From positions 62,001 through 126,000 of the forward strand of contig NZ_BMQU01000005.1 of the NCBI RefSeq assembly GCF_014648275.1: 64,000 nt of DNA. The letters run 5' to 3'. Source of the stretch: Pseudomonas laurentiana (lineage in GTDB: Bacteria; Pseudomonadota; Gammaproteobacteria; Pseudomonadales; Pseudomonadaceae). The notes below the pieces were generated by a model. It was not told the DNA's origin and did no database searches. It saw only the letters and a program-made list of their open reading frames with translations. This document shows, one piece after another, positions 1 to 64,000 of the stretch. A program made the translations under genes and the position numbers. Numbering within the stretch: position 1 is the first letter of the stretch; the number at the start of each line of letters is the position of its first letter.

Positions 1-113
1 CAAGGGCTGAATTCAGCAGAAGCTCAGCCCCGCTCATAACGACTCGCAATCAAACGCCGCGCCGCTCAAGCAAACAGCGCTAAAACCAGGCATTGTCAGC
101 CGATTTGAAAACA

Positions 114-129
114 CTGTATAAATAACCAG
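114..129 (+). promoter_or_regulatory. LexA (SOS) box upstream of recN
   Basis: CTGTATAAATAACCAG has the CTG-N10-CAG layout and AT-rich centre of a gammaproteobacterial LexA operator. It lies 24 bases before the recN start, where LexA would block the promoter. recN is a classic SOS gene in Pseudomonas. Bases 1-113 show no coding region. Confidence 0.8.
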
Positions 130-153
130 ACTTAACACTTGGGAGCCGCCCCA

Positions 154-1827
154 ATGCTGGTGCATCTGTCTGTACATAATTACGCCATCGTCGAACACCT
201 GGACCTCGAACTGTCCCGCGGCATGAGCGTCATCACTGGCGAAACCGGGGCTGGCAAGTCGATCATGCTTGATGCCCTGGGCTTGACACTGGGCGACCGT
301 GCCGACAGCGGCGTGGTGCGTCCCGGCGCAGACAAGGCCGACATTCTGGCCACCTTCGACCTGATCGACATCCCCGAGGCGCGGGCCTGGCTGGCCGAGC
401 GCGACCTGGACAGCGACGGCCCCTGCATCCTGCGGCGCGTGATCACGGCCGAGGGGCGCACCCGCGGCTACATCAATGGCAGCCCCTGCCCACTGAGCGA
501 CCTCAAGGCCCTCGGCGAGCTATTGATCGATATCCACAGCCAGCACGAACACCAGTCCCTGCTGAAAACCGATACCCATCGTCGTCTGCTTGATGAATAT
601 GCAGGCGCCACCGATCTGGCTCGCCAGGTACAGTTGGCGGCTCAACGCTGGCGGCAAACGCGCCAGGAACTGGAGCGCCTGTCCAACTCCAGCGAAGAGC
701 AACAAGCCCGTCACCAGCTATTGAGTTATCAGTTGGAGGAGCTGGACAATCTGGGCCTCGGAGAAGATGAGCTGGAGCAACTGGAGCAGGAGCACAAGAA
801 CCTGACCAACGCCGAAGCCCTGTTCGGCATTTGCCGCCAGGTCATCGACCACTGCAGCGAAAGCGATTCGGGCAATGTACTCAGCGCACTGACCGTCAGC
901 CTCAACCGCCTGACTGCCGTACATAACGCCCCCAAGGCACTGGGCGAAGCGGCCAACCTGATTGCCAGCGCGCAGATTCAGGTCGAAGAGGCCGTAGGCG
1001 AACTCAATCGTTTCCTCGACAACTTCGATGCCGACCCCGCACGCCTGCAGCAACTGGAAGAACGCCTCGACACCATCTATACGCTGGCACGCAAGCACCG
1101 GGTTCACCCCACCGAACTGACTCAACTGCAGTGCAAGCTGACCAGCGAACTCGGAACACTCGATGCCAGCGATGAAGCCATCGAGCGGCTGAGCGAAGAA
1201 CTGGCCGCCTACGCCCGCCATTACCAGGAAAAAGCCTGCGAACTCAGCACGCTGCGCAGAGCCGCCGCTGACAGCCTTGCCAGTGCCGTAGAGCAAGAAA
1301 TTCAGCGCCTGGGCATGCCAGGCGGGCGCTTCAACATCGCGCTACAAACCAATAGCGGTGACGAGCTGCTGCCTCACGGCCTGGAACAGGTCGAGTTGCT
1401 GGTCAGCGCCAACCCCGGCCAACCCCTCAAGGCACTGGCCAAGGTCGCTTCCGGGGGCGAGCTGTCGCGCATCAGCCTGGCGATTCAGGTCATCACTGCA
1501 CAAACATCACGCATCCCGACACTGGTATTCGATGAAGTTGACGTAGGTATTGGTGGCCCAACGGCCGAAATCGTCGGCCAACTGCTGCGCCGACTGGGCG
1601 AGCGCGGCCAGGTACTGACAGTTACTCACCTGCCGCAAGTTGCCGCCCAGGGCCACCATCACTTGTTCGTGCATAAAGTGCGCAACAGTGACGCAACCCA
1701 CACAGCCGTCGCCAGCCTGAGTAAACGTGAACGCGTGGAAGAAGTCGCGCGAATGCTCGGCGGTATCGACCTGACCAAGGAGTCTCTGGCCCACGCGCGC
1801 AAAATGGTCGTCACCAGTAAAGCTTGA
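154..1827 (+). CDS. recN: DNA repair protein RecN
   Basis: RecN is an SMC-like ATPase that acts early in double-strand break repair. The 557-residue protein has the family's usual length. Walker A GETGAGKS is at residues 29-36, a coiled-coil middle spans about 150-380, the ABC signature SGGELSR is near 432 and Walker B LVFDEVD near 456. The open frame begins earlier at a TTG, but the ATG at 154 follows GGGAG at good spacing and starts the conserved MLVHLSVHNYAIV sequence. A LexA box precedes it, so it should be SOS-induced. It converges with fur. Confidence 0.97.
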   Translation: MLVHLSVHNYAIVEHLDLELSRGMSVITGETGAGKSIMLDALGLTLGDRADSGVVRPGADKADILATFDLIDIPEARAWLAERDLDSDGPCILRRVITAEGRTRGYINGSPCPLSDLKALGELLIDIHSQHEHQSLLKTDTHRRLLDEYAGATDLARQVQLAAQRWRQTRQELERLSNSSEEQQARHQLLSYQLEELDNLGLGEDELEQLEQEHKNLTNAEALFGICRQVIDHCSESDSGNVLSALTVSLNRLTAVHNAPKALGEAANLIASAQIQVEEAVGELNRFLDNFDADPARLQQLEERLDTIYTLARKHRVHPTELTQLQCKLTSELGTLDASDEAIERLSEELAAYARHYQEKACELSTLRRAAADSLASAVEQEIQRLGMPGGRFNIALQTNSGDELLPHGLEQVELLVSANPGQPLKALAKVASGGELSRISLAIQVITAQTSRIPTLVFDEVDVGIGGPTAEIVGQLLRRLGERGQVLTVTHLPQVAAQGHHHLFVHKVRNSDATHTAVASLSKRERVEEVARMLGGIDLTKESLAHARKMVVTSKA

Positions 1828-1848
1828 AGTATCCCTTCGCCAAAACCA

Positions 1849-1874
1849 GGAAGGCGACCCTAGGGTCGCCTTCC
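1849..1874. terminator. Hairpin between convergent recN and fur
   Basis: Two perfect 12-base arms, GGAAGGCGACCC and GGGTCGCCTTCC, are separated by 2 bases. The hairpin lies between the convergent recN and fur stops, so it probably serves both. There is no strong U tract on the plus side; on the minus side it is followed by a T-rich TGGTTTTGG. Confidence 0.65.
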
Positions 1875-1900
1875 ATGCTGTGCCTTAACGCAGGAAACAA

Positions 1901-2305
1901 TTAGCGTTTCTTGCGCACATACAGCACCAGATTGTGATCCATGAGCTCGAAACCATGCTCGGCAACGATCTCTCGCTGACGCTTCTCGATCTCGCTATCG
2001 AAGAACTCGATCACTTCACCGGACTCCACGTTGACCATGTGGTCGTGGTGACCACCATCAGCGAGCTCGAATACCGCATGACCACCATCAAAGTTGTGAC
2101 GGACCACCAGACCAGCAGCCTCAAACTGGGTCAACACCCGGTAAACCGTGGCCAAGCCGACATCCTCGCCTGCTTCCATCAACGCTTTGTAGACGTCCTC
2201 GGCGCTCATATGACGCTGCTCGGTGGAGTCAAGCATCTGTAGAATTTTGACTCGAGGCAGGGTCACCTTGAGACCGACTTTGCGTAGTTCGCTATTTTCA
2301 ACCAT
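1901..2305 (-). CDS. fur: Ferric uptake regulator Fur
   Basis: Fur is the iron-responsive repressor that binds Fur boxes when loaded with Fe2+. The protein has 134 residues, the Pseudomonas length, with an N-terminal winged helix (TLPRVKILQML, then TVYRVLTQFEAAGLV) and the metal site GGHHDHMVNVESGEVIEFFD. It lacks C-terminal CxxC pairs, as is normal for Pseudomonas Fur. The start at MVENSELRKVGLKVT is the conserved one; the upstream open frame is noise over the divergent promoter shared with omlA. Confidence 0.97.
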   Translation of the reverse strand: MVENSELRKVGLKVTLPRVKILQMLDSTEQRHMSAEDVYKALMEAGEDVGLATVYRVLTQFEAAGLVVRHNFDGGHAVFELADGGHHDHMVNVESGEVIEFFDSEIEKRQREIVAEHGFELMDHNLVLYVRKKR

Positions 2306-2329
2306 GGTCAGCTTTCTCGCCGATGCTGC

Positions 2330-2358
2330 TTCGCAGCTTCTCTTAATACGGGTATGAT
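2330..2358 (+). promoter_or_regulatory. Probable sigma70 promoter of omlA
   Basis: TTCGCA at 2330 and TATGAT at 2353 are separated by 17 bases, about 45 bases before the omlA ATG. The site lies in the short region between the divergent fur and omlA genes. Confidence 0.45.
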
Positions 2359-2402
2359 CGGGGTTTACGTTGTCCAGCCAAGATAGTGGAAGTCGCCCAC
2401 CG

Positions 2403-2924
2403 ATGCAAAACACCAAGCTCTTGCTAACCAGCCTCACGTTTGTGGGACTGCTCGCACTCGCCGGTTGTTCATTCCCCGGGGTTTACAAAATCGACATCCA
2501 GCAGGGCAATGTCGTAACGCAAGACATGATAGACCAATTACGCCCGGGAATGACCCGCCGGCAAGTGCGGTTTATCATGGGCAACCCACTGATTCAGGAC
2601 ACGTTCCACCCTAACCGCTGGGACTACCTCTACAGCCTGCAACCTGGTGGCGGCCAACGCCAACAGGAACGCATGAGTGTTTTCTTCAACGAGAACGACC
2701 AGCTGGCCAACCTGTCCGGCGACTTCATGCCAGGCGTGAGCCGTGACCAGGAGATCCTGGGGAGCGACGGCAATACCACCGTCAGCCCGGCCCACGGCAA
2801 CGAAGCCGTTAAAGAGAAGCCAGCCAAGGCTGGTTCGCTGGAAGAGAAGATCCAGCGCGACGTCGACACCATCGAGGTCATCCCGGTTCCTGTGCAGCAA
2901 CCGCTGGACACCTCACCACAATAA
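2403..2924 (+). CDS. omlA: Outer membrane lipoprotein OmlA (BamE/SmpA family)
   Basis: The 173-residue protein begins with a lipoprotein signal ([22 protein letters not shown]); cysteine in the LAGC lipobox would be lipidated. A SmpA/OmlA domain follows (about residues 30-105, with [18 protein letters not shown]). The family belongs to the BAM complex that folds outer-membrane proteins. The C-terminal tail beyond about residue 115 is hydrophilic and longer than E. coli BamE. The ATG at 2403 is used because it directly precedes the signal peptide. Divergence from fur is conserved in Pseudomonas. Confidence 0.94.
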
Positions 2925-2931
2925 GCCGACA

Positions 2932-2967
2932 CAAAAAAACAGCCCGGATCATTCCGGGCTTTTTTGT
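2932..2967. terminator. Bidirectional intrinsic terminator, omlA/rnfH
   Basis: AGCCCGGA and TCCGGGCT form an 8-base stem with loop TCAT, flanked by an A run on the left and a T run on the right. It can terminate both omlA (plus) and rnfH (minus), which converge here. Confidence 0.88.
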
Positions 2968-2978
2968 GACCTGTATTT

Positions 2979-3296
2979 CTAGCGCTTCGCCTTCTTGAAC
3001 ACCCGAGCCACCTTGGCTGCACGCTGCTTGCGAACCTCTTTAGGATCAATCAGCAGCGGCCGATACAACTCGATACGCTCCCCTGCCTCCACCAGGCGCT
3101 CCGCCGGATTGGGCACAACACGCCCAAAAATACCCAGCGGACACTCACTCAGATCAACCCCTGCGAGTTGCTCGGCAATGCCGGACAGCCGAACCGCCTC
3201 AGTCACCGAGGTCCCCGCCGGAACACTGCAGCTCAGCAACAGCTGACGCTCAGCAGTCGCATAGACCACTTCAATCTCAAGCATCGCCTCAGCCAT
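2979..3296 (-). CDS. rnfH: RnfH family ubiquitin-like protein
   Basis: Small protein of 105 residues with the RnfH (UPF0125) beta-grasp fold: IEVVYATAERQLLL, then VPAGTSVTEAVRLSGI and IFGRVVPNPAERLVEAGERIELYRPLLIDPKEVRK. The molecular role is not established. The start MAEAMLEIEVVYA overlaps the ratA stop by 8 bases, so the two are translationally coupled; the ratA-rnfH pair is conserved across gammaproteobacteria. The C-terminus is lysine- and arginine-rich. Confidence 0.92.
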   Translation of the reverse strand: MAEAMLEIEVVYATAERQLLLSCSVPAGTSVTEAVRLSGIAEQLAGVDLSECPLGIFGRVVPNPAERLVEAGERIELYRPLLIDPKEVRKQRAAKVARVFKKAKR

Positions 3297-3723
3297 TGAT
3301 TTGCTTTGCCCGCTGACAGAACGCATCGACCAAGGTGTTGGCCGCCTGGTTGAAGAGCGGACCCAAGGTTGCCCGCACCAGCGGACCAGCATAGTCGAAC
3401 GACAGGTCAAGGCTGATCTTGCAGGCTTTCTCGTTCAATGCCTTGAACACCCAGACACCGTGCAATTGATTGAACGGCCCTTCTTCCAGGTTCATTTCAA
3501 TCGACTGCCCGGGCACCAGCACATTGCGCGTCACAAAACGCTGGCTCATGCCGCCCTTGGCCACTTCCAGACTGGCACGCATTTGCGTGTCGCTGGCTTC
3601 GAGCACCGTGCTCGAAGAGCACCAAGGCAGAAACTCCGGATAACGCGCCACGTCATTGACCAGGTCGTAAAGCGCCTGGGCAGGGTAAGGCAGCAGGGCC
3701 GAACGTTGAATATGGGTAGTCAT
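3289..3723 (-). CDS. ratA: RatA/COQ10-like START-domain protein
   Basis: A single polyketide-cyclase/START domain fills the 144 residues (ALLPYPAQALYDLVNDVARYPEFLPWC at the N-terminus). The family includes E. coli RatA/PasT, reported to block 70S ribosome association, and Coq10, which binds ubiquinone; which role applies here cannot be read from the sequence. The ATG at 3723 lies 7 bases after the stop of the upstream symporter gene, so the three minus-strand genes probably share a transcript. Confidence 0.9.
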   Translation of the reverse strand: MTTHIQRSALLPYPAQALYDLVNDVARYPEFLPWCSSSTVLEASDTQMRASLEVAKGGMSQRFVTRNVLVPGQSIEMNLEEGPFNQLHGVWVFKALNEKACKISLDLSFDYAGPLVRATLGPLFNQAANTLVDAFCQRAKQING

Positions 3724-3730
3724 CCAGGTG

Positions 3731-5134
3731 TCACTTCCAAAGCTGAGCGGCAAACACAATCAGAATGCCGAGGGGCGCCACATAGCGCATCAAGAAGAAG
3801 GTCAGAGCAAACAGCAGCGGGCTGCGCATGGCCAGTTCGTCGCGCACCGCTTCACGCCCCATGATCCAACCCGCGAATATCACAAAGCACAAACCACCCA
3901 GCGGCAGCATGATGCGCGAGGTAAAGAAGTCGATCACCCCGAAGAAGTCCAGGCCGGCTTTGGCACCCCATTCGTAGAGCCGAAAGCCACGCTCATCGCT
4001 CACAAAAAACTTCGCTTGCTGCCAGATATTGAACGAGAACACGGTTCCCAGGCCCACCAACCAACAGCTGAACGCCAGCCATGTGGTGATCCAGCCACGC
4101 CGCACGCCCGTGCGCTCAACCAGGTAGGCGACCATTGGCTCCAGCAGTGAAATCGCTGAGCTCCAGGCCGCCACCGCCACTAGAACAAAGAATACGACGC
4201 CCATCAACTGGCCGAAGGCCACATTGCCGAAGGCGAATGGCAATGCAACGAACATCAGGCCCGGCCCTTCGCTGGGATTCAGGCCAGCGGCGAACACGAT
4301 TGGAAACAACGCCAGACCCGCAAGCAACGATACAAAGGTATCCAGCAGGGCCACCGAGACAATCGTACCGGCAATCGATGATTGCTTCGGCATGTAAGCG
4401 CCATAAATAAGCAAAGAACCGACACCGACGCTCAGCGAGAAAAAGGCATGCCCCATCGCCGGGAGCAGGCCGTCCATCAGGCGCGACGGATCGAAGTCGA
4501 ACATGAAGTGCACGCCCTGCATGAAGTGCCCGGTGGTCAAGCTGTAGCCCAGCAGGATGACCAGCAGCAGAAACAGCAGCGGCATCATGATACGCAAGCT
4601 GCGCTCCAGCCCGGCAACCACCCCCCTGGCGATCACGACCGCAGACAACGCCATGAACAGGCTGTGCCAGAGCACCAGGCGCCAGGGATCACTGATGACG
4701 CCATTGAAATACGCCCCCACCTGATCGGCCGTCACACCTTGAAAGTCACCACGCCCCATGTCGAGGATGTAGTCAAACGACCACCCTCCAACAACGCTGT
4801 AAAACGAGAGAATCAACAGCGCGGTGAGCATGCCGGCGAAGGCCCACCAGGACCAACGCGGCGAGCGACCGGTTTCAACGGCCAGGTCACGCAGGGCATT
4901 GGCCGGGCTTTGCCGGGTGCGCCGCCCGATCAGGGTTTCGGCCAGCATCACCGGGATACCGATCAGGGCGATGCAAGCAAGGAAGACCAGGACAAAGGCA
5001 CCACCACCGTAAACCCCGACCATGTAGGGGAATTTCCAGATACTCCCCAGACCTACGGCTGCGCCTGTCGCCGCCAGCACGAAGACCCAGCGACTGGCCC
5101 AGCCACCATGGACAGAAACCTTGTCCGTCGACAT
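3731..5134 (-). CDS. Sodium-dependent transporter, NSS (SNF) family
   Basis: A 467-residue multi-spanning membrane protein with the neurotransmitter:sodium symporter signature in helix 1 ([19 protein letters not shown]), followed by glycine-rich GVYGGGAF. About 11-12 hydrophobic segments are visible. Bacterial members import amino acids (often Trp, Leu or Tyr) with Na+; the substrate here is unknown. The open frame starts at a TTG, but the ATG at 5134 ([12 protein letters not shown]) is preferred. It is divergent from smpB and leads into ratA-rnfH. Confidence 0.93.
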
Positions 5135-5233
5135 CAACACACTCAACTAAGAAAAAAAGAGCGCGCATTGTCCGGGATTCACTCCGGCGGCTCAAGCACA
5201 CCGCAACCCATAGCCGACAGCGCAGCGACTGCC

Positions 5234-5239
5234 TATAAT
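5234..5239 (+). promoter_or_regulatory. Perfect -10 box very close to smpB start
   Basis: TATAAT ends only 9 bases before the smpB ATG at 5249. With a normal start point 6-8 bases downstream the mRNA would have almost no leader. No convincing -35 box is seen 17 bases upstream. Confidence 0.55.
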
Positions 5240-5248
5240 GCCGCCCCT

Positions 5249-5731
5249 ATGGCTAAACAAACGAAACATCCAACAGGGACCATCGCGCAGAATAAAAAGG
5301 CGCGACACGATTACTTCATCGAGCACAAGTTCGAGGCCGGTCTGGTCCTGGCCGGTTGGGAAGTAAAGAGTCTGCGTGCCGGCAAGGCGCACCTGACGGA
5401 CAGCTACGTGGTACTCAAGGACGGCGAGGCATGGCTGATGGGTAGCCATATCACGCCGCTGACCACGGCCAGCACCCACGTCATTGCCGACCCGACACGT
5501 ACCCGCAAACTGCTGCTCAATCGCCGCGAGCTGGAGCGCCTGCATGCTGCCGTACAGCAGAAGGGCTACACCTGCGTGGCCTTGTCGATTTACTGGAGCA
5601 AGCACTTGATCAAGTGCGAAATCGCTCTGGGCAAGGGCAAGAAGGAATACGACAAGCGCGATACCCAGCGCGAGCGTGATTCCGACCGCGAACTGCAGCG
5701 CGCAGTACGCAGCAAGGGTCGAGACGACTGA
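5249..5731 (+). CDS. smpB: SsrA-binding protein SmpB
   Basis: SmpB binds tmRNA and escorts it to stalled ribosomes in trans-translation. The 160-residue protein is full length, with the conserved core ([37 protein letters not shown]) and the basic C-terminal tail ([20 protein letters not shown]) that enters the decoding centre. The start [21 protein letters not shown] matches the family; the open frame upstream of it is antisense to the symporter gene and not coding. Its RNA partner ssrA lies 9 kb downstream. Confidence 0.97.
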
Positions 5732-5737
5732 GGCCAA

Positions 5738-5804
5738 TGGCGGGTAAGGTTTAGCGCCCGCCAGCGCCTGGTACCGACAAGGCCGGCGCCTGAAAAGGCG
5801 CTGG
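5738..5804. terminator. Hairpin-rich gap between smpB and lldR
   Basis: Two GC-rich inverted repeats fill the gap between the convergent genes: TGGCGGG with CCCGCCA (5738-5763), and CCAGCGCC with GGCGCTGG (5761-5804). The second has an inner GCGCC-TTTTCA-GGCGC stem on the minus strand. No clear U tract is present, so a terminator role is only likely. Confidence 0.35.
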
Positions 5805-6572
5805 CTAGCGGCCTTTGCGGCGTTCTGCCCGGGCGACGCGTTGCGCTTCCTGACGTACCTCTTCGAGGACTTCCTGCACATACAGAATGTGCCGGCTGGA
5901 GACCTCGCGAGCATCTTGTGCACGCCCCTCGACAATCGCCAGATACAAGTCACGGTGCTGGGCAATCAGCATGTCACGTGTCTCGCTGCGCTGCTTGTAC
6001 ATGCCACCAATGTTGGTCACCACGTTGCGCTTAAGCAGGTCGAACAACCCGCGAATGGTATGCAGCAGCACGGCATTGTGGCTGGCTTCGGCAATCGCCA
6101 AGTGAAAGCTCGCATCTGCGGCGCCCTCCTCCGCCCGACTGATCTCATCGGCCCGTGCATAGCAGTCCTGCAGGGCATCAAAGGCAGCCTTGAGCCGTTC
6201 GCGATCGACTTCAGTCGCACGAATCGCGGCATAGTAGGCACACGAAGCCTCTAGCGTGTGCCGGAACTCAAGCAGATCGCGCTGCGCCTCAGGATTGTTC
6301 TCAAGCAACAGCAACAAGGGATCACTGAAGGTCGAACCCAGCGACTCAGCCACGTAGTTACCGCCACCTTGGCGGCTCACCAGCATGCCTCGGGCCACCA
6401 GCTTCTGGATCGCCTCACGCAACGACGGCCGTGAAACACCAAACTGCTCAGCCAGTAAGCGTTCAGCCGGCAATCGCTCACCCGCAGTCAAAGTGCCTTC
6501 AAGAATCATCCCCTCAAGCCGTTCGACGATATCGTCGGACAAACGGCGTTGGCGGACCTGATCGAAAACCAT
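5805..6572 (-). CDS. lldR: GntR (FadR-type) lactate operon regulator LldR
   Basis: A 255-residue FadR-subfamily regulator. The N-terminal winged helix (residues about 10-75: ERLEGMILEGTLTAGERLPAERLLAEQFGVSRPSLREAIQKL) is followed by an all-helical FCD effector domain with metal-ligand-type residues (D, H and H in the DASFHLAIAEASHN, QHRDLYLAI and SSRHILYV stretches). It is divergent from the lactate operon, and a perfect palindrome of the FadR/LldR type lies between them, so it most likely represses lldP-lutABC-dld until lactate is present. Start at MVFDQVRQRRLSDD. Confidence 0.9.
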   Translation of the reverse strand: MVFDQVRQRRLSDDIVERLEGMILEGTLTAGERLPAERLLAEQFGVSRPSLREAIQKLVARGMLVSRQGGGNYVAESLGSTFSDPLLLLLENNPEAQRDLLEFRHTLEASCAYYAAIRATEVDRERLKAAFDALQDCYARADEISRAEEGAADASFHLAIAEASHNAVLLHTIRGLFDLLKRNVVTNIGGMYKQRSETRDMLIAQHRDLYLAIVEGRAQDAREVSSRHILYVQEVLEEVRQEAQRVARAERRKGR

Positions 6573-6763
6573 CACATACTCTCCACAATCCCGGGCACCT
6601 CCGGAGCCGCCTATTCTGGCGTATCCAGGCCTGATCGACACCCATCAGTTTGCATCTTTCCTCGCCATTCAGACGCCAAGTCCTACGTCCCGAGACGAAA
6701 GTTTCGCCGAGGCAAATTGACACACCCCCGCCACGGCTTTTAACCTAGCGCCACGACATTGTA

Positions 6764-6780
6764 AATTGGTATTACCAATT
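6764..6780. promoter_or_regulatory. Palindromic LldR operator
   Basis: AATTGGTATTACCAATT is a perfect 7-3-7 palindrome with the TNGTNNNACNA core typical of FadR-family GntR sites. It lies in the 254-base region between divergent lldR and lldP, 46 bases before the lldP start. Confidence 0.8.
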
Positions 6781-6826
6781 AACCAACCGTCAGCGCATGA
6801 CCAACAACAATTAGGGGCCACCCCAT

Positions 6827-8515
6827 ATGCAAACCTGGCAACAGATCTACAGTCCGCTTGGCAGTCTTGGCTTGTCCGCAATGGCGGCAGTCATCCCCAT
6901 CGTGTTCTTCTTCCTGGCTCTGGCCGTATTCCGCCTCAAAGGCCACGTCGCCGGCAGCATCACCCTGGCGCTGTCGATCCTGGTGGCGATTTTTGCTTTC
7001 CAGATGCCTGCCGACATGGCGTTTGCCGCCGCCGGCTATGGTTTTGCCTATGGTTTGTGGCCCATCGCCTGGATCATCGTCGCCGCGGTATTCCTGTACA
7101 AACTGACGGTCAAGAGTGGTCAGTTCGAGGTCATCCGCAGCTCGGTACTGTCGATTACCGACGACCAGCGCCTGCAGGTACTGCTGATTGGCTTCTGCTT
7201 CGGTGCATTCCTTGAGGGCGCGGCCGGCTTCGGCGCGCCTGTGGCCATCACCGCCGCGCTGCTGGTAGGCCTGGGCTTCAACCCGCTCTACGCTGCCGGC
7301 TTGTGCCTGATCGCCAACACCGCGCCAGTGGCGTTCGGTGCCTTGGGCATCCCGATCATCGTGGCCGGCCAGGTCACCGGCATCGACGCCTTCCACATTG
7401 GCGCCATGACCGGTCGTCAACTGCCACTGCTGTCGATGTTCGTACCGTTCTGGCTGGTGTTCATGATGGACGGCATGCGTGGCGTCAAAGAAACCTGGCC
7501 AGCAGCGCTGGTCGCCGGCTTCAGCTTCGCCGTCACGCAGTACTTCACTTCCAACTTCATCGGCCCGGAACTGCCGGACATCACCTCGGCCCTGGTCAGC
7601 CTGATCTCCCTGACTCTGTTCCTGAAGGTCTGGCAGCCCAAGCGTTCGTTCGCAACCGCCAACGCCAGCGTCGGCGCGGCCGCTGTACAGAGCAGCGGTG
7701 GCTTTGGCCAGCCGCGCACGACTCAGCCGTCGCCTTACAGCCTCGGTGAGATTTTCAAAGCCTGGTCGCCGTTCCTGATCCTCACCGTACTGGTCACCAT
7801 CTGGACCCTGAAACCGTTCAAGGCGATGTTCGCTGCCGGCGGCTCGATGTACAGCTGGGTGTTCAACTTTGCCATCCCGCACCTGGATCAACTGGTCATC
7901 AAGAGCGCACCGATCGTTGCCAACCCGACAGCGATCCCGGCGGTGTTCAAACTTGATCCGATCTCGGCGACCGGTACGGCGATTTTCTTCTCCGCACTGG
8001 TCTCGATGCTGGTGCTGAAAATCAACGTCAAAACTGGTCTGACCACTTTGAAAGAGACCTTCTACGAACTTCGCTGGCCCATTCTGTCGATTGGTATGGT
8101 GCTGGCCTTTGCCTTCGTCACCAACTACTCGGGCATGTCCTCGACCATGGCCCTGGTGCTGGCCGGTACAGGCGCTGCGTTCCCGTTCTTCTCGCCGTTC
8201 CTGGGTTGGCTGGGCGTGTTCCTGACCGGTTCGGACACCTCGTCCAACGCACTGTTCAGCTCGCTGCAAGCCACCACTGCTCACCAGATCGGGGTCAACG
8301 ACACCCTGCTGGTTGCGGCCAACACCAGCGGCGGCGTTACCGGCAAGATGATCTCGCCACAGTCCATCGCAGTCGCCTGCGCTGCCACTGGCCTGGTTGG
8401 CAAGGAATCGGACCTGTTCCGCTTCACGCTCAAGCACAGCCTGTTCTTTGCCACCATCGTCGGCCTGATCACCCTGATCCAGGCGTACTGGTTGACCGGC
8501 ATGCTGGTGCACTGA
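6827..8515 (+). CDS. lldP: L-lactate permease
   Basis: A 562-residue LctP-family proton-coupled transporter of the inner membrane for lactate and related 2-hydroxy acids. Many hydrophobic segments are visible with the family motifs [27 protein letters not shown] and, near the C-terminus, [16 protein letters not shown] and [26 protein letters not shown] sits before the ATG. It is the first gene of the lactate operon, downstream of the LldR operator; lutA follows after 150 bases containing a hairpin. Confidence 0.96.
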
Positions 8516-8541
8516 TCCGAGTTACGCTTGATGCAATAAAC

Positions 8542-8565
8542 CTGGCGCGGTCACACCCGCGCCAG
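8542..8565 (+). terminator. Intercistronic hairpin after lldP
   Basis: CTGGCGCGG and CCGCGCCAG form a 9-base stem with a 6-base loop, between lldP and lutA. It has no U tract, so it may be an mRNA-processing or attenuation element rather than a full terminator. Confidence 0.4.
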
Positions 8566-8665
8566 CTGTTCAACAACCCCGCCTGCAAGGTTGCCGAAAG
8601 CTTCGCTGGATAGAGTGCCGGCAGCACGCAGGATGGATAACCGGGCCCACCCGGAGACACGCCTG

Positions 8666-9490
8666 ATGAGCGACCTGTTTTATAACGCCGTGCCTAACGC
8701 CACCCGCGTCGCACCGCCACTGCCCCAACCACGGGAATACCCACAACGCAAACCCGCGCAGGTCTACCTGTTCGGCACCTGCGTACTCGATCTGTTCTAC
8801 CCGGAAGCGGGCATGGACGCGATCCACCTGCTGGAACGCGAAGGCATTCGTGTCGAGTACCCGCAAGGCCAGAGCTGCTGTGGTCAACCGGCTTATACCA
8901 GCGGTTACACCGAGCAGGCCAGGGAAGTGGCCAGGGCGCAACTGGCGTTGTTTGCAGGCGATTATCCGGTGGTCGTTCCGTCGGGTTCGTGCGCCGGGAT
9001 GATTCGTGAACACTACGCCGACTTGTTCCACGACGAGCCGGAAACGTTGAAACAGGTCCAGGCGCTGGCCGCTCGCACCTACGAGCTGGCCGAGTTCCTG
9101 CTGCATGTGTGCAAGGTACAACTGCAGGACCACGGGAACCCGGTCAAAGTGGCGCTGCATACGTCATGCTCGGCACGCCGGGAAATGAACACCCATGTGC
9201 ACGGGCGTGCTCTACTGTCACAACTGGGTAATGTGGAACGGGTCGAGCACGACCATGAAAGCGAATGTTGTGGCTTTGGCGGCACCTTCAGCGTCCGTAT
9301 GCCAGACATTAGCGGTGCAATGGTCGCGGACAAGACCCGCGCCCTGAAAGACTCCGGCGCCCACCAGGTGGTGAGCGCCGACTGCGGTTGCCTGATGAAC
9401 ATCAACGGCGCCCTGGAAAAACAGCGTGAAGCGCTGCGCGGCCAACACTTGGCCAGCTTCCTCTGGCAACGTACCGGAGGTGGTCAATGA
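8666..9490 (+). CDS. lldE: L-lactate dehydrogenase complex subunit LutA/LldE
   Basis: A 274-residue protein with two CCG (cysteine-rich) domains: YPQGQSCCGQPAYTSGY near residue 70 and ESECCGFGGTFSVRMPD near 205. These bind an iron-sulfur cluster in the three-part LutABC (LldEFG) oxidase that turns L-lactate into pyruvate. The ATG at 8666 follows GGAGA; the longer open frame upstream is not supported. The stop overlaps the next gene by ATGA. Confidence 0.94.
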   Translation: MSDLFYNAVPNATRVAPPLPQPREYPQRKPAQVYLFGTCVLDLFYPEAGMDAIHLLEREGIRVEYPQGQSCCGQPAYTSGYTEQAREVARAQLALFAGDYPVVVPSGSCAGMIREHYADLFHDEPETLKQVQALAARTYELAEFLLHVCKVQLQDHGNPVKVALHTSCSARREMNTHVHGRALLSQLGNVERVEHDHESECCGFGGTFSVRMPDISGAMVADKTRALKDSGAHQVVSADCGCLMNINGALEKQREALRGQHLASFLWQRTGGGQ

Positions 9491-10941
9491 GCACGCAATC
9501 GCTGATTCCGACCGTCGAGGTGCAGGACGATTTTCGCGCTCGGGCTCACAAGGCCTTGGGCGATCAACAGTTGCGGAACAACTTCCGCAGCGCCATGGAC
9601 TCGCTGATGACCAAGCGTGCCGTGGCGTTCAGTGATGCTCATGAACGTGAGCATCTGCGCGCACTGGGTAACGCCATTCGCGCTCGTGCATTATCCAAGC
9701 TGCCCGACTTGCTCGAGCAGCTTGAGCAGAACCTGACTCGCAATGGTGTGAAAGTACACTGGGCGGAAACGGTGGACGAAGCCAATGGCATCGTCCTCTC
9801 GATCATCCGGGCTCACGAGGCCCGGCAAGTGATCAAGGGCAAATCGATGGTCAGTGAAGAGATGGAGATGAACCATGTCCTCGCTGAACAGGGCATTGAA
9901 TGCCTGGAATCGGACATGGGCGAGTTCATCGTCCAGCTCGACCACGAAAAGCCTTCTCATATAATTATGCCGGCAATCCACAAGAATGCCGGCCAGGTCG
10001 CGTCCTTGTTCCACGACAAACTTGGCGTGGAGTACACCAAGGACGTTGACCAACTCATTCAGATCGGCCGCCGGGTACTGCGTGAAAAGTTCTTCGAAGC
10101 CGATGTCGGCGTGTCCGGGGTCAACTTTGCCGTTGCCGAAACCGGCACCCTGCTGCTGGTAGAAAACGAAGGCAACGGGCGCATGTCCACCACGGTCCCG
10201 CCGGTGCACATTGCCGTAACCGGCATCGAAAAAGTGGTGGAGAACCTGCGCGACGTGGTGCCGCTGCTGTCGCTGCTGACCCGCTCCGCGCTTGGCCAGC
10301 CGATCACCACCTACGTCAACATGATCTCCGGCCCACGCAAGGCAGAAGAGCTCGATGGCCCGCAGGAAGTCCACCTGGTCCTGCTCGACAACGGCCGCAG
10401 CCAAGCCTTCGCCGACAGTGAACTGCGCCAGACCCTGAACTGCATCCGCTGCGGCGCCTGCATGAACCATTGCCCGGTCTACACCCGTATTGGTGGCCAC
10501 ACCTATGGCGAGGTCTACCCCGGCCCTATTGGCAAGATCATCACACCTCACATGGTTGGCCTCGCCAAGGTTCCGGACCACCCGAGCGCTTCATCGCTGT
10601 GCGGCGCCTGCGGTGAAGTCTGCCCGGTGAAAATCCCGATTCCGGCCCTGCTGCGCCGCTTACGCGAAGAAAACGTGAAAGCGCCAGACAGCCCACATCA
10701 GGTCATGCGCGGCCAGGGCAGCAAGTACTCGCGCAAGGAACGGATGATCTGGAACGTCTGGACTCGCCTGAATACATCGCCACGGCTCTACCGCCTGTTC
10801 GGTTTCTTCGCCACCCGCCTGCGCCAACTGGTACCGAGCAACGTCGGCCCCTGGACACAGAACCACAGCGCCCCGAAACCGGCCGCCCGCTCACTGCATG
10901 AGTTGGCGCGTGAACACCTGGCCAAGCAGGACAAGCACTGA
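9487..10941 (+). CDS. lldF: Iron-sulfur subunit LutB/LldF of lactate utilisation
   Basis: 484 residues. The N-terminal two-thirds is the LUD domain; the C-terminal part carries two 4Fe-4S motifs, CIRCGACMNHCPVYTRIGG (near residue 318) and CGACGEVCPVKIP (near 373), plus the C-terminal DUF3390 region. It passes electrons within the L-lactate oxidase. It overlaps lldE by 4 bases and lldG by 1 base, which indicates one coupled operon. Confidence 0.95.
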   Translation: MSTQSLIPTVEVQDDFRARAHKALGDQQLRNNFRSAMDSLMTKRAVAFSDAHEREHLRALGNAIRARALSKLPDLLEQLEQNLTRNGVKVHWAETVDEANGIVLSIIRAHEARQVIKGKSMVSEEMEMNHVLAEQGIECLESDMGEFIVQLDHEKPSHIIMPAIHKNAGQVASLFHDKLGVEYTKDVDQLIQIGRRVLREKFFEADVGVSGVNFAVAETGTLLLVENEGNGRMSTTVPPVHIAVTGIEKVVENLRDVVPLLSLLTRSALGQPITTYVNMISGPRKAEELDGPQEVHLVLLDNGRSQAFADSELRQTLNCIRCGACMNHCPVYTRIGGHTYGEVYPGPIGKIITPHMVGLAKVPDHPSASSLCGACGEVCPVKIPIPALLRRLREENVKAPDSPHQVMRGQGSKYSRKERMIWNVWTRLNTSPRLYRLFGFFATRLRQLVPSNVGPWTQNHSAPKPAARSLHELAREHLAKQDKH

Positions 10942-11612
10942 TGAGCGCAAAACAGAACATCCTCGCCAAGCTGCGCAAGAGCCTCACCGGCACGACACCG
11001 CTGGCCGATAACTTCGATGAAGCGCTGGTCACCGAGCCTTGGCGCTACGCCCCTGAGCAACGCATTGCCCAACTGCGCAAGCTGATGGAGGCCGTGCACA
11101 CCGAAATCCACCTGACGACGGCTGCCGATTGGCCACAGCGTGTTGCGCAACTGATGCGCGAACGCCAACTGCCAAGCCTGCTGATCGCCCCTGCCACGGC
11201 TCACGGCCAGCAACTGACTGCTTACTGGCAGCAATGCGGCGACCTGCCACCACTCAAGGCCTACGACCGGCCCGTGGAAGACTGGAAAGCCGAGCTGTTC
11301 AATGACACACCGGCCAGCCTCACCGGCACCTTGGGCGCAATCGCCGCGACCGGTAGCCTGATCGTCTGGCCGACACCGCAGGAGCCACGCTTGATGAGCC
11401 TGGTACCGCCGGTGCATTTCGCCCTGCTCAACGCCAGCGAAATCCATGACAACTTCTACGAGGTCCAACAGAAATTTTCCTGGGCCGCCGGCATGCCGAC
11501 CAACGCCCTGCTGATCTCCGGTCCGTCGAAGACGGCCGACATCGAGCAAGTGCTGGCCTACGGCGCCCACGGCCCGAAAGACCTGGTGGTGTTGATTCTG
11601 GAGGACCGATGA
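10941..11612 (+). CDS. lldG: Lactate utilisation protein LutC/LldG
   Basis: 223 residues with the LUD domain (GTLGAIAATGSLIVWPTPQEPRLMSLVPPVHFALLN), the third partner of the L-lactate oxidase. The start overlaps the lldF stop and the end overlaps the next gene by ATGA. The FMN-dependent LldD, which many pseudomonads carry instead, is absent from this operon. Confidence 0.93.
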   Translation: MSAKQNILAKLRKSLTGTTPLADNFDEALVTEPWRYAPEQRIAQLRKLMEAVHTEIHLTTAADWPQRVAQLMRERQLPSLLIAPATAHGQQLTAYWQQCGDLPPLKAYDRPVEDWKAELFNDTPASLTGTLGAIAATGSLIVWPTPQEPRLMSLVPPVHFALLNASEIHDNFYEVQQKFSWAAGMPTNALLISGPSKTADIEQVLAYGAHGPKDLVVLILEDR

Positions 11613-14419
11613 GCCTGCCTGCCGCATTTTTGCTCGACGTTCAGCGGCTGATCCCCAAGGAACGCCGCTTCGATGACCCGACCTCGACCTTGGCCTTCGG
11701 CACTGACGCCAGCTTTTATCGACTGATTCCCAAGCTGGTCATTCGTGTCGAGTCAGAGGACGAAGTGGTCGCCCTGCTCAAACTGGCTCAACGTGACCAC
11801 GTGCCAGTGACCTTCCGCGCAGCCGGCACCAGCCTGTCCGGGCAAGCCATCAGCGACTCGGTACTGATCGTGCTGGGCGACAACTGGAACGGGCGCGAGA
11901 TCCGCACTCAGGGCCAGCAGATCCGCCTGCAACCCGGGGTGATCGGCGCTCAGGCAAACGCCTGGCTGGCCCCCTTCGGGCGCAAGATCGGCCCCGACCC
12001 GGCCTCGATCAACGCCTGCAAGATCGGCGGCATCGTCGCCAACAACGCCAGCGGCATGTGCTGTGGCACCGCCCAGAACACCTACCACACGCTGGCAGGC
12101 ATGCGCCTGGTGCTGGCCGATGGCACGCGCCTGGACAGTGAAGACCCGGCCAGTGTCCGCGCCTTCGAGCAGAGCCACGCCACACTGCTGGACGAACTCG
12201 CCCGGCTCGGCCGCGAGACACGCGCCAACACCGAACTGGCTGCGAAGATCCGTCACAAATACCGCCTGAAGAACACTACCGGTCTCTCACTCAATGCCCT
12301 GACCGACTACGACCAGCCACTGGATATCCTCTCGCACCTGATGGTCGGCTCCGAGGGCACCCTGGGCTTCATCAGTGCGGTGACCTACAACACCGTTATC
12401 GACCACCCGCACAAGGCCTCGGCACTGATCGTCTTCCCGGATGTGGAGACCTGCTGCACCGCCGTAAGCGTCCTGAAGAGCCAGCCCGTCTCGGCCGTCG
12501 AACTGCTTGATCGTCGCAGCCTGCGTTCGGTGCAGGACAAGCCGGGAATGCCCGCCTTCGTCCAGCAACTGTCGGAAGGTGCCTGTGCACTGCTGATCGA
12601 GTCACGCGCTGCCACCCAGGCTCTGCTGCATGAACAATTGGCGCAGATCATGGCCGCGCTGGCACCGTTTCCGGTGGAAAAGCAGGTGGACTTCACCGAA
12701 GACGCCAAGGAAAACGCCAAGCTCTGGGCCATCCGCAAGGACACCTTCCCTGCCGTCGGCGCCGTGCGCAAAACCGGCACCACGGTGATCATCGAAGACG
12801 TGACCTTCCCGGTGGAACAACTGGCCATCGGCGTGAACCGCCTGATCGCCCTGTTCGACAAACATCACTACGACGAAGCGATCCTGTTTGGCCATGCGTT
12901 GGAAGGCAACCTGCACTTCGTCTTCACCCAAGGCTTCAACAGTGCCGAAGAAGTCGCACGCTACCAGGCGTTCATGGACGACGTGGCCCACCTGGTGGCC
13001 GTCGAATTCGGCGGCTCGCTGAAGGCCGAACACGGCACCGGGCGCAACATGGCACCGTTCGTCGAACTGGAATGGGGCGAAGACGCCTACCAACTGATGT
13101 GGTCGCTCAAGCGCCTGCTTGACCCCAACGGCATCCTCAACCCGGATGTGGTGCTCAGCCAAGACCCACAGATCCACCTCAAGCACCTCAAGCCGCTGCC
13201 AGCAGCCGACGAGATCGTCGACAAGTGCATCGAATGCGGGTTCTGCGAACCGGTCTGCCCGTCAAAAGGACTGACACTCAGCCCACGCCAACGCATCGTC
13301 ATGTGGCGTGACATCCAGGCGAAGAAGCGCGCTGGCGTTGATACCCGCGAACTGGAGCGTGACTACCAGTACCAGGGCATCGATACCTGTGCCGCTACCG
13401 GCCTGTGCGCACAGCGCTGCCCGGTAGGCATCAACACGGGCGAACTGGTGAAGAAACTTCGCGGCCAGGCGGCACAGCATGTCAAAACCGCGGACTGGCT
13501 AGCCGAGCACTTCCACACGGCGCTCAGCGGTGCCCGCCTGACCCTCATGGCTGCCGATACAGCACGCAAGCTGCTCGGCGCACCGCGTCTGGGCCGTATC
13601 AGCAACACACTGAGCGAGCTCAGCAAAGGCCGTATACCGCAGTGGACCGCGGCCATGCCGCAACCGCTCAAGGCCATGCGCTTCAGCCCCAGCAGCCACG
13701 ACGCCCGCCCCCGCGTGGTGTACCTGGCCGCCTGCGTCTCGCGGGTCATGGGCCCCGCCGCGACCGACCGCGAACAGACTTCATTGCTGGATAAGACCCG
13801 CGCGCTGCTGGAAAAGGCCGGTTACCAGGTGGTATTCCCCGAGAATCAGGACGGCCTCTGCTGCGGCCAGCCCTTTGCCTCCAAGGGCTACGCCGAGCAG
13901 GCCGAGCACAAACGCCAGGAACTCATCAGCGCGCTGTTGCATGCCAGCCGTGGTGGGCTCGACCCCATCTACTGCGACACCAGCCCCTGCACCCTGCGCC
14001 TGGTTCAGGACCTGGCCGACACACGGCTGGACCTGTACGACCCGGTGCGCTTCATCCGTACCCACCTGGTCGACAAACTGGAGTTCACACCGCAAGACGA
14101 ACCGATTGCCGTCCACGTGACCTGCAGCACCCAGCACCTGGGCGAAAGCCAGGCACTGATCGACCTAGCGCGGCGCTGCAGCAAGCAGGTGGTGATTCCT
14201 GAAGGCATTCACTGCTGTGGTTTCGCTGGCGACAAGGGCTTTACCACACCAGAACTCAATGCCCACTCACTGCGCAGCCTGAAGGATGCGGTGCAGCATT
14301 GCAGCGAAGGTATCTCCACCAGCCGCACCTGTGAAATCGGACTGTCCAACCATGGCGGTATCGACTACCACGGCCTGGTTTACCTGGTGGACCGCGTGAC
14401 ACGGGCTCGGGCAATCTGA
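11609..14419 (+). CDS. FAD/Fe-S D-lactate dehydrogenase (Dld-II type)
   Basis: A 936-residue quinone-linked oxidase of 2-hydroxy acids. An N-terminal FAD-binding domain (TFRAAGTSLSGQAISDS near residue 70; KIGGIVANNASGMCCGT near 134) and FAD-oxidase C domain are fused to two 4Fe-4S motifs (CIECGFCEPVCPSKG near 540; CAATGLCAQRCPVGIN near 596) and CCG-type cysteine motifs (GLCCGQPFASKGY, GIHCCGFAGDKGF). Such fusions oxidise D-lactate to pyruvate, so with lldEFG the operon handles both isomers. It is the last gene; a strong hairpin follows. Confidence 0.93.
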   Translation: MSLPAAFLLDVQRLIPKERRFDDPTSTLAFGTDASFYRLIPKLVIRVESEDEVVALLKLAQRDHVPVTFRAAGTSLSGQAISDSVLIVLGDNWNGREIRTQGQQIRLQPGVIGAQANAWLAPFGRKIGPDPASINACKIGGIVANNASGMCCGTAQNTYHTLAGMRLVLADGTRLDSEDPASVRAFEQSHATLLDELARLGRETRANTELAAKIRHKYRLKNTTGLSLNALTDYDQPLDILSHLMVGSEGTLGFISAVTYNTVIDHPHKASALIVFPDVETCCTAVSVLKSQPVSAVELLDRRSLRSVQDKPGMPAFVQQLSEGACALLIESRAATQALLHEQLAQIMAALAPFPVEKQVDFTEDAKENAKLWAIRKDTFPAVGAVRKTGTTVIIEDVTFPVEQLAIGVNRLIALFDKHHYDEAILFGHALEGNLHFVFTQGFNSAEEVARYQAFMDDVAHLVAVEFGGSLKAEHGTGRNMAPFVELEWGEDAYQLMWSLKRLLDPNGILNPDVVLSQDPQIHLKHLKPLPAADEIVDKCIECGFCEPVCPSKGLTLSPRQRIVMWRDIQAKKRAGVDTRELERDYQYQGIDTCAATGLCAQRCPVGINTGELVKKLRGQAAQHVKTADWLAEHFHTALSGARLTLMAADTARKLLGAPRLGRISNTLSELSKGRIPQWTAAMPQPLKAMRFSPSSHDARPRVVYLAACVSRVMGPAATDREQTSLLDKTRALLEKAGYQVVFPENQDGLCCGQPFASKGYAEQAEHKRQELISALLHASRGGLDPIYCDTSPCTLRLVQDLADTRLDLYDPVRFIRTHLVDKLEFTPQDEPIAVHVTCSTQHLGESQALIDLARRCSKQVVIPEGIHCCGFAGDKGFTTPELNAHSLRSLKDAVQHCSEGISTSRTCEIGLSNHGGIDYHGLVYLVDRVTRARAI

Positions 14420-14423
14420 ACCC

Positions 14424-14460
14424 AACCATGGATCGCCAGCCAGGTCGGCGATCCATGGTT
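14424..14460 (+). terminator. Hairpin ending the lactate operon
   Basis: AACCATGGATCGCC and GGCGATCCATGGTT form a perfect 14-base stem with a 9-base loop directly after the dehydrogenase stop. No U tract follows. Confidence 0.6.
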
Positions 14461-14471
14461 CCAGCAGACAG

Positions 14472-14500
14472 TCGACGTTACCCCAGCGAAAGCGTATACT
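14472..14500 (+). promoter_or_regulatory. Promoter of ssrA
   Basis: TCGACG at 14472 and TATACT at 14495 are 17 bases apart. Transcription would begin near 14507, leaving a leader of about 37 bases for RNase P to remove before the mature 5' end. Confidence 0.6.
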
Positions 14501-14543
14501 CCCCTGTGAACGCCTAGAAAGCGTTCCAACTAGAGCAGCAAAT

Positions 14544-14935
14544 GGGGCCGATTAGGATTCGACGCCGGTAGCGAAACTCTAGGTGCATGCCGAGTTGGTA
14601 ACAGAACTCGTAAATCCACTGTTGCAACTTTCTATAGTTGCCAATGACGAAACCTACGAGGGCTACGCTCTCGCTGCGTAAGCAGCTGAGCCCGCTCTTC
14701 TGGTAGCTTCGGCTCCAGCAATCACCAGGGGATGCCTGTAAACCCGAAGTGATTGTCATACAGAACAGGATCGCCGCGTAGTACGTTGTGGACGAAGTGG
14801 CTAAAACTTACACAACTCGCCCAATGCACCCTGCCCGTCGGGCCGCTGAGGGTTAACTTAATAGACACGGCTAAGCATGTAGTACCGACAGCGGAGTACT
14901 GGCGGACGGGGGTTCAAATCCCCCCGGCTCCACCA
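14544..14935 (+). ncRNA. ssrA: Transfer-messenger RNA (tmRNA)
   Basis: The 5' end GGGGCCGATTAGGATTCGAC and 3' end GGTTCAAATCCCCCCGGCTCCACCA form the tRNA-like part, with encoded CCA. The tag frame (14640-14681) reads ANDETYEGYALAA then TAA. tmRNA with SmpB rescues stalled ribosomes and marks the product for proteolysis. The 3' end is a well-known integration site for tyrosine-recombinase elements, and a broken integrase gene begins 174 bases downstream, so this is the probable left attachment site of the island. Confidence 0.97.
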
Positions 14936-14942
14936 ATTCCAT

Positions 14943-14972
14943 AAAAAAAGACGTCCATGGACGTCTTTTTTT
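14943..14972. terminator. Intrinsic terminator after ssrA
   Basis: A perfect palindrome: AAAAAAAGACGTCC, then AT, then the complement ending in seven T. It begins 8 bases after the tmRNA CCA end and can work on both strands. Confidence 0.9.
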
Positions 14973-15108
14973 GTGCCTGGAATCCAGTAACTACAAGGAT
15001 TTAAGCACCATTAGCGTCCACGGAGGTCTTACAGAGTCCACGCTATTCGGTATTCCAAGTCATCCACTGGTAGTTTTTGGAGTACTGAAACCGTTCCTGA
15101 AATACCCC

Positions 15109-15474
15109 ATGTGCGCTCAAGTTACCCGTCTCTCGGACCTCAAGGTCAAAGCTGCCAAGCCTCAGGAGAAGGACTATGTCCTGAGCGATGGCGACGGCCT
15201 ACAAATACGAGTGAGAAGAATGGATCTAAGCTTTGGAACTTAAACTACCAGCATCCGGTGACAAAGAACCGAATCAACATGGGCCTCGGAACCTTCCGGG
15301 AAATTTCATTGATACAAGCCCGTAAGAAAAAAGTGGAGGCACGAGAGCTCAACGAACACGGCATTGACCCCAAAGAGAAACGGATTGGGTACAGCAAGCC
15401 ACGAAAGCGGATACCGAACACACCTTCCAGGGTATGCAACCGTCCTATGGGTAACATTGACTCCGCACGACAAC
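15109..15474 (+). pseudogene. Broken P4-type integrase, N-terminal part
   Basis: The start MCAQVTRLSDLKVKAAKPQEK, then YVLSDGDGLQIRV, matches the DUF4102 arm-binding domain of P4-like tyrosine integrases. The match continues in another frame as NGSKLWNLNYQHP, NRINMGLGTFREISLIQAR and ELNEHGIDPKEKR, and in a third frame as QQATKADTEHTFQGM. At least two frameshifts (near 15,215 and 15,390) are needed, and the core and catalytic domains are missing. Position beside ssrA and orientation into the island fit the enzyme that originally inserted the element. Confidence 0.85.
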
Positions 15475-15810
15475 TTTATTCTCAAAAGATGAGAATTGGT
15501 AGGCGGCTAGGTTGAAGGCCTTGAGTCATTTTTGACCCAGTCGTCGGAATGAAGCCTTGCGGTCGATTTCAGAGTCAGCGTATCGCTCCGAAGCGCATCA
15601 GCGCCTGGCTTCTCTCGGTAACCACATGCGACCACATGACAGGCTTGCTAACGCAGGTGCTACGGGTAATTTCCGTAAATGAAGGACGGCTCCATGAGCA
15701 TCCCAGCAACGGCAAAAACTTTGCCATGAGGTGAGATCGAATTCTGCCAATTGACGTGAGCCGTCACGTGATCGATCATTCCGCATAACGAATGTCAGGG
15801 ATGACTGGAA
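15475..15810. other. Gap with no recognised gene
   Basis: No reading frame here has convincing codon structure or a recognisable match. It probably contains the remains of the integrase region and the promoter of the following two-gene unit. I see no clear repeat. Confidence 0.4.
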
Positions 15811-16173
15811 ATGTACTGGATTGAGATCTGCACTGACGGCAGCTACGTGATTGGTGACCAGGAGTACACCCTTCTCGCCGTGGGCATTGGACAGCATGAG
15901 AGCTACGATGAAGAACGCTCAGGTGACGACTGGACAAAGATCACCGTTCCTTTCGAGATCGAGACAGAGCATGGTGTTTTCGCCTGGGAAGTGGAGATCA
16001 TTGAGTATCTAGAGCGAGAGGTCACCAGCCTCCTGGGCTACCGGATCACAAAGTATCCTAAGCACGTCCTCCTGAAGGATGAAGTCATGTTTCGTATCCA
16101 AGACGGATGGGCTTACCCGAAAGAACCGACACTCGACTTGAAGCCACGAGTGACTAAAATGCGCCTCGTTTGA
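15811..16173 (+). CDS. Small hypothetical protein upstream of dcm
   Basis: A 120-residue acidic protein (MYWIEICTDGSYVIGDQEYT...) that I do not recognise. It has no membrane segment or signal peptide and is rich in alternating hydrophobic and charged residues, suggesting a beta-rich soluble fold. It ends 15 bases before the cytosine methyltransferase on the same strand, so the two are probably co-transcribed; a role linked to modification is only an inference from position. Confidence 0.6.
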   Translation: MYWIEICTDGSYVIGDQEYTLLAVGIGQHESYDEERSGDDWTKITVPFEIETEHGVFAWEVEIIEYLEREVTSLLGYRITKYPKHVLLKDEVMFRIQDGWAYPKEPTLDLKPRVTKMRLV

Positions 16174-16188
16174 AAGAAGACCCACCCA

Positions 16189-17250
16189 ATGATTGATGCA
16201 GTTGACCTCTTTTGTGGTGCCGGCGGCCTGACCGCTGGCATGCGCAATGCCGGTATCGACGTCCACGCTGGCTACGATATCGAAGCCCAATGCAAGCACG
16301 CCTACGAAGTCAACAACGATGCGGTTTTCGTAGCTAAGGACGTCAAGAAACTCAACGAGAGGGAGCTGAGCGCCTGGTACCCAAGAGTCGAAGGCCGTTA
16401 CCGCTTGCTAGCTGGCTGTGCTCCTTGCCAACCCTTCTCTACCTATAATCAAGGGCGGGATACCAGCACTGACAGCAAGTGGCCTCTGCTTTATCACTTC
16501 GCTCGCTTGATCCGTGAAGTCAAGCCAGAGCTTGTTACGATGGAAAATGTGCCGGACGTGACCAAGCACAAGGTCTATGGCGACTTCGTGAAGAACCTCG
16601 AGAGTCAGGGCTACAAGGTATGGGCCCAACGTGTAGCTTGTGTCGAATACGGCCTACCTCAGCACCGGCGTCGCCACGTATTATTGGCATCCAAGCTTGG
16701 TCCTATCGAACTCATTGAGCCCACTCACCGCGATAAGCCTGTCAGTGTTATGGAAACGATCGGCGATTTACCTCGAATCGCAGCAGGTGCTTGCGACCCA
16801 AATGATCCAATGCATCGTGCGGCTACGCTGACCCCGATCAATCTGCAGAGAATCTTGAACTCTCGTGAGGGCGGCACTTGGCGGGATTGGCCTCCGCACC
16901 TGGTTGCAGAATGCCACCGCAAGGCCAGCGGTAAAACCTATCCCAGCGTCTATGGCCGAATGAAGAGGAATGAGCCGAGCCCCACAATGACCACGCTCTG
17001 TTATGGCTTTGGTAATGGCCGTTTTGGCCACTACGAGCAGGCCCGCGCATTGTCACTTCGAGAAGCAGCGATCTTGCAATCCTTCCCCAGAGACTACGAG
17101 TTCATGCCGGCGAAAGACATTACGTTCAAAGCAGTGGGCCGGATGATTGGCAATGCCGTACCAGTTCGCCTGGGTGAAGTGATCGGTGAAAGCCTCATGC
17201 GCCATGTCGAGGCGTACGGGCGGAACCGACGCCAGGAAACTCCCGCCTGA
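16189..17250 (+). CDS. DNA cytosine-5 methyltransferase (Dcm/DrmMII-like)
   Basis: A 353-residue C5 methylase with the motifs in order: DLFCGAGGLTAGM (6-18, SAM site), GCAPCQPFS with catalytic Cys80, ENV at 119-121, YGLPQHRRRHVLLAS (motif VIII), a short target-recognition region, then LSLREAAILQSFP and IGNAVPV near the end. It makes 5-methylcytosine; the target sequence cannot be read from the protein. Class 2 DISARM uses a methylase of this type, but here it is on the opposite strand from a class 1 operon. Its last 56 bases overlap vsr, tail to tail. Confidence 0.95.
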   Translation: MIDAVDLFCGAGGLTAGMRNAGIDVHAGYDIEAQCKHAYEVNNDAVFVAKDVKKLNERELSAWYPRVEGRYRLLAGCAPCQPFSTYNQGRDTSTDSKWPLLYHFARLIREVKPELVTMENVPDVTKHKVYGDFVKNLESQGYKVWAQRVACVEYGLPQHRRRHVLLASKLGPIELIEPTHRDKPVSVMETIGDLPRIAAGACDPNDPMHRAATLTPINLQRILNSREGGTWRDWPPHLVAECHRKASGKTYPSVYGRMKRNEPSPTMTTLCYGFGNGRFGHYEQARALSLREAAILQSFPRDYEFMPAKDITFKAVGRMIGNAVPVRLGEVIGESLMRHVEAYGRNRRQETPA

Positions 17251-17617
17251 GTCGCTCATCAAGCTCTGCAGGCTTGCGAGCTTCGCACTCCCAAATAACC
17301 AACACCCGCCAGCCCAGCTCTCGCAGCTGGGCTTCTTTTTTTGCATCCCGCTCGACATTGCCCTTGAACTTGGGAAGCCAATATTTCTGCCTGCTCTTTG
17401 GCGTACTCGCATAACGGCAGCCAGGATGTCGATGCCAGAAACACCCATGCACGAAGACCACCGTTCGGAATCGCGGCAGAACTATATCTGGCGAGCCAGG
17501 AAGATCCCGACGATGCAAACGAAACCTGAGCCCCAGGGCGTGCATTGCTTGGCGAACGATGATCTCTGGCCCAGTATGGGCACGCTTGACCGCACGCATG
17601 ATGTCGCTACGCGACAT
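17195..17617 (-). CDS. vsr: Very-short-patch mismatch endonuclease Vsr
   Basis: A 140-residue nuclease that nicks beside T:G mismatches arising when 5-methylcytosine deaminates. Conserved features: SRSDIMRAVKRAHTGPE, SPDIVLPRFRTVVFVHGCFWHRHPGC with catalytic Asp44 and the His/Cys cluster, YWLPKFKGNVERD, and GWRVLVIWECE. The ATG at 17617 follows GGGAGGGG; the longer frame adds 12 unlikely residues. It starts 16 bases after the drmC stop, so it is probably the last gene of the DISARM operon, and it overlaps dcm by 56 bases. Confidence 0.95.
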   Translation of the reverse strand: MSRSDIMRAVKRAHTGPEIIVRQAMHALGLRFRLHRRDLPGSPDIVLPRFRTVVFVHGCFWHRHPGCRYASTPKSRQKYWLPKFKGNVERDAKKEAQLRELGWRVLVIWECEARKPAELDERLRREFPGVGSARTPRHGA

Positions 17618-17633
17618 TACCCCTCCCCGACAC

Positions 17634-18407
17634 TCAATCGTCGACTGTAACAATCACCCCTGTCATCGCCAAGGCTTCCAGATGTCGATGAAGTTGCTCT
17701 GGTAATGGATCGCCCGAGATCAAGACCCCTGCCTCCATGTTCTGATCCATCGCATATCCAGTCAGGTTGGCACTGGTAATGAAGCAATATGCCCCATCCG
17801 CAACTGCGACCTTCGCATGCACACTACCATTGACGAACGCAGCACCTTTGTCTCTCCAGACGTAGAAAAGCGCATCAGGGACAATTCTCTTCAGATTACC
17901 AATAGGGTCCACGCTAACCTTGCCACCCTGAGCGCTCGAAAGCTCCATCAGAAACTCAATCTTCACGCCACGCTCTGTCGCTGACTTCAGAGCCCTGGCG
18001 ATCATCTCAATGTCGTACGCGACGTAACTGGTGATGAACAACCGCTGCTGAGCGGCATTGATCACCTGTATCAAAGCCTGCTCGGTTCGCCGAGCAGGAA
18101 CGAGCTCGGTTGTAGGCCCAGTCCACACCAGTTCGACCCTCTGCCGACTCTCTGCATGACGAAACGCATGTGCGGCGGCCATGAGCATTGCCGCCAATGT
18201 CTCGCCACTGATTGTCGAGACTTTCCAGGCCCCGACCAACCCCTTGAGCGTATTGTCGGCCTTCGCGGACAATGCGCCCACTCTAAGATCTCCAGCTTTT
18301 GCGACCTGCATTCCTCTGATCTTCGCCGCCAAAGCTGCTACGCGGTCATAGGAGACTATGGAAACCAACTCAGACACCGCTGCGAGTAGCTCTCGCATTT
18401 CAAGCAT
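17634..18407 (-). CDS. drmC: DISARM protein DrmC (phospholipase D fold)
   Basis: About 257 residues with a C-terminal PLD domain: one HxKx4D motif (NGSVHAKVAVADG) followed by CFITSANLTGYAMDQNMEAGVLI, as in DrmC. Such domains can be nucleases. DrmC is part of the DISARM core gene set but has been reported as not essential in the Bacillus system. The long open frame to 18725 overlaps drmB in another frame and is not credible. The start is either ATG 18407 (8-base overlap with drmB) or ATG 18398. Confidence 0.88.
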   Translation of the reverse strand: MLEMRELLAAVSELVSIVSYDRVAALAAKIRGMQVAKAGDLRVGALSAKADNTLKGLVGAWKVSTISGETLAAMLMAAAHAFRHAESRQRVELVWTGPTTELVPARRTEQALIQVINAAQQRLFITSYVAYDIEMIARALKSATERGVKIEFLMELSSAQGGKVSVDPIGNLKRIVPDALFYVWRDKGAAFVNGSVHAKVAVADGAYCFITSANLTGYAMDQNMEAGVLISGDPLPEQLHRHLEALAMTGVIVTVDD

Positions 18408-20262
18408 CCGGAAAGAATGCCGCTTTGGCATTCTCGAAAGTCGGCACGACCATCGCCCGATCAAGATAACGGTTGCCACGCTCGCACGATGTCTCCGCGA
18501 CAAAGGAGCAAGCATGGCATGCCGCTGCATGCAAACTACGGTCTTTCCGGGGATCATGCTCAGCGCACAGGGGGTCGGAGGAGCAAATGCGCGCACGCCG
18601 CAAAGCCTGAACCAGTAGGCGCTCCAAGTTTTCGGGTTTGCCCAGTTCGACCAAGCCACCCAAGGTACCATCGGAGTCCGCAGCGGCCGTGTAGATGATG
18701 AAGCCGCACTGGTTGCCATCCTCATTCACCTCGGCATAGATCCGCTCTCTGATGCTGGCCGCGTTGTATCCGCACTCCAACGCCAACTCGCGGATCAGAA
18801 GATGCGCCAGAGTGTGCAGCATCACGTAACGAGCACCTGGATAACCGTCTTCCGGAGGACAGAGACGGCGGGAGTTTCGCCAACCTTTGTGCCCACCGCG
18901 CAATTTCATGTCGGCGGCCTGCACGTCAGCTATCTGCTCCCACTCAGCTATCGCCTGCTCGTCGAACTGAATGAAGATGCCCTCACCGTGCACCTGATTC
19001 GCGGGGACCCAGTCAGGCTTCGTACGTGACAGTGGTGCCTGAATCGGTCCAACTCCAACTCCACCGGAGTCGTCAGGCGCCTCGACTCGCGTGAAGCCGA
19101 GCAAGGCGTTCACCTCGCGCAGACGCTTCAACAACAATACCCTGGCGATCTTGCCTTGGTAGCCCGGAGGAACGGCAACTGCCTCGGACAAGAAATGCGG
19201 ATAGTCATTCACCGGCACCGGGGCGATCAGCACCCGCCACTCGGGACCTTTGATATCCGCCTCGGTGACACTCTCGCCCTCTCCTGAGCGGTGAGCCTCG
19301 ATGCCTGCCCAAATGGCTGCTGCGGAATATTGGTCAATTCCAGGCAATGAGCCAGTTTTTTTCAATAGCTTGATGGTCAGAGGAACCTCATCGAGCGACT
19401 CCAGATCGCCGAAGAAGCTCCAACCATCTTCCAATAGCTGCGCTAGACCATCTTTTGCCTGAGGTATCGCCAACGCCGACAAGGAGACCGGAAACCAGCT
19501 ATTGGTAGCCCCCAACAGGACGGCCCGTGGCTCGGCATCGCAATCCGGATCGAACTGATCCAAATGAGGATGCCGTCCACGACAGCCCGGCAGGTTCTCC
19601 TTACCGAGCTGTCCGAAGGCATGAGCCATGTTCCGCGCCGCGCCGCAAGTATCGCATTTGACCCACAGGTTCTCGGTCTGAAGGGATGCACCACTCTCGA
19701 AGAAACGCAGCGTGCCTTTGCAATCGTTGGGGCCGCTGTGGACGAACCACTGCCAAGGAAAATCATCCAGATGCCCATTCTTGCAAGCCAAAAGGAAACG
19801 TGCAGGAACAGCATCGGCATCCTTCGCAGGCTGATCGCCCTTCGAGCCGCGACAGCCCTGATGCACGAAACGAGTCGCCTCAGGGCGGCGATACCCTTCC
19901 TTCAACTCGAACAACCCGCTGTCGTAAGGCGAGAGCAGCCCGCATTTCACACAGCGCAACCAACGAGGGAACGGCCGTACCGGCACACCGACATTAGCCT
20001 CCGCAGAGCTCGTGTCATTCGACTCGCTCTTGCTGATAGGCGGCATTCGTAGTGATTCGACCTGAGGACCAAGCGCTCTTTGCACCGCGGCGAGCAGGCG
20101 ATTTTCAATCACCAGGTTGCATCGATCCCTCTCCCAGATGTCGATACCTGAAGTCACGACCGACAGATTCGGCAAATCGATGAGGGCACCTGGACCATAG
20201 GTCCATAGCAGCTGGCTGGGCCGTACCGAGCCAACGGGAGTCTTTTCGTGCGCCATCTTCAT
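18400..20262 (-). CDS. drmB: DISARM protein DrmB (DUF1998)
   Basis: 620 residues. Opening SVRPSQLLWTYGPGALIDLPNLSVV is characteristic. Paired cysteines (RCVKCGLL near 112; CDTCGAARNM) suggest zinc ribbons; the C-terminal DUF1998 region has YVMLHTLAHLLIRELALECGY and a cysteine-rich end (CSSDPLC, CHACSFVAETSCERGN). DrmB forms the core DISARM complex with DrmA, which binds and blocks unmodified phage DNA. The ATG overlaps the drmA stop as ATGA; MAHEKT two codons later is an alternative start. Confidence 0.95.
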   Translation of the reverse strand: MKMAHEKTPVGSVRPSQLLWTYGPGALIDLPNLSVVTSGIDIWERDRCNLVIENRLLAAVQRALGPQVESLRMPPISKSESNDTSSAEANVGVPVRPFPRWLRCVKCGLLSPYDSGLFELKEGYRRPEATRFVHQGCRGSKGDQPAKDADAVPARFLLACKNGHLDDFPWQWFVHSGPNDCKGTLRFFESGASLQTENLWVKCDTCGAARNMAHAFGQLGKENLPGCRGRHPHLDQFDPDCDAEPRAVLLGATNSWFPVSLSALAIPQAKDGLAQLLEDGWSFFGDLESLDEVPLTIKLLKKTGSLPGIDQYSAAAIWAGIEAHRSGEGESVTEADIKGPEWRVLIAPVPVNDYPHFLSEAVAVPPGYQGKIARVLLLKRLREVNALLGFTRVEAPDDSGGVGVGPIQAPLSRTKPDWVPANQVHGEGIFIQFDEQAIAEWEQIADVQAADMKLRGGHKGWRNSRRLCPPEDGYPGARYVMLHTLAHLLIRELALECGYNAASIRERIYAEVNEDGNQCGFIIYTAAADSDGTLGGLVELGKPENLERLLVQALRRARICSSDPLCAEHDPRKDRSLHAAACHACSFVAETSCERGNRYLDRAMVVPTFENAKAAFFPDA

Positions 20263-23200
20263 TCGTCCTTATCAGTCGCCGCCGGGCGAGGCTTCCATTG
20301 AATATCGTCTTTGATCTTCGCTGAGTTCATGACCAAGCGAACGCCAGGCTCGACCTCGCGCATCGACATGGGCACCGTCCAGTTATCCCAAGTATGCGTT
20401 CCAGGTGACTTGATCAAGGCATAGGTCAGGTCCTTCTCAGACCCACGCTTCTCGTACGCCAAGATACGATTGCCCTGCATCACCTCATTCACCCACTGAT
20501 CCGCCCGCTGCTTGAGCATGCCGCTAGCGAGCTTCTTCGCAGGGGCCTCCGCGATGTTGTCGGCACGCGTTTCGAGCACCTTCATCGCATCCAGCATTTC
20601 CACCTGATTAGGTTGCTTGAGACTCTGCGCCCCCTCGTTCGGAGCGAAGCGATCGCTCTTGGCACGGATCAGCGACAGCATCGCCCCGGTCAGACCTCGA
20701 TCCATCGCACGCGGCGAGAACGGAGTGACCGATTGAGCCTCGACGTGTTTGTAGAACGTCGCGTGGTAATGCTCGAAGGTCTCGTAATGCGAGAGATCGC
20801 GTGGGCGAGCCCATGTCAGTACGGTACAGACCAACCCAGGGAATTGTCGGCCGACACGACTGGTTGCCTGAATGTATTCCGCCGTTCCTTTCGGCTGACC
20901 GTTGACGGCCATGATGCCCAACCGATTGACGTCGACGCCGACCGACAGCATGTTGGTCGCCAAAACGATGTCGATGGCACGTGCATCGCCCTCCTCCCAC
21001 TTGGTCACGTACCTACCTAGCTCGGGATCCCATTCAGACTTGAACATGACTTCGAGCTGATCGAGATACTTGGGGATGTCCTGGTTGGAAACCCGGGAAG
21101 TCAGTTCACGGATATTCATGACGCTGCGCTGCGCCAGACCAGGCCGCTGCACCATGCTCATTTGGACACGGTACGCACGGGTCTGCACATCGTCCTCGGC
21201 TAAACGCTTCATGCCTCCCAGCTCTCGCAACGAGTTGAAGTAGCCCACCATGGTCATGTAAGGATCGGCAGCTTTGCCGAATCGATCGAATAGTGCTTGA
21301 GCAGCAGTCAGCGCTGCCGTGTAGACACGGATCAACATCGCCGGCCGTGAGCTGCCCGGAGAGCAGATCCCTAGATAACGCCGTCCTGGCTTTTGCTCGA
21401 TGGGCCGCTGCACCGAGAAGAAGTTGTCCTCGACATCTAAGCCATGGGGCGGGAACACCGAGACCTGACGCATGAAGACGTTGTTGACCTGCTGCTGCGC
21501 CTTGCGAACGGTAGCGGTGGAGGCGATCACCTTCGGCCGGATAGCATCGCCATCGAACTGCCAGGTGCACAGCTCATCGACCGCGCTCTCGTAGAGACCC
21601 ACCATGGTTCCTAAGGGACCACTGATCAGGTGGAATTCGTCCTGGATGATCAGATCCGGAGGCCGCACCGGAGAAATAGCCTTGACCGAAGCAGCAGCCC
21701 TACCGGCAACAGCCCTATGACCGGTATTGCAATCCGAGCCAGGCCAAAGCAATCCATGGCGGGAACACTCCTTCGATACCCGGCCGAAGAGGTTCCGAAC
21801 CTGCCCACGCCACGCCATCATGGCGAACTTGTCCACCGTGGCGATCATCATTGACGGCGGGCGATGGTAAATCTCCTCGTCCACGACCATCACCGGCAAA
21901 CCAGGGTGTACCTGCTTGCTCGAACGACCACGAGAGAAGTCACAGGTGCTCAGCTTGTCGCCGCAATAGATCGTCGTACGCCCTGATATCTTATCGACCT
22001 CGATATCCCTCTTCGGGTCGATCTCGTTTCCGCACCATGGGCAACCTGTCAGCTGCGCCGGCGAAGCCATTCCGGTGGGGTTTCGCCCTGGGGTACGAAT
22101 GGCCTCGATGAACTTATGGCTATCCTCGGTAGTGCCAGGCGTTACCTTGTTACCGACCCAAAGGCCGATGGTGAATGCGCTCTCACCAAGGGACTTATCA
22201 CCTGCCGACAATGATTCCCGACGAATATGTTCCATCGCACAGATCAACGCGGTAGCCCGCTGGAACTGCTGCAAAGTCAGCAACCGAAGGGTGTAGCGCA
22301 TGATCACCGCCAGCCCGCGAGACGAATCGTAGTCCCCTAAATTTCCTTGTAGGCGGCGGATCACCATTGTAAATGCAGCCACCCCCAGGTAGGCCTCAGT
22401 CTTACCACCACCAGTGGGGAACCAGAGCAAATCTGCATAGGCCTGCAGAGGCTGAGTGCGATCCGTATGCTTAGGATCGGTCAGCCCAGGAACGGACAGC
22501 AGCAGGAAAGCCAACTGGAAGGGACGCCAAGAGCGGTTCTTCGGTACATCGAACTCCGCTAGCTCGACAGTGCGCCCGCGACGACGCTGCAAGGCGAACG
22601 CGCTATGCACCCGCTGGATCGCCATCGCTCGGTTAGCGAAACGGAAAGCCGCCAAGGCCTTGTCATCCGCAGCCAATAACCCCACACCCTCACGCAGACG
22701 AATCAGGATCGACTGACAGTGGCTCAGCGCCTCATCGGCTTGCTGCGCATAGCCAGCCACATCCCTATCAGTGCGTGCACGCTGATCCTTGATCCATGCT
22801 GCATAGTCCTCGGTCAGTATCCCGAGTGCAGCGACGAGTTGGTCTTTCTCCAGTTCTGCCAGTCGCTTCATATCCAGCAGACCTTCGTCGACCAATCTGC
22901 GCATCGCTGGCCGATCCTGCGGATCCAAACCCGGTGTTTCGGTGACCGGCACTTCGTATTGCGGCATCACCGCAGTGCGCAGCTCTATCGCCCTTGCCAC
23001 ATCTGGACCAGACACTGCATGCACTGCAACGCCGTGCCCTACTGCGAACTCGACCCGATCGCGATAGATCATCTCCAGCGCCAAGCGCTCGCGTAAATCG
23101 TCATCGTCATCGTCCGCAGCGCCAGCATCGGCTTCCAATGCTGGGCGGCGGCGGAATATATCTTTCAGCGAATTTTTGTCATTGGCTCGTACGAGGATTT

Positions 23201-24293
23201 CCGGCTGGAACACCCAAGCGGTATCGCGATTCTCATCAGGCTCCGTTTGGCCATTCACCAGGAACAGAGTGATCAATCGTTCACCCTTCTCGTTGGGTGA
23301 ACGCACCGTACCCTGGATGATCACTTCTGGGCAGGCAGAATCAGGGGTGACCGGAGAGATCACTCCATCCTTCAGCGCCAGCTGGAAGGTTCCACCGGAG
23401 GGCTTGCGCCGCCAGACTTTGGCTTTGAGAACTTGCTCGGTGGTCTTGATCACCCGGCCTTCGGCGTCCCGTACTGCCTTCTTGACCACCTTGGCATGAG
23501 CCGGGTCATCAGACTCGAAGCGCTCATAGCGCCCCCAACTCACCACCACCTCAAGGTTTTCCGCATCGCCGTCGACGCAAAAAGTGAACCCCAAGCTCGA
23601 CGGTGCGAGCGACTGGTTCGAGGCCGTATCGACCTCTTCCTCGGCTTCGGAGTCACCGCCACCAGTCTTTTGGGGAGAGTCGACCTTGTTCGACTGGGCC
23701 TTCGGCTCCAGATCCGCAGGCTCGACCTCCTCACTCTTTTCCGGGGGAGCCATTTCCTCACCGCGCTCTGCGTTTTCCATCGGCGCGAGCTTGCCGACGA
23801 GGTAGCGATCGCGAACGCTCATATCGATGATGAGCTCCTCCGGTCCACCGGCAGGCCCTAAAAGGTCGTCCATGATGGCGTACTGCAGCAGTTCACGAAC
23901 GTAAGCCTCGTCCTCAATAAGCGGAATGTCGGCGAGAGTGACGCCCAATGCACGAGGGATAGCCTCTGCGAACTCGGTCCAGGGAGTACGTACGACGCTT
24001 CCAGCGGTCGGAGGCAGCAAACCGGTGCTGCCGATCCCTACCACTGACTTGATCGTCTGGACCTTGTCGAAGTAAAGCGAAGTACCTTCCGCATCGACTC
24101 GAATACGCAAGACATGACCGACACACACGATGCTACCGGCTGGGTTCAAAACCAGTACCCAGGCCCCCTCGCGCAACGCGGGATGGTCTCCTTTCAGATA
24201 GACGACCTTGCCAGCCAAACGAGCGTCACGCCCCAAGCCACGATCGACGACTATCCAAGCCTCTAGGCTAGTGCTTTGCTGACTCTCTTCCAT
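20259..24293 (-). CDS. drmA: DISARM helicase DrmA
   Basis: A 1,344-residue superfamily-2 helicase-like protein. Walker A WFPTGGGKTEAYLG is near residue 625, a DEFH box (IIQDEFHLISGPLGTMVGLYESA) near 882, and helicase C motifs MLSVGVDVNRLGIM and YIQATSRVGRQFPG follow. An acidic, low-complexity stretch lies near 180-225. With DrmB it forms the DNA-binding core of DISARM. GTG 24299 and ATG 24293 are both possible starts; the ATG has the better spacing from AAGG. The previous gene stops only 9 bases upstream. Confidence 0.96.
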   Translation of the reverse strand: MEESQQSTSLEAWIVVDRGLGRDARLAGKVVYLKGDHPALREGAWVLVLNPAGSIVCVGHVLRIRVDAEGTSLYFDKVQTIKSVVGIGSTGLLPPTAGSVVRTPWTEFAEAIPRALGVTLADIPLIEDEAYVRELLQYAIMDDLLGPAGGPEELIIDMSVRDRYLVGKLAPMENAERGEEMAPPEKSEEVEPADLEPKAQSNKVDSPQKTGGGDSEAEEEVDTASNQSLAPSSLGFTFCVDGDAENLEVVVSWGRYERFESDDPAHAKVVKKAVRDAEGRVIKTTEQVLKAKVWRRKPSGGTFQLALKDGVISPVTPDSACPEVIIQGTVRSPNEKGERLITLFLVNGQTEPDENRDTAWVFQPEILVRANDKNSLKDIFRRRPALEADAGAADDDDDDLRERLALEMIYRDRVEFAVGHGVAVHAVSGPDVARAIELRTAVMPQYEVPVTETPGLDPQDRPAMRRLVDEGLLDMKRLAELEKDQLVAALGILTEDYAAWIKDQRARTDRDVAGYAQQADEALSHCQSILIRLREGVGLLAADDKALAAFRFANRAMAIQRVHSAFALQRRRGRTVELAEFDVPKNRSWRPFQLAFLLLSVPGLTDPKHTDRTQPLQAYADLLWFPTGGGKTEAYLGVAAFTMVIRRLQGNLGDYDSSRGLAVIMRYTLRLLTLQQFQRATALICAMEHIRRESLSAGDKSLGESAFTIGLWVGNKVTPGTTEDSHKFIEAIRTPGRNPTGMASPAQLTGCPWCGNEIDPKRDIEVDKISGRTTIYCGDKLSTCDFSRGRSSKQVHPGLPVMVVDEEIYHRPPSMMIATVDKFAMMAWRGQVRNLFGRVSKECSRHGLLWPGSDCNTGHRAVAGRAAASVKAISPVRPPDLIIQDEFHLISGPLGTMVGLYESAVDELCTWQFDGDAIRPKVIASTATVRKAQQQVNNVFMRQVSVFPPHGLDVEDNFFSVQRPIEQKPGRRYLGICSPGSSRPAMLIRVYTAALTAAQALFDRFGKAADPYMTMVGYFNSLRELGGMKRLAEDDVQTRAYRVQMSMVQRPGLAQRSVMNIRELTSRVSNQDIPKYLDQLEVMFKSEWDPELGRYVTKWEEGDARAIDIVLATNMLSVGVDVNRLGIMAVNGQPKGTAEYIQATSRVGRQFPGLVCTVLTWARPRDLSHYETFEHYHATFYKHVEAQSVTPFSPRAMDRGLTGAMLSLIRAKSDRFAPNEGAQSLKQPNQVEMLDAMKVLETRADNIAEAPAKKLASGMLKQRADQWVNEVMQGNRILAYEKRGSEKDLTYALIKSPGTHTWDNWTVPMSMREVEPGVRLVMNSAKIKDDIQWKPRPAATDKDE

Positions 24294-24302
24294 GCTCACC
24301 CT

Positions 24303-25505
24303 TTACCCCACCCTGAATTCGTTCTGAAGCAAACTCGATACCCGCTCTACGGTGTTGAAACCATTGGCGATCAATATATCTGAGATATCTCGACCTGCGA
24401 TGAAGACGATCGGGTGCCGATCCTCTCTAACTTCTTCGTATGCTTGCCGAGCGACGACAGAGGTAGTGACCAACACACCGAATTGTCGATGTCGGATACG
24501 TGAGATCAGCCGAGAGACTTCTTTCACTCCCACCGTGTTAGGTGTCTCACCCTCTGCAGGGGGGCGATAGCACTTGGCCTCGAGAGAAAACTCGGCATAG
24601 ACAGGATCATCTGGTAAGCCCAGAAGGTATCGCCCTACCGCATCGCGCCCACCATCAACCGCAGCTCGCGTGACCTCATCAATTACCACCCTGGCATCCA
24701 GCATCCCATAGAGGTGCGCAGCGAATCCTTCGAATGCGATAGGCGAGTCTTTGAAGTTCAGCCAAACGCACCGCAGGATATCTCTCTTCAAAGGCGTGTC
24801 AGGCGTTTGCTGCTCAATTGAGCGAATAACCGTCGTCGGCTCAGCAGTCAGAGCTCGGTATCTTCCAGTCTTCACCCAGTCACTCCAGGCACTCGGGGCA
24901 TTCAAACCGAGAGAATTACCCGAAGCGAGATCGGCGATCCAGGCTCTGCATACGACAGGCACATCCAAGATCGTGAAAGTCGCTCGATAGTTCTGGAATC
25001 GCTGCCCCTTGGAAGATTTCCAAACGGCAACTAGGTCTTCTGTCGCTGACAAGCCCGGGTATCCAGGAACGGCCAGACCTTTGAACTGCACCGATCGAGC
25101 TCCATTTTCTGTGGGCATTTTCTTGAACACGAAGAACGGTGAAACATCGGCACGCAGGCCTGCATCGTCATGAAGTCTGGTGAATGCGGCACGAAGAACC
25201 TTGTTACCCCCTGCTCGGGTCTCGTGCAATTCATGCCCTGGCGTCTTGTTATCGCCGTAGTAAACGAACCTCCCTGTGTTCAGGTCAAGCGTATCTGGCC
25301 AATCACGGTCCTCTCCGGTGGAAAAAAGAACTACCCAGTTCTTTCGTTCGCCACGTCCAGAAACTCTGAATCCCCCCATATTCCCTGAACCAGGAAGGAT
25401 TTTGGAGATTGGCTCGCCTACTATCTGGCCATTCCCACTGCTTTCATAAATTGCATCCACTACTAGATCACATTGGGAAAGCATCTGATGAGGGAAAGTC
25501 TTCAT
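24303..25505 (-). CDS. AspBHI/Mrr-like restriction endonuclease
   Basis: 400 residues. The N-terminal half (GSGNMGGFRVSGRGERKNW, FSTGEDRDWPDTLD, GRFVYYGDNKTPGHELHET) resembles the DNA-reading domain of AspBHI, an enzyme that cuts at 5-methylcytosine. The C-terminal half has a Mrr-type nuclease core: DGGRDAVG near residue 283 and LEAKCY near 308, the D...ExK catalytic pattern. It is therefore probably a modification-dependent nuclease; specificity is unknown. It is not a standard DISARM gene. It sits 9 bases before drmA and 13 bases after the preceding gene. Confidence 0.8.
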   Translation of the reverse strand: MKTFPHQMLSQCDLVVDAIYESSGNGQIVGEPISKILPGSGNMGGFRVSGRGERKNWVVLFSTGEDRDWPDTLDLNTGRFVYYGDNKTPGHELHETRAGGNKVLRAAFTRLHDDAGLRADVSPFFVFKKMPTENGARSVQFKGLAVPGYPGLSATEDLVAVWKSSKGQRFQNYRATFTILDVPVVCRAWIADLASGNSLGLNAPSAWSDWVKTGRYRALTAEPTTVIRSIEQQTPDTPLKRDILRCVWLNFKDSPIAFEGFAAHLYGMLDARVVIDEVTRAAVDGGRDAVGRYLLGLPDDPVYAEFSLEAKCYRPPAEGETPNTVGVKEVSRLISRIRHRQFGVLVTTSVVARQAYEEVREDRHPIVFIAGRDISDILIANGFNTVERVSSLLQNEFRVG

Positions 25506-25518
25506 GCCTACGTCTGCC

Positions 25519-26514
25519 CTACAGCTCTATCCGCGAGAAATGCGGATAGATCCTGTAGTATTTTTTAAACGCGGTTAATGGATCCCCCCCCATACCAGAG
25601 CGGGGCAGATCGAACCCCATCTTTTTCTCTGGCTCCTTGGTAGACTCCATCGTCAAACGCTCAAGCGTCGAAATAGCGGGTAAATCCAGTCGGTGCGGAT
25701 CATCAGTAGTGGAGTAGAACTCCCAGCCCTTGATGAGGTCCTTCGTTGTCTCGTCATCCGTCTGGCAAACGACAAGTGTTGCTGTGACCATTGGCTGCCC
25801 ATCGGAGTAGTGAGTAGCCAACGCCCAAAAGATCTGTCGGTCCCTGAAGCTAAGAGCCTCTTTATCAACTGCCAACTTAAGCACCTGAAGCACACTCGCA
25901 CCATAGTTCTTGGTGCTCATACCTTCGGCGCTCAGCCCGCTAGGAAACAACCCCCCCAAACGCGACTTGAAGCGTGCAAGCCGCCACTCTTGAATAGTGG
26001 GTTTGTGTGATCGATCTTCCGAAGCGTCGCCATCGACCTCGACAGAGAGTTCTCTAGGATCTGGGCTCCCCAACGATGAGGGATACGCATTGAGAGTCAC
26101 CCGCAGAATGCTCCCGATCGGCACAGTTCCGATCGTTCGTGCAAAGCGTTCTATCTGAGAGGTAATTCCCTTAGGCTCCGTAAAGTCGAACCAGACGATG
26201 GCAGGGGAATCGAAATCTGTCTGGTCGAGATAGTCTTCAAGACTGCTATGAATGCACTCGATTGACGCTATGGGGCGGTTGAAAAGCTGACGTTTGTGAA
26301 CCTCCTCTTCGACCTCAATGCACGTCATTTTTTCGATGCCCAATCGCGCATGGACCAGCCGAAAGTCCTCAAGAAAAGGACCACCCAGGCCAACATAGTG
26401 GTACTTTTCAAGAACGAAGCTAGGGGCAAGCCGCATTAACAGCGACAGAAATAGCTCACGATCTACAGCCTTATTCGGCCGCAATTTGTAGGGAAGCGAG
26501 GAACCGGCACTCAT
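25519..26514 (-). CDS. Methyltransferase-like protein of unknown function
   Basis: 331 residues. Residues 38-115 look like a Rossmann SAM-binding core: YHYVGLGGPFLEDFRLVH (glycine loop), TCIEVEEE (acidic end of strand 2), ECIHSSLEDYL and IVWFDFTEP (where a methylase has its strand-4 motif). The opening LRPNKAVDRELFLSLLMRL is a family mark I remember from uncharacterised proteins annotated as putative O-methyltransferases, but I cannot name the family. It is tightly packed between the GHKL ATPase (3-base gap) and the endonuclease, so it probably works with them. Whether it methylates anything is unknown. Confidence 0.65.
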   Translation of the reverse strand: MSAGSSLPYKLRPNKAVDRELFLSLLMRLAPSFVLEKYHYVGLGGPFLEDFRLVHARLGIEKMTCIEVEEEVHKRQLFNRPIASIECIHSSLEDYLDQTDFDSPAIVWFDFTEPKGITSQIERFARTIGTVPIGSILRVTLNAYPSSLGSPDPRELSVEVDGDASEDRSHKPTIQEWRLARFKSRLGGLFPSGLSAEGMSTKNYGASVLQVLKLAVDKEALSFRDRQIFWALATHYSDGQPMVTATLVVCQTDDETTKDLIKGWEFYSTTDDPHRLDLPAISTLERLTMESTKEPEKKMGFDLPRSGMGGDPLTAFKKYYRIYPHFSRIEL

Positions 26515-26517
26515 CGC

Positions 26518-27933
26518 TCAGTCTCCCTGCTTCCTGGCTTTCACCAGCTGCATCTCGAAGCAAACCTCCCCAACGATGCCAGGCTTTTCTTCTTGGTCAT
26601 CGAACAACATCTTTGAGACAAGACGCACTTCCTCGATGGGTCGGGAGAACACTATCCTTCGGGAAGAGGGCTTCTTCTCGTCCGGCACTGGCAGCACCTT
26701 GGCCTTCAGGGGATTGAATTCAATATGGCCGTCGGGCTTCTTGGCGAGTTTGCGTGATTCGATAGCCGCTATGACCTTGCCAAGCGGCATCGGCCGAGCA
26801 TCTGCCCAGTAGCGGGATTGGTCGGCACGTGGGTGGTTCTTCCACTGGTTGGTGTAGGAGATCCATATCCGCATGCCCTCCTTCATCTTGACGAGGGACT
26901 CCAACCAAACGTTCGATGACGTGTCAAGGGCGCGCTTCGTCGTGGTGACCGGAAGCTTGTCAGCGCGATGCGATCTAAACTCGATGATGCCTGTGACTAT
27001 GGAGAACTGCGGGTGGTAGAGCGGAATACCGTCTCCCCATCCCGTCAAGCGGTTCTTATCCCCCACGATAACCGCACGATCGTTGCAGAGTACTGTCCAA
27101 CCAGAGGTCGAAGATGATCGGTCACCTTCAAAACCAGCGTCATCCTCGTTGTCATCGCCAGAACTCTTGGAAGTGTTCAATCCGACAGTGATGGAAACGA
27201 GCACATCATCGATCGTTTTCTGGAATACGTACGGTGCGGGACTGTCCTCATCCTCCGAAACGAGCACTTCGACCCGAACTGGCAGAACAGGCTCACCGTT
27301 GAGCTCCACTTTGAGCCCCCACTGGAGAAACATCGTGAAATGCTCAGCGATCGCAGTACGCACCTCATTCTCGAAAGCAGCATTGCCAAAGTGTCTTGCG
27401 ACGCCCTCATGCAGTTCACGAACGAGAATGGTAGTGCCTGGCTCATCTAGATTTTCGCTCGCCTCACTCGGCTCATTGATCGGCAGGGGATCCCAGTTCT
27501 TCGCATCAAGCCATTCAGAGGTGATCGGCACCTCGAATGTATCCTCGTCATGCCGAGTCCGAACCAAAGCGTTGCGCCCCATTTTGAAGATGGCGCGCTT
27601 CATGCCGACCCCGTACATCCCGATCGTTTCAGCGTCTGAGTCACGGTCATCGTCAGAATCACGGCCCATCTTGAACGCATAGTTCTTGGCGACATCACGA
27701 GGGATTCCGCCGCAGTTGTCGGCAATGGAAAAATGATCTCCGTCGATCTCGATCTTCACGAAATGCTTGGAATAGTCGACCTGGGCACCGTGAACAAGCC
27801 GCAATGCGCCATCCAAGCAGTTGTCGAGCAGATCCAGGATGGCGTCGGCAAGGCTAATGTCACGCGTCAGCATCGACACGAAAAACTGTTTGGTCGGGCT
27901 TGCTTGTGCGCGATCTTCGCTAGGTTTGGTCAT
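26518..27933 (-). CDS. GHKL (MORC/MutL-like) ATPase
   Basis: 471 residues with a Bergerat-fold ATPase at the N-terminus: N box AILDLLDNCLDGA (31-43), ADNCGGIP (71-78) and GMYGVGMKRAIFKMG (105-119). GHKL ATPases clamp DNA or drive restriction complexes, and MORC-like members are known in bacterial restriction-modification operons. Two motif residues are unusual: Asp34 where most have Glu, and DNCGG instead of DxGxG. TTG 27939 begins the open frame, but ATG 27933 follows TAGGA. It lies 71 bases after drmMI, the largest gap in the operon. Confidence 0.85.
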   Translation of the reverse strand: MTKPSEDRAQASPTKQFFVSMLTRDISLADAILDLLDNCLDGALRLVHGAQVDYSKHFVKIEIDGDHFSIADNCGGIPRDVAKNYAFKMGRDSDDDRDSDAETIGMYGVGMKRAIFKMGRNALVRTRHDEDTFEVPITSEWLDAKNWDPLPINEPSEASENLDEPGTTILVRELHEGVARHFGNAAFENEVRTAIAEHFTMFLQWGLKVELNGEPVLPVRVEVLVSEDEDSPAPYVFQKTIDDVLVSITVGLNTSKSSGDDNEDDAGFEGDRSSSTSGWTVLCNDRAVIVGDKNRLTGWGDGIPLYHPQFSIVTGIIEFRSHRADKLPVTTTKRALDTSSNVWLESLVKMKEGMRIWISYTNQWKNHPRADQSRYWADARPMPLGKVIAAIESRKLAKKPDGHIEFNPLKAKVLPVPDEKKPSSRRIVFSRPIEEVRLVSKMLFDDQEEKPGIVGEVCFEMQLVKARKQGD

Positions 27934-28004
27934 ATACAAATCCTATTTGTTCGGTTCTTCTTCACTGACACGTCAGACTTCTTACTCTCGCTACGAGAAG
28001 AATA

Positions 28005-31000
28005 CTATTCACTGCCGCCTTCTCCCCTGACCCGATAACGAGCACTGCGCCTTTCACCTTGGCGCTCGACCTTATTACCTGCAATCAAGTCGGAGATAGC
28101 AGCATTCCATTGCCCATCCGAAATGCCAGTTTCTGCAAGAATATCGGACTTTGCTTGCCATTTTTTGGTAGTCCCAAGGAACTGAAGAATTTTGGCGATT
28201 GGTGATTCTCCATTAACAACCGACACTGGCTCAACATCGAAGTTGAGCCCGGACTGAACTGGAATTTTGTCAATGAGGGGAGCGACACGCGAGCTTCGGG
28301 TTGGTGCTCGCTTAATACTACTGCCATGTAATCCTCGAGCTATCTCTTCCTCATACCGCTGGCGGTTCAGCCCCGACAAACGACGCAACACTTCAACGCG
28401 AGCAGTCTCAGAGATTGTGAAACGGAGACGATCGTTATCTGGCAGATACGAAACTGCATGGTACCCATGTTCCAAATCAAGGTCATCCCAGCCGTAAGCG
28501 TATGCGATGGCGGTATCCATTTCTTGCTGTAGCGCGCGTAGCCCCTCAATACGAGGATCATACTCAGCATCAGAGTGGAAGCGGTTGTAGAGCTTAGTCA
28601 GACCGATGTGGTCTGCCCGCATTAACTCAAGGCGCTCCTGATGGAAGCGCTCGCCAAGGTTATCTAGTGGCATCATTTTTAAATCGGCGGGAAAAGGAAA
28701 TGTCTCTATAGCATCAGACGGCCCATACCTCAGGTCGTTCTTCATGCGAGAACAGTGTTGCCAAGCAAATGCAGCATGTATGCTTGATTGAAGCAACGCA
28801 AAATCGGATCCCCGATCAGAGGGAAAAATAACTGTCTGCTCAGAAAAAATTTGCTCTGAGCTTACGAATGAGAAAGCCAACGTCTTACTTACGCGTGTCA
28901 GCGCCAGAACTCGCTTCCTAGAGTTCACACTAACATCCCAGCCTTTCGGATGTTTTTCAAAATAATGGCCACATCCTATCGTGTGGTAGAGCTCTTTTGC
29001 AGATGCTTCGTAGAGCCACCAATTATCCCGCACTTTCTTTTTGGCAGGATTTATTTGATCACGATGCGGCTTGACTCTGGCAAGTACAATCTGCATTGCT
29101 TCCGAATATTTTCGTGCACGTTCCTCAGGCCAATCCCAAAAATTGATCACCCAGCGACTAGGCTTTTGCTCAGGATGAGTATTGATATCTTGGCCAATCA
29201 AGTAGGGGAAAATTACTTCGGAATATCTTGAGTCTTCATGAATGAGTTTCTTGGCTTCCGCCTCTTCAAGTACAAAGCCAATTCCATTAAGAAACGAGCC
29301 AATAAAAGCTTTACCCTCGTTAGACTTTAGCCGCGCTGGACTCCAGTCATCCTGGCTAGATAAGTATGCCGATATGTAGCGAACAGGGTGCCCATTCAAC
29401 GACCTAGTGGCACACCAATCACCCTTGTAGAGATGAACACGGCTGGTAACAACTGCAGCAGAGCCCGGCCATGGCTCATTTGGCCAAGCAGCGTATATCG
29501 TTGCACCGTGCTTGAGCAGCCACTCCAGACCACCTTGTCGGGTGTCTCCCTCGGCAACTGTGTTGGTCGCCAGGAGCCCGAAGCTTCCCTCCCTCCGTAG
29601 GATATCGAAAGCTCGGCGAAAGAAATGCGCTGCTAAATCCATGTTTTTGCTCGCGCCTGAATGTGTGCTCGCGAGATAGACGTTAAACCTAACCCCCATT
29701 ACTGTGCTGATACGTTTTCCACCAAGGAAAGGTGGATTGCCCACGATGCAATCGAAACCACCTTGATCGCGAACGAACACCTCCGGAAACTCCAGTGGCC
29801 AGTGGAAAGGCCTGCGCGCAGGCTTTTCGCGGGATAAATCTGACGAGAGTGCAACGACCGACCTTCTCCGCATTGAGGCAATCATGTCGCGGTCGCCGTC
29901 AATGGCCTGTCCAGCCTGGATCGTCAGCGAAGCCAACATGCTCTCCTGCCCCGCACCATTACCGCCCGAGAAAAACACCTCACCGATAAACGCATCGGCA
30001 ATGCTTTCCGGCACTTGGAGCTTGCGACGCGCATCTGCGTCCAGATGTGCCATGACTTCGACGTCAAGGATGTCGCGGATCGGCATCTCCCGCAGCCGTT
30101 GCCTCAAATCGATCGCCTCATGAACCGCCCGCTCGATATTCTGTCCGAACAAGCGTTTTTGGCCTCTACCGGTAGGCGCCATCGAGAGTTCGGTGAGTTG
30201 ATCCAGCCGATGGATGCCAAGCAGGCTATCACCACAGCGCAAGTTGTGGTCCAGAAAGCCGAACGGCCTGCCCTTGGCCATCGTCACCAGCCAGATGGAG
30301 AGCTTGGCGAGCTCCACCGCCAGGGGATTCAGATCCACGCCGTAGAGGCAGCGTTCGGCGACAAGGCGGCGAGCGATCACGGTGCGGGTCTCGGCATCCC
30401 TGAGCAGAGGCTCCTCGGCACCCAGCGCATCCAGGATTTCGCCGTTCACGCTCACTTTCTTTCCGCTGTCTTCAACCTTCGACCATGCCTCGACTAGGCG
30501 ATCGGCCAGCCAACGACAAGCCTGCACCAGGAAAGCTCCCGAGCCCATGGCCGGATCGCAGATCTTCAGATCCAGCAGTTCGGATGGCGGCTTCAGCACC
30601 AATTGTTCACGCGGAGTCCCCTCTGCCGCTCCCTTGTAGATGATCGGCGTCAGCGTCTCGTCAACAATGGCTTCGGTGAGCGATTTCGGTGTGTAGTGCG
30701 TTCCCGTCTCGCGCCGATCGCTAGCTGTAGTGACGATGAATGCCCCCTCAGGGTAAATCAGCGGGTAGTCCCAATGATCGGTACGCAGCAGGTTGAGGAA
30801 TGGCAATGCACGATCACGCAGGCCTTCGTCTCCAGCGCAAGCGGTGAGCAAACGGTTGGCCTGGACAGCATCGACCGAGCGTTCGAGATCCTTGCGGATA
30901 GCTCCTACTCCACGCTTGATCGCATCGGCACTGGAGAGCATATCGGCCAACACGTCGCCTCCCCGTAGGTGCAGAGCTTCGAGCTCTTCCAGAGCATAGA

Positions 31001-32348
31001 GGGTCTTCTTTGCCCCCTTGCCCCCGGCAAGCTCCACTGACACCCGCTCGGTTCGTCCGACAGTCCTCTCCAGCAATCCTTCGTAGACGTAACCGATCTG
31101 CTCCACATCCAGAGCTCGGTAGGAAAGCGTACGCCCTTCGTACTGCTGGATCGCCTCCAGCAGGAGCATCACGGTACGGTTATCTATCGGTAGTGGTCGC
31201 GCGGAGTCGATCTTCCAATCGGAGCCCTTGGAACGCCCCTCAAGGAACGGGAAACGATCCGGGTCGAACAGCGAACCACCCAGTGCCGGAAGGAGCAGCA
31301 TTTCATGTTCGATGCCGCCGTAAACCGCTCGGAATGTCGCTAGTAACCGTGACCAGGCATCGTTGCGCCGCTCCAACACCTCCTCGGTTTCCTGGCGCAG
31401 CTGCATACGCAGAGTGGAAATGGCGTAGTTGCTTTCGTACGCCTCCTCTCCCATCAGCAAGAGTCCCCGTTCCTCAGCCGACAGCAGGAACACCAGACGC
31501 ATCATGATGGTCAGACCCGCTTCGTAGAGCTCGGTCGGCTCGACACCTTGCAGCAGCGTCCCTGACCGTTCACGGTCTTCCTTACCCAGTGACTGGATCA
31601 ACACCTCAACCGCCCGGCGGACTTGTTCACCCAGGGCATCGGTGACCTCCTCCTGATGGTGGAGAGACTCATCCAGCATCGAGGGCAAGGACTCATCGTC
31701 TGGGCCGAAGAAGCGCCGTATACCCAGTAGAGTGAGAAAGGCCTGCAGCGTCAACCGCTCCTGCCCCCAGAGGCGTGCATACCAACTTGCGAAGGTCGAT
31801 ACAGCGCCAACGGGAGCATCGACCAGCATCCAGCGCTCACCATCGGTGACCAAACCAAGGCGACAGCCGCTGGCCCGGCAAAGCCGCTCCATGCGCTCGG
31901 CTGGACTGGCGGACCAGCCATCCAATTTCAGTGCGGCCTGGAGATCCGTGCCCGCCGCATAAATTTGCACGAGCAGCTGGCTTTTGCCGCCCGAGACCAA
32001 CGCATAGTCAGGCTCCAAGGTGACACCGTGTTCCGGCAGAGTGACGCGCATCTCAGAAGGAATGCACTCACCTCGTAATAGAAGTTCACCGCTATCGTTC
32101 TCGTCGTATTCCAAGCCGCGGGCAAGCACCTCGTGAATCCAGGCGCGATGCAATTCGGTGAACCTGGGATCGTCGTTGTCACGAGCCTCGCACCACTCAT
32201 CATAAGCCTGCCGCAGGTACTGTCGAATACGAGGCTCGACCGCAGGTAGACCAGTGGAGAAGACTCGTTTCAGTACCGGCGTGGCGAGGAAAGGACCGGA
32301 GACCTCAATCAGCGACAACCATTCATCGTGAATATCGAGGGGTTTCAT
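28005..32348 (-). CDS. drmMI: DISARM adenine methyltransferase DrmMI
   Basis: 1,447 residues, related to Eco57I/PglX-type N6-adenine methylases. The amino-terminal third is helical; RRETGTHYTPKSLTEAIVDE leads into motif I DPAMGSGAFLVQ (near 598), DLNPLAVELAKLSIWL, and NPPF (near 870). The C-terminal third would hold target recognition. It marks self DNA so that DISARM attacks only unmodified DNA; a Serratia class 1 relative has been reported to methylate an adenine-containing 6-base site. The ATG overlaps the drmD stop by ATGA. GC falls sharply in the target-recognition part. Confidence 0.95.
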   Translation of the reverse strand: MKPLDIHDEWLSLIEVSGPFLATPVLKRVFSTGLPAVEPRIRQYLRQAYDEWCEARDNDDPRFTELHRAWIHEVLARGLEYDENDSGELLLRGECIPSEMRVTLPEHGVTLEPDYALVSGGKSQLLVQIYAAGTDLQAALKLDGWSASPAERMERLCRASGCRLGLVTDGERWMLVDAPVGAVSTFASWYARLWGQERLTLQAFLTLLGIRRFFGPDDESLPSMLDESLHHQEEVTDALGEQVRRAVEVLIQSLGKEDRERSGTLLQGVEPTELYEAGLTIMMRLVFLLSAEERGLLLMGEEAYESNYAISTLRMQLRQETEEVLERRNDAWSRLLATFRAVYGGIEHEMLLLPALGGSLFDPDRFPFLEGRSKGSDWKIDSARPLPIDNRTVMLLLEAIQQYEGRTLSYRALDVEQIGYVYEGLLERTVGRTERVSVELAGGKGAKKTLYALEELEALHLRGGDVLADMLSSADAIKRGVGAIRKDLERSVDAVQANRLLTACAGDEGLRDRALPFLNLLRTDHWDYPLIYPEGAFIVTTASDRRETGTHYTPKSLTEAIVDETLTPIIYKGAAEGTPREQLVLKPPSELLDLKICDPAMGSGAFLVQACRWLADRLVEAWSKVEDSGKKVSVNGEILDALGAEEPLLRDAETRTVIARRLVAERCLYGVDLNPLAVELAKLSIWLVTMAKGRPFGFLDHNLRCGDSLLGIHRLDQLTELSMAPTGRGQKRLFGQNIERAVHEAIDLRQRLREMPIRDILDVEVMAHLDADARRKLQVPESIADAFIGEVFFSGGNGAGQESMLASLTIQAGQAIDGDRDMIASMRRRSVVALSSDLSREKPARRPFHWPLEFPEVFVRDQGGFDCIVGNPPFLGGKRISTVMGVRFNVYLASTHSGASKNMDLAAHFFRRAFDILRREGSFGLLATNTVAEGDTRQGGLEWLLKHGATIYAAWPNEPWPGSAAVVTSRVHLYKGDWCATRSLNGHPVRYISAYLSSQDDWSPARLKSNEGKAFIGSFLNGIGFVLEEAEAKKLIHEDSRYSEVIFPYLIGQDINTHPEQKPSRWVINFWDWPEERARKYSEAMQIVLARVKPHRDQINPAKKKVRDNWWLYEASAKELYHTIGCGHYFEKHPKGWDVSVNSRKRVLALTRVSKTLAFSFVSSEQIFSEQTVIFPSDRGSDFALLQSSIHAAFAWQHCSRMKNDLRYGPSDAIETFPFPADLKMMPLDNLGERFHQERLELMRADHIGLTKLYNRFHSDAEYDPRIEGLRALQQEMDTAIAYAYGWDDLDLEHGYHAVSYLPDNDRLRFTISETARVEVLRRLSGLNRQRYEEEIARGLHGSSIKRAPTRSSRVAPLIDKIPVQSGLNFDVEPVSVVNGESPIAKILQFLGTTKKWQAKSDILAETGISDGQWNAAISDLIAGNKVERQGERRSARYRVRGEGGSE

Positions 32349-35300
32349 GCGCGGCCTCCCTGGGCTAGCGATACAGGTACGATGAAAATGACGGCTACCG
32401 GGAAGGTGCGATCCTGCGGTTCGGCATAGCGTGCTTCGATGGCCCTGGCTTCCTCTTCCCGCTCCGTGGGAATACGCGCAAGACGTGCTTGCAGGGCGGA
32501 GTTGTCGCGTCGAACCTGGGTACGCTCATCTTCACTGAACAAAGAAAACTGCTCAGGCAACTCGTCCTTGCCCAGTTCCCTGCGAATGGCGCTATCCAGC
32601 TCATCAAGCACGGCGAGAATGTCTTCTTTTTCTTTGCTCTTGCGGGTTTCCAGGGTGTTGCCCAAATACTCGAGACGATTGCGTGAGCGTGCTCCGAGGG
32701 ATTGCTGGATGGCCTCTGCTGCTGTGGCAAAGCGAGAGCGCAATATGGCGAAGACCGAGTCATCAAGCCGACACGGCTGCGCGTCCTCCAACCAGGCCTG
32801 TACGCGGGCGACGCCTTCTTCGCGCTTGAAGCCCTGTTCGCGCAGATAGCCCCCAGCCAACGTCAGTTCCTCATGTAGACGATGGTGATTACCGCCAGTG
32901 ATCACCAAGCGCGACACGACCACGACCGCTGGGGCCTCGATACGATCGTCAGGCAACGTTCGCACCGTCACTCGATGCAAACGCTTATTGTCTTCCTGCA
33001 CCCAAACTTCGGCACGCAGCAAACGCAGACACATCTGCACCAATCGATGATTGAGATGGATGAGCACCAGATCATCTCGCCCATTGGCGATTTCATGATC
33101 GAATGTCACCGGGCGGATCTTTCCGGTGAATGGATGCTCCAGCCCTTCGCGGCAACGCTCCCAAGCGCCCCCCAGGGGCGGCAGCTCGAAGACTTTACCC
33201 GGCGTGATTCCCACCAACGTCAGCGGTTTGAGCGCCGGCTTCTCGGCCAACGCCAAGCCGGTTTCGACTGCCTTCAGGATGTGCTCGGGAGAGAGATGAA
33301 AGTCCTCTCGAGTCTCGACCAACTTCTCATGTAGCTTGGCTATTCGGTTAGCGAGGTCTTTTTCAGCTCTAACGAATCGGCGAGCCTGGGCTATCTTCGC
33401 GTCCGCCAATCGGGTATCCAGATCACGCAGGGCCCCTTCGATGAGCCCTGACATCTGCGGTGCGATCACTGGGTTCACGCTGCCCATATCGGCACGCATG
33501 GAATCGAGCTTGCGCAAGGCGCGCAGGATATCATCTTGGTGGCCACCGACAGCATCCTGATCTTGGCGAGCATCGACCGGGTGCCAAATCACCACCTCTT
33601 TTTCACGTTGGCCATGGCGGTCGATACGACCGTTGCGCTGCTCCATGACGTTTGGATTGTACGGAATCTCCAGGTGAATTAAATAGTTACAGTGATTCTG
33701 CAGGTCGATGCCTTCGGAAGCGGCGTCGGTGGCCAGCAGGATGCGCACGGGGGAAATGTCTGGAGAGGCCTGGAATGCCGCCTTCACTTGCTCTCTATCA
33801 TCGTGATCCATACCGCCATGCAAGATCATCAGGCGATCGCCACCCAAATCATGAGTCGCCAGAATCTGATGTAGCCAGTCGAGCGTGGTACGGTACTCGG
33901 TGAAGAGAATCACTCGTTTACCATTCCAGGATCCATCGGTCTTCAGATGCCGATGAATCCAATTAAGCAGCGCTTTGGCCTTGGAGTCGATTTGATTCAT
34001 CGCCTGCTGAGCCCAATGCCTGAGCTCATCAAGCAGGATACGCTCCTCTGCGTTCAACGGGCGTGAGTGGCGCGTGGCATCCTCGACGGCCTCTTGCTGC
34101 GCGATCTCGACGTCTGAGTCGTTGGCGTAATCCTCTTCGGCACGCTGGATAGCCTTGAGCAAAATTCGCTCGGACAGATCAGTCCGCCCTTTGATAGTTC
34201 CGCCACTTTCCAAGGTCGCGACATGCTTTTCCAGGGTCGACGCGAAGGCAGCAGGTGACGAGAACAAGCGCTTGCGTAGCAGCTGGTTGACAAAGGACGC
34301 GCCGGTCACGCCGCCCAACTCGTCATCCGCGATTTCCCTGCTGGCACAGAATGCTTGCAGCTTGCGATGAATCTCTCTTTCTTTGGTGGTGTAGTCGACA
34401 GGCAACGCTTCGAGCTTGCGCTGCGCATAGATCAGGTTTCCATCCTTGTCGGTGATTTCGCTCTTGAGACGACGGATCATCACCTGAGACAGCTGCTTCT
34501 CTTCCGGCAGGATGTTGCGAGCAAAACGCTGATCATCGAGCAGCTCCAACAGCGAAGTGAAAGACTCGGTGTAGCCGTTGTGCGGTGTCGCAGTCAGAAA
34601 CAGATGGTGCTGGAAATGCGGGGCGATTGTGCGAATGAAGCGAGTGCGTTGGCTTTCAATAGCGTATTGAGCGCTAGCTGACGGCGCGACGTTGTGCGCC
34701 TCGTCGACAACCAACATATCAAATTTGCGCGGATAGCTGACATGCGCCGGCAGGATATCGCGGAAGGCACGCAAACCATCGCCGGCCTTAGCCCAATCCA
34801 TCGACGTGATCAGACGCGGGAACGAGGTCCAAGGATTGGCATGTATTCCACGCTCGCGTCGCATCTCCTTGATGTAAGTGCTGTCGACGATACGAAATTC
34901 CAGACCAAACTTTTCCATCATCTCGACACGCCACTTTTCTTGCAGTGACGCGGGGCAGACGATCAGCACAGTTCGAGCACGATGACGCAGTAGCATTTCC
35001 TGAATGACCAAGCCGGCTTCGATGGTCTTGCCCAGACCTACATCGTCGGCGATCAGCAGATTGACGCGCGCCATGTCGATTGCACGAACCAGGGGATCCA
35101 GCTGGAAGTCTTGCAGACTTACACCACTGCGAAACGGTGCCTGGAGGAAGCCGCGATCAGCATTGGTAGCAGCCCCCCAACGCACGGCATCGAGAAAAGC
35201 CTCCAGAGTACAGGAGTCGTCCTGTCCGGTGATGGCTGGCAAACCAGCACGTTCAATGACATGCGCACCTGGCTCAATTTCCCAAATCACCTGGAGCTCT

Positions 35301-35470
35301 TCGCCGAGGGCATCCTCATCAATGGAAGCCAGCGTGACAGCGTGCTGCTGCACGCTGCCTAACTTGGAAGCGTCCACCTCAGCCACCACCCACTGCCGGC
35401 GTCTAACTTCGACAAGCTGACCTGGTTCCGGGATATCACGGTAGCTGCTGCCTTCCGCCATTGCAGTCAT
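32345..35470 (-). CDS. drmD: DISARM SNF2-family helicase DrmD
   Basis: 1,041 residues. Helicase motifs in order: LLIADDVGLGKTIEAGL (Walker A, near 140-156), MLVVDEAHNV (near 253), FLTATPHNGY, then RVILFTEYRTTLDWL, ATDAASEGIDLQNHC and NPNVMEQRNGRIDRHGQ. The C-terminus is charged and partly coiled. Presence of DrmD with an adenine methylase defines class 1 DISARM. The open frame begins at TTG 35521, but ATG 35470 (MTAMAEGSSYRDIPEPGQ) follows AAGGGG. It is the first gene of the operon. Confidence 0.95.
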   Translation of the reverse strand: MTAMAEGSSYRDIPEPGQLVEVRRRQWVVAEVDASKLGSVQQHAVTLASIDEDALGEELQVIWEIEPGAHVIERAGLPAITGQDDSCTLEAFLDAVRWGAATNADRGFLQAPFRSGVSLQDFQLDPLVRAIDMARVNLLIADDVGLGKTIEAGLVIQEMLLRHRARTVLIVCPASLQEKWRVEMMEKFGLEFRIVDSTYIKEMRRERGIHANPWTSFPRLITSMDWAKAGDGLRAFRDILPAHVSYPRKFDMLVVDEAHNVAPSASAQYAIESQRTRFIRTIAPHFQHHLFLTATPHNGYTESFTSLLELLDDQRFARNILPEEKQLSQVMIRRLKSEITDKDGNLIYAQRKLEALPVDYTTKEREIHRKLQAFCASREIADDELGGVTGASFVNQLLRKRLFSSPAAFASTLEKHVATLESGGTIKGRTDLSERILLKAIQRAEEDYANDSDVEIAQQEAVEDATRHSRPLNAEERILLDELRHWAQQAMNQIDSKAKALLNWIHRHLKTDGSWNGKRVILFTEYRTTLDWLHQILATHDLGGDRLMILHGGMDHDDREQVKAAFQASPDISPVRILLATDAASEGIDLQNHCNYLIHLEIPYNPNVMEQRNGRIDRHGQREKEVVIWHPVDARQDQDAVGGHQDDILRALRKLDSMRADMGSVNPVIAPQMSGLIEGALRDLDTRLADAKIAQARRFVRAEKDLANRIAKLHEKLVETREDFHLSPEHILKAVETGLALAEKPALKPLTLVGITPGKVFELPPLGGAWERCREGLEHPFTGKIRPVTFDHEIANGRDDLVLIHLNHRLVQMCLRLLRAEVWVQEDNKRLHRVTVRTLPDDRIEAPAVVVVSRLVITGGNHHRLHEELTLAGGYLREQGFKREEGVARVQAWLEDAQPCRLDDSVFAILRSRFATAAEAIQQSLGARSRNRLEYLGNTLETRKSKEKEDILAVLDELDSAIRRELGKDELPEQFSLFSEDERTQVRRDNSALQARLARIPTEREEEARAIEARYAEPQDRTFPVAVIFIVPVSLAQGGRA

Positions 35471-35529
35471 TCTTAACCCCTTAACACCGTCATCATCTAG
35501 CCGATGATTACGAATGAACAAACACCTAT

Positions 35530-35559
35530 GTGCTTCGCGCTTTCGAAAGCGCGAAGCAC
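35530..35559. promoter_or_regulatory. Perfect 30-base palindrome upstream of drmD
   Basis: Arm GTGCTTCGCGCTTTC is followed directly by its exact reverse complement, with no spacer. It ends 60 bases before the drmD start, in the only promoter-sized region of the operon. It could be an operator for a dimeric regulator, or an mRNA hairpin. No regulator gene is encoded in the operon, and no T run follows on either strand. Confidence 0.6.
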
Positions 35560-35755
35560 TAAATTCAATTGAGTACAGGTGCGAAGTCCAGGGCTGGAAA
35601 CGGCATTCGTGATCGCAGAGAACACTGTAGATTGGCCATCCCTGGGATACTACGGCCTGCTATGATGCGGTATGCATCACCTTATCCATTGGGACGGCGT
35701 GGGTAAAGCCGCCCTCCACGCTTTCTGCCGTTTGGGCAACTAACCGAGGCTGTCA

Positions 35756-35905
35756 TCGACTTCGTACAACCCTGACCAAACAGATACGGGCGTAGCGATC
35801 AAGCACGGTATCTACGTAGCGGGCGACTTCTATCTCTTGCTGAATTGCCTGATAGCGCTGATCGCTGATCGTGCTCCCTTCACCTGAATCTCTTTTGAGC
35901 GCGGA
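35756..35905 (-). pseudogene. Remnant resembling the start of a Gp2/YagK-like gene
   Basis: An open stretch of about 50 codons reads RDSGEGSTISDQRYQAIQQE then VARYVDTVLDRYARICLVRV before a stop. The pattern of a helical segment leading to RY-x-RI-x-LVRV resembles the entry to the inovirus-Gp2 domain (compare QQYSRVFAFRVDL in the next gene). There is no proper start or continuation. The rest of 35,560-35,955 holds no gene I can see. Confidence 0.3.
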
Positions 35906-35954
35906 GAGTACAGATGCTCTTGGTCATCAGCACAATAGACATTGCAAAGGGCTG

Positions 35955-36611
35955 TCACAGCCGGCTCGCACCGAAGCCATGCTGGCCATCCCCATAAACC
36001 TTGGTGGCTACCTTGCAGAGGTAGCTGGTCCTGTAGAAAAAGTCAGCCTGACTCTGCGGGTCATTCCGACGCAGGCAGTAGGTTGGGTTGGTCGGTATCT
36101 CAACCAGTCCCCTGACCGCTTCAACTGGTAGCCCCAGGGCACTGGCCCATGCCCCCTCAAGACGGTTGAACATGTTGTCTTTTCCGGCCTCGAATTTGCC
36201 AAGGACATTGAAAGCGTCGAAGTTCAGAAGGAAGGCCATGTGACAGTGAGGTCTTCCATGCTGCCCCACTTCCCTGGTCCAAACGCACCGCACATTACTG
36301 TCATGCGTACTCTTGTTCTCCAGGCGTGCCATTCGACGATTATGCCGTATCTTGGCTTTAAACGACTCAACAAATCGGCCAATTACCGGATTCGTATAAT
36401 GGCTTTCAGGCAGATCAACGCCTGCAGGGAACCTCAGATCAACCCTAAATGCGAAAACACGCGAATACTGCTGAACAGCTCTCTCTGTAGTACTGTGAAG
36501 TCTTTCCAGATACTGCTGAACAAAAGGCCCTTTATCGGCCTGAACAGGCATTCCCAAATAGCTGCTTGCATCATGAATAATCAGATTTCGGTTTTAAGGA
36601 TGACGCTGCAT
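35955..36611 (-). pseudogene. Inovirus Gp2/YagK-YfjJ-like replication gene with early stop
   Basis: The main frame encodes about 200 residues typical of inovirus Gp2-type proteins found in satellite elements: YSRVFAFRVDLRFPAGVDLP, SHYTNPVIGRFVESFKAKI, HGRPHCHMAFLLNFDAFNVLG, DNMFNRLEGAW, DFFYRTSYLCKVATKVYGDG. The best start is ATG 36611 after GGAG, reading MQRHP, but codon 6 is TAA (36594-36596); the same frame then resumes with NRNLIIHDASSYLGMPVQAD. ATG 36551 could restart translation. The C-terminus looks complete. Confidence 0.75.
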
Positions 36612-36687
36612 TTTCAAACACTCCAGTGCTAGTTTCATATACTTCTAGCAGTGAGTACTTTTTTACGACGCATCTTGAGCACATCAT

Positions 36688-36709
36688 TCAGGCATCCGTG
36701 GATGCCTGA
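36688..36709. repeat. Inverted repeat in an AT-rich gap
   Basis: TCAGGCATCC and GGATGCCTGA form a 10-base stem with a 2-base loop. It lies in the AT-rich 320-base gap (36,612-36,931) between alpA and the Gp2-like gene, upstream of the latter. It may be an operator. Apart from this and the alpA terminator the gap shows nothing. Confidence 0.4.
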
Positions 36710-36863
36710 TATCCATCATAAATACACATCCACACACAATGACACCTGACAGATAAACTATAGAGCATACTACCAATACCGAAAGGCTCAACAAGAAAAA
36801 CGCCTAGATCCATCAGGAAAACACCCAATAAAAACCATACAAAACTCCAAAAATAAACTCTGG

Positions 36864-36901
36864 GAAAAAATTGCTACGGCCAGCTAACCTGGCCGTAGCA
36901 A
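36864..36901 (-). terminator. Intrinsic terminator of alpA
   Basis: On the minus strand, TTGCTACGGCCAG and its complement form a 13-base stem with a 5-base loop, followed by TTTTTT. It lies 31 bases after the alpA stop. Confidence 0.9.
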
Positions 36902-36931
36902 CCCCCCTCTAAAAACCATAAAAACTTAAGA

Positions 36932-37132
36932 TCAAACCGAAACAGCTTCTTGCGTATCGCGCTCTTCAATTCGATCCAAGATCCATTCCCTAACCTCACT
37001 CTCTAGCCACCCAACACTCCGTCCTCCCAAGGGGATCGGCTTCGGGAACCAGTTACCGGAAACATACTTGTAAATCGTCGAGCGCCCAAGGCCCGTCATT
37101 TCCATTACCTGCTGCAGTCGAATTATTTTCAT
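36932..37132 (-). CDS. AlpA family transcriptional regulator
   Basis: 66 residues forming one MerR-like winged helix: MKIIRLQQVMEMTGLGRSTIYKYV, FPKPIPLGGRSVGWLESEVREWI. AlpA proteins activate integrase or excisionase genes of P4-like prophages and islands. Here the neighbouring integrase is broken, so the protein may have lost its target. A strong terminator follows. Confidence 0.92.
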   Translation of the reverse strand: MKIIRLQQVMEMTGLGRSTIYKYVSGNWFPKPIPLGGRSVGWLESEVREWILDRIEERDTQEAVSV

Positions 37133-37635
37133 GATGAGCTCCTAATTTTACTCATCAGATCTGGCTTCCTCGTAATTCTTTACTTGGTGATCAGCCCAAC
37201 CAGGAAAACAGACTTGAACTTTCAATCCTGCACCCACAGCCCGACCATGCAATCACAGCAAAAATAACGACGTACAAACTCAATCAAACCAAGGGAGTCA
37301 TGTAAGTAAATAAACGACCGAGCACTCGACTCTCACTCTCCTCATTTGTAGGCGCGCCTTTCTACCACTCCCCCTCAGCCAACACCGCCCGCAGTCCATT
37401 CCACTTGCAAGAGGCGGATCCGACAGCCTCACAATGCCTTGGGAGACTGAGGCCCCTCACACAGCAAGCTTTACCTCATGAAAACCCCATGTGTACTGAC
37501 ACCTGAGCTGATTTTGCATTCTAGAAAAGCCATAGGATTGCGCTAAAAAACAGCTACAAATTGACTATTTTTCCCCTATGGATCTACTAGAGATTTACTA
37601 CAATCCTTCCACCACCTACCAGGCGAACCGCAGAC
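37133..37635. other. Regulatory gap between alpA and the 282-residue gene
   Basis: A 500-base divergent intergenic region with no credible frame. Near its right end TTGACT (37561-37566) is followed after 18 bases by TACTAG, a possible promoter for the rightward gene; TACAAT at 37599 is another candidate -10 box. The leftward side must hold the alpA promoter. Confidence 0.4.
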
Positions 37636-38484
37636 ATGGCAGTCCGTTTCAACGATAAACTTCAAAAAATATTTAATGGCCTTAATACCGACAGACGATT
37701 TGCCACCTGGCTATGGTTTCTCATCAGGGGAAACTTACAAAATATAAACTTAGGGAAATTAGGAAGCCCAGACATGCGTGATCGAATGGCGGAAGTCATC
37801 ATCAACCAGCCAGGACTAAAACAATCAATCGAAAACCAAAAGAGCACCAACCTCTTGCCCGAGCAGAGCTTTCAGTGGATAACAAACAACAAAAGACAGA
37901 ACGCTTTCATAATTAGAAAGCTGACCGAGAAAAATGGGACAAACTACACAAACGGCCCCGAAAACCTAGCCGACAGAGATCTAACCATTGCAGCAATTGA
38001 CACATGGCAAACAGACAATATTCAAAAATCAGTAACCATCAACCAAATAAGATCCGAATGGGAAACCCATACAAAATCAGACGATTTATTTAAATGGTTC
38101 GATGGGCCAGACGAGAAAGAAAAATTGAATACGGCATGGGAAATAATCAAAGTCAAACACTCACCCTTGACCTATCTTCAATGCCAACCGCAAGAGAAAG
38201 ACGATTTAATTATTTTACTTGACTCCCCGCTCATCAACACATCAGACAAAGCACTACTTATTAACTCCATCAAGAAACGATGGAGCCAAAATAAATACCG
38301 CGCCAAATTGACTGGCAAAAAGCAGCACAATTTCATCCTATCCGACAAAGCTATTAAGCGCCTTGACAAGCTAGCCGACAAACATGACCTGAAGCGAACT
38401 CAAGTGCTAGAGATATTGCTAAAACTGGAAGAAGAGAAAGGAATTTACATCCCAGAAAGACTGAAACAACTGATCGACAGCTAA
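37636..38484 (+). CDS. AT-rich hypothetical protein with RHH-like C-terminus
   Basis: 282 residues I do not recognise. Residues 1-235 are mostly charged and helical, with several tryptophans (FATWLWFLIRGNL, IAAIDTWQTDN). The last 50 residues (QHNFILSDKAIKRLDKLADKHDLKRTQVLEILLKLEEEKG) look like a ribbon-helix-helix DNA-binding domain. Base composition is clearly more AT-rich than anything else in the window, suggesting a foreign origin. Neighbours (AlpA, Gp2-like, integrase remnant) point to a satellite or P4-type element, perhaps with a role in replication, maintenance or control. Confidence 0.75.
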   Translation: MAVRFNDKLQKIFNGLNTDRRFATWLWFLIRGNLQNINLGKLGSPDMRDRMAEVIINQPGLKQSIENQKSTNLLPEQSFQWITNNKRQNAFIIRKLTEKNGTNYTNGPENLADRDLTIAAIDTWQTDNIQKSVTINQIRSEWETHTKSDDLFKWFDGPDEKEKLNTAWEIIKVKHSPLTYLQCQPQEKDDLIILLDSPLINTSDKALLINSIKKRWSQNKYRAKLTGKKQHNFILSDKAIKRLDKLADKHDLKRTQVLEILLKLEEEKGIYIPERLKQLIDS

Positions 38485-38552
38485 ACATTGCACAAGCAAC
38501 TTGATCTATTCATTCCCCGCCAAAAACACCCTACCGAAGCATCCTTATTACG

Positions 38553-38587
38553 AGCAAGGCTGTCAGAAATCCAGTAAACAGCCTTGC
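38553..38587. terminator. Weak hairpin after the AT-rich gene
   Basis: GCAAGGCTGT and ACAGCCTTGC form a 10-base stem with a 15-base loop, 68 bases after the stop. No U tract follows. It lies between convergent reading directions. Confidence 0.35.
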
Positions 38588-38643
38588 GATATCAATAAAA
38601 GGAAATGAATTAAAAATAGATCAGGAGCATCCGCCAGCATAAT

Positions 38644-39165
38644 TTAAGCATCAATTTCGTCAGCCCACGCCTTCATCATCTCGCATCGTTCTTCAATATA
38701 TTCAGCCTGATTGTAGTTTGCACGAGCTTTGTTTCTCTTGGCATGTGCCAACTGACGCTTGATCACGGCTGCGCGATATCCCGTTTCGTTCAACATGGTC
38801 GAAGCTGTCGCACGAAAGCCATGGCTGAAAAGCTTATGCTGTCCTCACCATTGAGGCCCATGTGCCCAAGTGCCCAAGTGCCCAGTTCAGCGTTGTGGCG
38901 ATCATGCATTCGTTTGGCTTGCGATAGTTCGGAAAAAACAGCCGACGACCACCTATATGGGTGCTCAGTTCACGGAGCAACTCGGCCACCTGCCCGGAGA
39001 ACGGGACGATGTGCGGCTCTCACATCTTCATACGCCCAGCCGGAATTCGCTATTCGGCCCGTTCCAGATCGAATTCGCTCCACTCCGCCTTGCGGAGCTA
39101 CGGTGCGAACAGAGGTGAACAACATCAGACGCAACGCGATCACCGTGGCCCTGTAGCCAACCATT
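38644..39165 (-). pseudogene. Broken tyrosine integrase, catalytic part
   Basis: The end reads SHGFRATASTMLNETGYRAA, then VIKRQLAHAKRNKARANYNQ before a final stop at 38644, with the HxxR box, second His and catalytic Tyr of a P4-type integrase. Upstream, other frames give ALRLMLFTSVRT, KAEWSEFDLERAE, RIPAGRMKM, EPHIVPFSGQVAELLREL and GGRRLFFPNYRKPNE. In-frame TAG and TGA codons and frameshifts interrupt it. No N-terminal part is present beside it. It is inactive. Confidence 0.88.
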
Positions 39166-39585
39166 CGGCCTGTCTGTTGTGCGACGGATGCCCCCTGAAG
39201 AATCAGTGGCCTGGTCTGTCGCCGCTCACTACGCGTATCAGCCAGTCCGATCTCCAGGTAAGTGGTAAAGGAACGACATAGCAATAGCACCCCATCATGA
39301 CGCCCCAAGGTACCAAGCAAATCCTATCGGCATTCCAAATGGCACTCCAGCAGAAAAAACAAAAAAATATCACTTTAAAATCAATAACTTGCGATATCTG
39401 TTCAGATCACCCCAGCCCATCAAATCCCTCATAAAACCCCAATTACTCAAGGCTCTGTACTTTCTGGACCCTGCACTCCAAATACTCGCGCCCTAACGAT
39501 TTACCAACCCAGGCATAGCCAGCTCTTTGCCCCCAGCAAACACCCCGCCCACTACCCCCACCCCCAAAAACAGCAAGCAAATCAC
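39166..39585. other. Island-chromosome transition without genes
   Basis: About 420 bases with no credible gene; part (39,340-39,420) is A-rich. The right boundary of the island should be here. I searched by eye for a copy of the ssrA 3' end (TTCAAATCCCCCCGGCTCC) and found none. Confidence 0.4.
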
Positions 39586-40470
39586 TCACCTGACGCCCCT
39601 AACGGTGCTACTGGGCAGCTCACCAAATAAATTGCGATAGGCCTGGGAGAATCGGCCCAGGTGCCAGAATGACCAGCGCATGGCAACTTCTGCCACGCTG
39701 GTATCCCCCGGTTTCATGCGGAGCAAATCACGGCGGGCAAAGTTCAGCCGGCGCAAGCGTTGCCATTGACTCGGCGATACCCCGGTAAACGAAGTGAAGC
39801 TCTGCTGTAACTGACGCACAGACACGCCGACACCGTTGGCCAGTTGCAGTACGTTGAAATGTTCTTGGGGACTGGCCATGACCAGGTCGAAAACCCGCTG
39901 GACCAGGTGGCGGTCGTGGGCCAGGTGTTTTTGACTCGCGCGATCTGGCGTATGACTCGGGCAATCGAGGATGTACAGGCAATCATCGATCAATTGTTGC
40001 GCCAATCCCTCTTCAGGAATCGACGAGTGCGTCACTGCGAGCTGCTGTAGGGTACGGCTCAACCAGCGCCCAAAGACCTGACTCTGTTGGGAAACCAACG
40101 GCGTCAGAAACAAACCATCAAGCTGGCTCAGGTTCAGGGTGTTGAGTTGCTTTAAATACTGAGGACCAATCACTACGCCGACTTCGTTGTAGTTTTCCGG
40201 CGTGACCCAGGTATTTTGAGTGTCTTCATTCAACAGATACAGTGAACCGTCACGCGTATCGAAGCTGAAGACCAATGAATCCGCAGGCGCATGAAAGTGC
40301 TGTTCTATGCGCGTATTCATGCGTTCTTCGTACACATCAATACCGTTCAATTCCATGTGCACAACGGTGCCCCGGAAACACCCCGGCGACATTTGTTGGT
40401 AGTGCTCCTGCCAACCGGCAATAACCAGTTGCTGGTCCACATTCACCGTGTCGTGGAGTTGAATCTGCAT
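39586..40470 (-). CDS. AraC family transcriptional regulator
   Basis: 294 residues. The C-terminal third is an AraC/XylS DNA-binding domain with two helix-turn-helix units (VLQLANGVGVSVRQLQQSFTSFTGVSPSQWQRLRRLNFARRDLL, then SVAEVAMRWSFWHLGRFSQAYRNLFGELPS). The N-terminal part (CFRGTVVHMELNGIDVYEERMN) is a cupin-like effector domain. The signal and target are unknown. Start MQIQLHDTVNV; the longer frame is unlikely. It is the first intact gene right of the island. Confidence 0.92.
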   Translation of the reverse strand: MQIQLHDTVNVDQQLVIAGWQEHYQQMSPGCFRGTVVHMELNGIDVYEERMNTRIEQHFHAPADSLVFSFDTRDGSLYLLNEDTQNTWVTPENYNEVGVVIGPQYLKQLNTLNLSQLDGLFLTPLVSQQSQVFGRWLSRTLQQLAVTHSSIPEEGLAQQLIDDCLYILDCPSHTPDRASQKHLAHDRHLVQRVFDLVMASPQEHFNVLQLANGVGVSVRQLQQSFTSFTGVSPSQWQRLRRLNFARRDLLRMKPGDTSVAEVAMRWSFWHLGRFSQAYRNLFGELPSSTVRGVR

Positions 40471-40640
40471 ACGGTGCTCCTTGCGTGCATTCCCACCAGA
40501 ATCTGTAGGAGCACGGCCACCTTTCATTATTGTTGGAGCACCCTAGCAGCGCGAAAAAAAAGGCGCAAGGTTAGGACACGCGACTGCGCTGAGGGTTAAA
40601 CGGGGCATTTTTGGGGTGCACCCGGTCGAGCGTTCCACAT

Positions 40641-40678
40641 AAAAAAGGCACTTGGCGATGATCGCAAGTGCCTTTTGG
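40641..40678 (-). terminator. Intrinsic terminator of the chemoreceptor gene
   Basis: On the minus strand, AAAAGGCACTTG and CAAGTGCCTTTT form the stem, followed by a T run. It lies 29 bases after the chemoreceptor stop. Confidence 0.9.
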
Positions 40679-40706
40679 TGTCGACAGGGGCTGCGTTTGT
40701 CTGGGG

Positions 40707-42263
40707 TCAGACTTTGAAGCGCCCCACCAGCACTTCCAGTTCATGGCCGAGCCGTGCCAGTTCGATGCTCGAAGAGGCGGTCTCTTCACAGGCGCTCGCC
40801 GTCTGGTCGGAGATGTCACGCACATTGATCACACTGCGGTTGATCTCTTCAGCCACCGCGCTTTGCTGCTCCGAAGCGGTGGCAATCTGCTGGTTCATCA
40901 GCTGGATGGTGGAGACTGTGCGGGTAATGTTCTCCAGCGCAGTGACTGCGCGCCGAGTAAATTCAACACTGCTTTCACTCATCTGCCGGCTGCTGTCCAT
41001 GCTCACGGCAACCGCCTGGGTGCTGCTTTGAACGCCAGCAACCAGCGACTCGATTTCCTCAGTGGACTGCTGGGTGCGCAAGGCCAGGTGGCGGACTTCA
41101 TCGGCCACGACAGCGAAACCACGTCCGGCTTCACCGGCGCGGGCTGCTTCAATCGCTGCGTTCAGCGCCAGCAGGTTGGTTTGCTGGGCCACGGCCTTGA
41201 TCACGTCCAGCACGCCGCCGATCTTGTCGCTTTGCTCCTTCAGATGGCCCACCGCGTCTGCCGAGTGCCCCACTTCCTGGGCGAGGCGTTCGATTTGATC
41301 GATGGCCTCACCGACCACGCGCTCACCCTCGCTGGCTTGCTGATCGGCCATAGAGGCCGCTTCAGAGGCCTCTTCGGCGTTACGTGCAACATCCTGCACG
41401 GTAGCGGTCATTTCGTTCATGGCGGTGGCAACGTGGTCGGTCTCGGCCTTTTGGCTGTTTACCCCGGCACTGGTTTGCTCAGTCACCGCCGACAGCTCTT
41501 CAGCAGCGCTGGTCGCCCGACTCACACTGGTGCGAATGCCATCGATCAACTCACGCAAGTTGAGGGTCATCTGCTGAAGGCGGGATTGCAGCTGGCCCAA
41601 TTCGTCCCGTCGATTGACCTGCACATCCTGACTCAGATCGCCATGAGCAATGCGTTCCACCACCTGAAGGGTATGCTGCAGCGGGTTGACGATCTGCCGA
41701 GTAATGATCCAGGCCGCCAGGACGCCAAACAGCAGTGCCAGTACGGTGACAACACTCAGCAGGGCCTTAGCAGAGGCTGCATCGCTATCACGCTTGGCAT
41801 TTTGCGACTGGATCAACTGTTGCGTGGTGTCGATAAGCACATCCCCCAACTGCGCCATGTGCTTGAACAAGGATGCGGTATCCGCGTTGGGCTGACCGAG
41901 CACCTGCAGGATCTGGCTGTACTCAGTGACCGCCTGGCGTTGTTGGCGGATCAGATCGAGGTCGGCAGGCGCTTCGAAATGATGTTCGATGCTTCCCAGA
42001 TGAGCCGCCAATTTATCCAGGATCTGCTGCAAGGGGCTCAAGCTCTCTGCTTGAAGGTTGGCGCCCATGCGTAAACGCTGAATACGCAGGTCTTTGGTGT
42101 AGTCACTGACCAGTGCGATCTTTTCGATCTTCACGCCACGCTCGGTAAGGGTGTTGAGCGCATACCACCCCGTGATAGCCAGTAACAACGTAAGCCCCAA
42201 CACCAGGCCAAAACCCCAACCCAGTTTGGCGCTGACACGGATGTTGCTGATCCAGCCGAACAT
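40707..42263 (-). CDS. Methyl-accepting chemotaxis protein
   Basis: 518 residues. One membrane helix near the start ([24 protein letters not shown]), a periplasmic helical sensor of about 130 residues, a second helix ([21 protein letters not shown]), a HAMP domain ([22 protein letters not shown]), and a signalling domain with the conserved hairpin tip [37 protein letters not shown]. The sensor looks like a four-helix bundle; the ligand is unknown. ATG 42263 follows GGAG; the longer frame to 42425 is rejected. Confidence 0.95.
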
Positions 42264-42629
42264 AAAGACTCCAGGCAGAAATGCAGGTGCACAATGAAAA
42301 GGTAGTGCCCTGACTATCGGCCATGAGCCTTGTTGCTTAACCCCAAACAAACCGCCTAGAACGGCCAGCACCCGCAGAATAGACCGCTCGTCTGATTTTT
42401 TATCAAGCGCCATGACGCGCGTCAATTCACGCCTGATGCCCTGCAGGCCAAGCTGTCCGGGGCTTTTTGCAGATCATCAGCGACGACTCAAACAGCGCTT
42501 GGCAAGGAACTGGAAGGCCAAACCGCAGGGGCGATGCTTTGGTCGAATGTCCGTCGAGACAAAAATCATGTCACGCTTGCTGCCACCTGATGAAACCTTT
42601 CATCAACAGTCACGCAGCCCTTGAGGCCA
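42264..42629. other. Gap between permease and chemoreceptor genes
   Basis: The region must carry the chemoreceptor promoter on the minus strand. No credible gene or clear repeat was seen apart from the terminator that begins at 42630. Confidence 0.4.
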
Positions 42630-42668
42630 GAAACAACAAAGCCCGCACGAAGCGGGCTTTGTTGTTTC
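42630..42668. terminator. Strong intrinsic terminator after the permease gene
   Basis: A perfect 17-base stem (GAAACAACAAAGCCCGC and complement) with loop ACGAA. It lies 10 bases after the permease stop on the minus strand. Confidence 0.88.
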
Positions 42669-42677
42669 CATAAGTGC

Positions 42678-43934
42678 TTACCAGCCGGATGGCAACCAGC
42701 CCAACGCGCTGGAAATCGCATAGAGCATGCTGCACAGGTACAGCACCACCACCATGCACTGCAGCACAGGGTGAGCGATCCAGCCGCACTTCCAGGCGGG
42801 CTCGATGTCACCGTACTTGCGTGCCGAGCGCAGCATCAGGATCGGCATGATCGACAGGATCACGCCACTGAACACCCCGGCAAAGTACAACGCGCTGACA
42901 AAACCCACCATACCGCTATAGGCCAGCAGGAACGGCGGTACACAGACGATGGCCAACACGATCAGACGGTTCTTCGGATGACTCTCTGAGCCCAGTTTCG
43001 GGAACTTGTCGAAGATGTTGGTCAGGAAACTACCGCCAAGGCCCCAGTAGGACGTCATCATCGCGCACAGGGCAAACGTGTTGGCGGTATAGAAAGCCCA
43101 CTGCCCCAATGCCTGCCCCCAGGCCAGGGTCGCCACTTCCGTCTGATTCTCCAGACCGTTCAGCGAGATGACCGACATCGGCACAATGGCCAGCAGCACA
43201 AAGGTAATCACCATGCCGGTAATGACAGCCACCGGCAGACGTTTGGGGGCGTGACTGAAACCACGGGCCATTTCCGGCACGACGTACTGGGCCGAGAAGC
43301 AGAAGACCGCGATGTTGAACACTGGAATCATATAGACCCAGTCGCCTTCAAGCAGGTTGGCGAAGTTCGTGTTCTCATGAACAAGCGTTGCGACGACCAG
43401 CACCAGGGTCATGGAGACCATGCCGATACTGATGAACTTTTCACCCTTGCCAATGGCTTTCAAGCCCAGGTACAGCACCAACGCCGCAGGGGCGAAGAAC
43501 AGCAGGCTGCCCAGCGCCGGGCTGATACCGAAGAACTGGCTAAGAATCTTGCCGCTGCCGCTCATGTAGGCGATCAATGCGCCAATACTGTTGACCGCTA
43601 CCGACAGAAAGATTGCCCAAGCCCCGAACGAACCGACATAGCGCTGAGCCAGACCGCTGAGCTGGTGATGGCTGCGGGTACGCAGGGCCGTTTCCGAGAC
43701 ATACAGCATGGAGATGGTGGTAAATATACCTGCCACGGCCAACCACAGCAGCAGCGGCATGTAGCCGGCCTTGCGACTGGCATAGGCCATGGACAACACA
43801 CCGGCACCGATGTTGGTACCCACGATCATTGCCACAGCCTCGACGAAGGTCAGCCGTTTGACCTCCAGGCCTGAGGACTCAGTTGCCTCGGCGTGGTCCG
43901 CGCCTCGTGCGGCGGCGTTAGGGGGTGTACTCAT
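42678..43934 (-). CDS. Aromatic/hydroxy amino acid permease (HAAAP type)
   Basis: 418 residues with about 11 membrane segments. FVEAVAMIVGTNIGAGVLSMAYASRKAGYMP is the helix-1 motif of the TyrP/Mtr/SdaC branch of amino acid transporters. It should import an amino acid with H+; the substrate cannot be told. TTG 43940 starts the open frame but ATG 43934 (MSTPPNAAARGAD) is preferred. It appears to be transcribed alone. Confidence 0.9.
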   Translation of the reverse strand: MSTPPNAAARGADHAEATESSGLEVKRLTFVEAVAMIVGTNIGAGVLSMAYASRKAGYMPLLLWLAVAGIFTTISMLYVSETALRTRSHHQLSGLAQRYVGSFGAWAIFLSVAVNSIGALIAYMSGSGKILSQFFGISPALGSLLFFAPAALVLYLGLKAIGKGEKFISIGMVSMTLVLVVATLVHENTNFANLLEGDWVYMIPVFNIAVFCFSAQYVVPEMARGFSHAPKRLPVAVITGMVITFVLLAIVPMSVISLNGLENQTEVATLAWGQALGQWAFYTANTFALCAMMTSYWGLGGSFLTNIFDKFPKLGSESHPKNRLIVLAIVCVPPFLLAYSGMVGFVSALYFAGVFSGVILSIMPILMLRSARKYGDIEPAWKCGWIAHPVLQCMVVVLYLCSMLYAISSALGWLPSGW

Positions 43935-44251
43935 GATCAATCACACTCACTACGTATTTGTTACGGGATGCACCTGAATTGATGCGTCACAGAACCCGCC
44001 TTTGTGAGACGACTTCCGTGTCTTGATTTCCAGAGCGGCGCGCAAAATATCACACACGGTGTTTGAAATAACCCCCAGACAGGGCGAAACGCGATGCACA
44101 GACACGGCCTGTAACACTTGATATAGAGCGGTTTCATTGAAGGGCGACCCGTTTCGCCCGATCCATGCCGGGCGAGACGAGCGCTGCAGACGCGAGGGGG
44201 AAAACGCAGGAGATCAGATGGTTTTTTGCCGATACAACGGACGCGTTGTAC
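43935..44251. other. Gap upstream of the permease gene
   Basis: 317 bases without a credible gene. It should hold the permease promoter. Small inverted repeats are present: GGGCGA with TCGCCC near 44,142-44,159, and TACAACG with CGTTGTA at 44,233-44,250 just after the HAD gene stop. Neither has a U tract. Confidence 0.4.
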
Positions 44252-44851
44252 CTAAAGACCAGCACGCAGCAGGGCATGCAAAGCCCGGCAATCCGCCGCG
44301 TGCCAATCCGTCAGCGTTGGCCAGGGATTGTCCGGCAGGTTGACCAGAATGGTACGGGTGCCCGCCGCACGACCACAGTCGAGGTCAAAGCGGTAGTCGC
44401 CGACCATCACCATCTCGTTCGGCGAGACATCCCAGGCTTCGGCCAGCTTGAGCAATCCTCCCGGATGCGGCTTGGGTGGTGCTTCGTCACGGCCCAGGAT
44501 GCTCTGTACCGGGAAACAATCCGCAAGGCCAATGGCCTCCAGCGTGACATGCGCCAGCTCACGGGCATTACGGGTGAGGATGCCAAGCTGGCAGTCACGC
44601 GCGACCAGTTCACGCACCAGTTCCACCGCGCCCTCGGCAGGACGCGATGCAATCGCCAGGTCACGCTCGTGTTCCAGCAACCAGGCATGCTTGGCAGCGG
44701 CCTCTTCTGCCGGAAGGGCCGCCAAATGGGTCAGGATGTCGTCTTCGGCGGGAATCTCCAGTGCTTCGCGGATGGCCGCAAAGTCGTGCACGGCGACCGT
44801 CAGGGTGCCGTCCATGTCAAACACCCAATGACGAATGTGGTGCAGGTTCAT
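44252..44851 (-). CDS. HAD family hydrolase
   Basis: 199 residues with the haloacid dehalogenase motifs: HWVFDMDGTLT (nucleophile Asp), GILTRN (motif II Thr), PKPHPGGLL (motif III Lys) and MVGDYRFDLDCGRAAG (motif IV). It resembles phosphoglycolate phosphatase-type enzymes, but the substrate is not predictable. The ATG overlaps the tesB stop by ATGA, so the two genes are coupled. Confidence 0.93.
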   Translation of the reverse strand: MNLHHIRHWVFDMDGTLTVAVHDFAAIREALEIPAEDDILTHLAALPAEEAAAKHAWLLEHERDLAIASRPAEGAVELVRELVARDCQLGILTRNARELAHVTLEAIGLADCFPVQSILGRDEAPPKPHPGGLLKLAEAWDVSPNEMVMVGDYRFDLDCGRAAGTRTILVNLPDNPWPTLTDWHAADCRALHALLRAGL

Positions 44852-45717
44852 GCCCAGTCCTTGCGATGGCGAATCAGCCCTTCCTGACAGGACGATGCCA
44901 CCAGTTGCCCGGCCCGGTTGAAAATATTGCCGCGAGAGAAACCACGGGCATTGCCAGCCCAAGGGCTGTCCATTGCGTACAGCAACCAGTCATCGGCGCG
45001 CAGGTTGCCGTGGAACCACAAGGCGTGATCGAGACTGGCCAGTTGCATGTCCTTGTGCCAGACCGATTTGCCATGCGGCATCAACGAGGTGGTCAGCAGG
45101 CCGAAGTCCGAGGCATAGGCAAGGATGTATTTGTGCAATGCCGGCGAGTCCGCCAAATTGCCGTCAGCACGGAACCAGGCGTACTTGATCGGGTCACCCG
45201 GCTGCGGGTTGAACGGGTCTTTCTCGGTCACCGGGCGCACTTCGATCGGCTTGGCGCAGAGCAGCTTTTCGCGCAGTTGCTCTGGTATATGCTCGGCCAT
45301 ACTTTCGGCAATTTCCACTTCCGACGGGAGGTTTTCCGGGCCGACCACGTCCGGCATCTGCGCCTGATGCTCAAAGCCTTCTTCGTCGTACTGGAATGAC
45401 GCGCTGCAGGTGAAGATCGGCTGCCCTTTCTGGATCGCCGTTACCCGCCGGGTGCTGAAACTGCCGCCATCCCGCACACGGTCTACCGAGTACACCACCG
45501 GCATCGACGCATCGCCTGGGCGCAGAAAGTAACCGTGCAGCGAGTGCACATGGCGTGCTTCTTCAACGGTCTGGGTGGCAGCAGAAAGCGACTGGCCGAG
45601 TACCTGGCCACCATACAACTGACGAAAGCCGAGGTCTTGGCTACGCCCACGAAACAGGTTTTCCTCGATCGCTTCCAGACTCAACAGGTCGACCAGATCG
45701 TCCAACACGTGGCTCAT
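44848..45717 (-). CDS. tesB: Acyl-CoA thioesterase II
   Basis: 289 residues with two hot-dog domains. Family features: RQLYGGQVLGQSLSAA, VHSLHGYFLRPGD, GGSFSTRRVTAIQKGQPIFTCSASF, and in the second half YASDFGLLTTSLMPHG and LASLDHALWFHG, containing the catalytic Asp. It hydrolyses medium- and long-chain acyl-CoA. Start MSHVLDDLVDLLSLE. Operon with the downstream HAD hydrolase. Confidence 0.95.
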   Translation of the reverse strand: MSHVLDDLVDLLSLEAIEENLFRGRSQDLGFRQLYGGQVLGQSLSAATQTVEEARHVHSLHGYFLRPGDASMPVVYSVDRVRDGGSFSTRRVTAIQKGQPIFTCSASFQYDEEGFEHQAQMPDVVGPENLPSEVEIAESMAEHIPEQLREKLLCAKPIEVRPVTEKDPFNPQPGDPIKYAWFRADGNLADSPALHKYILAYASDFGLLTTSLMPHGKSVWHKDMQLASLDHALWFHGNLRADDWLLYAMDSPWAGNARGFSRGNIFNRAGQLVASSCQEGLIRHRKDWA

Positions 45718-45792
45718 TCGAGATTCTCCAAAGCAATGCCCAGTGATCAAATGATACAGGGTTTGTCATTGCTGGCCGTTATGTTCGGTAAT

Positions 45793-46362
45793 TCACCCGC
45801 GCAAGGTCGCTTGCCATTGCGTCCGATTGATCCGGTACAAAACATGTGGGCGAAGAGGATGCCCCGGTGGAATTCTCGGGTGCTCGAAGCTGCTGCCAGG
45901 GTCCTGTTGCATGCCGATGGCCTGCATGACTTTCTGGGACGGCAGGTTGCTTTCGCTGGTAAACGACACGACCTGCTCCAGGCTCAACTGTGCAAACGCG
46001 CAGCGCAGGCAGGTCCATGCTGCCTCGCTGGCAAAACCTAACCCCCAATGACGCCGTGCCAACCTCCAGCCGATTTCCACGGCGGGGGCGAATGCGGCAT
46101 TGAAGTTGACCGTGAGCAAGCCGGTCATGCCGATGAACGCACCACTGTCCTTGCGTTCCAGTGCCCATAAACCAAAACCGTACTCAGCAAAATGCCCACG
46201 CAAGCGCCCGATCAACGCAGCGCTTTCCAGACGTGTCAGTGGCGCCGGGAAGTAACGCATCACCTGAGGGTCGGCACACATCGCAGCAAACTCGCGCAGG
46301 TCGTCATCCTGCCACTGGCGCAACACCAGCCGTGCGCTTTCCAACTCCAGTATCGGGGTCAT
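45793..46362 (-). CDS. GNAT family N-acetyltransferase (RimJ/RimL type)
   Basis: 189 residues. SARLVLRQWQDDDLREFAAMCADPQVMRYFP is the usual opening of RimJ/RimL-like acetyltransferases; GWRLARRHWGLGFASEAAWTCLRCAF is the acetyl-CoA loop and SFTSESNLPSQKVMQAIGM the conserved final motif. The substrate is unknown. Divergent from the histone-deacetylase-like gene. Confidence 0.92.
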   Translation of the reverse strand: MTPILELESARLVLRQWQDDDLREFAAMCADPQVMRYFPAPLTRLESAALIGRLRGHFAEYGFGLWALERKDSGAFIGMTGLLTVNFNAAFAPAVEIGWRLARRHWGLGFASEAAWTCLRCAFAQLSLEQVVSFTSESNLPSQKVMQAIGMQQDPGSSFEHPRIPPGHPLRPHVLYRINRTQWQATLRG

Positions 46363-46458
46363 GGCCTAATCCTCTCTCTACCGCTTTGCCTGTACAACGC
46401 TGGCACCGCAGCCCCCGCAACTGGCAAGATCAAGGCCTGATCTCGCCGCGAAGCTGCC

Positions 46459-47370
46459 ATGCCCCTACCCCTGATTTACCATGACGACTACAGCCCGGAC
46501 TTTCCCGCCGAGCACCGTTTTCCGATGGACAAGTTCCGTCTGTTGCGCGACCACCTGATCGACAGCGGGCTCACCACCGATCACGCGCTGCTGCGCCCCG
46601 AACTGTGCCCGAACGAGATTCTCGCACTGGCCCATGATCGCGACTACATCGCGCGCTACATGGACGGCGCACTCTCTCGAGAGGACCAGCGCCGCCTTGG
46701 CCTGCCGTGGAGCGAAGCACTTGCACGTCGTACCGTGCGAGCCGTTGGCGGCTCATTGCTGGCTGCCGAGCAGGCACTCAAGCACGGTATTGCCTGCCAC
46801 CTGGCGGGGGGTACCCATCATGCTCATTATGACCATCCTGCCGGATTCTGCATTTTCAACGACCTGGCCGTGATCAGCCGTTACCTGCTGGAAGCCGGCC
46901 GCGTACATCGGGTCCTGATCTTCGATTGCGATGTTCACCAGGGCGACGGCACTGCGCGCATTCTTCACGACACACCGGACGCCATCACCGTCTCACTGCA
47001 CTGCGAGCAGAATTTCCCGGCGCGCAAGGCGCAGAGCGATTGGGACATTCCGCTGCCACGGGGCATGGGTGATACGGACTACCTGAGGGTGGTCGAAGAT
47101 GCACTGAACTACCTGCTGCCGCTCTACCAGCCCGACCTGGTGCTGTATGACGCGGGGGTCGATGTTCACAAGGACGATGCACTGGGTTACCTGCAACTGA
47201 CCGACGCCGGGGTTGCCGCACGTGATGAATGCGTACTGCGCCATTGCCTGGGACGGGACATCCCGGTCGTTGGCCTGATTGGTGGCGGCTACAGCAAGGA
47301 TCGTCAGGCCCTGGCCCGGCGCCACGGTATCCTGCACCACAGCGCACACCGGGTACTTTACCCACAATGA
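46459..47370 (+). CDS. Histone deacetylase family protein
   Basis: 303 residues of the class IV-like bacterial HDAC/AcuC/AphA fold. Catalytic features: LAGGTHHAHYDHPAGFCIFNDLAV (His pair), LIFDCDVHQGDGTARI (zinc ligands Asp and His), LVLYDAGVDVHKDD (third ligand) and GGGYSKD. It should remove acyl groups from small amines or lysine residues. The substrate is unknown. Confidence 0.94.
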   Translation: MPLPLIYHDDYSPDFPAEHRFPMDKFRLLRDHLIDSGLTTDHALLRPELCPNEILALAHDRDYIARYMDGALSREDQRRLGLPWSEALARRTVRAVGGSLLAAEQALKHGIACHLAGGTHHAHYDHPAGFCIFNDLAVISRYLLEAGRVHRVLIFDCDVHQGDGTARILHDTPDAITVSLHCEQNFPARKAQSDWDIPLPRGMGDTDYLRVVEDALNYLLPLYQPDLVLYDAGVDVHKDDALGYLQLTDAGVAARDECVLRHCLGRDIPVVGLIGGGYSKDRQALARRHGILHHSAHRVLYPQ

Positions 47371-47519
47371 CTGTGGAGCCGCCTGTGGATAACCTGAGTG
47401 AAAGCCGGTCCAGCCCTTGATCGGCGTGGCCTGCAGAATACCGATCATTTTTTGTACAGTGTTTCCCGGCCCCCGCCTCAGGTAGAATGCCGACTCTTTT
47501 CAATCGCTTGCAGCCCACC

Positions 47520-48758
47520 ATGACCGAGACTCCGCACCCGCATCGCCCACACGTCGCCATCATTGGGGGCGGCCCGGCAGGGCTGATGGCCGCCGATGTG
47601 CTTGGCCAGGCCGGGATTGCAGTCGACCTTTACGACGCCATGCCCTCGGTGGGTCGCAAATTCCTGCTGGCCGGCGTCGGCGGCATGAACATTACCCATT
47701 CAGAAGCCTACCCGGCTTTTGTCTCGCGCTACGCCGAACGTGCCGACGAGATCAAGGCGCTGCTCGACGACTTTGATGCAGACGCCCTGCGTCAGTGGAT
47801 TCACGGCCTGGGCATCGAGACCTTCATCGGCAGCTCCGGCCGGGTGTTCCCCCGCGACATGAAAGCCGCCCCCCTGCTACGCGCCTGGCTCAAGCGCTTA
47901 CGCGACAGCGGTGTGGTTATCCACACCCGTCACCGCTGGCTCGGCTGGACGAGCGAAGGCACCTTGCGCATTGCTTATCCACAGGGCGAGCTCTCGCTCA
48001 AACCGGATGCTGTGCTGCTGGCACTCGGGGGCGGCAGTTGGGCACGGCTCGGGTCAGACGGTGCATGGCTGCCCTGGCTGAAGGCACACGGCATCGAAAC
48101 GGTGCCGCTACAGGCGGCCAATAGCGGCTTTGAGGTCGAGGCCTGGAGCGCACTGTTGAAAGAGAAGTTTGCCGGTGCGCCCCTGAAAAACATTGCCATG
48201 AGCCTGCCTGGGCAAACACCGCGCCTGGGCGAGTGCGTGGTCACCGAGCTCGGCCTTGAGGGCAGCCTGGTCTATGCCTTGTCGGCGCAGATCCGCGAGA
48301 CCATCAACCGTGACGGTCAGGCCACACTGCTGCTGGACCTGTTGCCCAACAAGCCTGTGGATAACGTTGCTGCCGCATTGGCAAAGCCTCGTGGATCACG
48401 CTCAGTGGCCAAGCACCTTCACAGCCAACTGGGCCTGGACGGGGTCAAGGCTGCGCTGTTGCGCGAGCTGACCGACCAGGCGTCCTTTGCCGACCCGCTG
48501 CGACTGGCGCGTGCGATCAAAGCGCTGCCAGTCACGCTGGTGCGCCCTCGCCCACTGGACGAAGCCATCAGCAGTGCCGGTGGAGTGACCTTTGAAGCGC
48601 TGAACGAACACTTGATGCTGCGCCAGTTGCCTGGGGTGTTCTGCGCGGGGGAAATGCTGGACTGGGAAGCGCCCACCGGTGGCTATCTGCTCACCGCGTG
48701 CTTCGCCAGTGGGCGTCGGGCGGGGCTGGGTATGCTGGAGTGGTTGAAACACTCATAA
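47520..48758 (+). CDS. HI0933-like flavoprotein (TIGR03862 family)
   Basis: 412 residues. N-terminal FAD-binding motif HVAIIGGGPAGLMAADVLGQAG; VGRKFLLAGVGGMNITHSE and VFPRDMKAAPLLRAWLKRL are family marks; the end GVFCAGEMLDWEAPTGGYLLTACFASGRRAG is typical. The function is unknown. ATG 47487 is an alternative start; ATG 47520 was chosen because TAGAAT at 47483 may be a -10 box and the FAD domain starts soon after. Confidence 0.9.
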   Translation: MTETPHPHRPHVAIIGGGPAGLMAADVLGQAGIAVDLYDAMPSVGRKFLLAGVGGMNITHSEAYPAFVSRYAERADEIKALLDDFDADALRQWIHGLGIETFIGSSGRVFPRDMKAAPLLRAWLKRLRDSGVVIHTRHRWLGWTSEGTLRIAYPQGELSLKPDAVLLALGGGSWARLGSDGAWLPWLKAHGIETVPLQAANSGFEVEAWSALLKEKFAGAPLKNIAMSLPGQTPRLGECVVTELGLEGSLVYALSAQIRETINRDGQATLLLDLLPNKPVDNVAAALAKPRGSRSVAKHLHSQLGLDGVKAALLRELTDQASFADPLRLARAIKALPVTLVRPRPLDEAISSAGGVTFEALNEHLMLRQLPGVFCAGEMLDWEAPTGGYLLTACFASGRRAGLGMLEWLKHS

Positions 48759-48807
48759 ACCAAACGCGTAGGCGCCGACAGGGTCGACGCCCACGCATAC
48801 CGCGCGA

Positions 48808-50139
48808 TTACGGCTTGCGCTTGCGCGGACCGGTGTTGAAGGTCGGCACCTTGCGCACAGGCTTGGCCTGTGGGGTTGCTGCAGGCGTTTCACCGCTGTC
48901 CAGCCAACGACCGAGGCTGCGTTTGGAACCACCCTCCTTCGGCTTTTTCGGTTTCTTCGGCTTTTTCAGGATCTGCCCGCTGGCGTCGGTCACCGGCACC
49001 CGGTGCTCTGGCACAAAATCCGGCTCTTCATGACGCGGCAGGGTCTTGCGGGTCAGGGTTTCAATAGCCGAGAGCAGTTGCACCTCATCAGCGCACACCA
49101 GCGAGATCGCTTCACCGGTGTTGCCCGCACGACCGGTGCGGCCAATACGGTGAATGTAATCTTCAGCCACGATCGGCAGGTCGAAGTTCACTACCAGCGG
49201 CAGGTCGTCGATATCCAGGCCACGGGCCGCCACATCTGTCGCCACCAGGATCTGGATCTCGTTGGCCTTGAAGCTGTCCAGTGCCCGCTGGCGTGTCGCT
49301 TGTGGACGATCACCATGAATACCGTCGGCATTCACACCCTGACCGCGCAAACGCTCGACCAGTTGATCGACACCATTGCGGGTCTTGGCAAACACCAGCA
49401 CCTGCTTCCAGCGCTGCTTGCGCATCAGGTGGCTGAACAGTTCCGGCTTGCGCTTCTTGTCCACCGGGACAATCCACTGTTTGACCGTGCTTGCCGCAAC
49501 GTTACGCGGACTGACTTCGATGCTCAGCGGTTCATTGAGCATCTGCCCGCCCAGCAGGCGAATCTCGTCAGAGAACGTGGCCGAGAACAGCAGGGTCTGG
49601 CGACGGTTAGGCAGCACGGCATAAATGGCCCGCAGCTCCTCGGAAAAGCCCAGATCAAGCATGCGATCGGCCTCATCCAGCACCAGCGCCTGAAGCTGAT
49701 TGAACTTCAGAGCATTCTGCCGGAACAGGTCCAACAGGCGTCCGGGCGTTGCGACCAGCAGGTCGACGCCTTTGCGCAGCTTCATCATCTGCGGGTTGAT
49801 GCTCACCCCGCCATACACCGCATAGGTGCTGAGCGGCAGGTGTTCGGCATAGTCCTGGATATTGCGGTGAACCTGCTCGGCCAGTTCACGGGTCGGCACC
49901 AGCACCAGCGCACGCACCGAGTTGCTGGCAACCTTGGCACCTTCCATGGTCAGACGCTGCAGCAGCGGCAAGGCGAACCCGGCCGTTTTGCCGGTACCGG
50001 TCTGGGCGGCGGCCATCAGGTCACGCCCGGCCAGCACTGCCGGGATGGCTTGCGCCTGAATCGGCGTCGGCGAGTGGTAGTCGAGGCGCTCGAGCGCGCG
50101 CAGCAAAGGTTCAATCAGGCCAAGTTTGGCGAATGTCAT
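48808..50139 (-). CDS. rhlE: DEAD-box RNA helicase RhlE
   Basis: 443 residues with all DEAD-box motifs: Q motif (SPTPIQAQAIPAVL), AAQTGTGKT, PTRELAEQ, VATPGRL, LDEADRMLDLGF, SATF, then ATDVAARGLDI and HRIGRTGRAG. The C-terminal tail is basic and includes a KKPKKPKKPK repeat encoded by a short tandem DNA repeat (about 48,940-48,970). RhlE proteins remodel RNA in ribosome assembly and RNA decay. Start MTFAKLGLIEPLL. Confidence 0.95.
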   Translation of the reverse strand: MTFAKLGLIEPLLRALERLDYHSPTPIQAQAIPAVLAGRDLMAAAQTGTGKTAGFALPLLQRLTMEGAKVASNSVRALVLVPTRELAEQVHRNIQDYAEHLPLSTYAVYGGVSINPQMMKLRKGVDLLVATPGRLLDLFRQNALKFNQLQALVLDEADRMLDLGFSEELRAIYAVLPNRRQTLLFSATFSDEIRLLGGQMLNEPLSIEVSPRNVAASTVKQWIVPVDKKRKPELFSHLMRKQRWKQVLVFAKTRNGVDQLVERLRGQGVNADGIHGDRPQATRQRALDSFKANEIQILVATDVAARGLDIDDLPLVVNFDLPIVAEDYIHRIGRTGRAGNTGEAISLVCADEVQLLSAIETLTRKTLPRHEEPDFVPEHRVPVTDASGQILKKPKKPKKPKEGGSKRSLGRWLDSGETPAATPQAKPVRKVPTFNTGPRKRKP

Positions 50140-50238
50140 GGCAATACCGTCAGGGGAATTCAGCAATGGCGGCAGTTTACCTTGTTCGACGCCCCGGCAT
50201 GCAGCACGCCGTTATCAAAACTGCCACAACGCCGCCCT

Positions 50239-51171
50239 TTACTTGGAAAATGCTTCCTTGCCCGCCTCGACCGCCGGAACGCTGCTGACACTCGGCTTAC
50301 GCCATTGTGGAACACCAATCAGCACGACGGCACCAATGATCACCGCCATGGCCAGGCACTCCTCGAAGCCAATCTGCTCGCCCGCAAACACGATGCCCAG
50401 CAGCACCGCCACTCCCGGGTTGACGTAGGCGTAGCTGGTGGCCGCTGCAGGGCGCACATGCTTGAGCAAATACATATACGCGCTAAAGGCCAGGATCGAG
50501 CCGAAAAACACCAGATAGGCCAATGCCCCCCAACCCGCTGCAGTTGGCATCTGCGTCATACGCTCACCACTGAGTGCGCTACCCAACAACAGCACCAAAC
50601 CGCCCACCAGCATTTCCGCCGCGCTGGCCATCGGCCCCTGAGGCAGTGGCAGGCTTTTGCTCCATACGGAACCAAATGCCCAAGAGGCTGCCGCAAACAG
50701 AATCAGGGCGGCACCCAGCGGGCTCGCCTGAAGGTTCGAGCCCAGGTTGAGCAAACCGATACCGAGCAACCCGAGGAGAATGCCTGCCCACTCCAGACGT
50801 GTGTTGCGCTGCCCCCACAACAGGCCGAACAACAGTGTGAACAACGGCACGGTCGCGACCGCCAAGGCCGCAACACCGGAGGCGACCCCGGCATGCTCGG
50901 CGACCGTGACCCCACCGTTGCCGCAACTGAGCAGCAAAACCCCAATCACCCCCGCCGCGCGCCATTGTGGCCACGTCGGTGCGGGCACCCCGCGCCAGCG
51001 CAGAAAGGCATAAAGCAACGTACCGGCGATCATGAAGCGCACGCCAGCCATCATCAGCGGCGGCCAGGACTCCACACCAATGCGGATCACCAGATAGGTA
51101 GAACCCCAGACCAGATACAACGCGAGGAAGGCACCGATCAACAACAGCGGAAAGCGACGAGAGGCAGGCAT
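50239..51171 (-). CDS. EamA/DMT family exporter (YedA-like)
   Basis: 310 residues with ten membrane segments in two EamA repeats (FLALYLVWGSTYLVIRIGVESWPPLMMAGVRFMIAG in repeat 1; ASWAFGSVWSKSLPLP in repeat 2). The family exports amino acids or drugs; the substrate is unknown. It is divergent from an Lrp regulator, which probably controls it. Confidence 0.92.
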   Translation of the reverse strand: MPASRRFPLLLIGAFLALYLVWGSTYLVIRIGVESWPPLMMAGVRFMIAGTLLYAFLRWRGVPAPTWPQWRAAGVIGVLLLSCGNGGVTVAEHAGVASGVAALAVATVPLFTLLFGLLWGQRNTRLEWAGILLGLLGIGLLNLGSNLQASPLGAALILFAAASWAFGSVWSKSLPLPQGPMASAAEMLVGGLVLLLGSALSGERMTQMPTAAGWGALAYLVFFGSILAFSAYMYLLKHVRPAAATSYAYVNPGVAVLLGIVFAGEQIGFEECLAMAVIIGAVVLIGVPQWRKPSVSSVPAVEAGKEAFSK

Positions 51172-51202
51172 GGCAGGCTCGAAATCGAGTAATTGAGGGG
51201 TT

Positions 51203-51228
51203 AGTTTAGAAAGCAGCCCAACTAAACT
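51203..51228. promoter_or_regulatory. Inverted repeat in the yedA-lrp divergent region
   Basis: AGTTTAG and CTAAACT are 12 bases apart. The site lies between the divergent exporter and Lrp genes, the usual place for an Lrp/AsnC operator. Confidence 0.45.
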
Positions 51229-51319
51229 TAAGCCACAAAACCTGTTTATAGTGCCGTAACAGTTTCAAAACAAAGGTTGTTGCCGCCCATTACCTTCTTT
51301 TCAAAAGACCTCTCGCACA

Positions 51320-51778
51320 ATGGATAAATACGATCGGATGCTCCTCGCCGCGCTGCTCGAAAATGGCCGCGCGTCCTTCGCTCAACTGGCCCGCACGGTC
51401 AATCTGTCGGCACCGGCAGTCGCCGAGCGGGTGGCCAAACTGGAAGCCAGCGGGGTAATAACCGGCTATCAAGCCAAGGTCGACATGAGCAAGATCGGCC
51501 TGCCCATCCAGTGTGTGATCGAACTGCGCCTGGCCAGCCACGGCAATCAACAGGCGTACGAGGCGCTGACACAGATCCCCCAGCTCACCGAGTGCCACCG
51601 GGTCACGGGCGACCCCTGCGTGATCATGCAGGCCGCTGTCGGCTCAATGCCGGAACTGGAAGACCTGATCAATCAGGTTGCTCAGTTCGGCTTCAGCAAG
51701 ACCTCGATCATTCTCTCAAGCGCAGTCGAACGGCGCGTGCCCTTGGGGCAACTGGATAACCCGGCGAAAAAAACCTAG
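51320..51778 (+). CDS. Lrp/AsnC family regulator
   Basis: 152 residues: N-terminal helix-turn-helix (DRMLLAALLENGRASFAQLARTVNLSAPAVAERVAKLEASGVI) and a RAM ligand domain (TECHRVTGDPCVIMQAAVGSMPELEDLI). It probably senses an amino acid and controls the divergent exporter gene. Its stop overlaps the convergent exonuclease stop by 4 bases. Confidence 0.93.
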   Translation: MDKYDRMLLAALLENGRASFAQLARTVNLSAPAVAERVAKLEASGVITGYQAKVDMSKIGLPIQCVIELRLASHGNQQAYEALTQIPQLTECHRVTGDPCVIMQAAVGSMPELEDLINQVAQFGFSKTSIILSSAVERRVPLGQLDNPAKKT

Positions 51779-52380
51779 CGATAACGCTTGAGCGTTTCGG
51801 CAATCTTCGCCGCAGGCACTTTCTGCAGGCTGCAGAACAAAGGGTGGGAAACCGCACTGACACCGTGGCGCAAGCGCAGTTCATCGGCCAGGTGCTGGGC
51901 CAGGTTAGCGGCCATTTCGGCGTCGGCCATGGCCCGGTGAGCGGTGCCCGTGTCTGGCAAGCCTGCCCAACGGGTCAGGGTGCCAAGCTTGTGGTTCGGC
52001 GCGGCGGGCAGCAGGCGCCGGGACAGCAGCATCGAGCACGCAAAAGGCTGGGTACGCTGACGGTTGATCTGTGCCAGTTCGTAATCCCAGAACTTCTGGT
52101 CGAAGGCAGCGTTGTGTGCCAGCAACGGTGTGTCGCCCACAAACTCAGCGACCTCGTTCATGACCTTGGCGACCGGCGGTGCACTGCGCAGCATGGCAGT
52201 GGTGATACCGGTCAGCCCCGCGACAAAGGCAGGCACCGCAAGCCCGGCATTCATCAGGCTCTGGTAACGCTCGACAATGCGTCCGTCCTCAAGCATCACC
52301 ACGGCCACCTCGGTGGCACGGCAGCCAGGGCCTGGGGAAATACCGGTGGTTTCAAAGTCGATGACGGCAATACGTTCCAC
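51775..52380 (-). CDS. DEDDh 3'-5' exonuclease
   Basis: 201 residues of the DnaQ-like fold: motif I AVIDFETTGISPG (Asp and Glu), motif II LLAHNAAFDQKFWDYEL, motif III GTAHRAMADAEMAANL (His and Asp). It resembles the proofreading subunit and similar stand-alone exonucleases that trim DNA or RNA ends. It lies 19 bases downstream of the NYN-domain gene, so the two may be co-transcribed. Confidence 0.93.
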   Translation of the reverse strand: MERIAVIDFETTGISPGPGCRATEVAVVMLEDGRIVERYQSLMNAGLAVPAFVAGLTGITTAMLRSAPPVAKVMNEVAEFVGDTPLLAHNAAFDQKFWDYELAQINRQRTQPFACSMLLSRRLLPAAPNHKLGTLTRWAGLPDTGTAHRAMADAEMAANLAQHLADELRLRHGVSAVSHPLFCSLQKVPAAKIAETLKRYR

Positions 52381-52399
52381 AAGAACCTCTGGTTTGAAC

Positions 52400-52879
52400 T
52401 CAATGCTTGAGCAGCAACTCGCCTTCGATGGGCACGTAGCGACTGGCGGCGCGGATCAGTGAATTGGCGGTGAGCCCCGGCACACCATAGGCGACCGCCT
52501 CGACCCCATGACGGCTGATGATGCGTTCAAGCAGCAGATCGAAGTCACCATCGCCCGAAGCGAGTACCACTTCATCAACCCGTGCGGCGGCATCCATCAC
52601 GTCCAGGGTGATGCCCACATCCCAGTCACCCTTGGCCGAGCCATCGCTGCGCTGGATGTAAGGCTTGAGTTTGACGGTGAAACCAAGGTTGCGCAGGATC
52701 TGCTGAAATTGCTGTTGCTTGCTGTCACCACGGTCGATGGCATAGGCAACAGCCTCGACGATCTGCCCATGCTGGCTGACATCAGCCCAGAACGCGGCGT
52801 AGTTGAAGTGACAACCATAGGCCTGACGCACGGTGTAGTAGAGGTTCTGCACATCGGCGAACACTGCGATTTTCTTCAC
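52400..52879 (-). CDS. NYN domain (LabA-like) protein
   Basis: 159 residues. AVFADVQNLYYTVRQ, GDWDVGITLDVM and VVLASGDGDFDLLLE supply the acidic residues of the PIN-like NYN nuclease fold. Such proteins are probable RNases, but the target is unknown. It precedes an exonuclease gene. Confidence 0.92.
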   Translation of the reverse strand: MKKIAVFADVQNLYYTVRQAYGCHFNYAAFWADVSQHGQIVEAVAYAIDRGDSKQQQFQQILRNLGFTVKLKPYIQRSDGSAKGDWDVGITLDVMDAAARVDEVVLASGDGDFDLLLERIISRHGVEAVAYGVPGLTANSLIRAASRYVPIEGELLLKH

Positions 52880-52973
52880 CGTACTTCCTCATCACGCCCA
52901 GGGACTGGCTGACCGTGTCAGCCGTTACGGCGCACAGTATGCCAGCCCTGGGGTAACTGCGGGTATTTGCGGC

Positions 52974-53723
52974 TCAGACGAAGGAGTCGTCGTCGCTGAA
53001 GAAACCACCATCGTCGCTGTAGTCGGTGTCCATGAAGCCACCCTGATCATTGCCATAACCGCCATTGTCGGCGGTCAAGCGCTGCTCATCATTGCTCCCC
53101 CAGCCGCTATCGCTGGCCGGGGCCGGCTCTTCCTTGATCACCTCGGTCACCGTTTCAGGTTGCGAGTGGTGATTGAACAGGCTGCTGATGCCCTGCGCGA
53201 GCATCACCCCACCCGCAACACCGGCGGCAGTCTGCAAGGCCCCCCCCAGGAAACTGCTGGCACCGCCACGGGCTGGCGCAGCAGCAGGTTGTGCATACGC
53301 TTGCGGCTGCGGCGCGACACCTGGCGAGTTGAACGAACTGGCCGGCGCCGGCTCGCGCCAACCGCCAGTGCTGGCGGGCGGTGGCGAGGCTGGCTGACTG
53401 GCGGCCGCTTGAGGTTGAGGCTGTCGGGTGCCGCTGCCGAAGATGCCGGACAGAAACCCACCGCTGCTTTGAGTCGTCGCCGCGACCTGGGCCTTCGCCT
53501 GGGTGAGTTCAGCCTGCAGTTGCTTGTTCTGTTCGTCGAGGCGCTTGATGGCAGCCTCCTGGACCAGAATTGCCTGAGTCATGTAGTACGGGGCCGCGCT
53601 CTGCTGTTGCAGATGCTCGGCGATCCGCGCTTGAGCCTGGGCGTCTCGTGGTGCAGACGCGGCCTCGGCCTGCTTGAGCTTGGCAAACAGGCCATCGATC
53701 AGGGCTTGCTCTTCGCTGTTCAT
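52974..53723 (-). CDS. DUF2076 domain protein
   Basis: 249 residues. The N-terminal part (NSEEQALIDGLFAKLKQAEAASAPRDAQAQARI) is helical, with a coiled coil near 65-90; the middle is Pro/Ala/Gln-rich and disordered; a glycine-rich hydrophobic patch (GGALQTAAGVAGGVMLAQGISSLF) follows; the tail is very acidic (DTDYSDDGGFFSDDDSFV). The layout matches periplasmic ligand-binding sensor-like DUF2076 proteins. The function is unknown. Start MNSEEQ. Confidence 0.9.
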   Translation of the reverse strand: MNSEEQALIDGLFAKLKQAEAASAPRDAQAQARIAEHLQQQSAAPYYMTQAILVQEAAIKRLDEQNKQLQAELTQAKAQVAATTQSSGGFLSGIFGSGTRQPQPQAAASQPASPPPASTGGWREPAPASSFNSPGVAPQPQAYAQPAAAPARGGASSFLGGALQTAAGVAGGVMLAQGISSLFNHHSQPETVTEVIKEEPAPASDSGWGSNDEQRLTADNGGYGNDQGGFMDTDYSDDGGFFSDDDSFV

Positions 53724-53962
53724 GAACAACCTCATTGGATAACTGGAGAAACAGACTCACTGATAATGGGGCGCACGGCCAGTGATTCAATACACCCAAA
53801 GGATGAAACTTTTTTCAGGTCAACGGCCATCACCGAAGCAATATGGACTGAAGAATCTACCCCGCGTTCGTTTCACTGCACGCTATTTCTTTCTGACCAA
53901 CGGTAGAGACCCCGTAGCTAGGGTATGCTCGGGCATCACCTGGAACCCGCCAAGCCGCGCCG

Positions 53963-55042
53963 ATGATCCGATTACTGCGCAATACCCTGCTGACGCTGTT
54001 ACTGACCGTTGCCCTGCTCTGGGCCCTGGCCTCACACCTGAGCTGGCAACCCGAGCCCCGCGAAGACCTGCCAGTCAGTTGCACGACCAGCAGCGCGCCA
54101 CTGGTGCCTGGCCAGGCACTCAAGGTCATGACCTGGAACGTGCAGTACCTGGCCGGCAAGCGCTACGTCTTCTGGTACGACGAAGGACGCGGCAGCGATA
54201 CACGGCCCACCGCCGAAGACCTCGCGCACAACCTCGACGAGGTGGCCCGCGTGATTCGTGCCGAACAGCCCGATATCGTCCTGCTCCAGGAACTGGACAA
54301 CAATGCCAAGGCCACAGGCTATGACGATCAACTGGCGTTGCTGCGTGAACGCCTGGTCGACCTCTATCCGTGTGCGGTACAGGCCTACGACTGGAAAGCG
54401 GAGTTTGTCCCGGACTGGCATATTTTCGGCAGTGTTGGCCGCAGCCTGGCAACCTTGAGCCGCTACCCGATCAGCAAGGCTCAACGCCAGCAACTGCCAA
54501 CAACCGCGAGCAACGCACTGAGTCGCCTGCTCCAGCCCCAGCACGCGGTGCTGACCAGTTACCTGCCGCTGCGTGACGGCGGCCAGTTGGCGGTACTCAA
54601 CACCCGCCTGGCGCACTATGAGACACAGAGTGATATTCAGCGCCAACAGGTTCAGGCGCTGGTTCAACACCTTGGCCGCCTGGAACGCCAAGGCACAGCA
54701 TGGTTGATCGGAGGGGATCTCAACATGCTGCCACTCGGGCAGTACCGCCGCCTCACACCCCAGCAGCGCGGGTTGTACGCTGCTGACAGCGACCTGCACC
54801 TGCTCTGGGACACATACCCGATGATCCCCAGCAATGCCGAGGCCAGCGGTGCCGATCGCGCCCGCTGGCTCACCCATTATCCCAACGACCCCAGCGTGAG
54901 CGCTCCGGACCGAACCCTCGACTACCTGCTCCACAGCCCCAAACTCAAGCGCGTCAGCGCGCAGGTGCTGCAACAGGACACGCTGGAAATCTCCGACCAC
55001 CTCCCCGTGAGCGCTCGCCTGCTGCTGCCGATAGCGCCTTAG
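53963..55042 (+). CDS. Endonuclease/exonuclease/phosphatase family protein
   Basis: 359 residues. A single N-terminal membrane helix (LLTLLLTVALLWALA) anchors or exports the protein. The EEP domain has MTWNVQYL, DIVLLQELDNN, LIGGDLNMLP and SDHLPVSARLLL, the usual metal and catalytic residues. It may hydrolyse phosphodiesters outside the cytoplasm. Its stop codon directly abuts the hrpB stop. Confidence 0.92.
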   Translation: MIRLLRNTLLTLLLTVALLWALASHLSWQPEPREDLPVSCTTSSAPLVPGQALKVMTWNVQYLAGKRYVFWYDEGRGSDTRPTAEDLAHNLDEVARVIRAEQPDIVLLQELDNNAKATGYDDQLALLRERLVDLYPCAVQAYDWKAEFVPDWHIFGSVGRSLATLSRYPISKAQRQQLPTTASNALSRLLQPQHAVLTSYLPLRDGGQLAVLNTRLAHYETQSDIQRQQVQALVQHLGRLERQGTAWLIGGDLNMLPLGQYRRLTPQQRGLYAADSDLHLLWDTYPMIPSNAEASGADRARWLTHYPNDPSVSAPDRTLDYLLHSPKLKRVSAQVLQQDTLEISDHLPVSARLLLPIAP

Positions 55043-57568
55043 CTATTTGCGCGGTTTCGCTCGCGCCGTGGCTTCGGCCACCAGTGGGTCATCTGGCCAA
55101 TAGTGCTTGGGGTAACGGCCCTTCAGGTCTTTTTTGACCTCGCTGTAGGTGCTGCGCCAAAAGTTGGCCAGATCCTGGGTCACCTGCACCGGTCGGCGCG
55201 CAGGCGACAGCAGGTGCAGTTTGACCTGCAGACGTCCCTGAGCAATACGCGGGGTTTCCGCCAGGCCGAACAATTCCTGCAGGCGAACGGCAAGGATCGG
55301 CGGATGCTCGCTGTAATCCAGGCGAATGCTGGAACCCGACGGCACACTCAGGTGCATCGGTGCCCACTCGTCAAGGCGCTGCGGTAACGGCCATGGCAAC
55401 AGGTTTCGGATCATTGAAGAGAGGTCAAGCTGGGCGAAATGGCTCAGGCGCGTGACCTTGCCCAGATAGGGCTGCAACCAGTCGCCCAGGCCTGCCAGCA
55501 ATGCCGCATCACTCAGGTCCGGCCATTCACTGTCGCCGCCTGTGGCCAGGTCCAACTGACGCAGCAACGCCACCCGCGCCTGCCATTGACGCAGCTCAGG
55601 CGTCCACGGCAGCAACTCCAGCCCCTTGCGTCGAACCAGCTCCAGCAATGCACGGGCGCGGGCGTCCTCATCCAGACCGGTCAGCGGCTCACGCGCCAAA
55701 ATCAGCTCACCAACCTTACGCTGGCGCTCGGCACGCAGCACGCCTTCACGCTCATCCCAATCGAGTACATCAAGGCGCTCGACCTGTTCGGCAAGGACGC
55801 CGTCGAACAACGCCGGATCGAATTCAGCCGCCAGATAGATTCGCTCTTCACGTTGGCCCTGACGGCTGCCGAGGTCGGCAATCACCAACCACGGCGCCTT
55901 CATCAGTGCATCGACTTCACCGAACAAGGCCGCCCGCCCATTGGCCAGCCGGTATTCAGCGCCCCCGGCACGGCGCTGCTGTGCAACGCGGTCTGGATAG
56001 GCCAAGGCCAGCAAGGCACCCAGCCAGCGAGGATGCTCGGGATCTGACACCGCGCTCGATGCCTTTCCTCGCAAATAACCACGGTACTGCCGGGCCAGTT
56101 GCCGCGCCCGCTGAACGCCCCCCTGTCCAGCACGGGAAGCACGGGTTTCGCCGCTGAGCAGGGTCAAACGGCTGTGCAGATCGGCGCCCGCACCGCGCAG
56201 AATGTCACGCTCCCCCAGCAGGGCCGCAACATCACAGGCCATTTCAGTCAATCCAAGATCCTGGCCGCGCAGCAGCAAATGCGCGATGCGTGGGTGCGCG
56301 GGCAACTCAGCCATCGCCTGGCCATGGGCCGTCAGACTGAGCAGTTGCCCGGGCTTGAGCGCGCCCAGCCGCAGTAGCAGGTCCTGGGCTTGCGCATAAG
56401 CCGCCGCTGGCGGTTGATCAAGCCAGCTCAATTGCCCGGGCGCCACACCCCAGCGGGTCAACTGCAAGGCCAGACCGGCCAGATCGGCCTGGAGTATTTC
56501 CGCACTGGCATAGGCCGCCAGTTGATCATGTTGCGCTTCGGACCAAAGCCGATAGCACACGCCAGGCTCAAGACGACCGGCCCGCCCGGCGCGCTGAGTC
56601 GCACTGGCACGGGAAATTCGTTGGGTGTCCAGACGCGTCATGCCACTGCCCGGGTCGAACCGCGGCACACGGGCCAGCCCTGCATCAATGACGACCCGAA
56701 CGCCGTCAATGGTCAGGCTGGTCTCGGCGATATTGGTGGCCAGCACCACCTTGCGCACGCCCGGTGCAGGCGCATCGATGGCTGCACGCTGGGCGCTCAG
56801 GTCCAGCTCACCGTGCAGCGGGCAGAGCAGGATGTCCTGTCGTTCACCTAGCGACGCCTGCAACGACTCATGCACACGGCGAATTTCTGCCTGACCTGGC
56901 AGGAACACCAGCAGGCTGCCCGACTCGTCGGCCAAGGCCTGGTGAACCGTATCGACAACACGCGGCTCGATAAACTCGCCCGGCTGAAACGGCCGGCCCC
57001 AGCGCACGTCAACCGGGTACATGCGCCCTTCGCTACTGACCACTGGCGCGTCACCGAGCAACGCCGACAGACGCTCACCTTCCAGCGTCGCGGACATCAG
57101 CATGATCTTCAGCGGCGGCTCGTCGCGCAGCAGGTCACGCCCATTGAGACTGAGGGCCAAGGCCAGATCCGCATCAAGGCTGCGCTCGTGGAATTCATCG
57201 AAGATCAACAAGCCCACGCCATCGAGTGCAGGGTCTTCTTGAAGGCGCCGGGTAAGGATGCCCTCTGTCACGACTTCGATACGCGTACACGGGCCGACCT
57301 TGCTGTCCAGGCGAATGCGATACCCCACGGTTTCGCCGACGGGCTCACCCAACTCGCTGGCCAAGCGTTCTGCGGCGGCACGCGCAGCCAGGCGGCGCGG
57401 CTCAAGCATCAGGATCCGCTGCCCGTCCAGCCAGGGCTCGTCCAGCAAGGCCAGTGGCACCCGCGTTGTCTTGCCTGCACCGGGTGGCGCCTCCAGCACC
57501 ACTTCATGGCGCTGGCCCAGCGCCTGGCGCAAAGCGGGAAGTACGTTGTCGATCGGTAATGAAATCAT
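55043..57568 (-). CDS. hrpB: ATP-dependent helicase HrpB
   Basis: 841 residues, the HrpB length. DEAH-type motifs: EAPPGAGKTT, EPRRLAARAAAERLA, IFDEFHERSLDADLAL, MSATLEG, ATNIAETSLTIDGVR and QRAGRAGR, then the HA2/OB-fold region and the HrpB-specific C-terminal domain (PARRPVQVTQDLANFWRSTYSEVKKDLKGRYPKHYWPDDP). It is a probable RNA helicase. Start MISLPIDNVLPAL. No terminator separates it from the gene it converges with. Confidence 0.96.
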   Translation of the reverse strand: MISLPIDNVLPALRQALGQRHEVVLEAPPGAGKTTRVPLALLDEPWLDGQRILMLEPRRLAARAAAERLASELGEPVGETVGYRIRLDSKVGPCTRIEVVTEGILTRRLQEDPALDGVGLLIFDEFHERSLDADLALALSLNGRDLLRDEPPLKIMLMSATLEGERLSALLGDAPVVSSEGRMYPVDVRWGRPFQPGEFIEPRVVDTVHQALADESGSLLVFLPGQAEIRRVHESLQASLGERQDILLCPLHGELDLSAQRAAIDAPAPGVRKVVLATNIAETSLTIDGVRVVIDAGLARVPRFDPGSGMTRLDTQRISRASATQRAGRAGRLEPGVCYRLWSEAQHDQLAAYASAEILQADLAGLALQLTRWGVAPGQLSWLDQPPAAAYAQAQDLLLRLGALKPGQLLSLTAHGQAMAELPAHPRIAHLLLRGQDLGLTEMACDVAALLGERDILRGAGADLHSRLTLLSGETRASRAGQGGVQRARQLARQYRGYLRGKASSAVSDPEHPRWLGALLALAYPDRVAQQRRAGGAEYRLANGRAALFGEVDALMKAPWLVIADLGSRQGQREERIYLAAEFDPALFDGVLAEQVERLDVLDWDEREGVLRAERQRKVGELILAREPLTGLDEDARARALLELVRRKGLELLPWTPELRQWQARVALLRQLDLATGGDSEWPDLSDAALLAGLGDWLQPYLGKVTRLSHFAQLDLSSMIRNLLPWPLPQRLDEWAPMHLSVPSGSSIRLDYSEHPPILAVRLQELFGLAETPRIAQGRLQVKLHLLSPARRPVQVTQDLANFWRSTYSEVKKDLKGRYPKHYWPDDPLVAEATARAKPRK

Positions 57569-57686
57569 AGTGGCCCTCAAGCAATCGGCCGAGTATAACG
57601 GCGAACCGAGGATGCCTTATCATGGTCTGATCAGCCGTTGCAGGTGCACTGCCTGCTACTTTGTAACCTCAATTGCGGAGATTTCT

Positions 57687-58106
57687 ATGCGTATGCCTTC
57701 CCGCCTCATTGGCGGTGCCCTGATCACCTGCCTGCTGACCCAACTGACGGCCTGCGGCACCCTGTTCTACCCGGATCGGCGCGGCCAGATCTCCGGCAAG
57801 ATCGACCCGGTGATCGCCGCCATGGATGCCATCGGTATCCTGTTCTTCGTCATCCCCGGCCTGATCGCCTTCGGCATCGACTTTGCCACCGGCGCGATCT
57901 ACATGCCCGGTGGCCGACACGCCCAGATCTCTCCGGAAAAGCTGCAACCGGCCCTGGGACCTGACGGCAAAGTAAACCCGGTAAAACTGCAAGCCATCCT
58001 GCAACAGGAACTGAACCAGAACCTGCCACTCAACGACCCGCGCCTGATCCAGTACCAAGGCAGTGTCGAGCAACTGGCAATGTACGGCCTCAAGCCTGCG
58101 GCCTGA
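57687..58106 (+). CDS. Small lipoprotein
   Basis: 139 residues. The signal MRMPSRLIGGALITCLLTQLTACG ends in a lipobox-like LTAC. A hydrophobic stretch (AIGILFFVIPGLIAFGIDFATGAIYMPGG) follows. It is a conserved Pseudomonas type of polypeptide with no known function. The ATG at 57687 follows GGAG; the longer frame upstream is antisense to hrpB. The metal exporter gene starts 28 bases later and may be co-transcribed. Confidence 0.85.
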   Translation: MRMPSRLIGGALITCLLTQLTACGTLFYPDRRGQISGKIDPVIAAMDAIGILFFVIPGLIAFGIDFATGAIYMPGGRHAQISPEKLQPALGPDGKVNPVKLQAILQQELNQNLPLNDPRLIQYQGSVEQLAMYGLKPAA

Positions 58107-58134
58107 AACAACCCTCCACGGACATAGATACCCC

Positions 58135-59010
58135 ATGAGTGAAGCTGCTGAACATGAACGGCTGTTGCGTCTGGCCACCCGCGCGTCGCTTGCCGTTGCT
58201 TGCACCCTGGTGCTGGCCAAGGCCATCGGCTGGTGGCTGAGTGGATCAGTAAGCCTGCTGGCAGGCTTGACCGACTCGCTGCTCGACAGCGTGTCGTCCT
58301 TTCTCAACCTGCTGGCAGTGCATTACGCCCTGCGCCCCGCCGATGACAATCACCGTTACGGTCACGGCAAGGCCGAAACGTTGGCGGGCATGGCTCAAGC
58401 ACTGTTCATCGGGGTCAGTGCCGTATTGATCGGAATCCAGGCCTACCACCGGCTGGAAGCCCCCGAGCCACTCGGCAACACCAGCGTCGGTATCGGCGTC
58501 ATGGTGTTGTCGTTGGTACTGACCGCCGCGTTGCTGATGCTCCAGGCACGTGTCATCCGTATCACCGGCTCTACGGCCATTCGTGTCGACTCGCTGCATT
58601 ACCGCTCCGACATGCTGCTCAATGGCAGTATTTTGCTGGCGCTGGTCCTGGCCATGTTCGGCTGGCCGCAACTGGATGCCTACTTTGGCCTGGGGATCGC
58701 GCTGTACATTCTTTGGAGCGCACTGCAGATCGCTCGCGAAAGCACGGCGATCCTGATGGACTCGTCGTTACCAGAGGACGTCAGCGAGGAGATGCTGGCG
58801 CTGGCCTGCTCAGTCAAAGGCGTCGTAGGCGCACACGACCTGCGTACGCGCATCTCCGGACAGCACTGGTTCGTTCAGTTGCACCTTGAGTTGCCGGGCG
58901 ACTTGCCGTTGCGCGACGCCCATTCACTCTGCGAAGAAGCGGCCGCGGCGATCAACGAACGCTTCCCTCGGGCCGAAGTGCTGGTACACGCCGACCCGGC
59001 GCCCCACTGA
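58135..59010 (+). CDS. Cation diffusion facilitator (FieF-like)
   Basis: 291 residues with six membrane helices and the CDF metal-site motifs (SVSLLAGLTDSLLDSVSS; RYGHGKAETLAG; DSLHYRSDMLLN) and a C-terminal cytoplasmic domain (GVVGAHDLRTRISGQHWFVQLHLELPGDLPL). It exports Fe2+ or Zn2+ in exchange for protons. Start MSEAAEHERLL. Confidence 0.94.
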   Translation: MSEAAEHERLLRLATRASLAVACTLVLAKAIGWWLSGSVSLLAGLTDSLLDSVSSFLNLLAVHYALRPADDNHRYGHGKAETLAGMAQALFIGVSAVLIGIQAYHRLEAPEPLGNTSVGIGVMVLSLVLTAALLMLQARVIRITGSTAIRVDSLHYRSDMLLNGSILLALVLAMFGWPQLDAYFGLGIALYILWSALQIARESTAILMDSSLPEDVSEEMLALACSVKGVVGAHDLRTRISGQHWFVQLHLELPGDLPLRDAHSLCEEAAAAINERFPRAEVLVHADPAPH

Positions 59011-59019
59011 GTACAGGAA

Positions 59020-59841
59020 TCAGTTCACGCTGTAGCCACGCCCACTCAGACACGCGCCCAGCGCACGCCGGTAGTTGTCAGCCACATAGGCAGCCGGCGC
59101 GTAGCTGGCTGCCGCCGGGTCAAAACCACTCTGTTCCACAGCCCAGCGGTGACACTCGTAGCGGTCCTGCTGGACCTGCTGCGGGGTCTGCCCCTCAGCC
59201 GGGTAGGCCATCACGTCATAACCGTTACCCGGCTCAGCCTGCGGCGCCGTATTGGCCTGCGGCGGGTTAACCACCACATACTCCCGGCTGTCGTTGAGGT
59301 ACTGGTAGTACGCCCCCGCAGCCAGGAAGAACAGCGCATTGCCAACCCAGATCTCGCGCGCATAAGCCGGCAAGTAGCTCACCCTCACGCCGTAGGGTGG
59401 CGCCACGACGACATAGCGCGGCCCATGTGGTCGATACCAGTAACCACCCGAGTAAAAATAGTCGTGGCCTCGATAGGGGATTTTCCAGGACTGCTCGGGA
59501 AAGCGATCAATCACATGCCCCGGCCGATACTGCGGCCCCTCACCCCAGCCATTGCCATGCCCATCAGGACGCCCTGGCCAATCCTCATGCGGTCGCTGCC
59601 CGGCACCACCGGCCTGCCAGTGGTGGTTGTAATCGTTGCGCCGTGGAATGTCTTGGTAGTAGCCGGGTCGCGGCTGCTGCGTCTGGCGCACTTCATCCGG
59701 ACGAGACTGAATCGGTAGCGATGCGGCGGGCTGCTCCTCGCCATTCGAGTGTTGCTGGCCATACCGCTCGCCCTGCGCCAGGGCGTTCATGCTCAAACAA
59801 AGCAAACCAACACCGGCCAGACGCCAGATGCTCGACTTCAT
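59020..59841 (-). CDS. DUF6515 exported protein
   Basis: 273 residues. A signal peptide (IWRLAGVGLLCLSMNALAQG) is followed by a Gln/Pro/Gly/His-rich linker, then a Tyr-rich conserved part (YFYSGGYWYRPHGPRYVVVAPPYGVRVSYLP, YYQYLNDSREYVVVNPP) and a C-terminal part with two cysteines (RYECHRWAVEQSGFDPAAA, LGACLSGRGYSV). It is a probable cell-envelope protein of unknown function. Converges with the cation exporter gene. Confidence 0.88.
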   Translation of the reverse strand: MKSSIWRLAGVGLLCLSMNALAQGERYGQQHSNGEEQPAASLPIQSRPDEVRQTQQPRPGYYQDIPRRNDYNHHWQAGGAGQRPHEDWPGRPDGHGNGWGEGPQYRPGHVIDRFPEQSWKIPYRGHDYFYSGGYWYRPHGPRYVVVAPPYGVRVSYLPAYAREIWVGNALFFLAAGAYYQYLNDSREYVVVNPPQANTAPQAEPGNGYDVMAYPAEGQTPQQVQQDRYECHRWAVEQSGFDPAAASYAPAAYVADNYRRALGACLSGRGYSVN

Positions 59842-59967
59842 GCTGTACCTCACGGGCTCAAGAAGGGCCTATAGCTAAGACAACAGGCGCCACAGGCGTG
59901 TTCTGCCATCACTGTATCAGGCCTGTCTGGCTGGGTAATCGACCCGCAAATGAAAAATTCCAGGCAT

Positions 59968-60200
59968 AAAAAAGGGAGGCCCTGAGGCCTCCCCTTGATA
60001 ATTTTGTCCGTGCTCGACGCTTTTGACGCCGGCTCACCTCACGCCGTCTTCTGGACAGTGTGTAGCCCGGGGGCCGAGCACAACCCTGTGGGATTGCTGG
60101 CCGCGGCTGTCCTGATTGGGTCAGCCGCCGTGGACTGATGTCCGGGCAGTGATTCTGGAATAAAGAATACGGCGGCCGGTGCAGCAGGGGATTGCGAAGA
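59968..60200 (-). ncRNA. Candidate small RNA ending at a strong terminator
   Basis: A textbook terminator (GGGAGGCC, loop TCAG, GGCCTCCC, then TTTTTT on the minus strand, 59968-59997) sits in the 440-base gap between DUF6515 and lrp with no protein gene to end. The sequence upstream (60,000-60,200) is rich in short self-complementary stretches such as GGACATCAGTCC. A 62-codon frame (60039-60227) lacks a ribosome site and family features. The 5' end is a guess. Confidence 0.35.
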
Positions 60201-60221
60201 TTGCTGAATAAAACACCAGTT

Positions 60222-60260
60222 GCGCAATTTTTAACTCAAGATAGATAATTCAGCGCAATT
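60222..60260. promoter_or_regulatory. Direct repeats upstream of the second lrp gene
   Basis: GCGCAATT occurs at 60222-60229 and 60253-60260, 31 bases apart, which is about three helical turns. This is an arrangement that an Lrp oligomer could bind, so autoregulation is possible. Confidence 0.4.
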
Positions 60261-60281
60261 GAAACAGAAAAGGCCTGATCC

Positions 60282-60758
60282 ATGAGCAAGCTTGACCGCT
60301 ATGACCTGAGTATTCTTGCCGAATTGCAGCGCGATGCACGCATCTCCAACCAGGAGCTGGCCGAGCGTATCGGCTTGTCACCGTCGCCCTGCTCGCGGCG
60401 GGTCAAGCAACTCGAAGATGACGGTTACATCGCCCGCCAGGTTGCGCTGCTTGACCGAAAAATGCTCGGTTTAAGCCTGACGGCTTACGTCCTGATCGGC
60501 ATGGACCGGCACACACCTGAGCGTTTTGAAACCTTCGAGGCCGCCATCCGCAACCTGCCGCAAGTGCTTGAATGCAGCCTGGTCACCGGGATGGACGCGG
60601 ACTACCAGCTCAAAGTCGTGGTCCCGGACATGGACCACTACCAGAAGCTGCTGCTCGGCCACCTGACGCGCATCGAGGGGGTGACCAGCGTACGCTCGAG
60701 CTTCGTGCTCAACCAGGTGCTGGCCAGCACCGAACTACCGTTGACGCACCTGCGTTAG
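60282..60758 (+). CDS. Lrp/AsnC family regulator
   Basis: 158 residues: helix-turn-helix (YDLSILAELQRDARISNQELAERIGLSPSPCSRRVKQLEDDGYI) and RAM domain (LECSLVTGMDADYQLKVVVPDMDHYQKLL). It is distinct from the Lrp protein at 51,320. No divergent target protein gene is adjacent. The gene for a small membrane protein follows after 56 bases. Confidence 0.93.
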   Translation: MSKLDRYDLSILAELQRDARISNQELAERIGLSPSPCSRRVKQLEDDGYIARQVALLDRKMLGLSLTAYVLIGMDRHTPERFETFEAAIRNLPQVLECSLVTGMDADYQLKVVVPDMDHYQKLLLGHLTRIEGVTSVRSSFVLNQVLASTELPLTHLR

Positions 60759-60814
60759 TCAGGCCATTCGTACAGGCGTATAATGCCGCGCCTCAGCCTG
60801 CCTGGAGAAGATCG

Positions 60815-61018
60815 ATGGATCCTGCGGTATTTGAAGAGTGGATGATGACCGGCCTGGTCACCATTTTGATTGGCTTCATGGGTTTTATCGTCTGGGATCT
60901 GGCGAAAAAATCCAACGCTGGCAAATTCGGCACCTTCATCCTGTTCTTCGTCTTGGGCCTGGGCATCCTTGCCTTCGTCATCAAGAGCGTGGTGATCGGC
61001 TACATCGAAGGGGTCTAG
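60815..61018 (+). CDS. DUF2788 small membrane protein
   Basis: 67 residues with two membrane helices ([47 protein letters not shown]). Matches the Pseudomonas DUF2788 family; the function is unknown. GGAG lies 11 bases before the ATG, and a TATAAT -10 box is at 60779-60784. Its stop overlaps the convergent rluE stop by 4 bases. Confidence 0.88.
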
Positions 61019-61644
61019 AGCCTGGCCGGAACTTCCCGCCAGCAGCCCTGATCAAGCCCTTCGAGCGTCCAGTCGCCGATCCTGACCCTTACCAGGCGCA
61101 GGGTCGGCAAGCCTACTGCTGCCGTCATGCGCCGCACCTGACGGTTACGCCCCTCCTTGATCACCAGCTCCAGCCAATGAGTGGGCACGCTCTTGCGAAA
61201 ACGCACCGGCGGATTGCGCGGCCATAGATCAGGCTCATCCAGTGCCCGCGCCTGCGCAGGCAACGTCATGCCATCGTTCAGCTCAACGCCATCACGCAAG
61301 CGCTGCAATTGCTCATCGCTCGGCTCACCTTCAACCTGCACCCAGTAGGTCTTTGCCAGCTTGTGCTTGGGGTCGGCAATGCGTGCCTGCAATTGACCGT
61401 CATTGGTCAACAACAACAGCCCTTCACTGTCACGGTCCAGGCGCCCCGCCGGATAGATCCCGGGGATGTCGATATAGTCCTTGAGCGTCGCCCGCCCTTC
61501 GCCGTCACTGAACTGGGTCAGGACGTCGAAAGGCTTGTTGAACAGGATCAGCCGCGGTTCGGCCGGCGGCGCCTTGGCTGGGCGACGCGGGGCGAACGGT
61601 TTGGCCGCAGGGCGGCGCGGCTTGGTACGAGGGGGTAACGGCAT
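61015..61644 (-). CDS. rluE: 23S rRNA pseudouridine synthase RluE-like
   Basis: 209 residues of the RsuA/RluB/E/F group: [37 protein letters not shown] with catalytic Asp, [42 protein letters not shown]. The S4 domain is absent, as in RluE. The N-terminus is a basic, Pro/Ala-rich extension ([19 protein letters not shown]). Confidence 0.92.
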
Positions 61645-61650
61645 GGGGCC

Positions 61651-63123
61651 TCAGCGGAACGGCGGCTCATCGAAACTGCGCAGTTTACGCGAGTGCAGCG
61701 AGTTCAGTTGATTACGCAACAGGTCCAGTGCCGCGATACCGATCTTCAAATGCTGGCTGACCGCTCGATTGTAGAACGCGTTGGCCGAGCCTGGGAGTTT
61801 GATCTCACTGTGCAACGGTTTGTCCGAGACACACAGCAACGTGCCATAGGGCACCCGCAAACGATATCCCTGGGCTGCGATCGTGCCGCTTTCCATATCG
61901 ACCGCCACGGCGCGCGAGAGGTTGATCAGCGGTCGCTCCTGAGCCCAACGCAGCTCCCAGTTGCGGTCGTCGTAAGTCAGTACCGTACCGGTCCGCAGGC
62001 GTTTTTTCAGCTCATCGCCACGCTCACCGGTCACCTGTGCGGCAGCTTCCTGCAGCGCCAGCTGAACTTCAGCCAACGCCGGAATCGGAATGTTAGGCGG
62101 TACCACACGATCAAGAATGCCATCGCGGCGCATGTAGGCGTGAGCCAGAACATAGTCACCGATGGTCTGCGACTGGCGCAGGCCACCACAGTGGCCAATC
62201 ATCAACCAGCAATGCGGGCGCAGCACCGCGAGGTGGTCGGTGATGTTCTTGGCGTTGGACGGGCCTACACCGATGTTGACCAAGGTAATACCATGCCCGT
62301 CGGCAGCGATCAGGTGATAGGCCGGCATCTGGTAACGGTGCCAGACCACACCCGCCACCAGCGCCTGAGCCTCACCGTTATCCATGGCCTTCTCGATGAT
62401 GACGTTGCCCGGCAGGATCATGCGTACAAAACGTGGATCGTCGCGCAGGCGTTCCAGGCCATGGCTGATGAACTGGTCCACGTAACGGTGGTAGTTGGTC
62501 AGCAGGATCCACGGCTGCACATGGCGCCAGTCACTCCCGGTGTAATGCACCAGGCGGCGCAACGAGAAATCCACCCGCGCGGCATCGAACAGTGCCAGCG
62601 GCAGCGGGTCGACGTTGGCCCAGTCATACAAGCCGTCGGCAATACCATCTGTGGCTGCCGACAGATCAGTACTGGGGAAGACCCGCGCCAGCACGGCGGC
62701 GGTAATACCACTGCCCGCCAACTCATCACCCTGTTCAACGACGTAAGGGTAAGGAATGTTCTGCTCGCTGACGCCCACTTCCACCGTCACGGTGAAATCT
62801 CGCATCAGCGGGCGCAGTTGCTCCAGCAGATAGCTGCGAAACGCGGACGGGTGGGTCACGGTAATGCTGTAGGTACCGGGTAACTGGACCTTGGCGTACG
62901 CCCGCGTAATGGCCGGTACTTCACCTTGATACTGATAGGTCAGACGCAATTCAGGATAACGGAACTGTGCGCGTTCGGCGGGGCTCGGCTCGGTACGATC
63001 CTTGAGATAGCGCTTGAGCGCCTGACTCAAGGCCCCGGTAGCCTGCTCGTGCAGGGCGGCCAGACGATCGACCGCCTCATCGGCGGTTTCTACGACAACA
63101 AAGGCTTCAGCAGTGCGGTTCAC
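61651..63123 (-). CDS. amn: AMP nucleosidase
   Basis: 490 residues. AMP nucleosidase splits AMP into adenine and ribose 5-phosphate. The N-terminal domain (YPELRLTYQYQGEVPAITRAYAKVQLPGTYSITVTHP) and the nucleoside-phosphorylase-like C-terminal domain (VNIGVGPSNAKNITDHLAVLRPHCWLMIGHCGGL, VAVDMESGTIAAQGYR, LCVSDKPLHSE) are complete. GTG 63123 is the likely start: AGGAAG lies 6 bases before it and the length then matches E. coli Amn. ATG 63156 is an alternative. It starts 67 bases after the acyl-CoA dehydrogenase stop. Confidence 0.92.
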   Translation of the reverse strand: MNRTAEAFVVVETADEAVDRLAALHEQATGALSQALKRYLKDRTEPSPAERAQFRYPELRLTYQYQGEVPAITRAYAKVQLPGTYSITVTHPSAFRSYLLEQLRPLMRDFTVTVEVGVSEQNIPYPYVVEQGDELAGSGITAAVLARVFPSTDLSAATDGIADGLYDWANVDPLPLALFDAARVDFSLRRLVHYTGSDWRHVQPWILLTNYHRYVDQFISHGLERLRDDPRFVRMILPGNVIIEKAMDNGEAQALVAGVVWHRYQMPAYHLIAADGHGITLVNIGVGPSNAKNITDHLAVLRPHCWLMIGHCGGLRQSQTIGDYVLAHAYMRRDGILDRVVPPNIPIPALAEVQLALQEAAAQVTGERGDELKKRLRTGTVLTYDDRNWELRWAQERPLINLSRAVAVDMESGTIAAQGYRLRVPYGTLLCVSDKPLHSEIKLPGSANAFYNRAVSQHLKIGIAALDLLRNQLNSLHSRKLRSFDEPPFR

Positions 63124-63189
63124 AATGTACTTCCTGTCTGACGTGCAGGATTCCATCTTGCCTATATCCGCGACTAAAGGCACGCCTGT

Positions 63190-64000
63190 TTAGAGCGGCC
63201 AATGCGGCGTCGAACGCTGGACCAATGCCGCGACGTCCAGACCACGCGGCAAGGTCCCGTACACGCGGCCATCGCCTCCCAGACGACTGGCGATGAACGC
63301 ATCGCTGACAGCAGCGTTACCCGCCTCCAGCAGCAGCTTGGCCTGTAGCCCCAAGGCAATCGCCTCGGTGAGTTGGCGGGCACGGTACTGAATGTCATGG
63401 GTATCGCTGAAGGCGCGCTTGAGTGCGGCGATGTGCCCAGCCAGACGCGCATCGCCATGGCCATCACCGAGTTCGGCAAACAAGCTATCCAGTACCCCTG
63501 GCTCCTTTGACAGTGCGCGCAGCACGTCCAGGCACTGCACGTTACCGGAGCCTTCCCACGTCGAGTTGACTGGCGCCTCGCGGTACAGCCGCGGCAGGAT
63601 ACTGTCTTCGACATAACCGGCACCGCCCATGCATTCGGCCGCTTCGTTGATCATTGCCGGGGCACGCTTGCAGATCCAGTACTTGCCCACGGCTGTGACC
63701 AGGCGGGCAAATCGCACCTGCTGGGGATCATCCGGCTGGTCCAACGCATGCCCCATGCGCAAGCTCAGGGCCAAGGCGGCCTCGCTTTCCAAGGCCAGGT
63801 CGGCGATGACGTTCTGCATCAGCGGCTGCTCGGCAAGCAGGCGACCGCCCACCTGTCGATGGGCGCAGTGATGCGCAGCCTGGGTCAAGGCTTGGCGCAT
63901 CAACGCACTGGAACCCACCATGCAGTCGAATCGGGTCATACCCACCATCTCGATGATGGTCGGCACACCGCGCCCCTCCTCGCCAACCATCCAGGCGAGG
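63190..64000 (-). CDS. Acyl-CoA dehydrogenase, AidB-like (partial)
   Basis: The C-terminal 270 residues of an acyl-CoA dehydrogenase; the gene runs off the right edge (the frame stays open through 64000). RFDCMVGSSALMRQALTQAAHHCAHRQVGGRLLAEQP, then AAECMGGAGYVEDSILPRLYREAPVNSTWEGSGNVQCLDVLRAL are typical of the AidB branch, a flavoprotein linked to alkylation stress in E. coli. The substrate is unknown. Confidence 0.92.
   Translation of the reverse strand, partial: LAWMVGEEGRGVPTIIEMVGMTRFDCMVGSSALMRQALTQAAHHCAHRQVGGRLLAEQPLMQNVIADLALESEAALALSLRMGHALDQPDDPQQVRFARLVTAVGKYWICKRAPAMINEAAECMGGAGYVEDSILPRLYREAPVNSTWEGSGNVQCLDVLRALSKEPGVLDSLFAELGDGHGDARLAGHIAALKRAFSDTHDIQYRARQLTEAIALGLQAKLLLEAGNAAVSDAFIASRLGGDGRVYGTLPRGLDVAALVQRSTPHWPL

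Follow-up and report, generated by a model that had tools for sequence, protein, structure and literature searches.

Additional genes between drmMI and drmA of a Pseudomonas class 1 DISARM operon include a recurrent GHKL-MT35 pair that may belong to a restriction-modification-like module

Class 1 DISARM, one type of a system reportedly first described by Ofir et al. in 2018, has the same five genes in the same order as a locus of Pseudomonas laurentiana analyzed here within a window of 64,000 nucleotides (positions 62,001 to 126,000 of contig NZ_BMQU01000005.1, which belongs to a 5.2 Mb genome). The window differs from class 1 DISARM in carrying cargo genes between drmMI and drmA and in having a DrmMII-like C5 cytosine methyltransferase and Vsr alongside. 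The ATPase activity of DrmAB is lowered on DNA containing 5-methylcytosine (5mC), according to the available portion of Bravo et al. (PMC9142583). Restriction-modification (R-M) roles have been predicted for MORC and paraMORC proteins encoded near SWI2/SNF2 helicases, cytosine methylases, and Vsr (Iyer et al. 2008, PMC2292703, in the sections available); these operons and the window have in common a GHKL ATPase, an SNF2 helicase, a cytosine methylase, and Vsr, and the same sections describe no PF20553-like partner, no DISARM slot, and no trio of the kind found here at a P2 hotspot. Other HATPase_c_3 genes have been linked with C5 methylases and Vsr in the accessible text of Bellieny-Rabelo et al. 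2021 (PMC8011034). In the main text of a survey of YprA helicases that includes DISARM (PMC12458937), the terms GHKL and MORC are absent, and a literature search on DISARM with GHKL and restriction gave only papers unrelated by title.

Open reading frames and family searches place nine genes on the minus strand of the window in the order drmD, drmMI, GHKL, MT35, AspBHI-like gene, drmA, drmB, drmC, and vsr. The SNF2-type helicase DrmD (32345..35470, minus strand, start ATG 35470; Helicase_C and SNF2 domains) scores 1515 bits with the PADLOC DrmD model and also 2079 bits, over its full length, with a PADLOC model labelled DrmA, apparently a matter of library labelling. DrmMI, a predicted MmeI/Eco57I-type N6 methyltransferase (28005..32348, minus strand; Eco57I, MmeI_Mtase, and MmeI_TRD), reaches 1888 bits with the PADLOC DrmMI model versus 1896 bits with a type IIG model. 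The helicase DrmA (20259..24299, minus strand; PADLOC DrmA, 1571 bits), the DUF1998/MZB protein DrmB (18400..20262, minus strand; NF038324, 747 bits against a cut-off of 240; MZB), and the PLD-type nuclease DrmC (17634..18407, minus strand, with an approximate start near 18400; NF038319 DISARM_DrmC_I, 243 bits against a cut-off of 133) complete the set. All five class 1 genes thus lie in one cluster with strong family matches and, as the earlier note had said, in class 1 order, and by gene content and order the locus is class 1 DISARM.

The three further genes that the note had placed between drmMI and drmA are confirmed in that order. They encode a putative MORC/paraMORC-like GHKL ATPase (26518..27933, minus strand, start ATG 27933; HATPase_c_3), its partner MT35, a PF20553 methyltransferase-like protein (25519..26514, minus strand; PF20553, 275 bits), and a candidate modification-dependent nuclease related to AspBHI (24303..25505, minus strand; RE_AspBHI_N and Mrr_cat). 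The order likewise bears out a vsr gene after drmC, for a predicted mismatch endonuclease (17195..17617, minus strand, start ATG 17617; TIGR00632, 140.7 bits against a cut-off of 97.9). A C5 cytosine methyltransferase gene that was absent from the earlier gene list lies on the plus strand (16189..17250; PF00145; best PADLOC match DrmMII, 311 bits), convergent with vsr and overlapping its 3' end. Computed from likely starts, drmD/drmMI and drmA/drmB each overlap by 4 bases, the drmB-drmC gap is about 0, and the remaining gaps measure 71 (drmMI-GHKL), 3 (GHKL-MT35), 13 (MT35-AspBHI-like), 3 (AspBHI-like-drmA), and 16 bases (drmC-vsr), in agreement with the tight spacing reported previously (-4 to 16 bases apart from the single gap of 71). 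Promoter-like and terminator-like matches are absent from the 71-base gap and, across the region, are no commoner than in shuffled sequence; judging from the layout, it is plausible that the nine genes form one transcript. The operon adjoins ssrA and a truncated integrase gene. Integrase-like remnants were spotted by eye at ~38.7-39.3 kb, and a search with exact words of at least 13 bases did not find the ssrA 3' region a second time in the window. Many DISARM loci from other genera begin with the methyltransferase and vsr and continue with drmD, drmMI, GHKL, MT35, drmA, drmB, and drmC, all in the same direction, an annotated example being a Microvirga plasmid; in Pseudomonas DISARM loci the methyltransferase is downstream and convergent. 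A DrmMII-like C5 methyltransferase seems usual in the DISARM sub-clade of the window, with Vsr often alongside. The vsr gene was also considered as cargo and rejected as such, since it occurs with or without cargo (e.g. L064, L068, L069, and L084). No E. coli genome matched the operon by megablast.

The recurrence of the additional genes was followed through MT35. A scan of one genome per species, in which the search patterns limit what is findable, gave 55 loci with MT35 relatives, and the window and the Microvirga plasmid bring these to 57. GHKL stands directly before MT35 in 56 of the 57, and the two are therefore treated as one unit. DISARM surrounds the pair in 25 loci; the other 32 have no drm gene in the stretch examined, several of them being on short contigs and the flanks ending near 10 kb. 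The 25 DISARM loci come from Proteobacteria of several classes, one Planctomycetota metagenome-assembled genome (MAG), and one Myxococcales MAG, assignments that may be wrong for the MAGs; hosts include Pseudomonas, Massilia, Burkholderia, Curvibacter, Paucibacter, Kaistia, and Rhizobium, as well as Bauldia, Novosphingobium, Sphingomonas, Brevundimonas, and Nguyenibacter. In all 25, GHKL and MT35 occupy the junction between drmMI and drmA (in L020 the contig begins at GHKL, and the pair lies directly before drmA), and this placement is not due to chance. The pair is thus not confined to one lineage, an outcome against which the earlier note had set its proposal, being spread over several proteobacterial classes and the two MAGs; as for the note's other adverse outcome, genes found at unrelated sites and never with DISARM, the pair is indeed at other sites in 32 of 57 loci, yet it is with DISARM in 25. 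A C5 methyltransferase accompanies the pair in at least 19 of 25 DISARM loci and at least 25 of 32 lone loci, and vsr in at least 16 of 25 and at least 11 of 32, respectively, all of these being lower bounds because the flanks end at ~10 kb and some annotated vsr genes, as in L075, escape the search.

Sampling through drmD gives a different view of the junction. It took in 399 genomes from the genus, 369 from the class, and 398 from the phylum, together with 337 from a second class and 311 from one order, the samples overlapping, with an E-value limit of 1e-60 for the genus sample and 1e-150 for the others. A drmD of at least 65% identity was found in 15 genomes, of which 13 had a readable slot: three held GHKL and MT35, three another GHKL-type gene (two of these with identical drmD), and one a DRT reverse transcriptase, and in the remaining six no open reading frame reached 110 residues. 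One of these six is the nearest DISARM by drmD (G024, 94%), with a slot gap of 330 bases and none of the three extra genes. Loci sampled through MT35 over-represent the pair by construction; in this drmD-sampled clade it is present in only 3 of the 13 readable slots. Clade members without the pair retain the C5 methyltransferase (e.g. L069, L083, and L084), which points to another role for it in these loci, probably in DISARM.

The distribution of inserts over the DISARM junctions was counted in 28 loci found through drmD, taken from the series L064-L098 (35 loci; without L071-L074, L085, L088, L098, and opposite-strand pairs), the plasmid loci being the best 8 of 159 matching records, and a gap of >350 bp, a cut-off of our own choosing, was scored as an insert. 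Such gaps occur at drmMI|drmA in 14/24 cases, at drmD|drmMI in 4/28, at drmA|drmB in 1/27, and at drmB|drmC in 1/23 (Fisher p versus drmMI|drmA of 1e-3, 2e-5, and 9e-5, respectively, the loci not being independent). The large gaps in L080, L093, L094, and L095 contain fragments of split drm genes or transposases. They were dropped in a reduced set, limited to a single locus from each 95% drmD cluster and freed of split genes, which gave 8/17, 2/18, 0/22, and 1/18 in the same order (p = 0.03, 0.0004, and 0.007 versus drmMI|drmA). The bias of inserts to drmMI|drmA is thus clear against drmA|drmB and drmB|drmC and weak against drmD|drmMI. Small toxin-antitoxin or element-excision genes account for some of the inserts. 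Other slot contents include a GHKL gene matching PADLOC REase_II together with a Schlafen AlbA_2/Fic-like protein, an RT_UG5-nitrilase, a KAP NTPase, a DUF7946-like protein, and a GHKL gene whose C-terminal part, which we take to be a TIR domain, resembles SpbK; in L011 a DUF7380/DUF4209 gene precedes GHKL, and L012 carries between drmD and drmMI an Mrr_cat gene that has homologues in L019 and L028. That the genes of the window came together only through the build-up of defence genes in an island would be in keeping with the neighboring ssrA, truncated integrase gene, and integrase-like remnants, and with the occurrence of GHKL and MT35 at many other sites, but the repeated placement at one junction, in the same direction and with a spacing of 3-13 bases in the window, and the junction counts, which already disfavor such packing, make it very improbable.

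The history of the cargo was followed on quick trees. The drmD tree comprised 48 rows (omitting L011, L027, L093, and L094, whose drmD is short, and loci without a drmD of >550 bits; L009 and L065 are from the same genome, as are L008 and L046), and the label count excluded two rows with an unreadable slot. Every carrier of GHKL and MT35 falls inside one 34-row branch (SH-aLRT 92), and the label needs 7 changes, at least 6 of them forced by well supported branches, suggesting that the pair comes and goes within the DISARM clade; these changes also led us to reject a single insertion confined to one lineage. On the GHKL tree of 56 rows, DISARM versus lone context needs 4 changes, with 23 lone rows on one side and 27 DISARM rows (one a duplicate) in a 33-row branch with 6 lone rows. 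On the C5 methyltransferase tree (omitting the short L013 and L018 and matches of <150 bits), loci with cargo, without cargo, and lone are intermixed. Compared with the window, four far loci have 78-82% identity in GHKL and four loci have 75-77% in the AspBHI-like protein, with a drmD identity of 65-84% across those loci, and L009 is close to the window in both GHKL (94%) and drmD (92%), a pattern that fits cargo exchange between DISARM operons or a stronger constraint on the cargo. GHKL and MT35 might instead be working subunits of an integrated DISARM subtype, for example with GHKL loading DrmAB as a clamp and MT35 adding a further modification activity. The same position and order in 25 DISARM loci of several classes, with tight or overlapping spacing, would suit this arrangement, and the grouping of the DISARM-linked GHKL rows, with 6 lone ones, leaves room for a DISARM-adapted form. 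It is nevertheless rather unlikely, given that 32 of 57 loci have no drm gene, that the close DISARM relatives G024, G017, and G184 lack the pair, that unrelated genes occupy the same slot, and that GHKL divergence does not track drmD divergence in the loci compared.

Outside DISARM, the pair often forms a trio with the C5 methyltransferase. No drm gene was present in the stretches examined of 34 viral contigs with MT35, and GHKL and a C5 methyltransferase lie within 4.5 kb of MT35 in 33 of the 34, the exception being a contig at whose end MT35 begins. Flanking open reading frames are sized like P2 terminase and gpA in 17 of the 34 viral loci; in L108, Pfam matches confirmed terminase, portal, and gpA, the trio and one 125-residue open reading frame lying between portal and gpA. 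In a P2-type prophage of E. coli EC77, the trio alone is annotated between portal and replication endonuclease. The antiviral hotspot of P2 is presumably this position between portal and gpA. P2 prophages are described as having hotspots of antiviral genes in the accessible part of Rousset et al. 2022 (PMC9122126), in whose main text the word methyltransferase is absent. The trio lies together at the P2 hotspot, whereas in the window it is split around the DISARM genes. From its gene content, GHKL-MT35-C5 methyltransferase looks like a module that also stands alone and resembles restriction-modification.

The two proteins of the pair offer some hints as to how such a module might work. A structural model of MT35 (pLDDT 87.9, pTM 0.87) has the strand-helix order of class I methyltransferases, as read by eye from its secondary structure, with a conserved GGPFLEDF following strand 1 and with E67 and D110 at the ends of strands 2 and 4, respectively; G44, G45, E67, and D110 are invariant in 33 sequences. 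MT35 is accordingly predicted to have a class I SAM methyltransferase fold, with a glycine-rich motif I and an acidic end of strand 2. A profile search against solved structures found no PDB relative by sequence (one match, E 0.75), and a literature search on PF20553/Methyltransf_35 found no paper. The GHKL protein has weak profile matches to MORC3 and MORC4 (E 0.002-0.004) and keeps the ATP-binding motifs. GHKL ATPases usually have a catalytic Glu at the position equivalent to 36, which is Asp (D36) in 54 of 55 rows here. Other DISARM loci hold slot GHKL proteins that match PADLOC REase_II (402 bits in L086, 107 bits in L067), the latter also scoring 210 bits with NF050001 (BbrUII/HgiDII), below the cut-off of 550; unlike these GHKL-type restriction enzymes, the GHKL of the window matches neither model and is paired with MT35, and neither protein has any PADLOC or NCBIfam match. 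A domain search found no known nuclease domain in GHKL or MT35, and no constant nuclease accompanies the pair across loci. VcSduA, a tested phage-defence protein, has a GHKL domain fused to a nuclease domain (PMC12137116, in the text accessible), indicating that GHKL domains do serve in phage defence and at the same time highlighting the nuclease that is missing from GHKL-MT35. The pair might also regulate or assist the C5 methyltransferase, in the maintenance or control of methylation, and form no defence arm. The frequent link of the pair with this enzyme, the predicted SAM methyltransferase fold of MT35, and the lack of a detectable nuclease domain all speak for such a helper role, but the pair is found in DISARM and at a site of a P2-type prophage where anti-phage genes are known to lie, and restriction-enzyme models of PADLOC recognize other GHKL proteins from the DISARM slot, so that we consider the role improbable.

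The AspBHI-like nuclease behaves differently from the pair. It is present in 3 of 25 DISARM loci with GHKL and MT35 and in none of the 32 loci without drm genes, and it occurs with the pair in G348 and without it in G320. Being separable in both directions, it is best regarded as a separate optional cargo, and a single effector cassette of three genes was rejected on the same ground. The recurrence in distant genera that the earlier note had looked for was therefore found, with order kept, for the pair between drmMI and drmA but not for the nuclease; its view of the three genes as one effector set fails on this point and on the 32 of 57 loci with the pair outside DISARM, and its suggestion of a DISARM variant with its own nuclease step can apply to the few loci that have the AspBHI-like gene but not to the others. 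The protein matches the AspBHI structure 4oc8 (E 1.7e-94), with homology over nearly its whole length, and comprises an SRA-like N-domain with a 5mC pocket and a PD-(D/E)XK domain. By alignment, W69, D71, Y82, Y83, G84, and D85 of the pocket, whose residues are named in the available part of PMC4499157, are kept, and 2 of the 8 listed positions differ (R87 to K and N63 to T); LpnPI likewise has K at the R87 position. Homology and the flipped-base pocket are thus common to the window protein and the 5mC-dependent endonucleases of the AspBHI/MspJI family (4oc8 and 4rzl), whereas its location inside a DISARM operon is not. Among plasmids, the 20 matching records included none with 60% identity or more. 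An AspBHI-like enzyme beside a C5 methyltransferase would be self-toxic unless the sequence contexts of the two differ.

The observed gene content, order, recurrence, modularity, and slot bias can be brought together in a reading that we put at slightly better than even, namely a class 1 DISARM with a cargo slot that holds GHKL-MT35, as part of an R-M-like module, and a separate AspBHI-like nuclease, giving layered methylation checks. Every biochemical activity in this scheme is inferred. The drmMI|drmA junction would act as a slot for further defence genes; the C5 methyltransferase would mark self DNA with 5mC, and Vsr would mend the T:G mismatches arising from it. The GHKL ATPase and its SAM-binding partner MT35 would form an arm directed at unmarked DNA, most probably working as a MutL/MORC-like DNA clamp, and this step is the weakest link of the mechanism because no nuclease was found in GHKL-MT35. 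The AspBHI-like enzyme may cut DNA in which 5mC or 5hmC stands in a context other than the host's, which would close an escape route of cytosine-modifying phages, and with DISARM, the GHKL-MT35 arm, and the AspBHI-like enzyme, one locus could check for both missing and foreign methylation. A more far-reaching version, which we offer tentatively as a possibility, would make DISARM a chassis with a cargo bay at drmMI|drmA and the trio an unnamed anti-phage system in which a MORC-like clamp and a methyltransferase-fold partner replace the standard nuclease, one DrmMII-like methyltransferase self-marking for both. If the layered reading is true, DISARM would be a modular platform swapping defence modules at one junction and no longer a fixed operon, and a likely reader of foreign cytosine methylation beside the writer of the cell's own would pose a compatibility problem, in which the C5 methyltransferase must avoid the context of the AspBHI-like enzyme, YS(mC)NS if this enzyme shares the specificity of AspBHI. 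It also points to a compact three-gene unit, carried by P2-like prophages too. Queried by megablast with this trio, 2 of 5426 E. coli genomes matched, and in the inovirus PfAC20 the trio constitutes ORF1-3, with an MT35 that is 26% identical.

In 54 of 55 relatives of the GHKL ATPase encoded at 26518-27933 of the window, Asp (D36) occupies the N-box position that usually holds the catalytic Glu of GHKL proteins, and ATP hydrolysis may be slow or different. In the filamentous Pseudomonas phage PfAC20 (L133, 280-3711), the first three ORFs encode an ATP-binding protein, a relative of MT35 (the PF20553 methyltransferase-like partner of GHKL), and a cytosine methyltransferase.

The truncated P4-type integrase gene adjoining ssrA (tmRNA) at 14544-15515 of the window, together with integrase-like remnants read by eye on the opposite flank, at about 38650-39350, suggests a decayed island at ssrA. 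A further mobile-element trace is the YagK/YfjJ-family replication-like gene lying immediately upstream of drmD (35955-36557).

In several loci, a small protein with the pattern C..C..DHVPS..C..C is encoded 3' of drmC or MT35 (L016, 17731-20122, where another GHKL gene accompanies it; L031, 11214-11948; and L027, 14792-15478). By eye, it appears HNH-like; the two proteins scanned had no Pfam match. Among other DISARM loci, L080 carries a DRT-type reverse transcriptase between drmMI and drmA (5940-9122; RT_UG5-nitrilase match, 948 bits), and its drmMI is broken by an IS66 transposase. On a Deinococcus plasmid (L075), DISARM carries no cargo, and directly downstream of it (27314-31051) lie vsr, the gene of a cytosine methyltransferase, and one encoding an ATP-binding protein.
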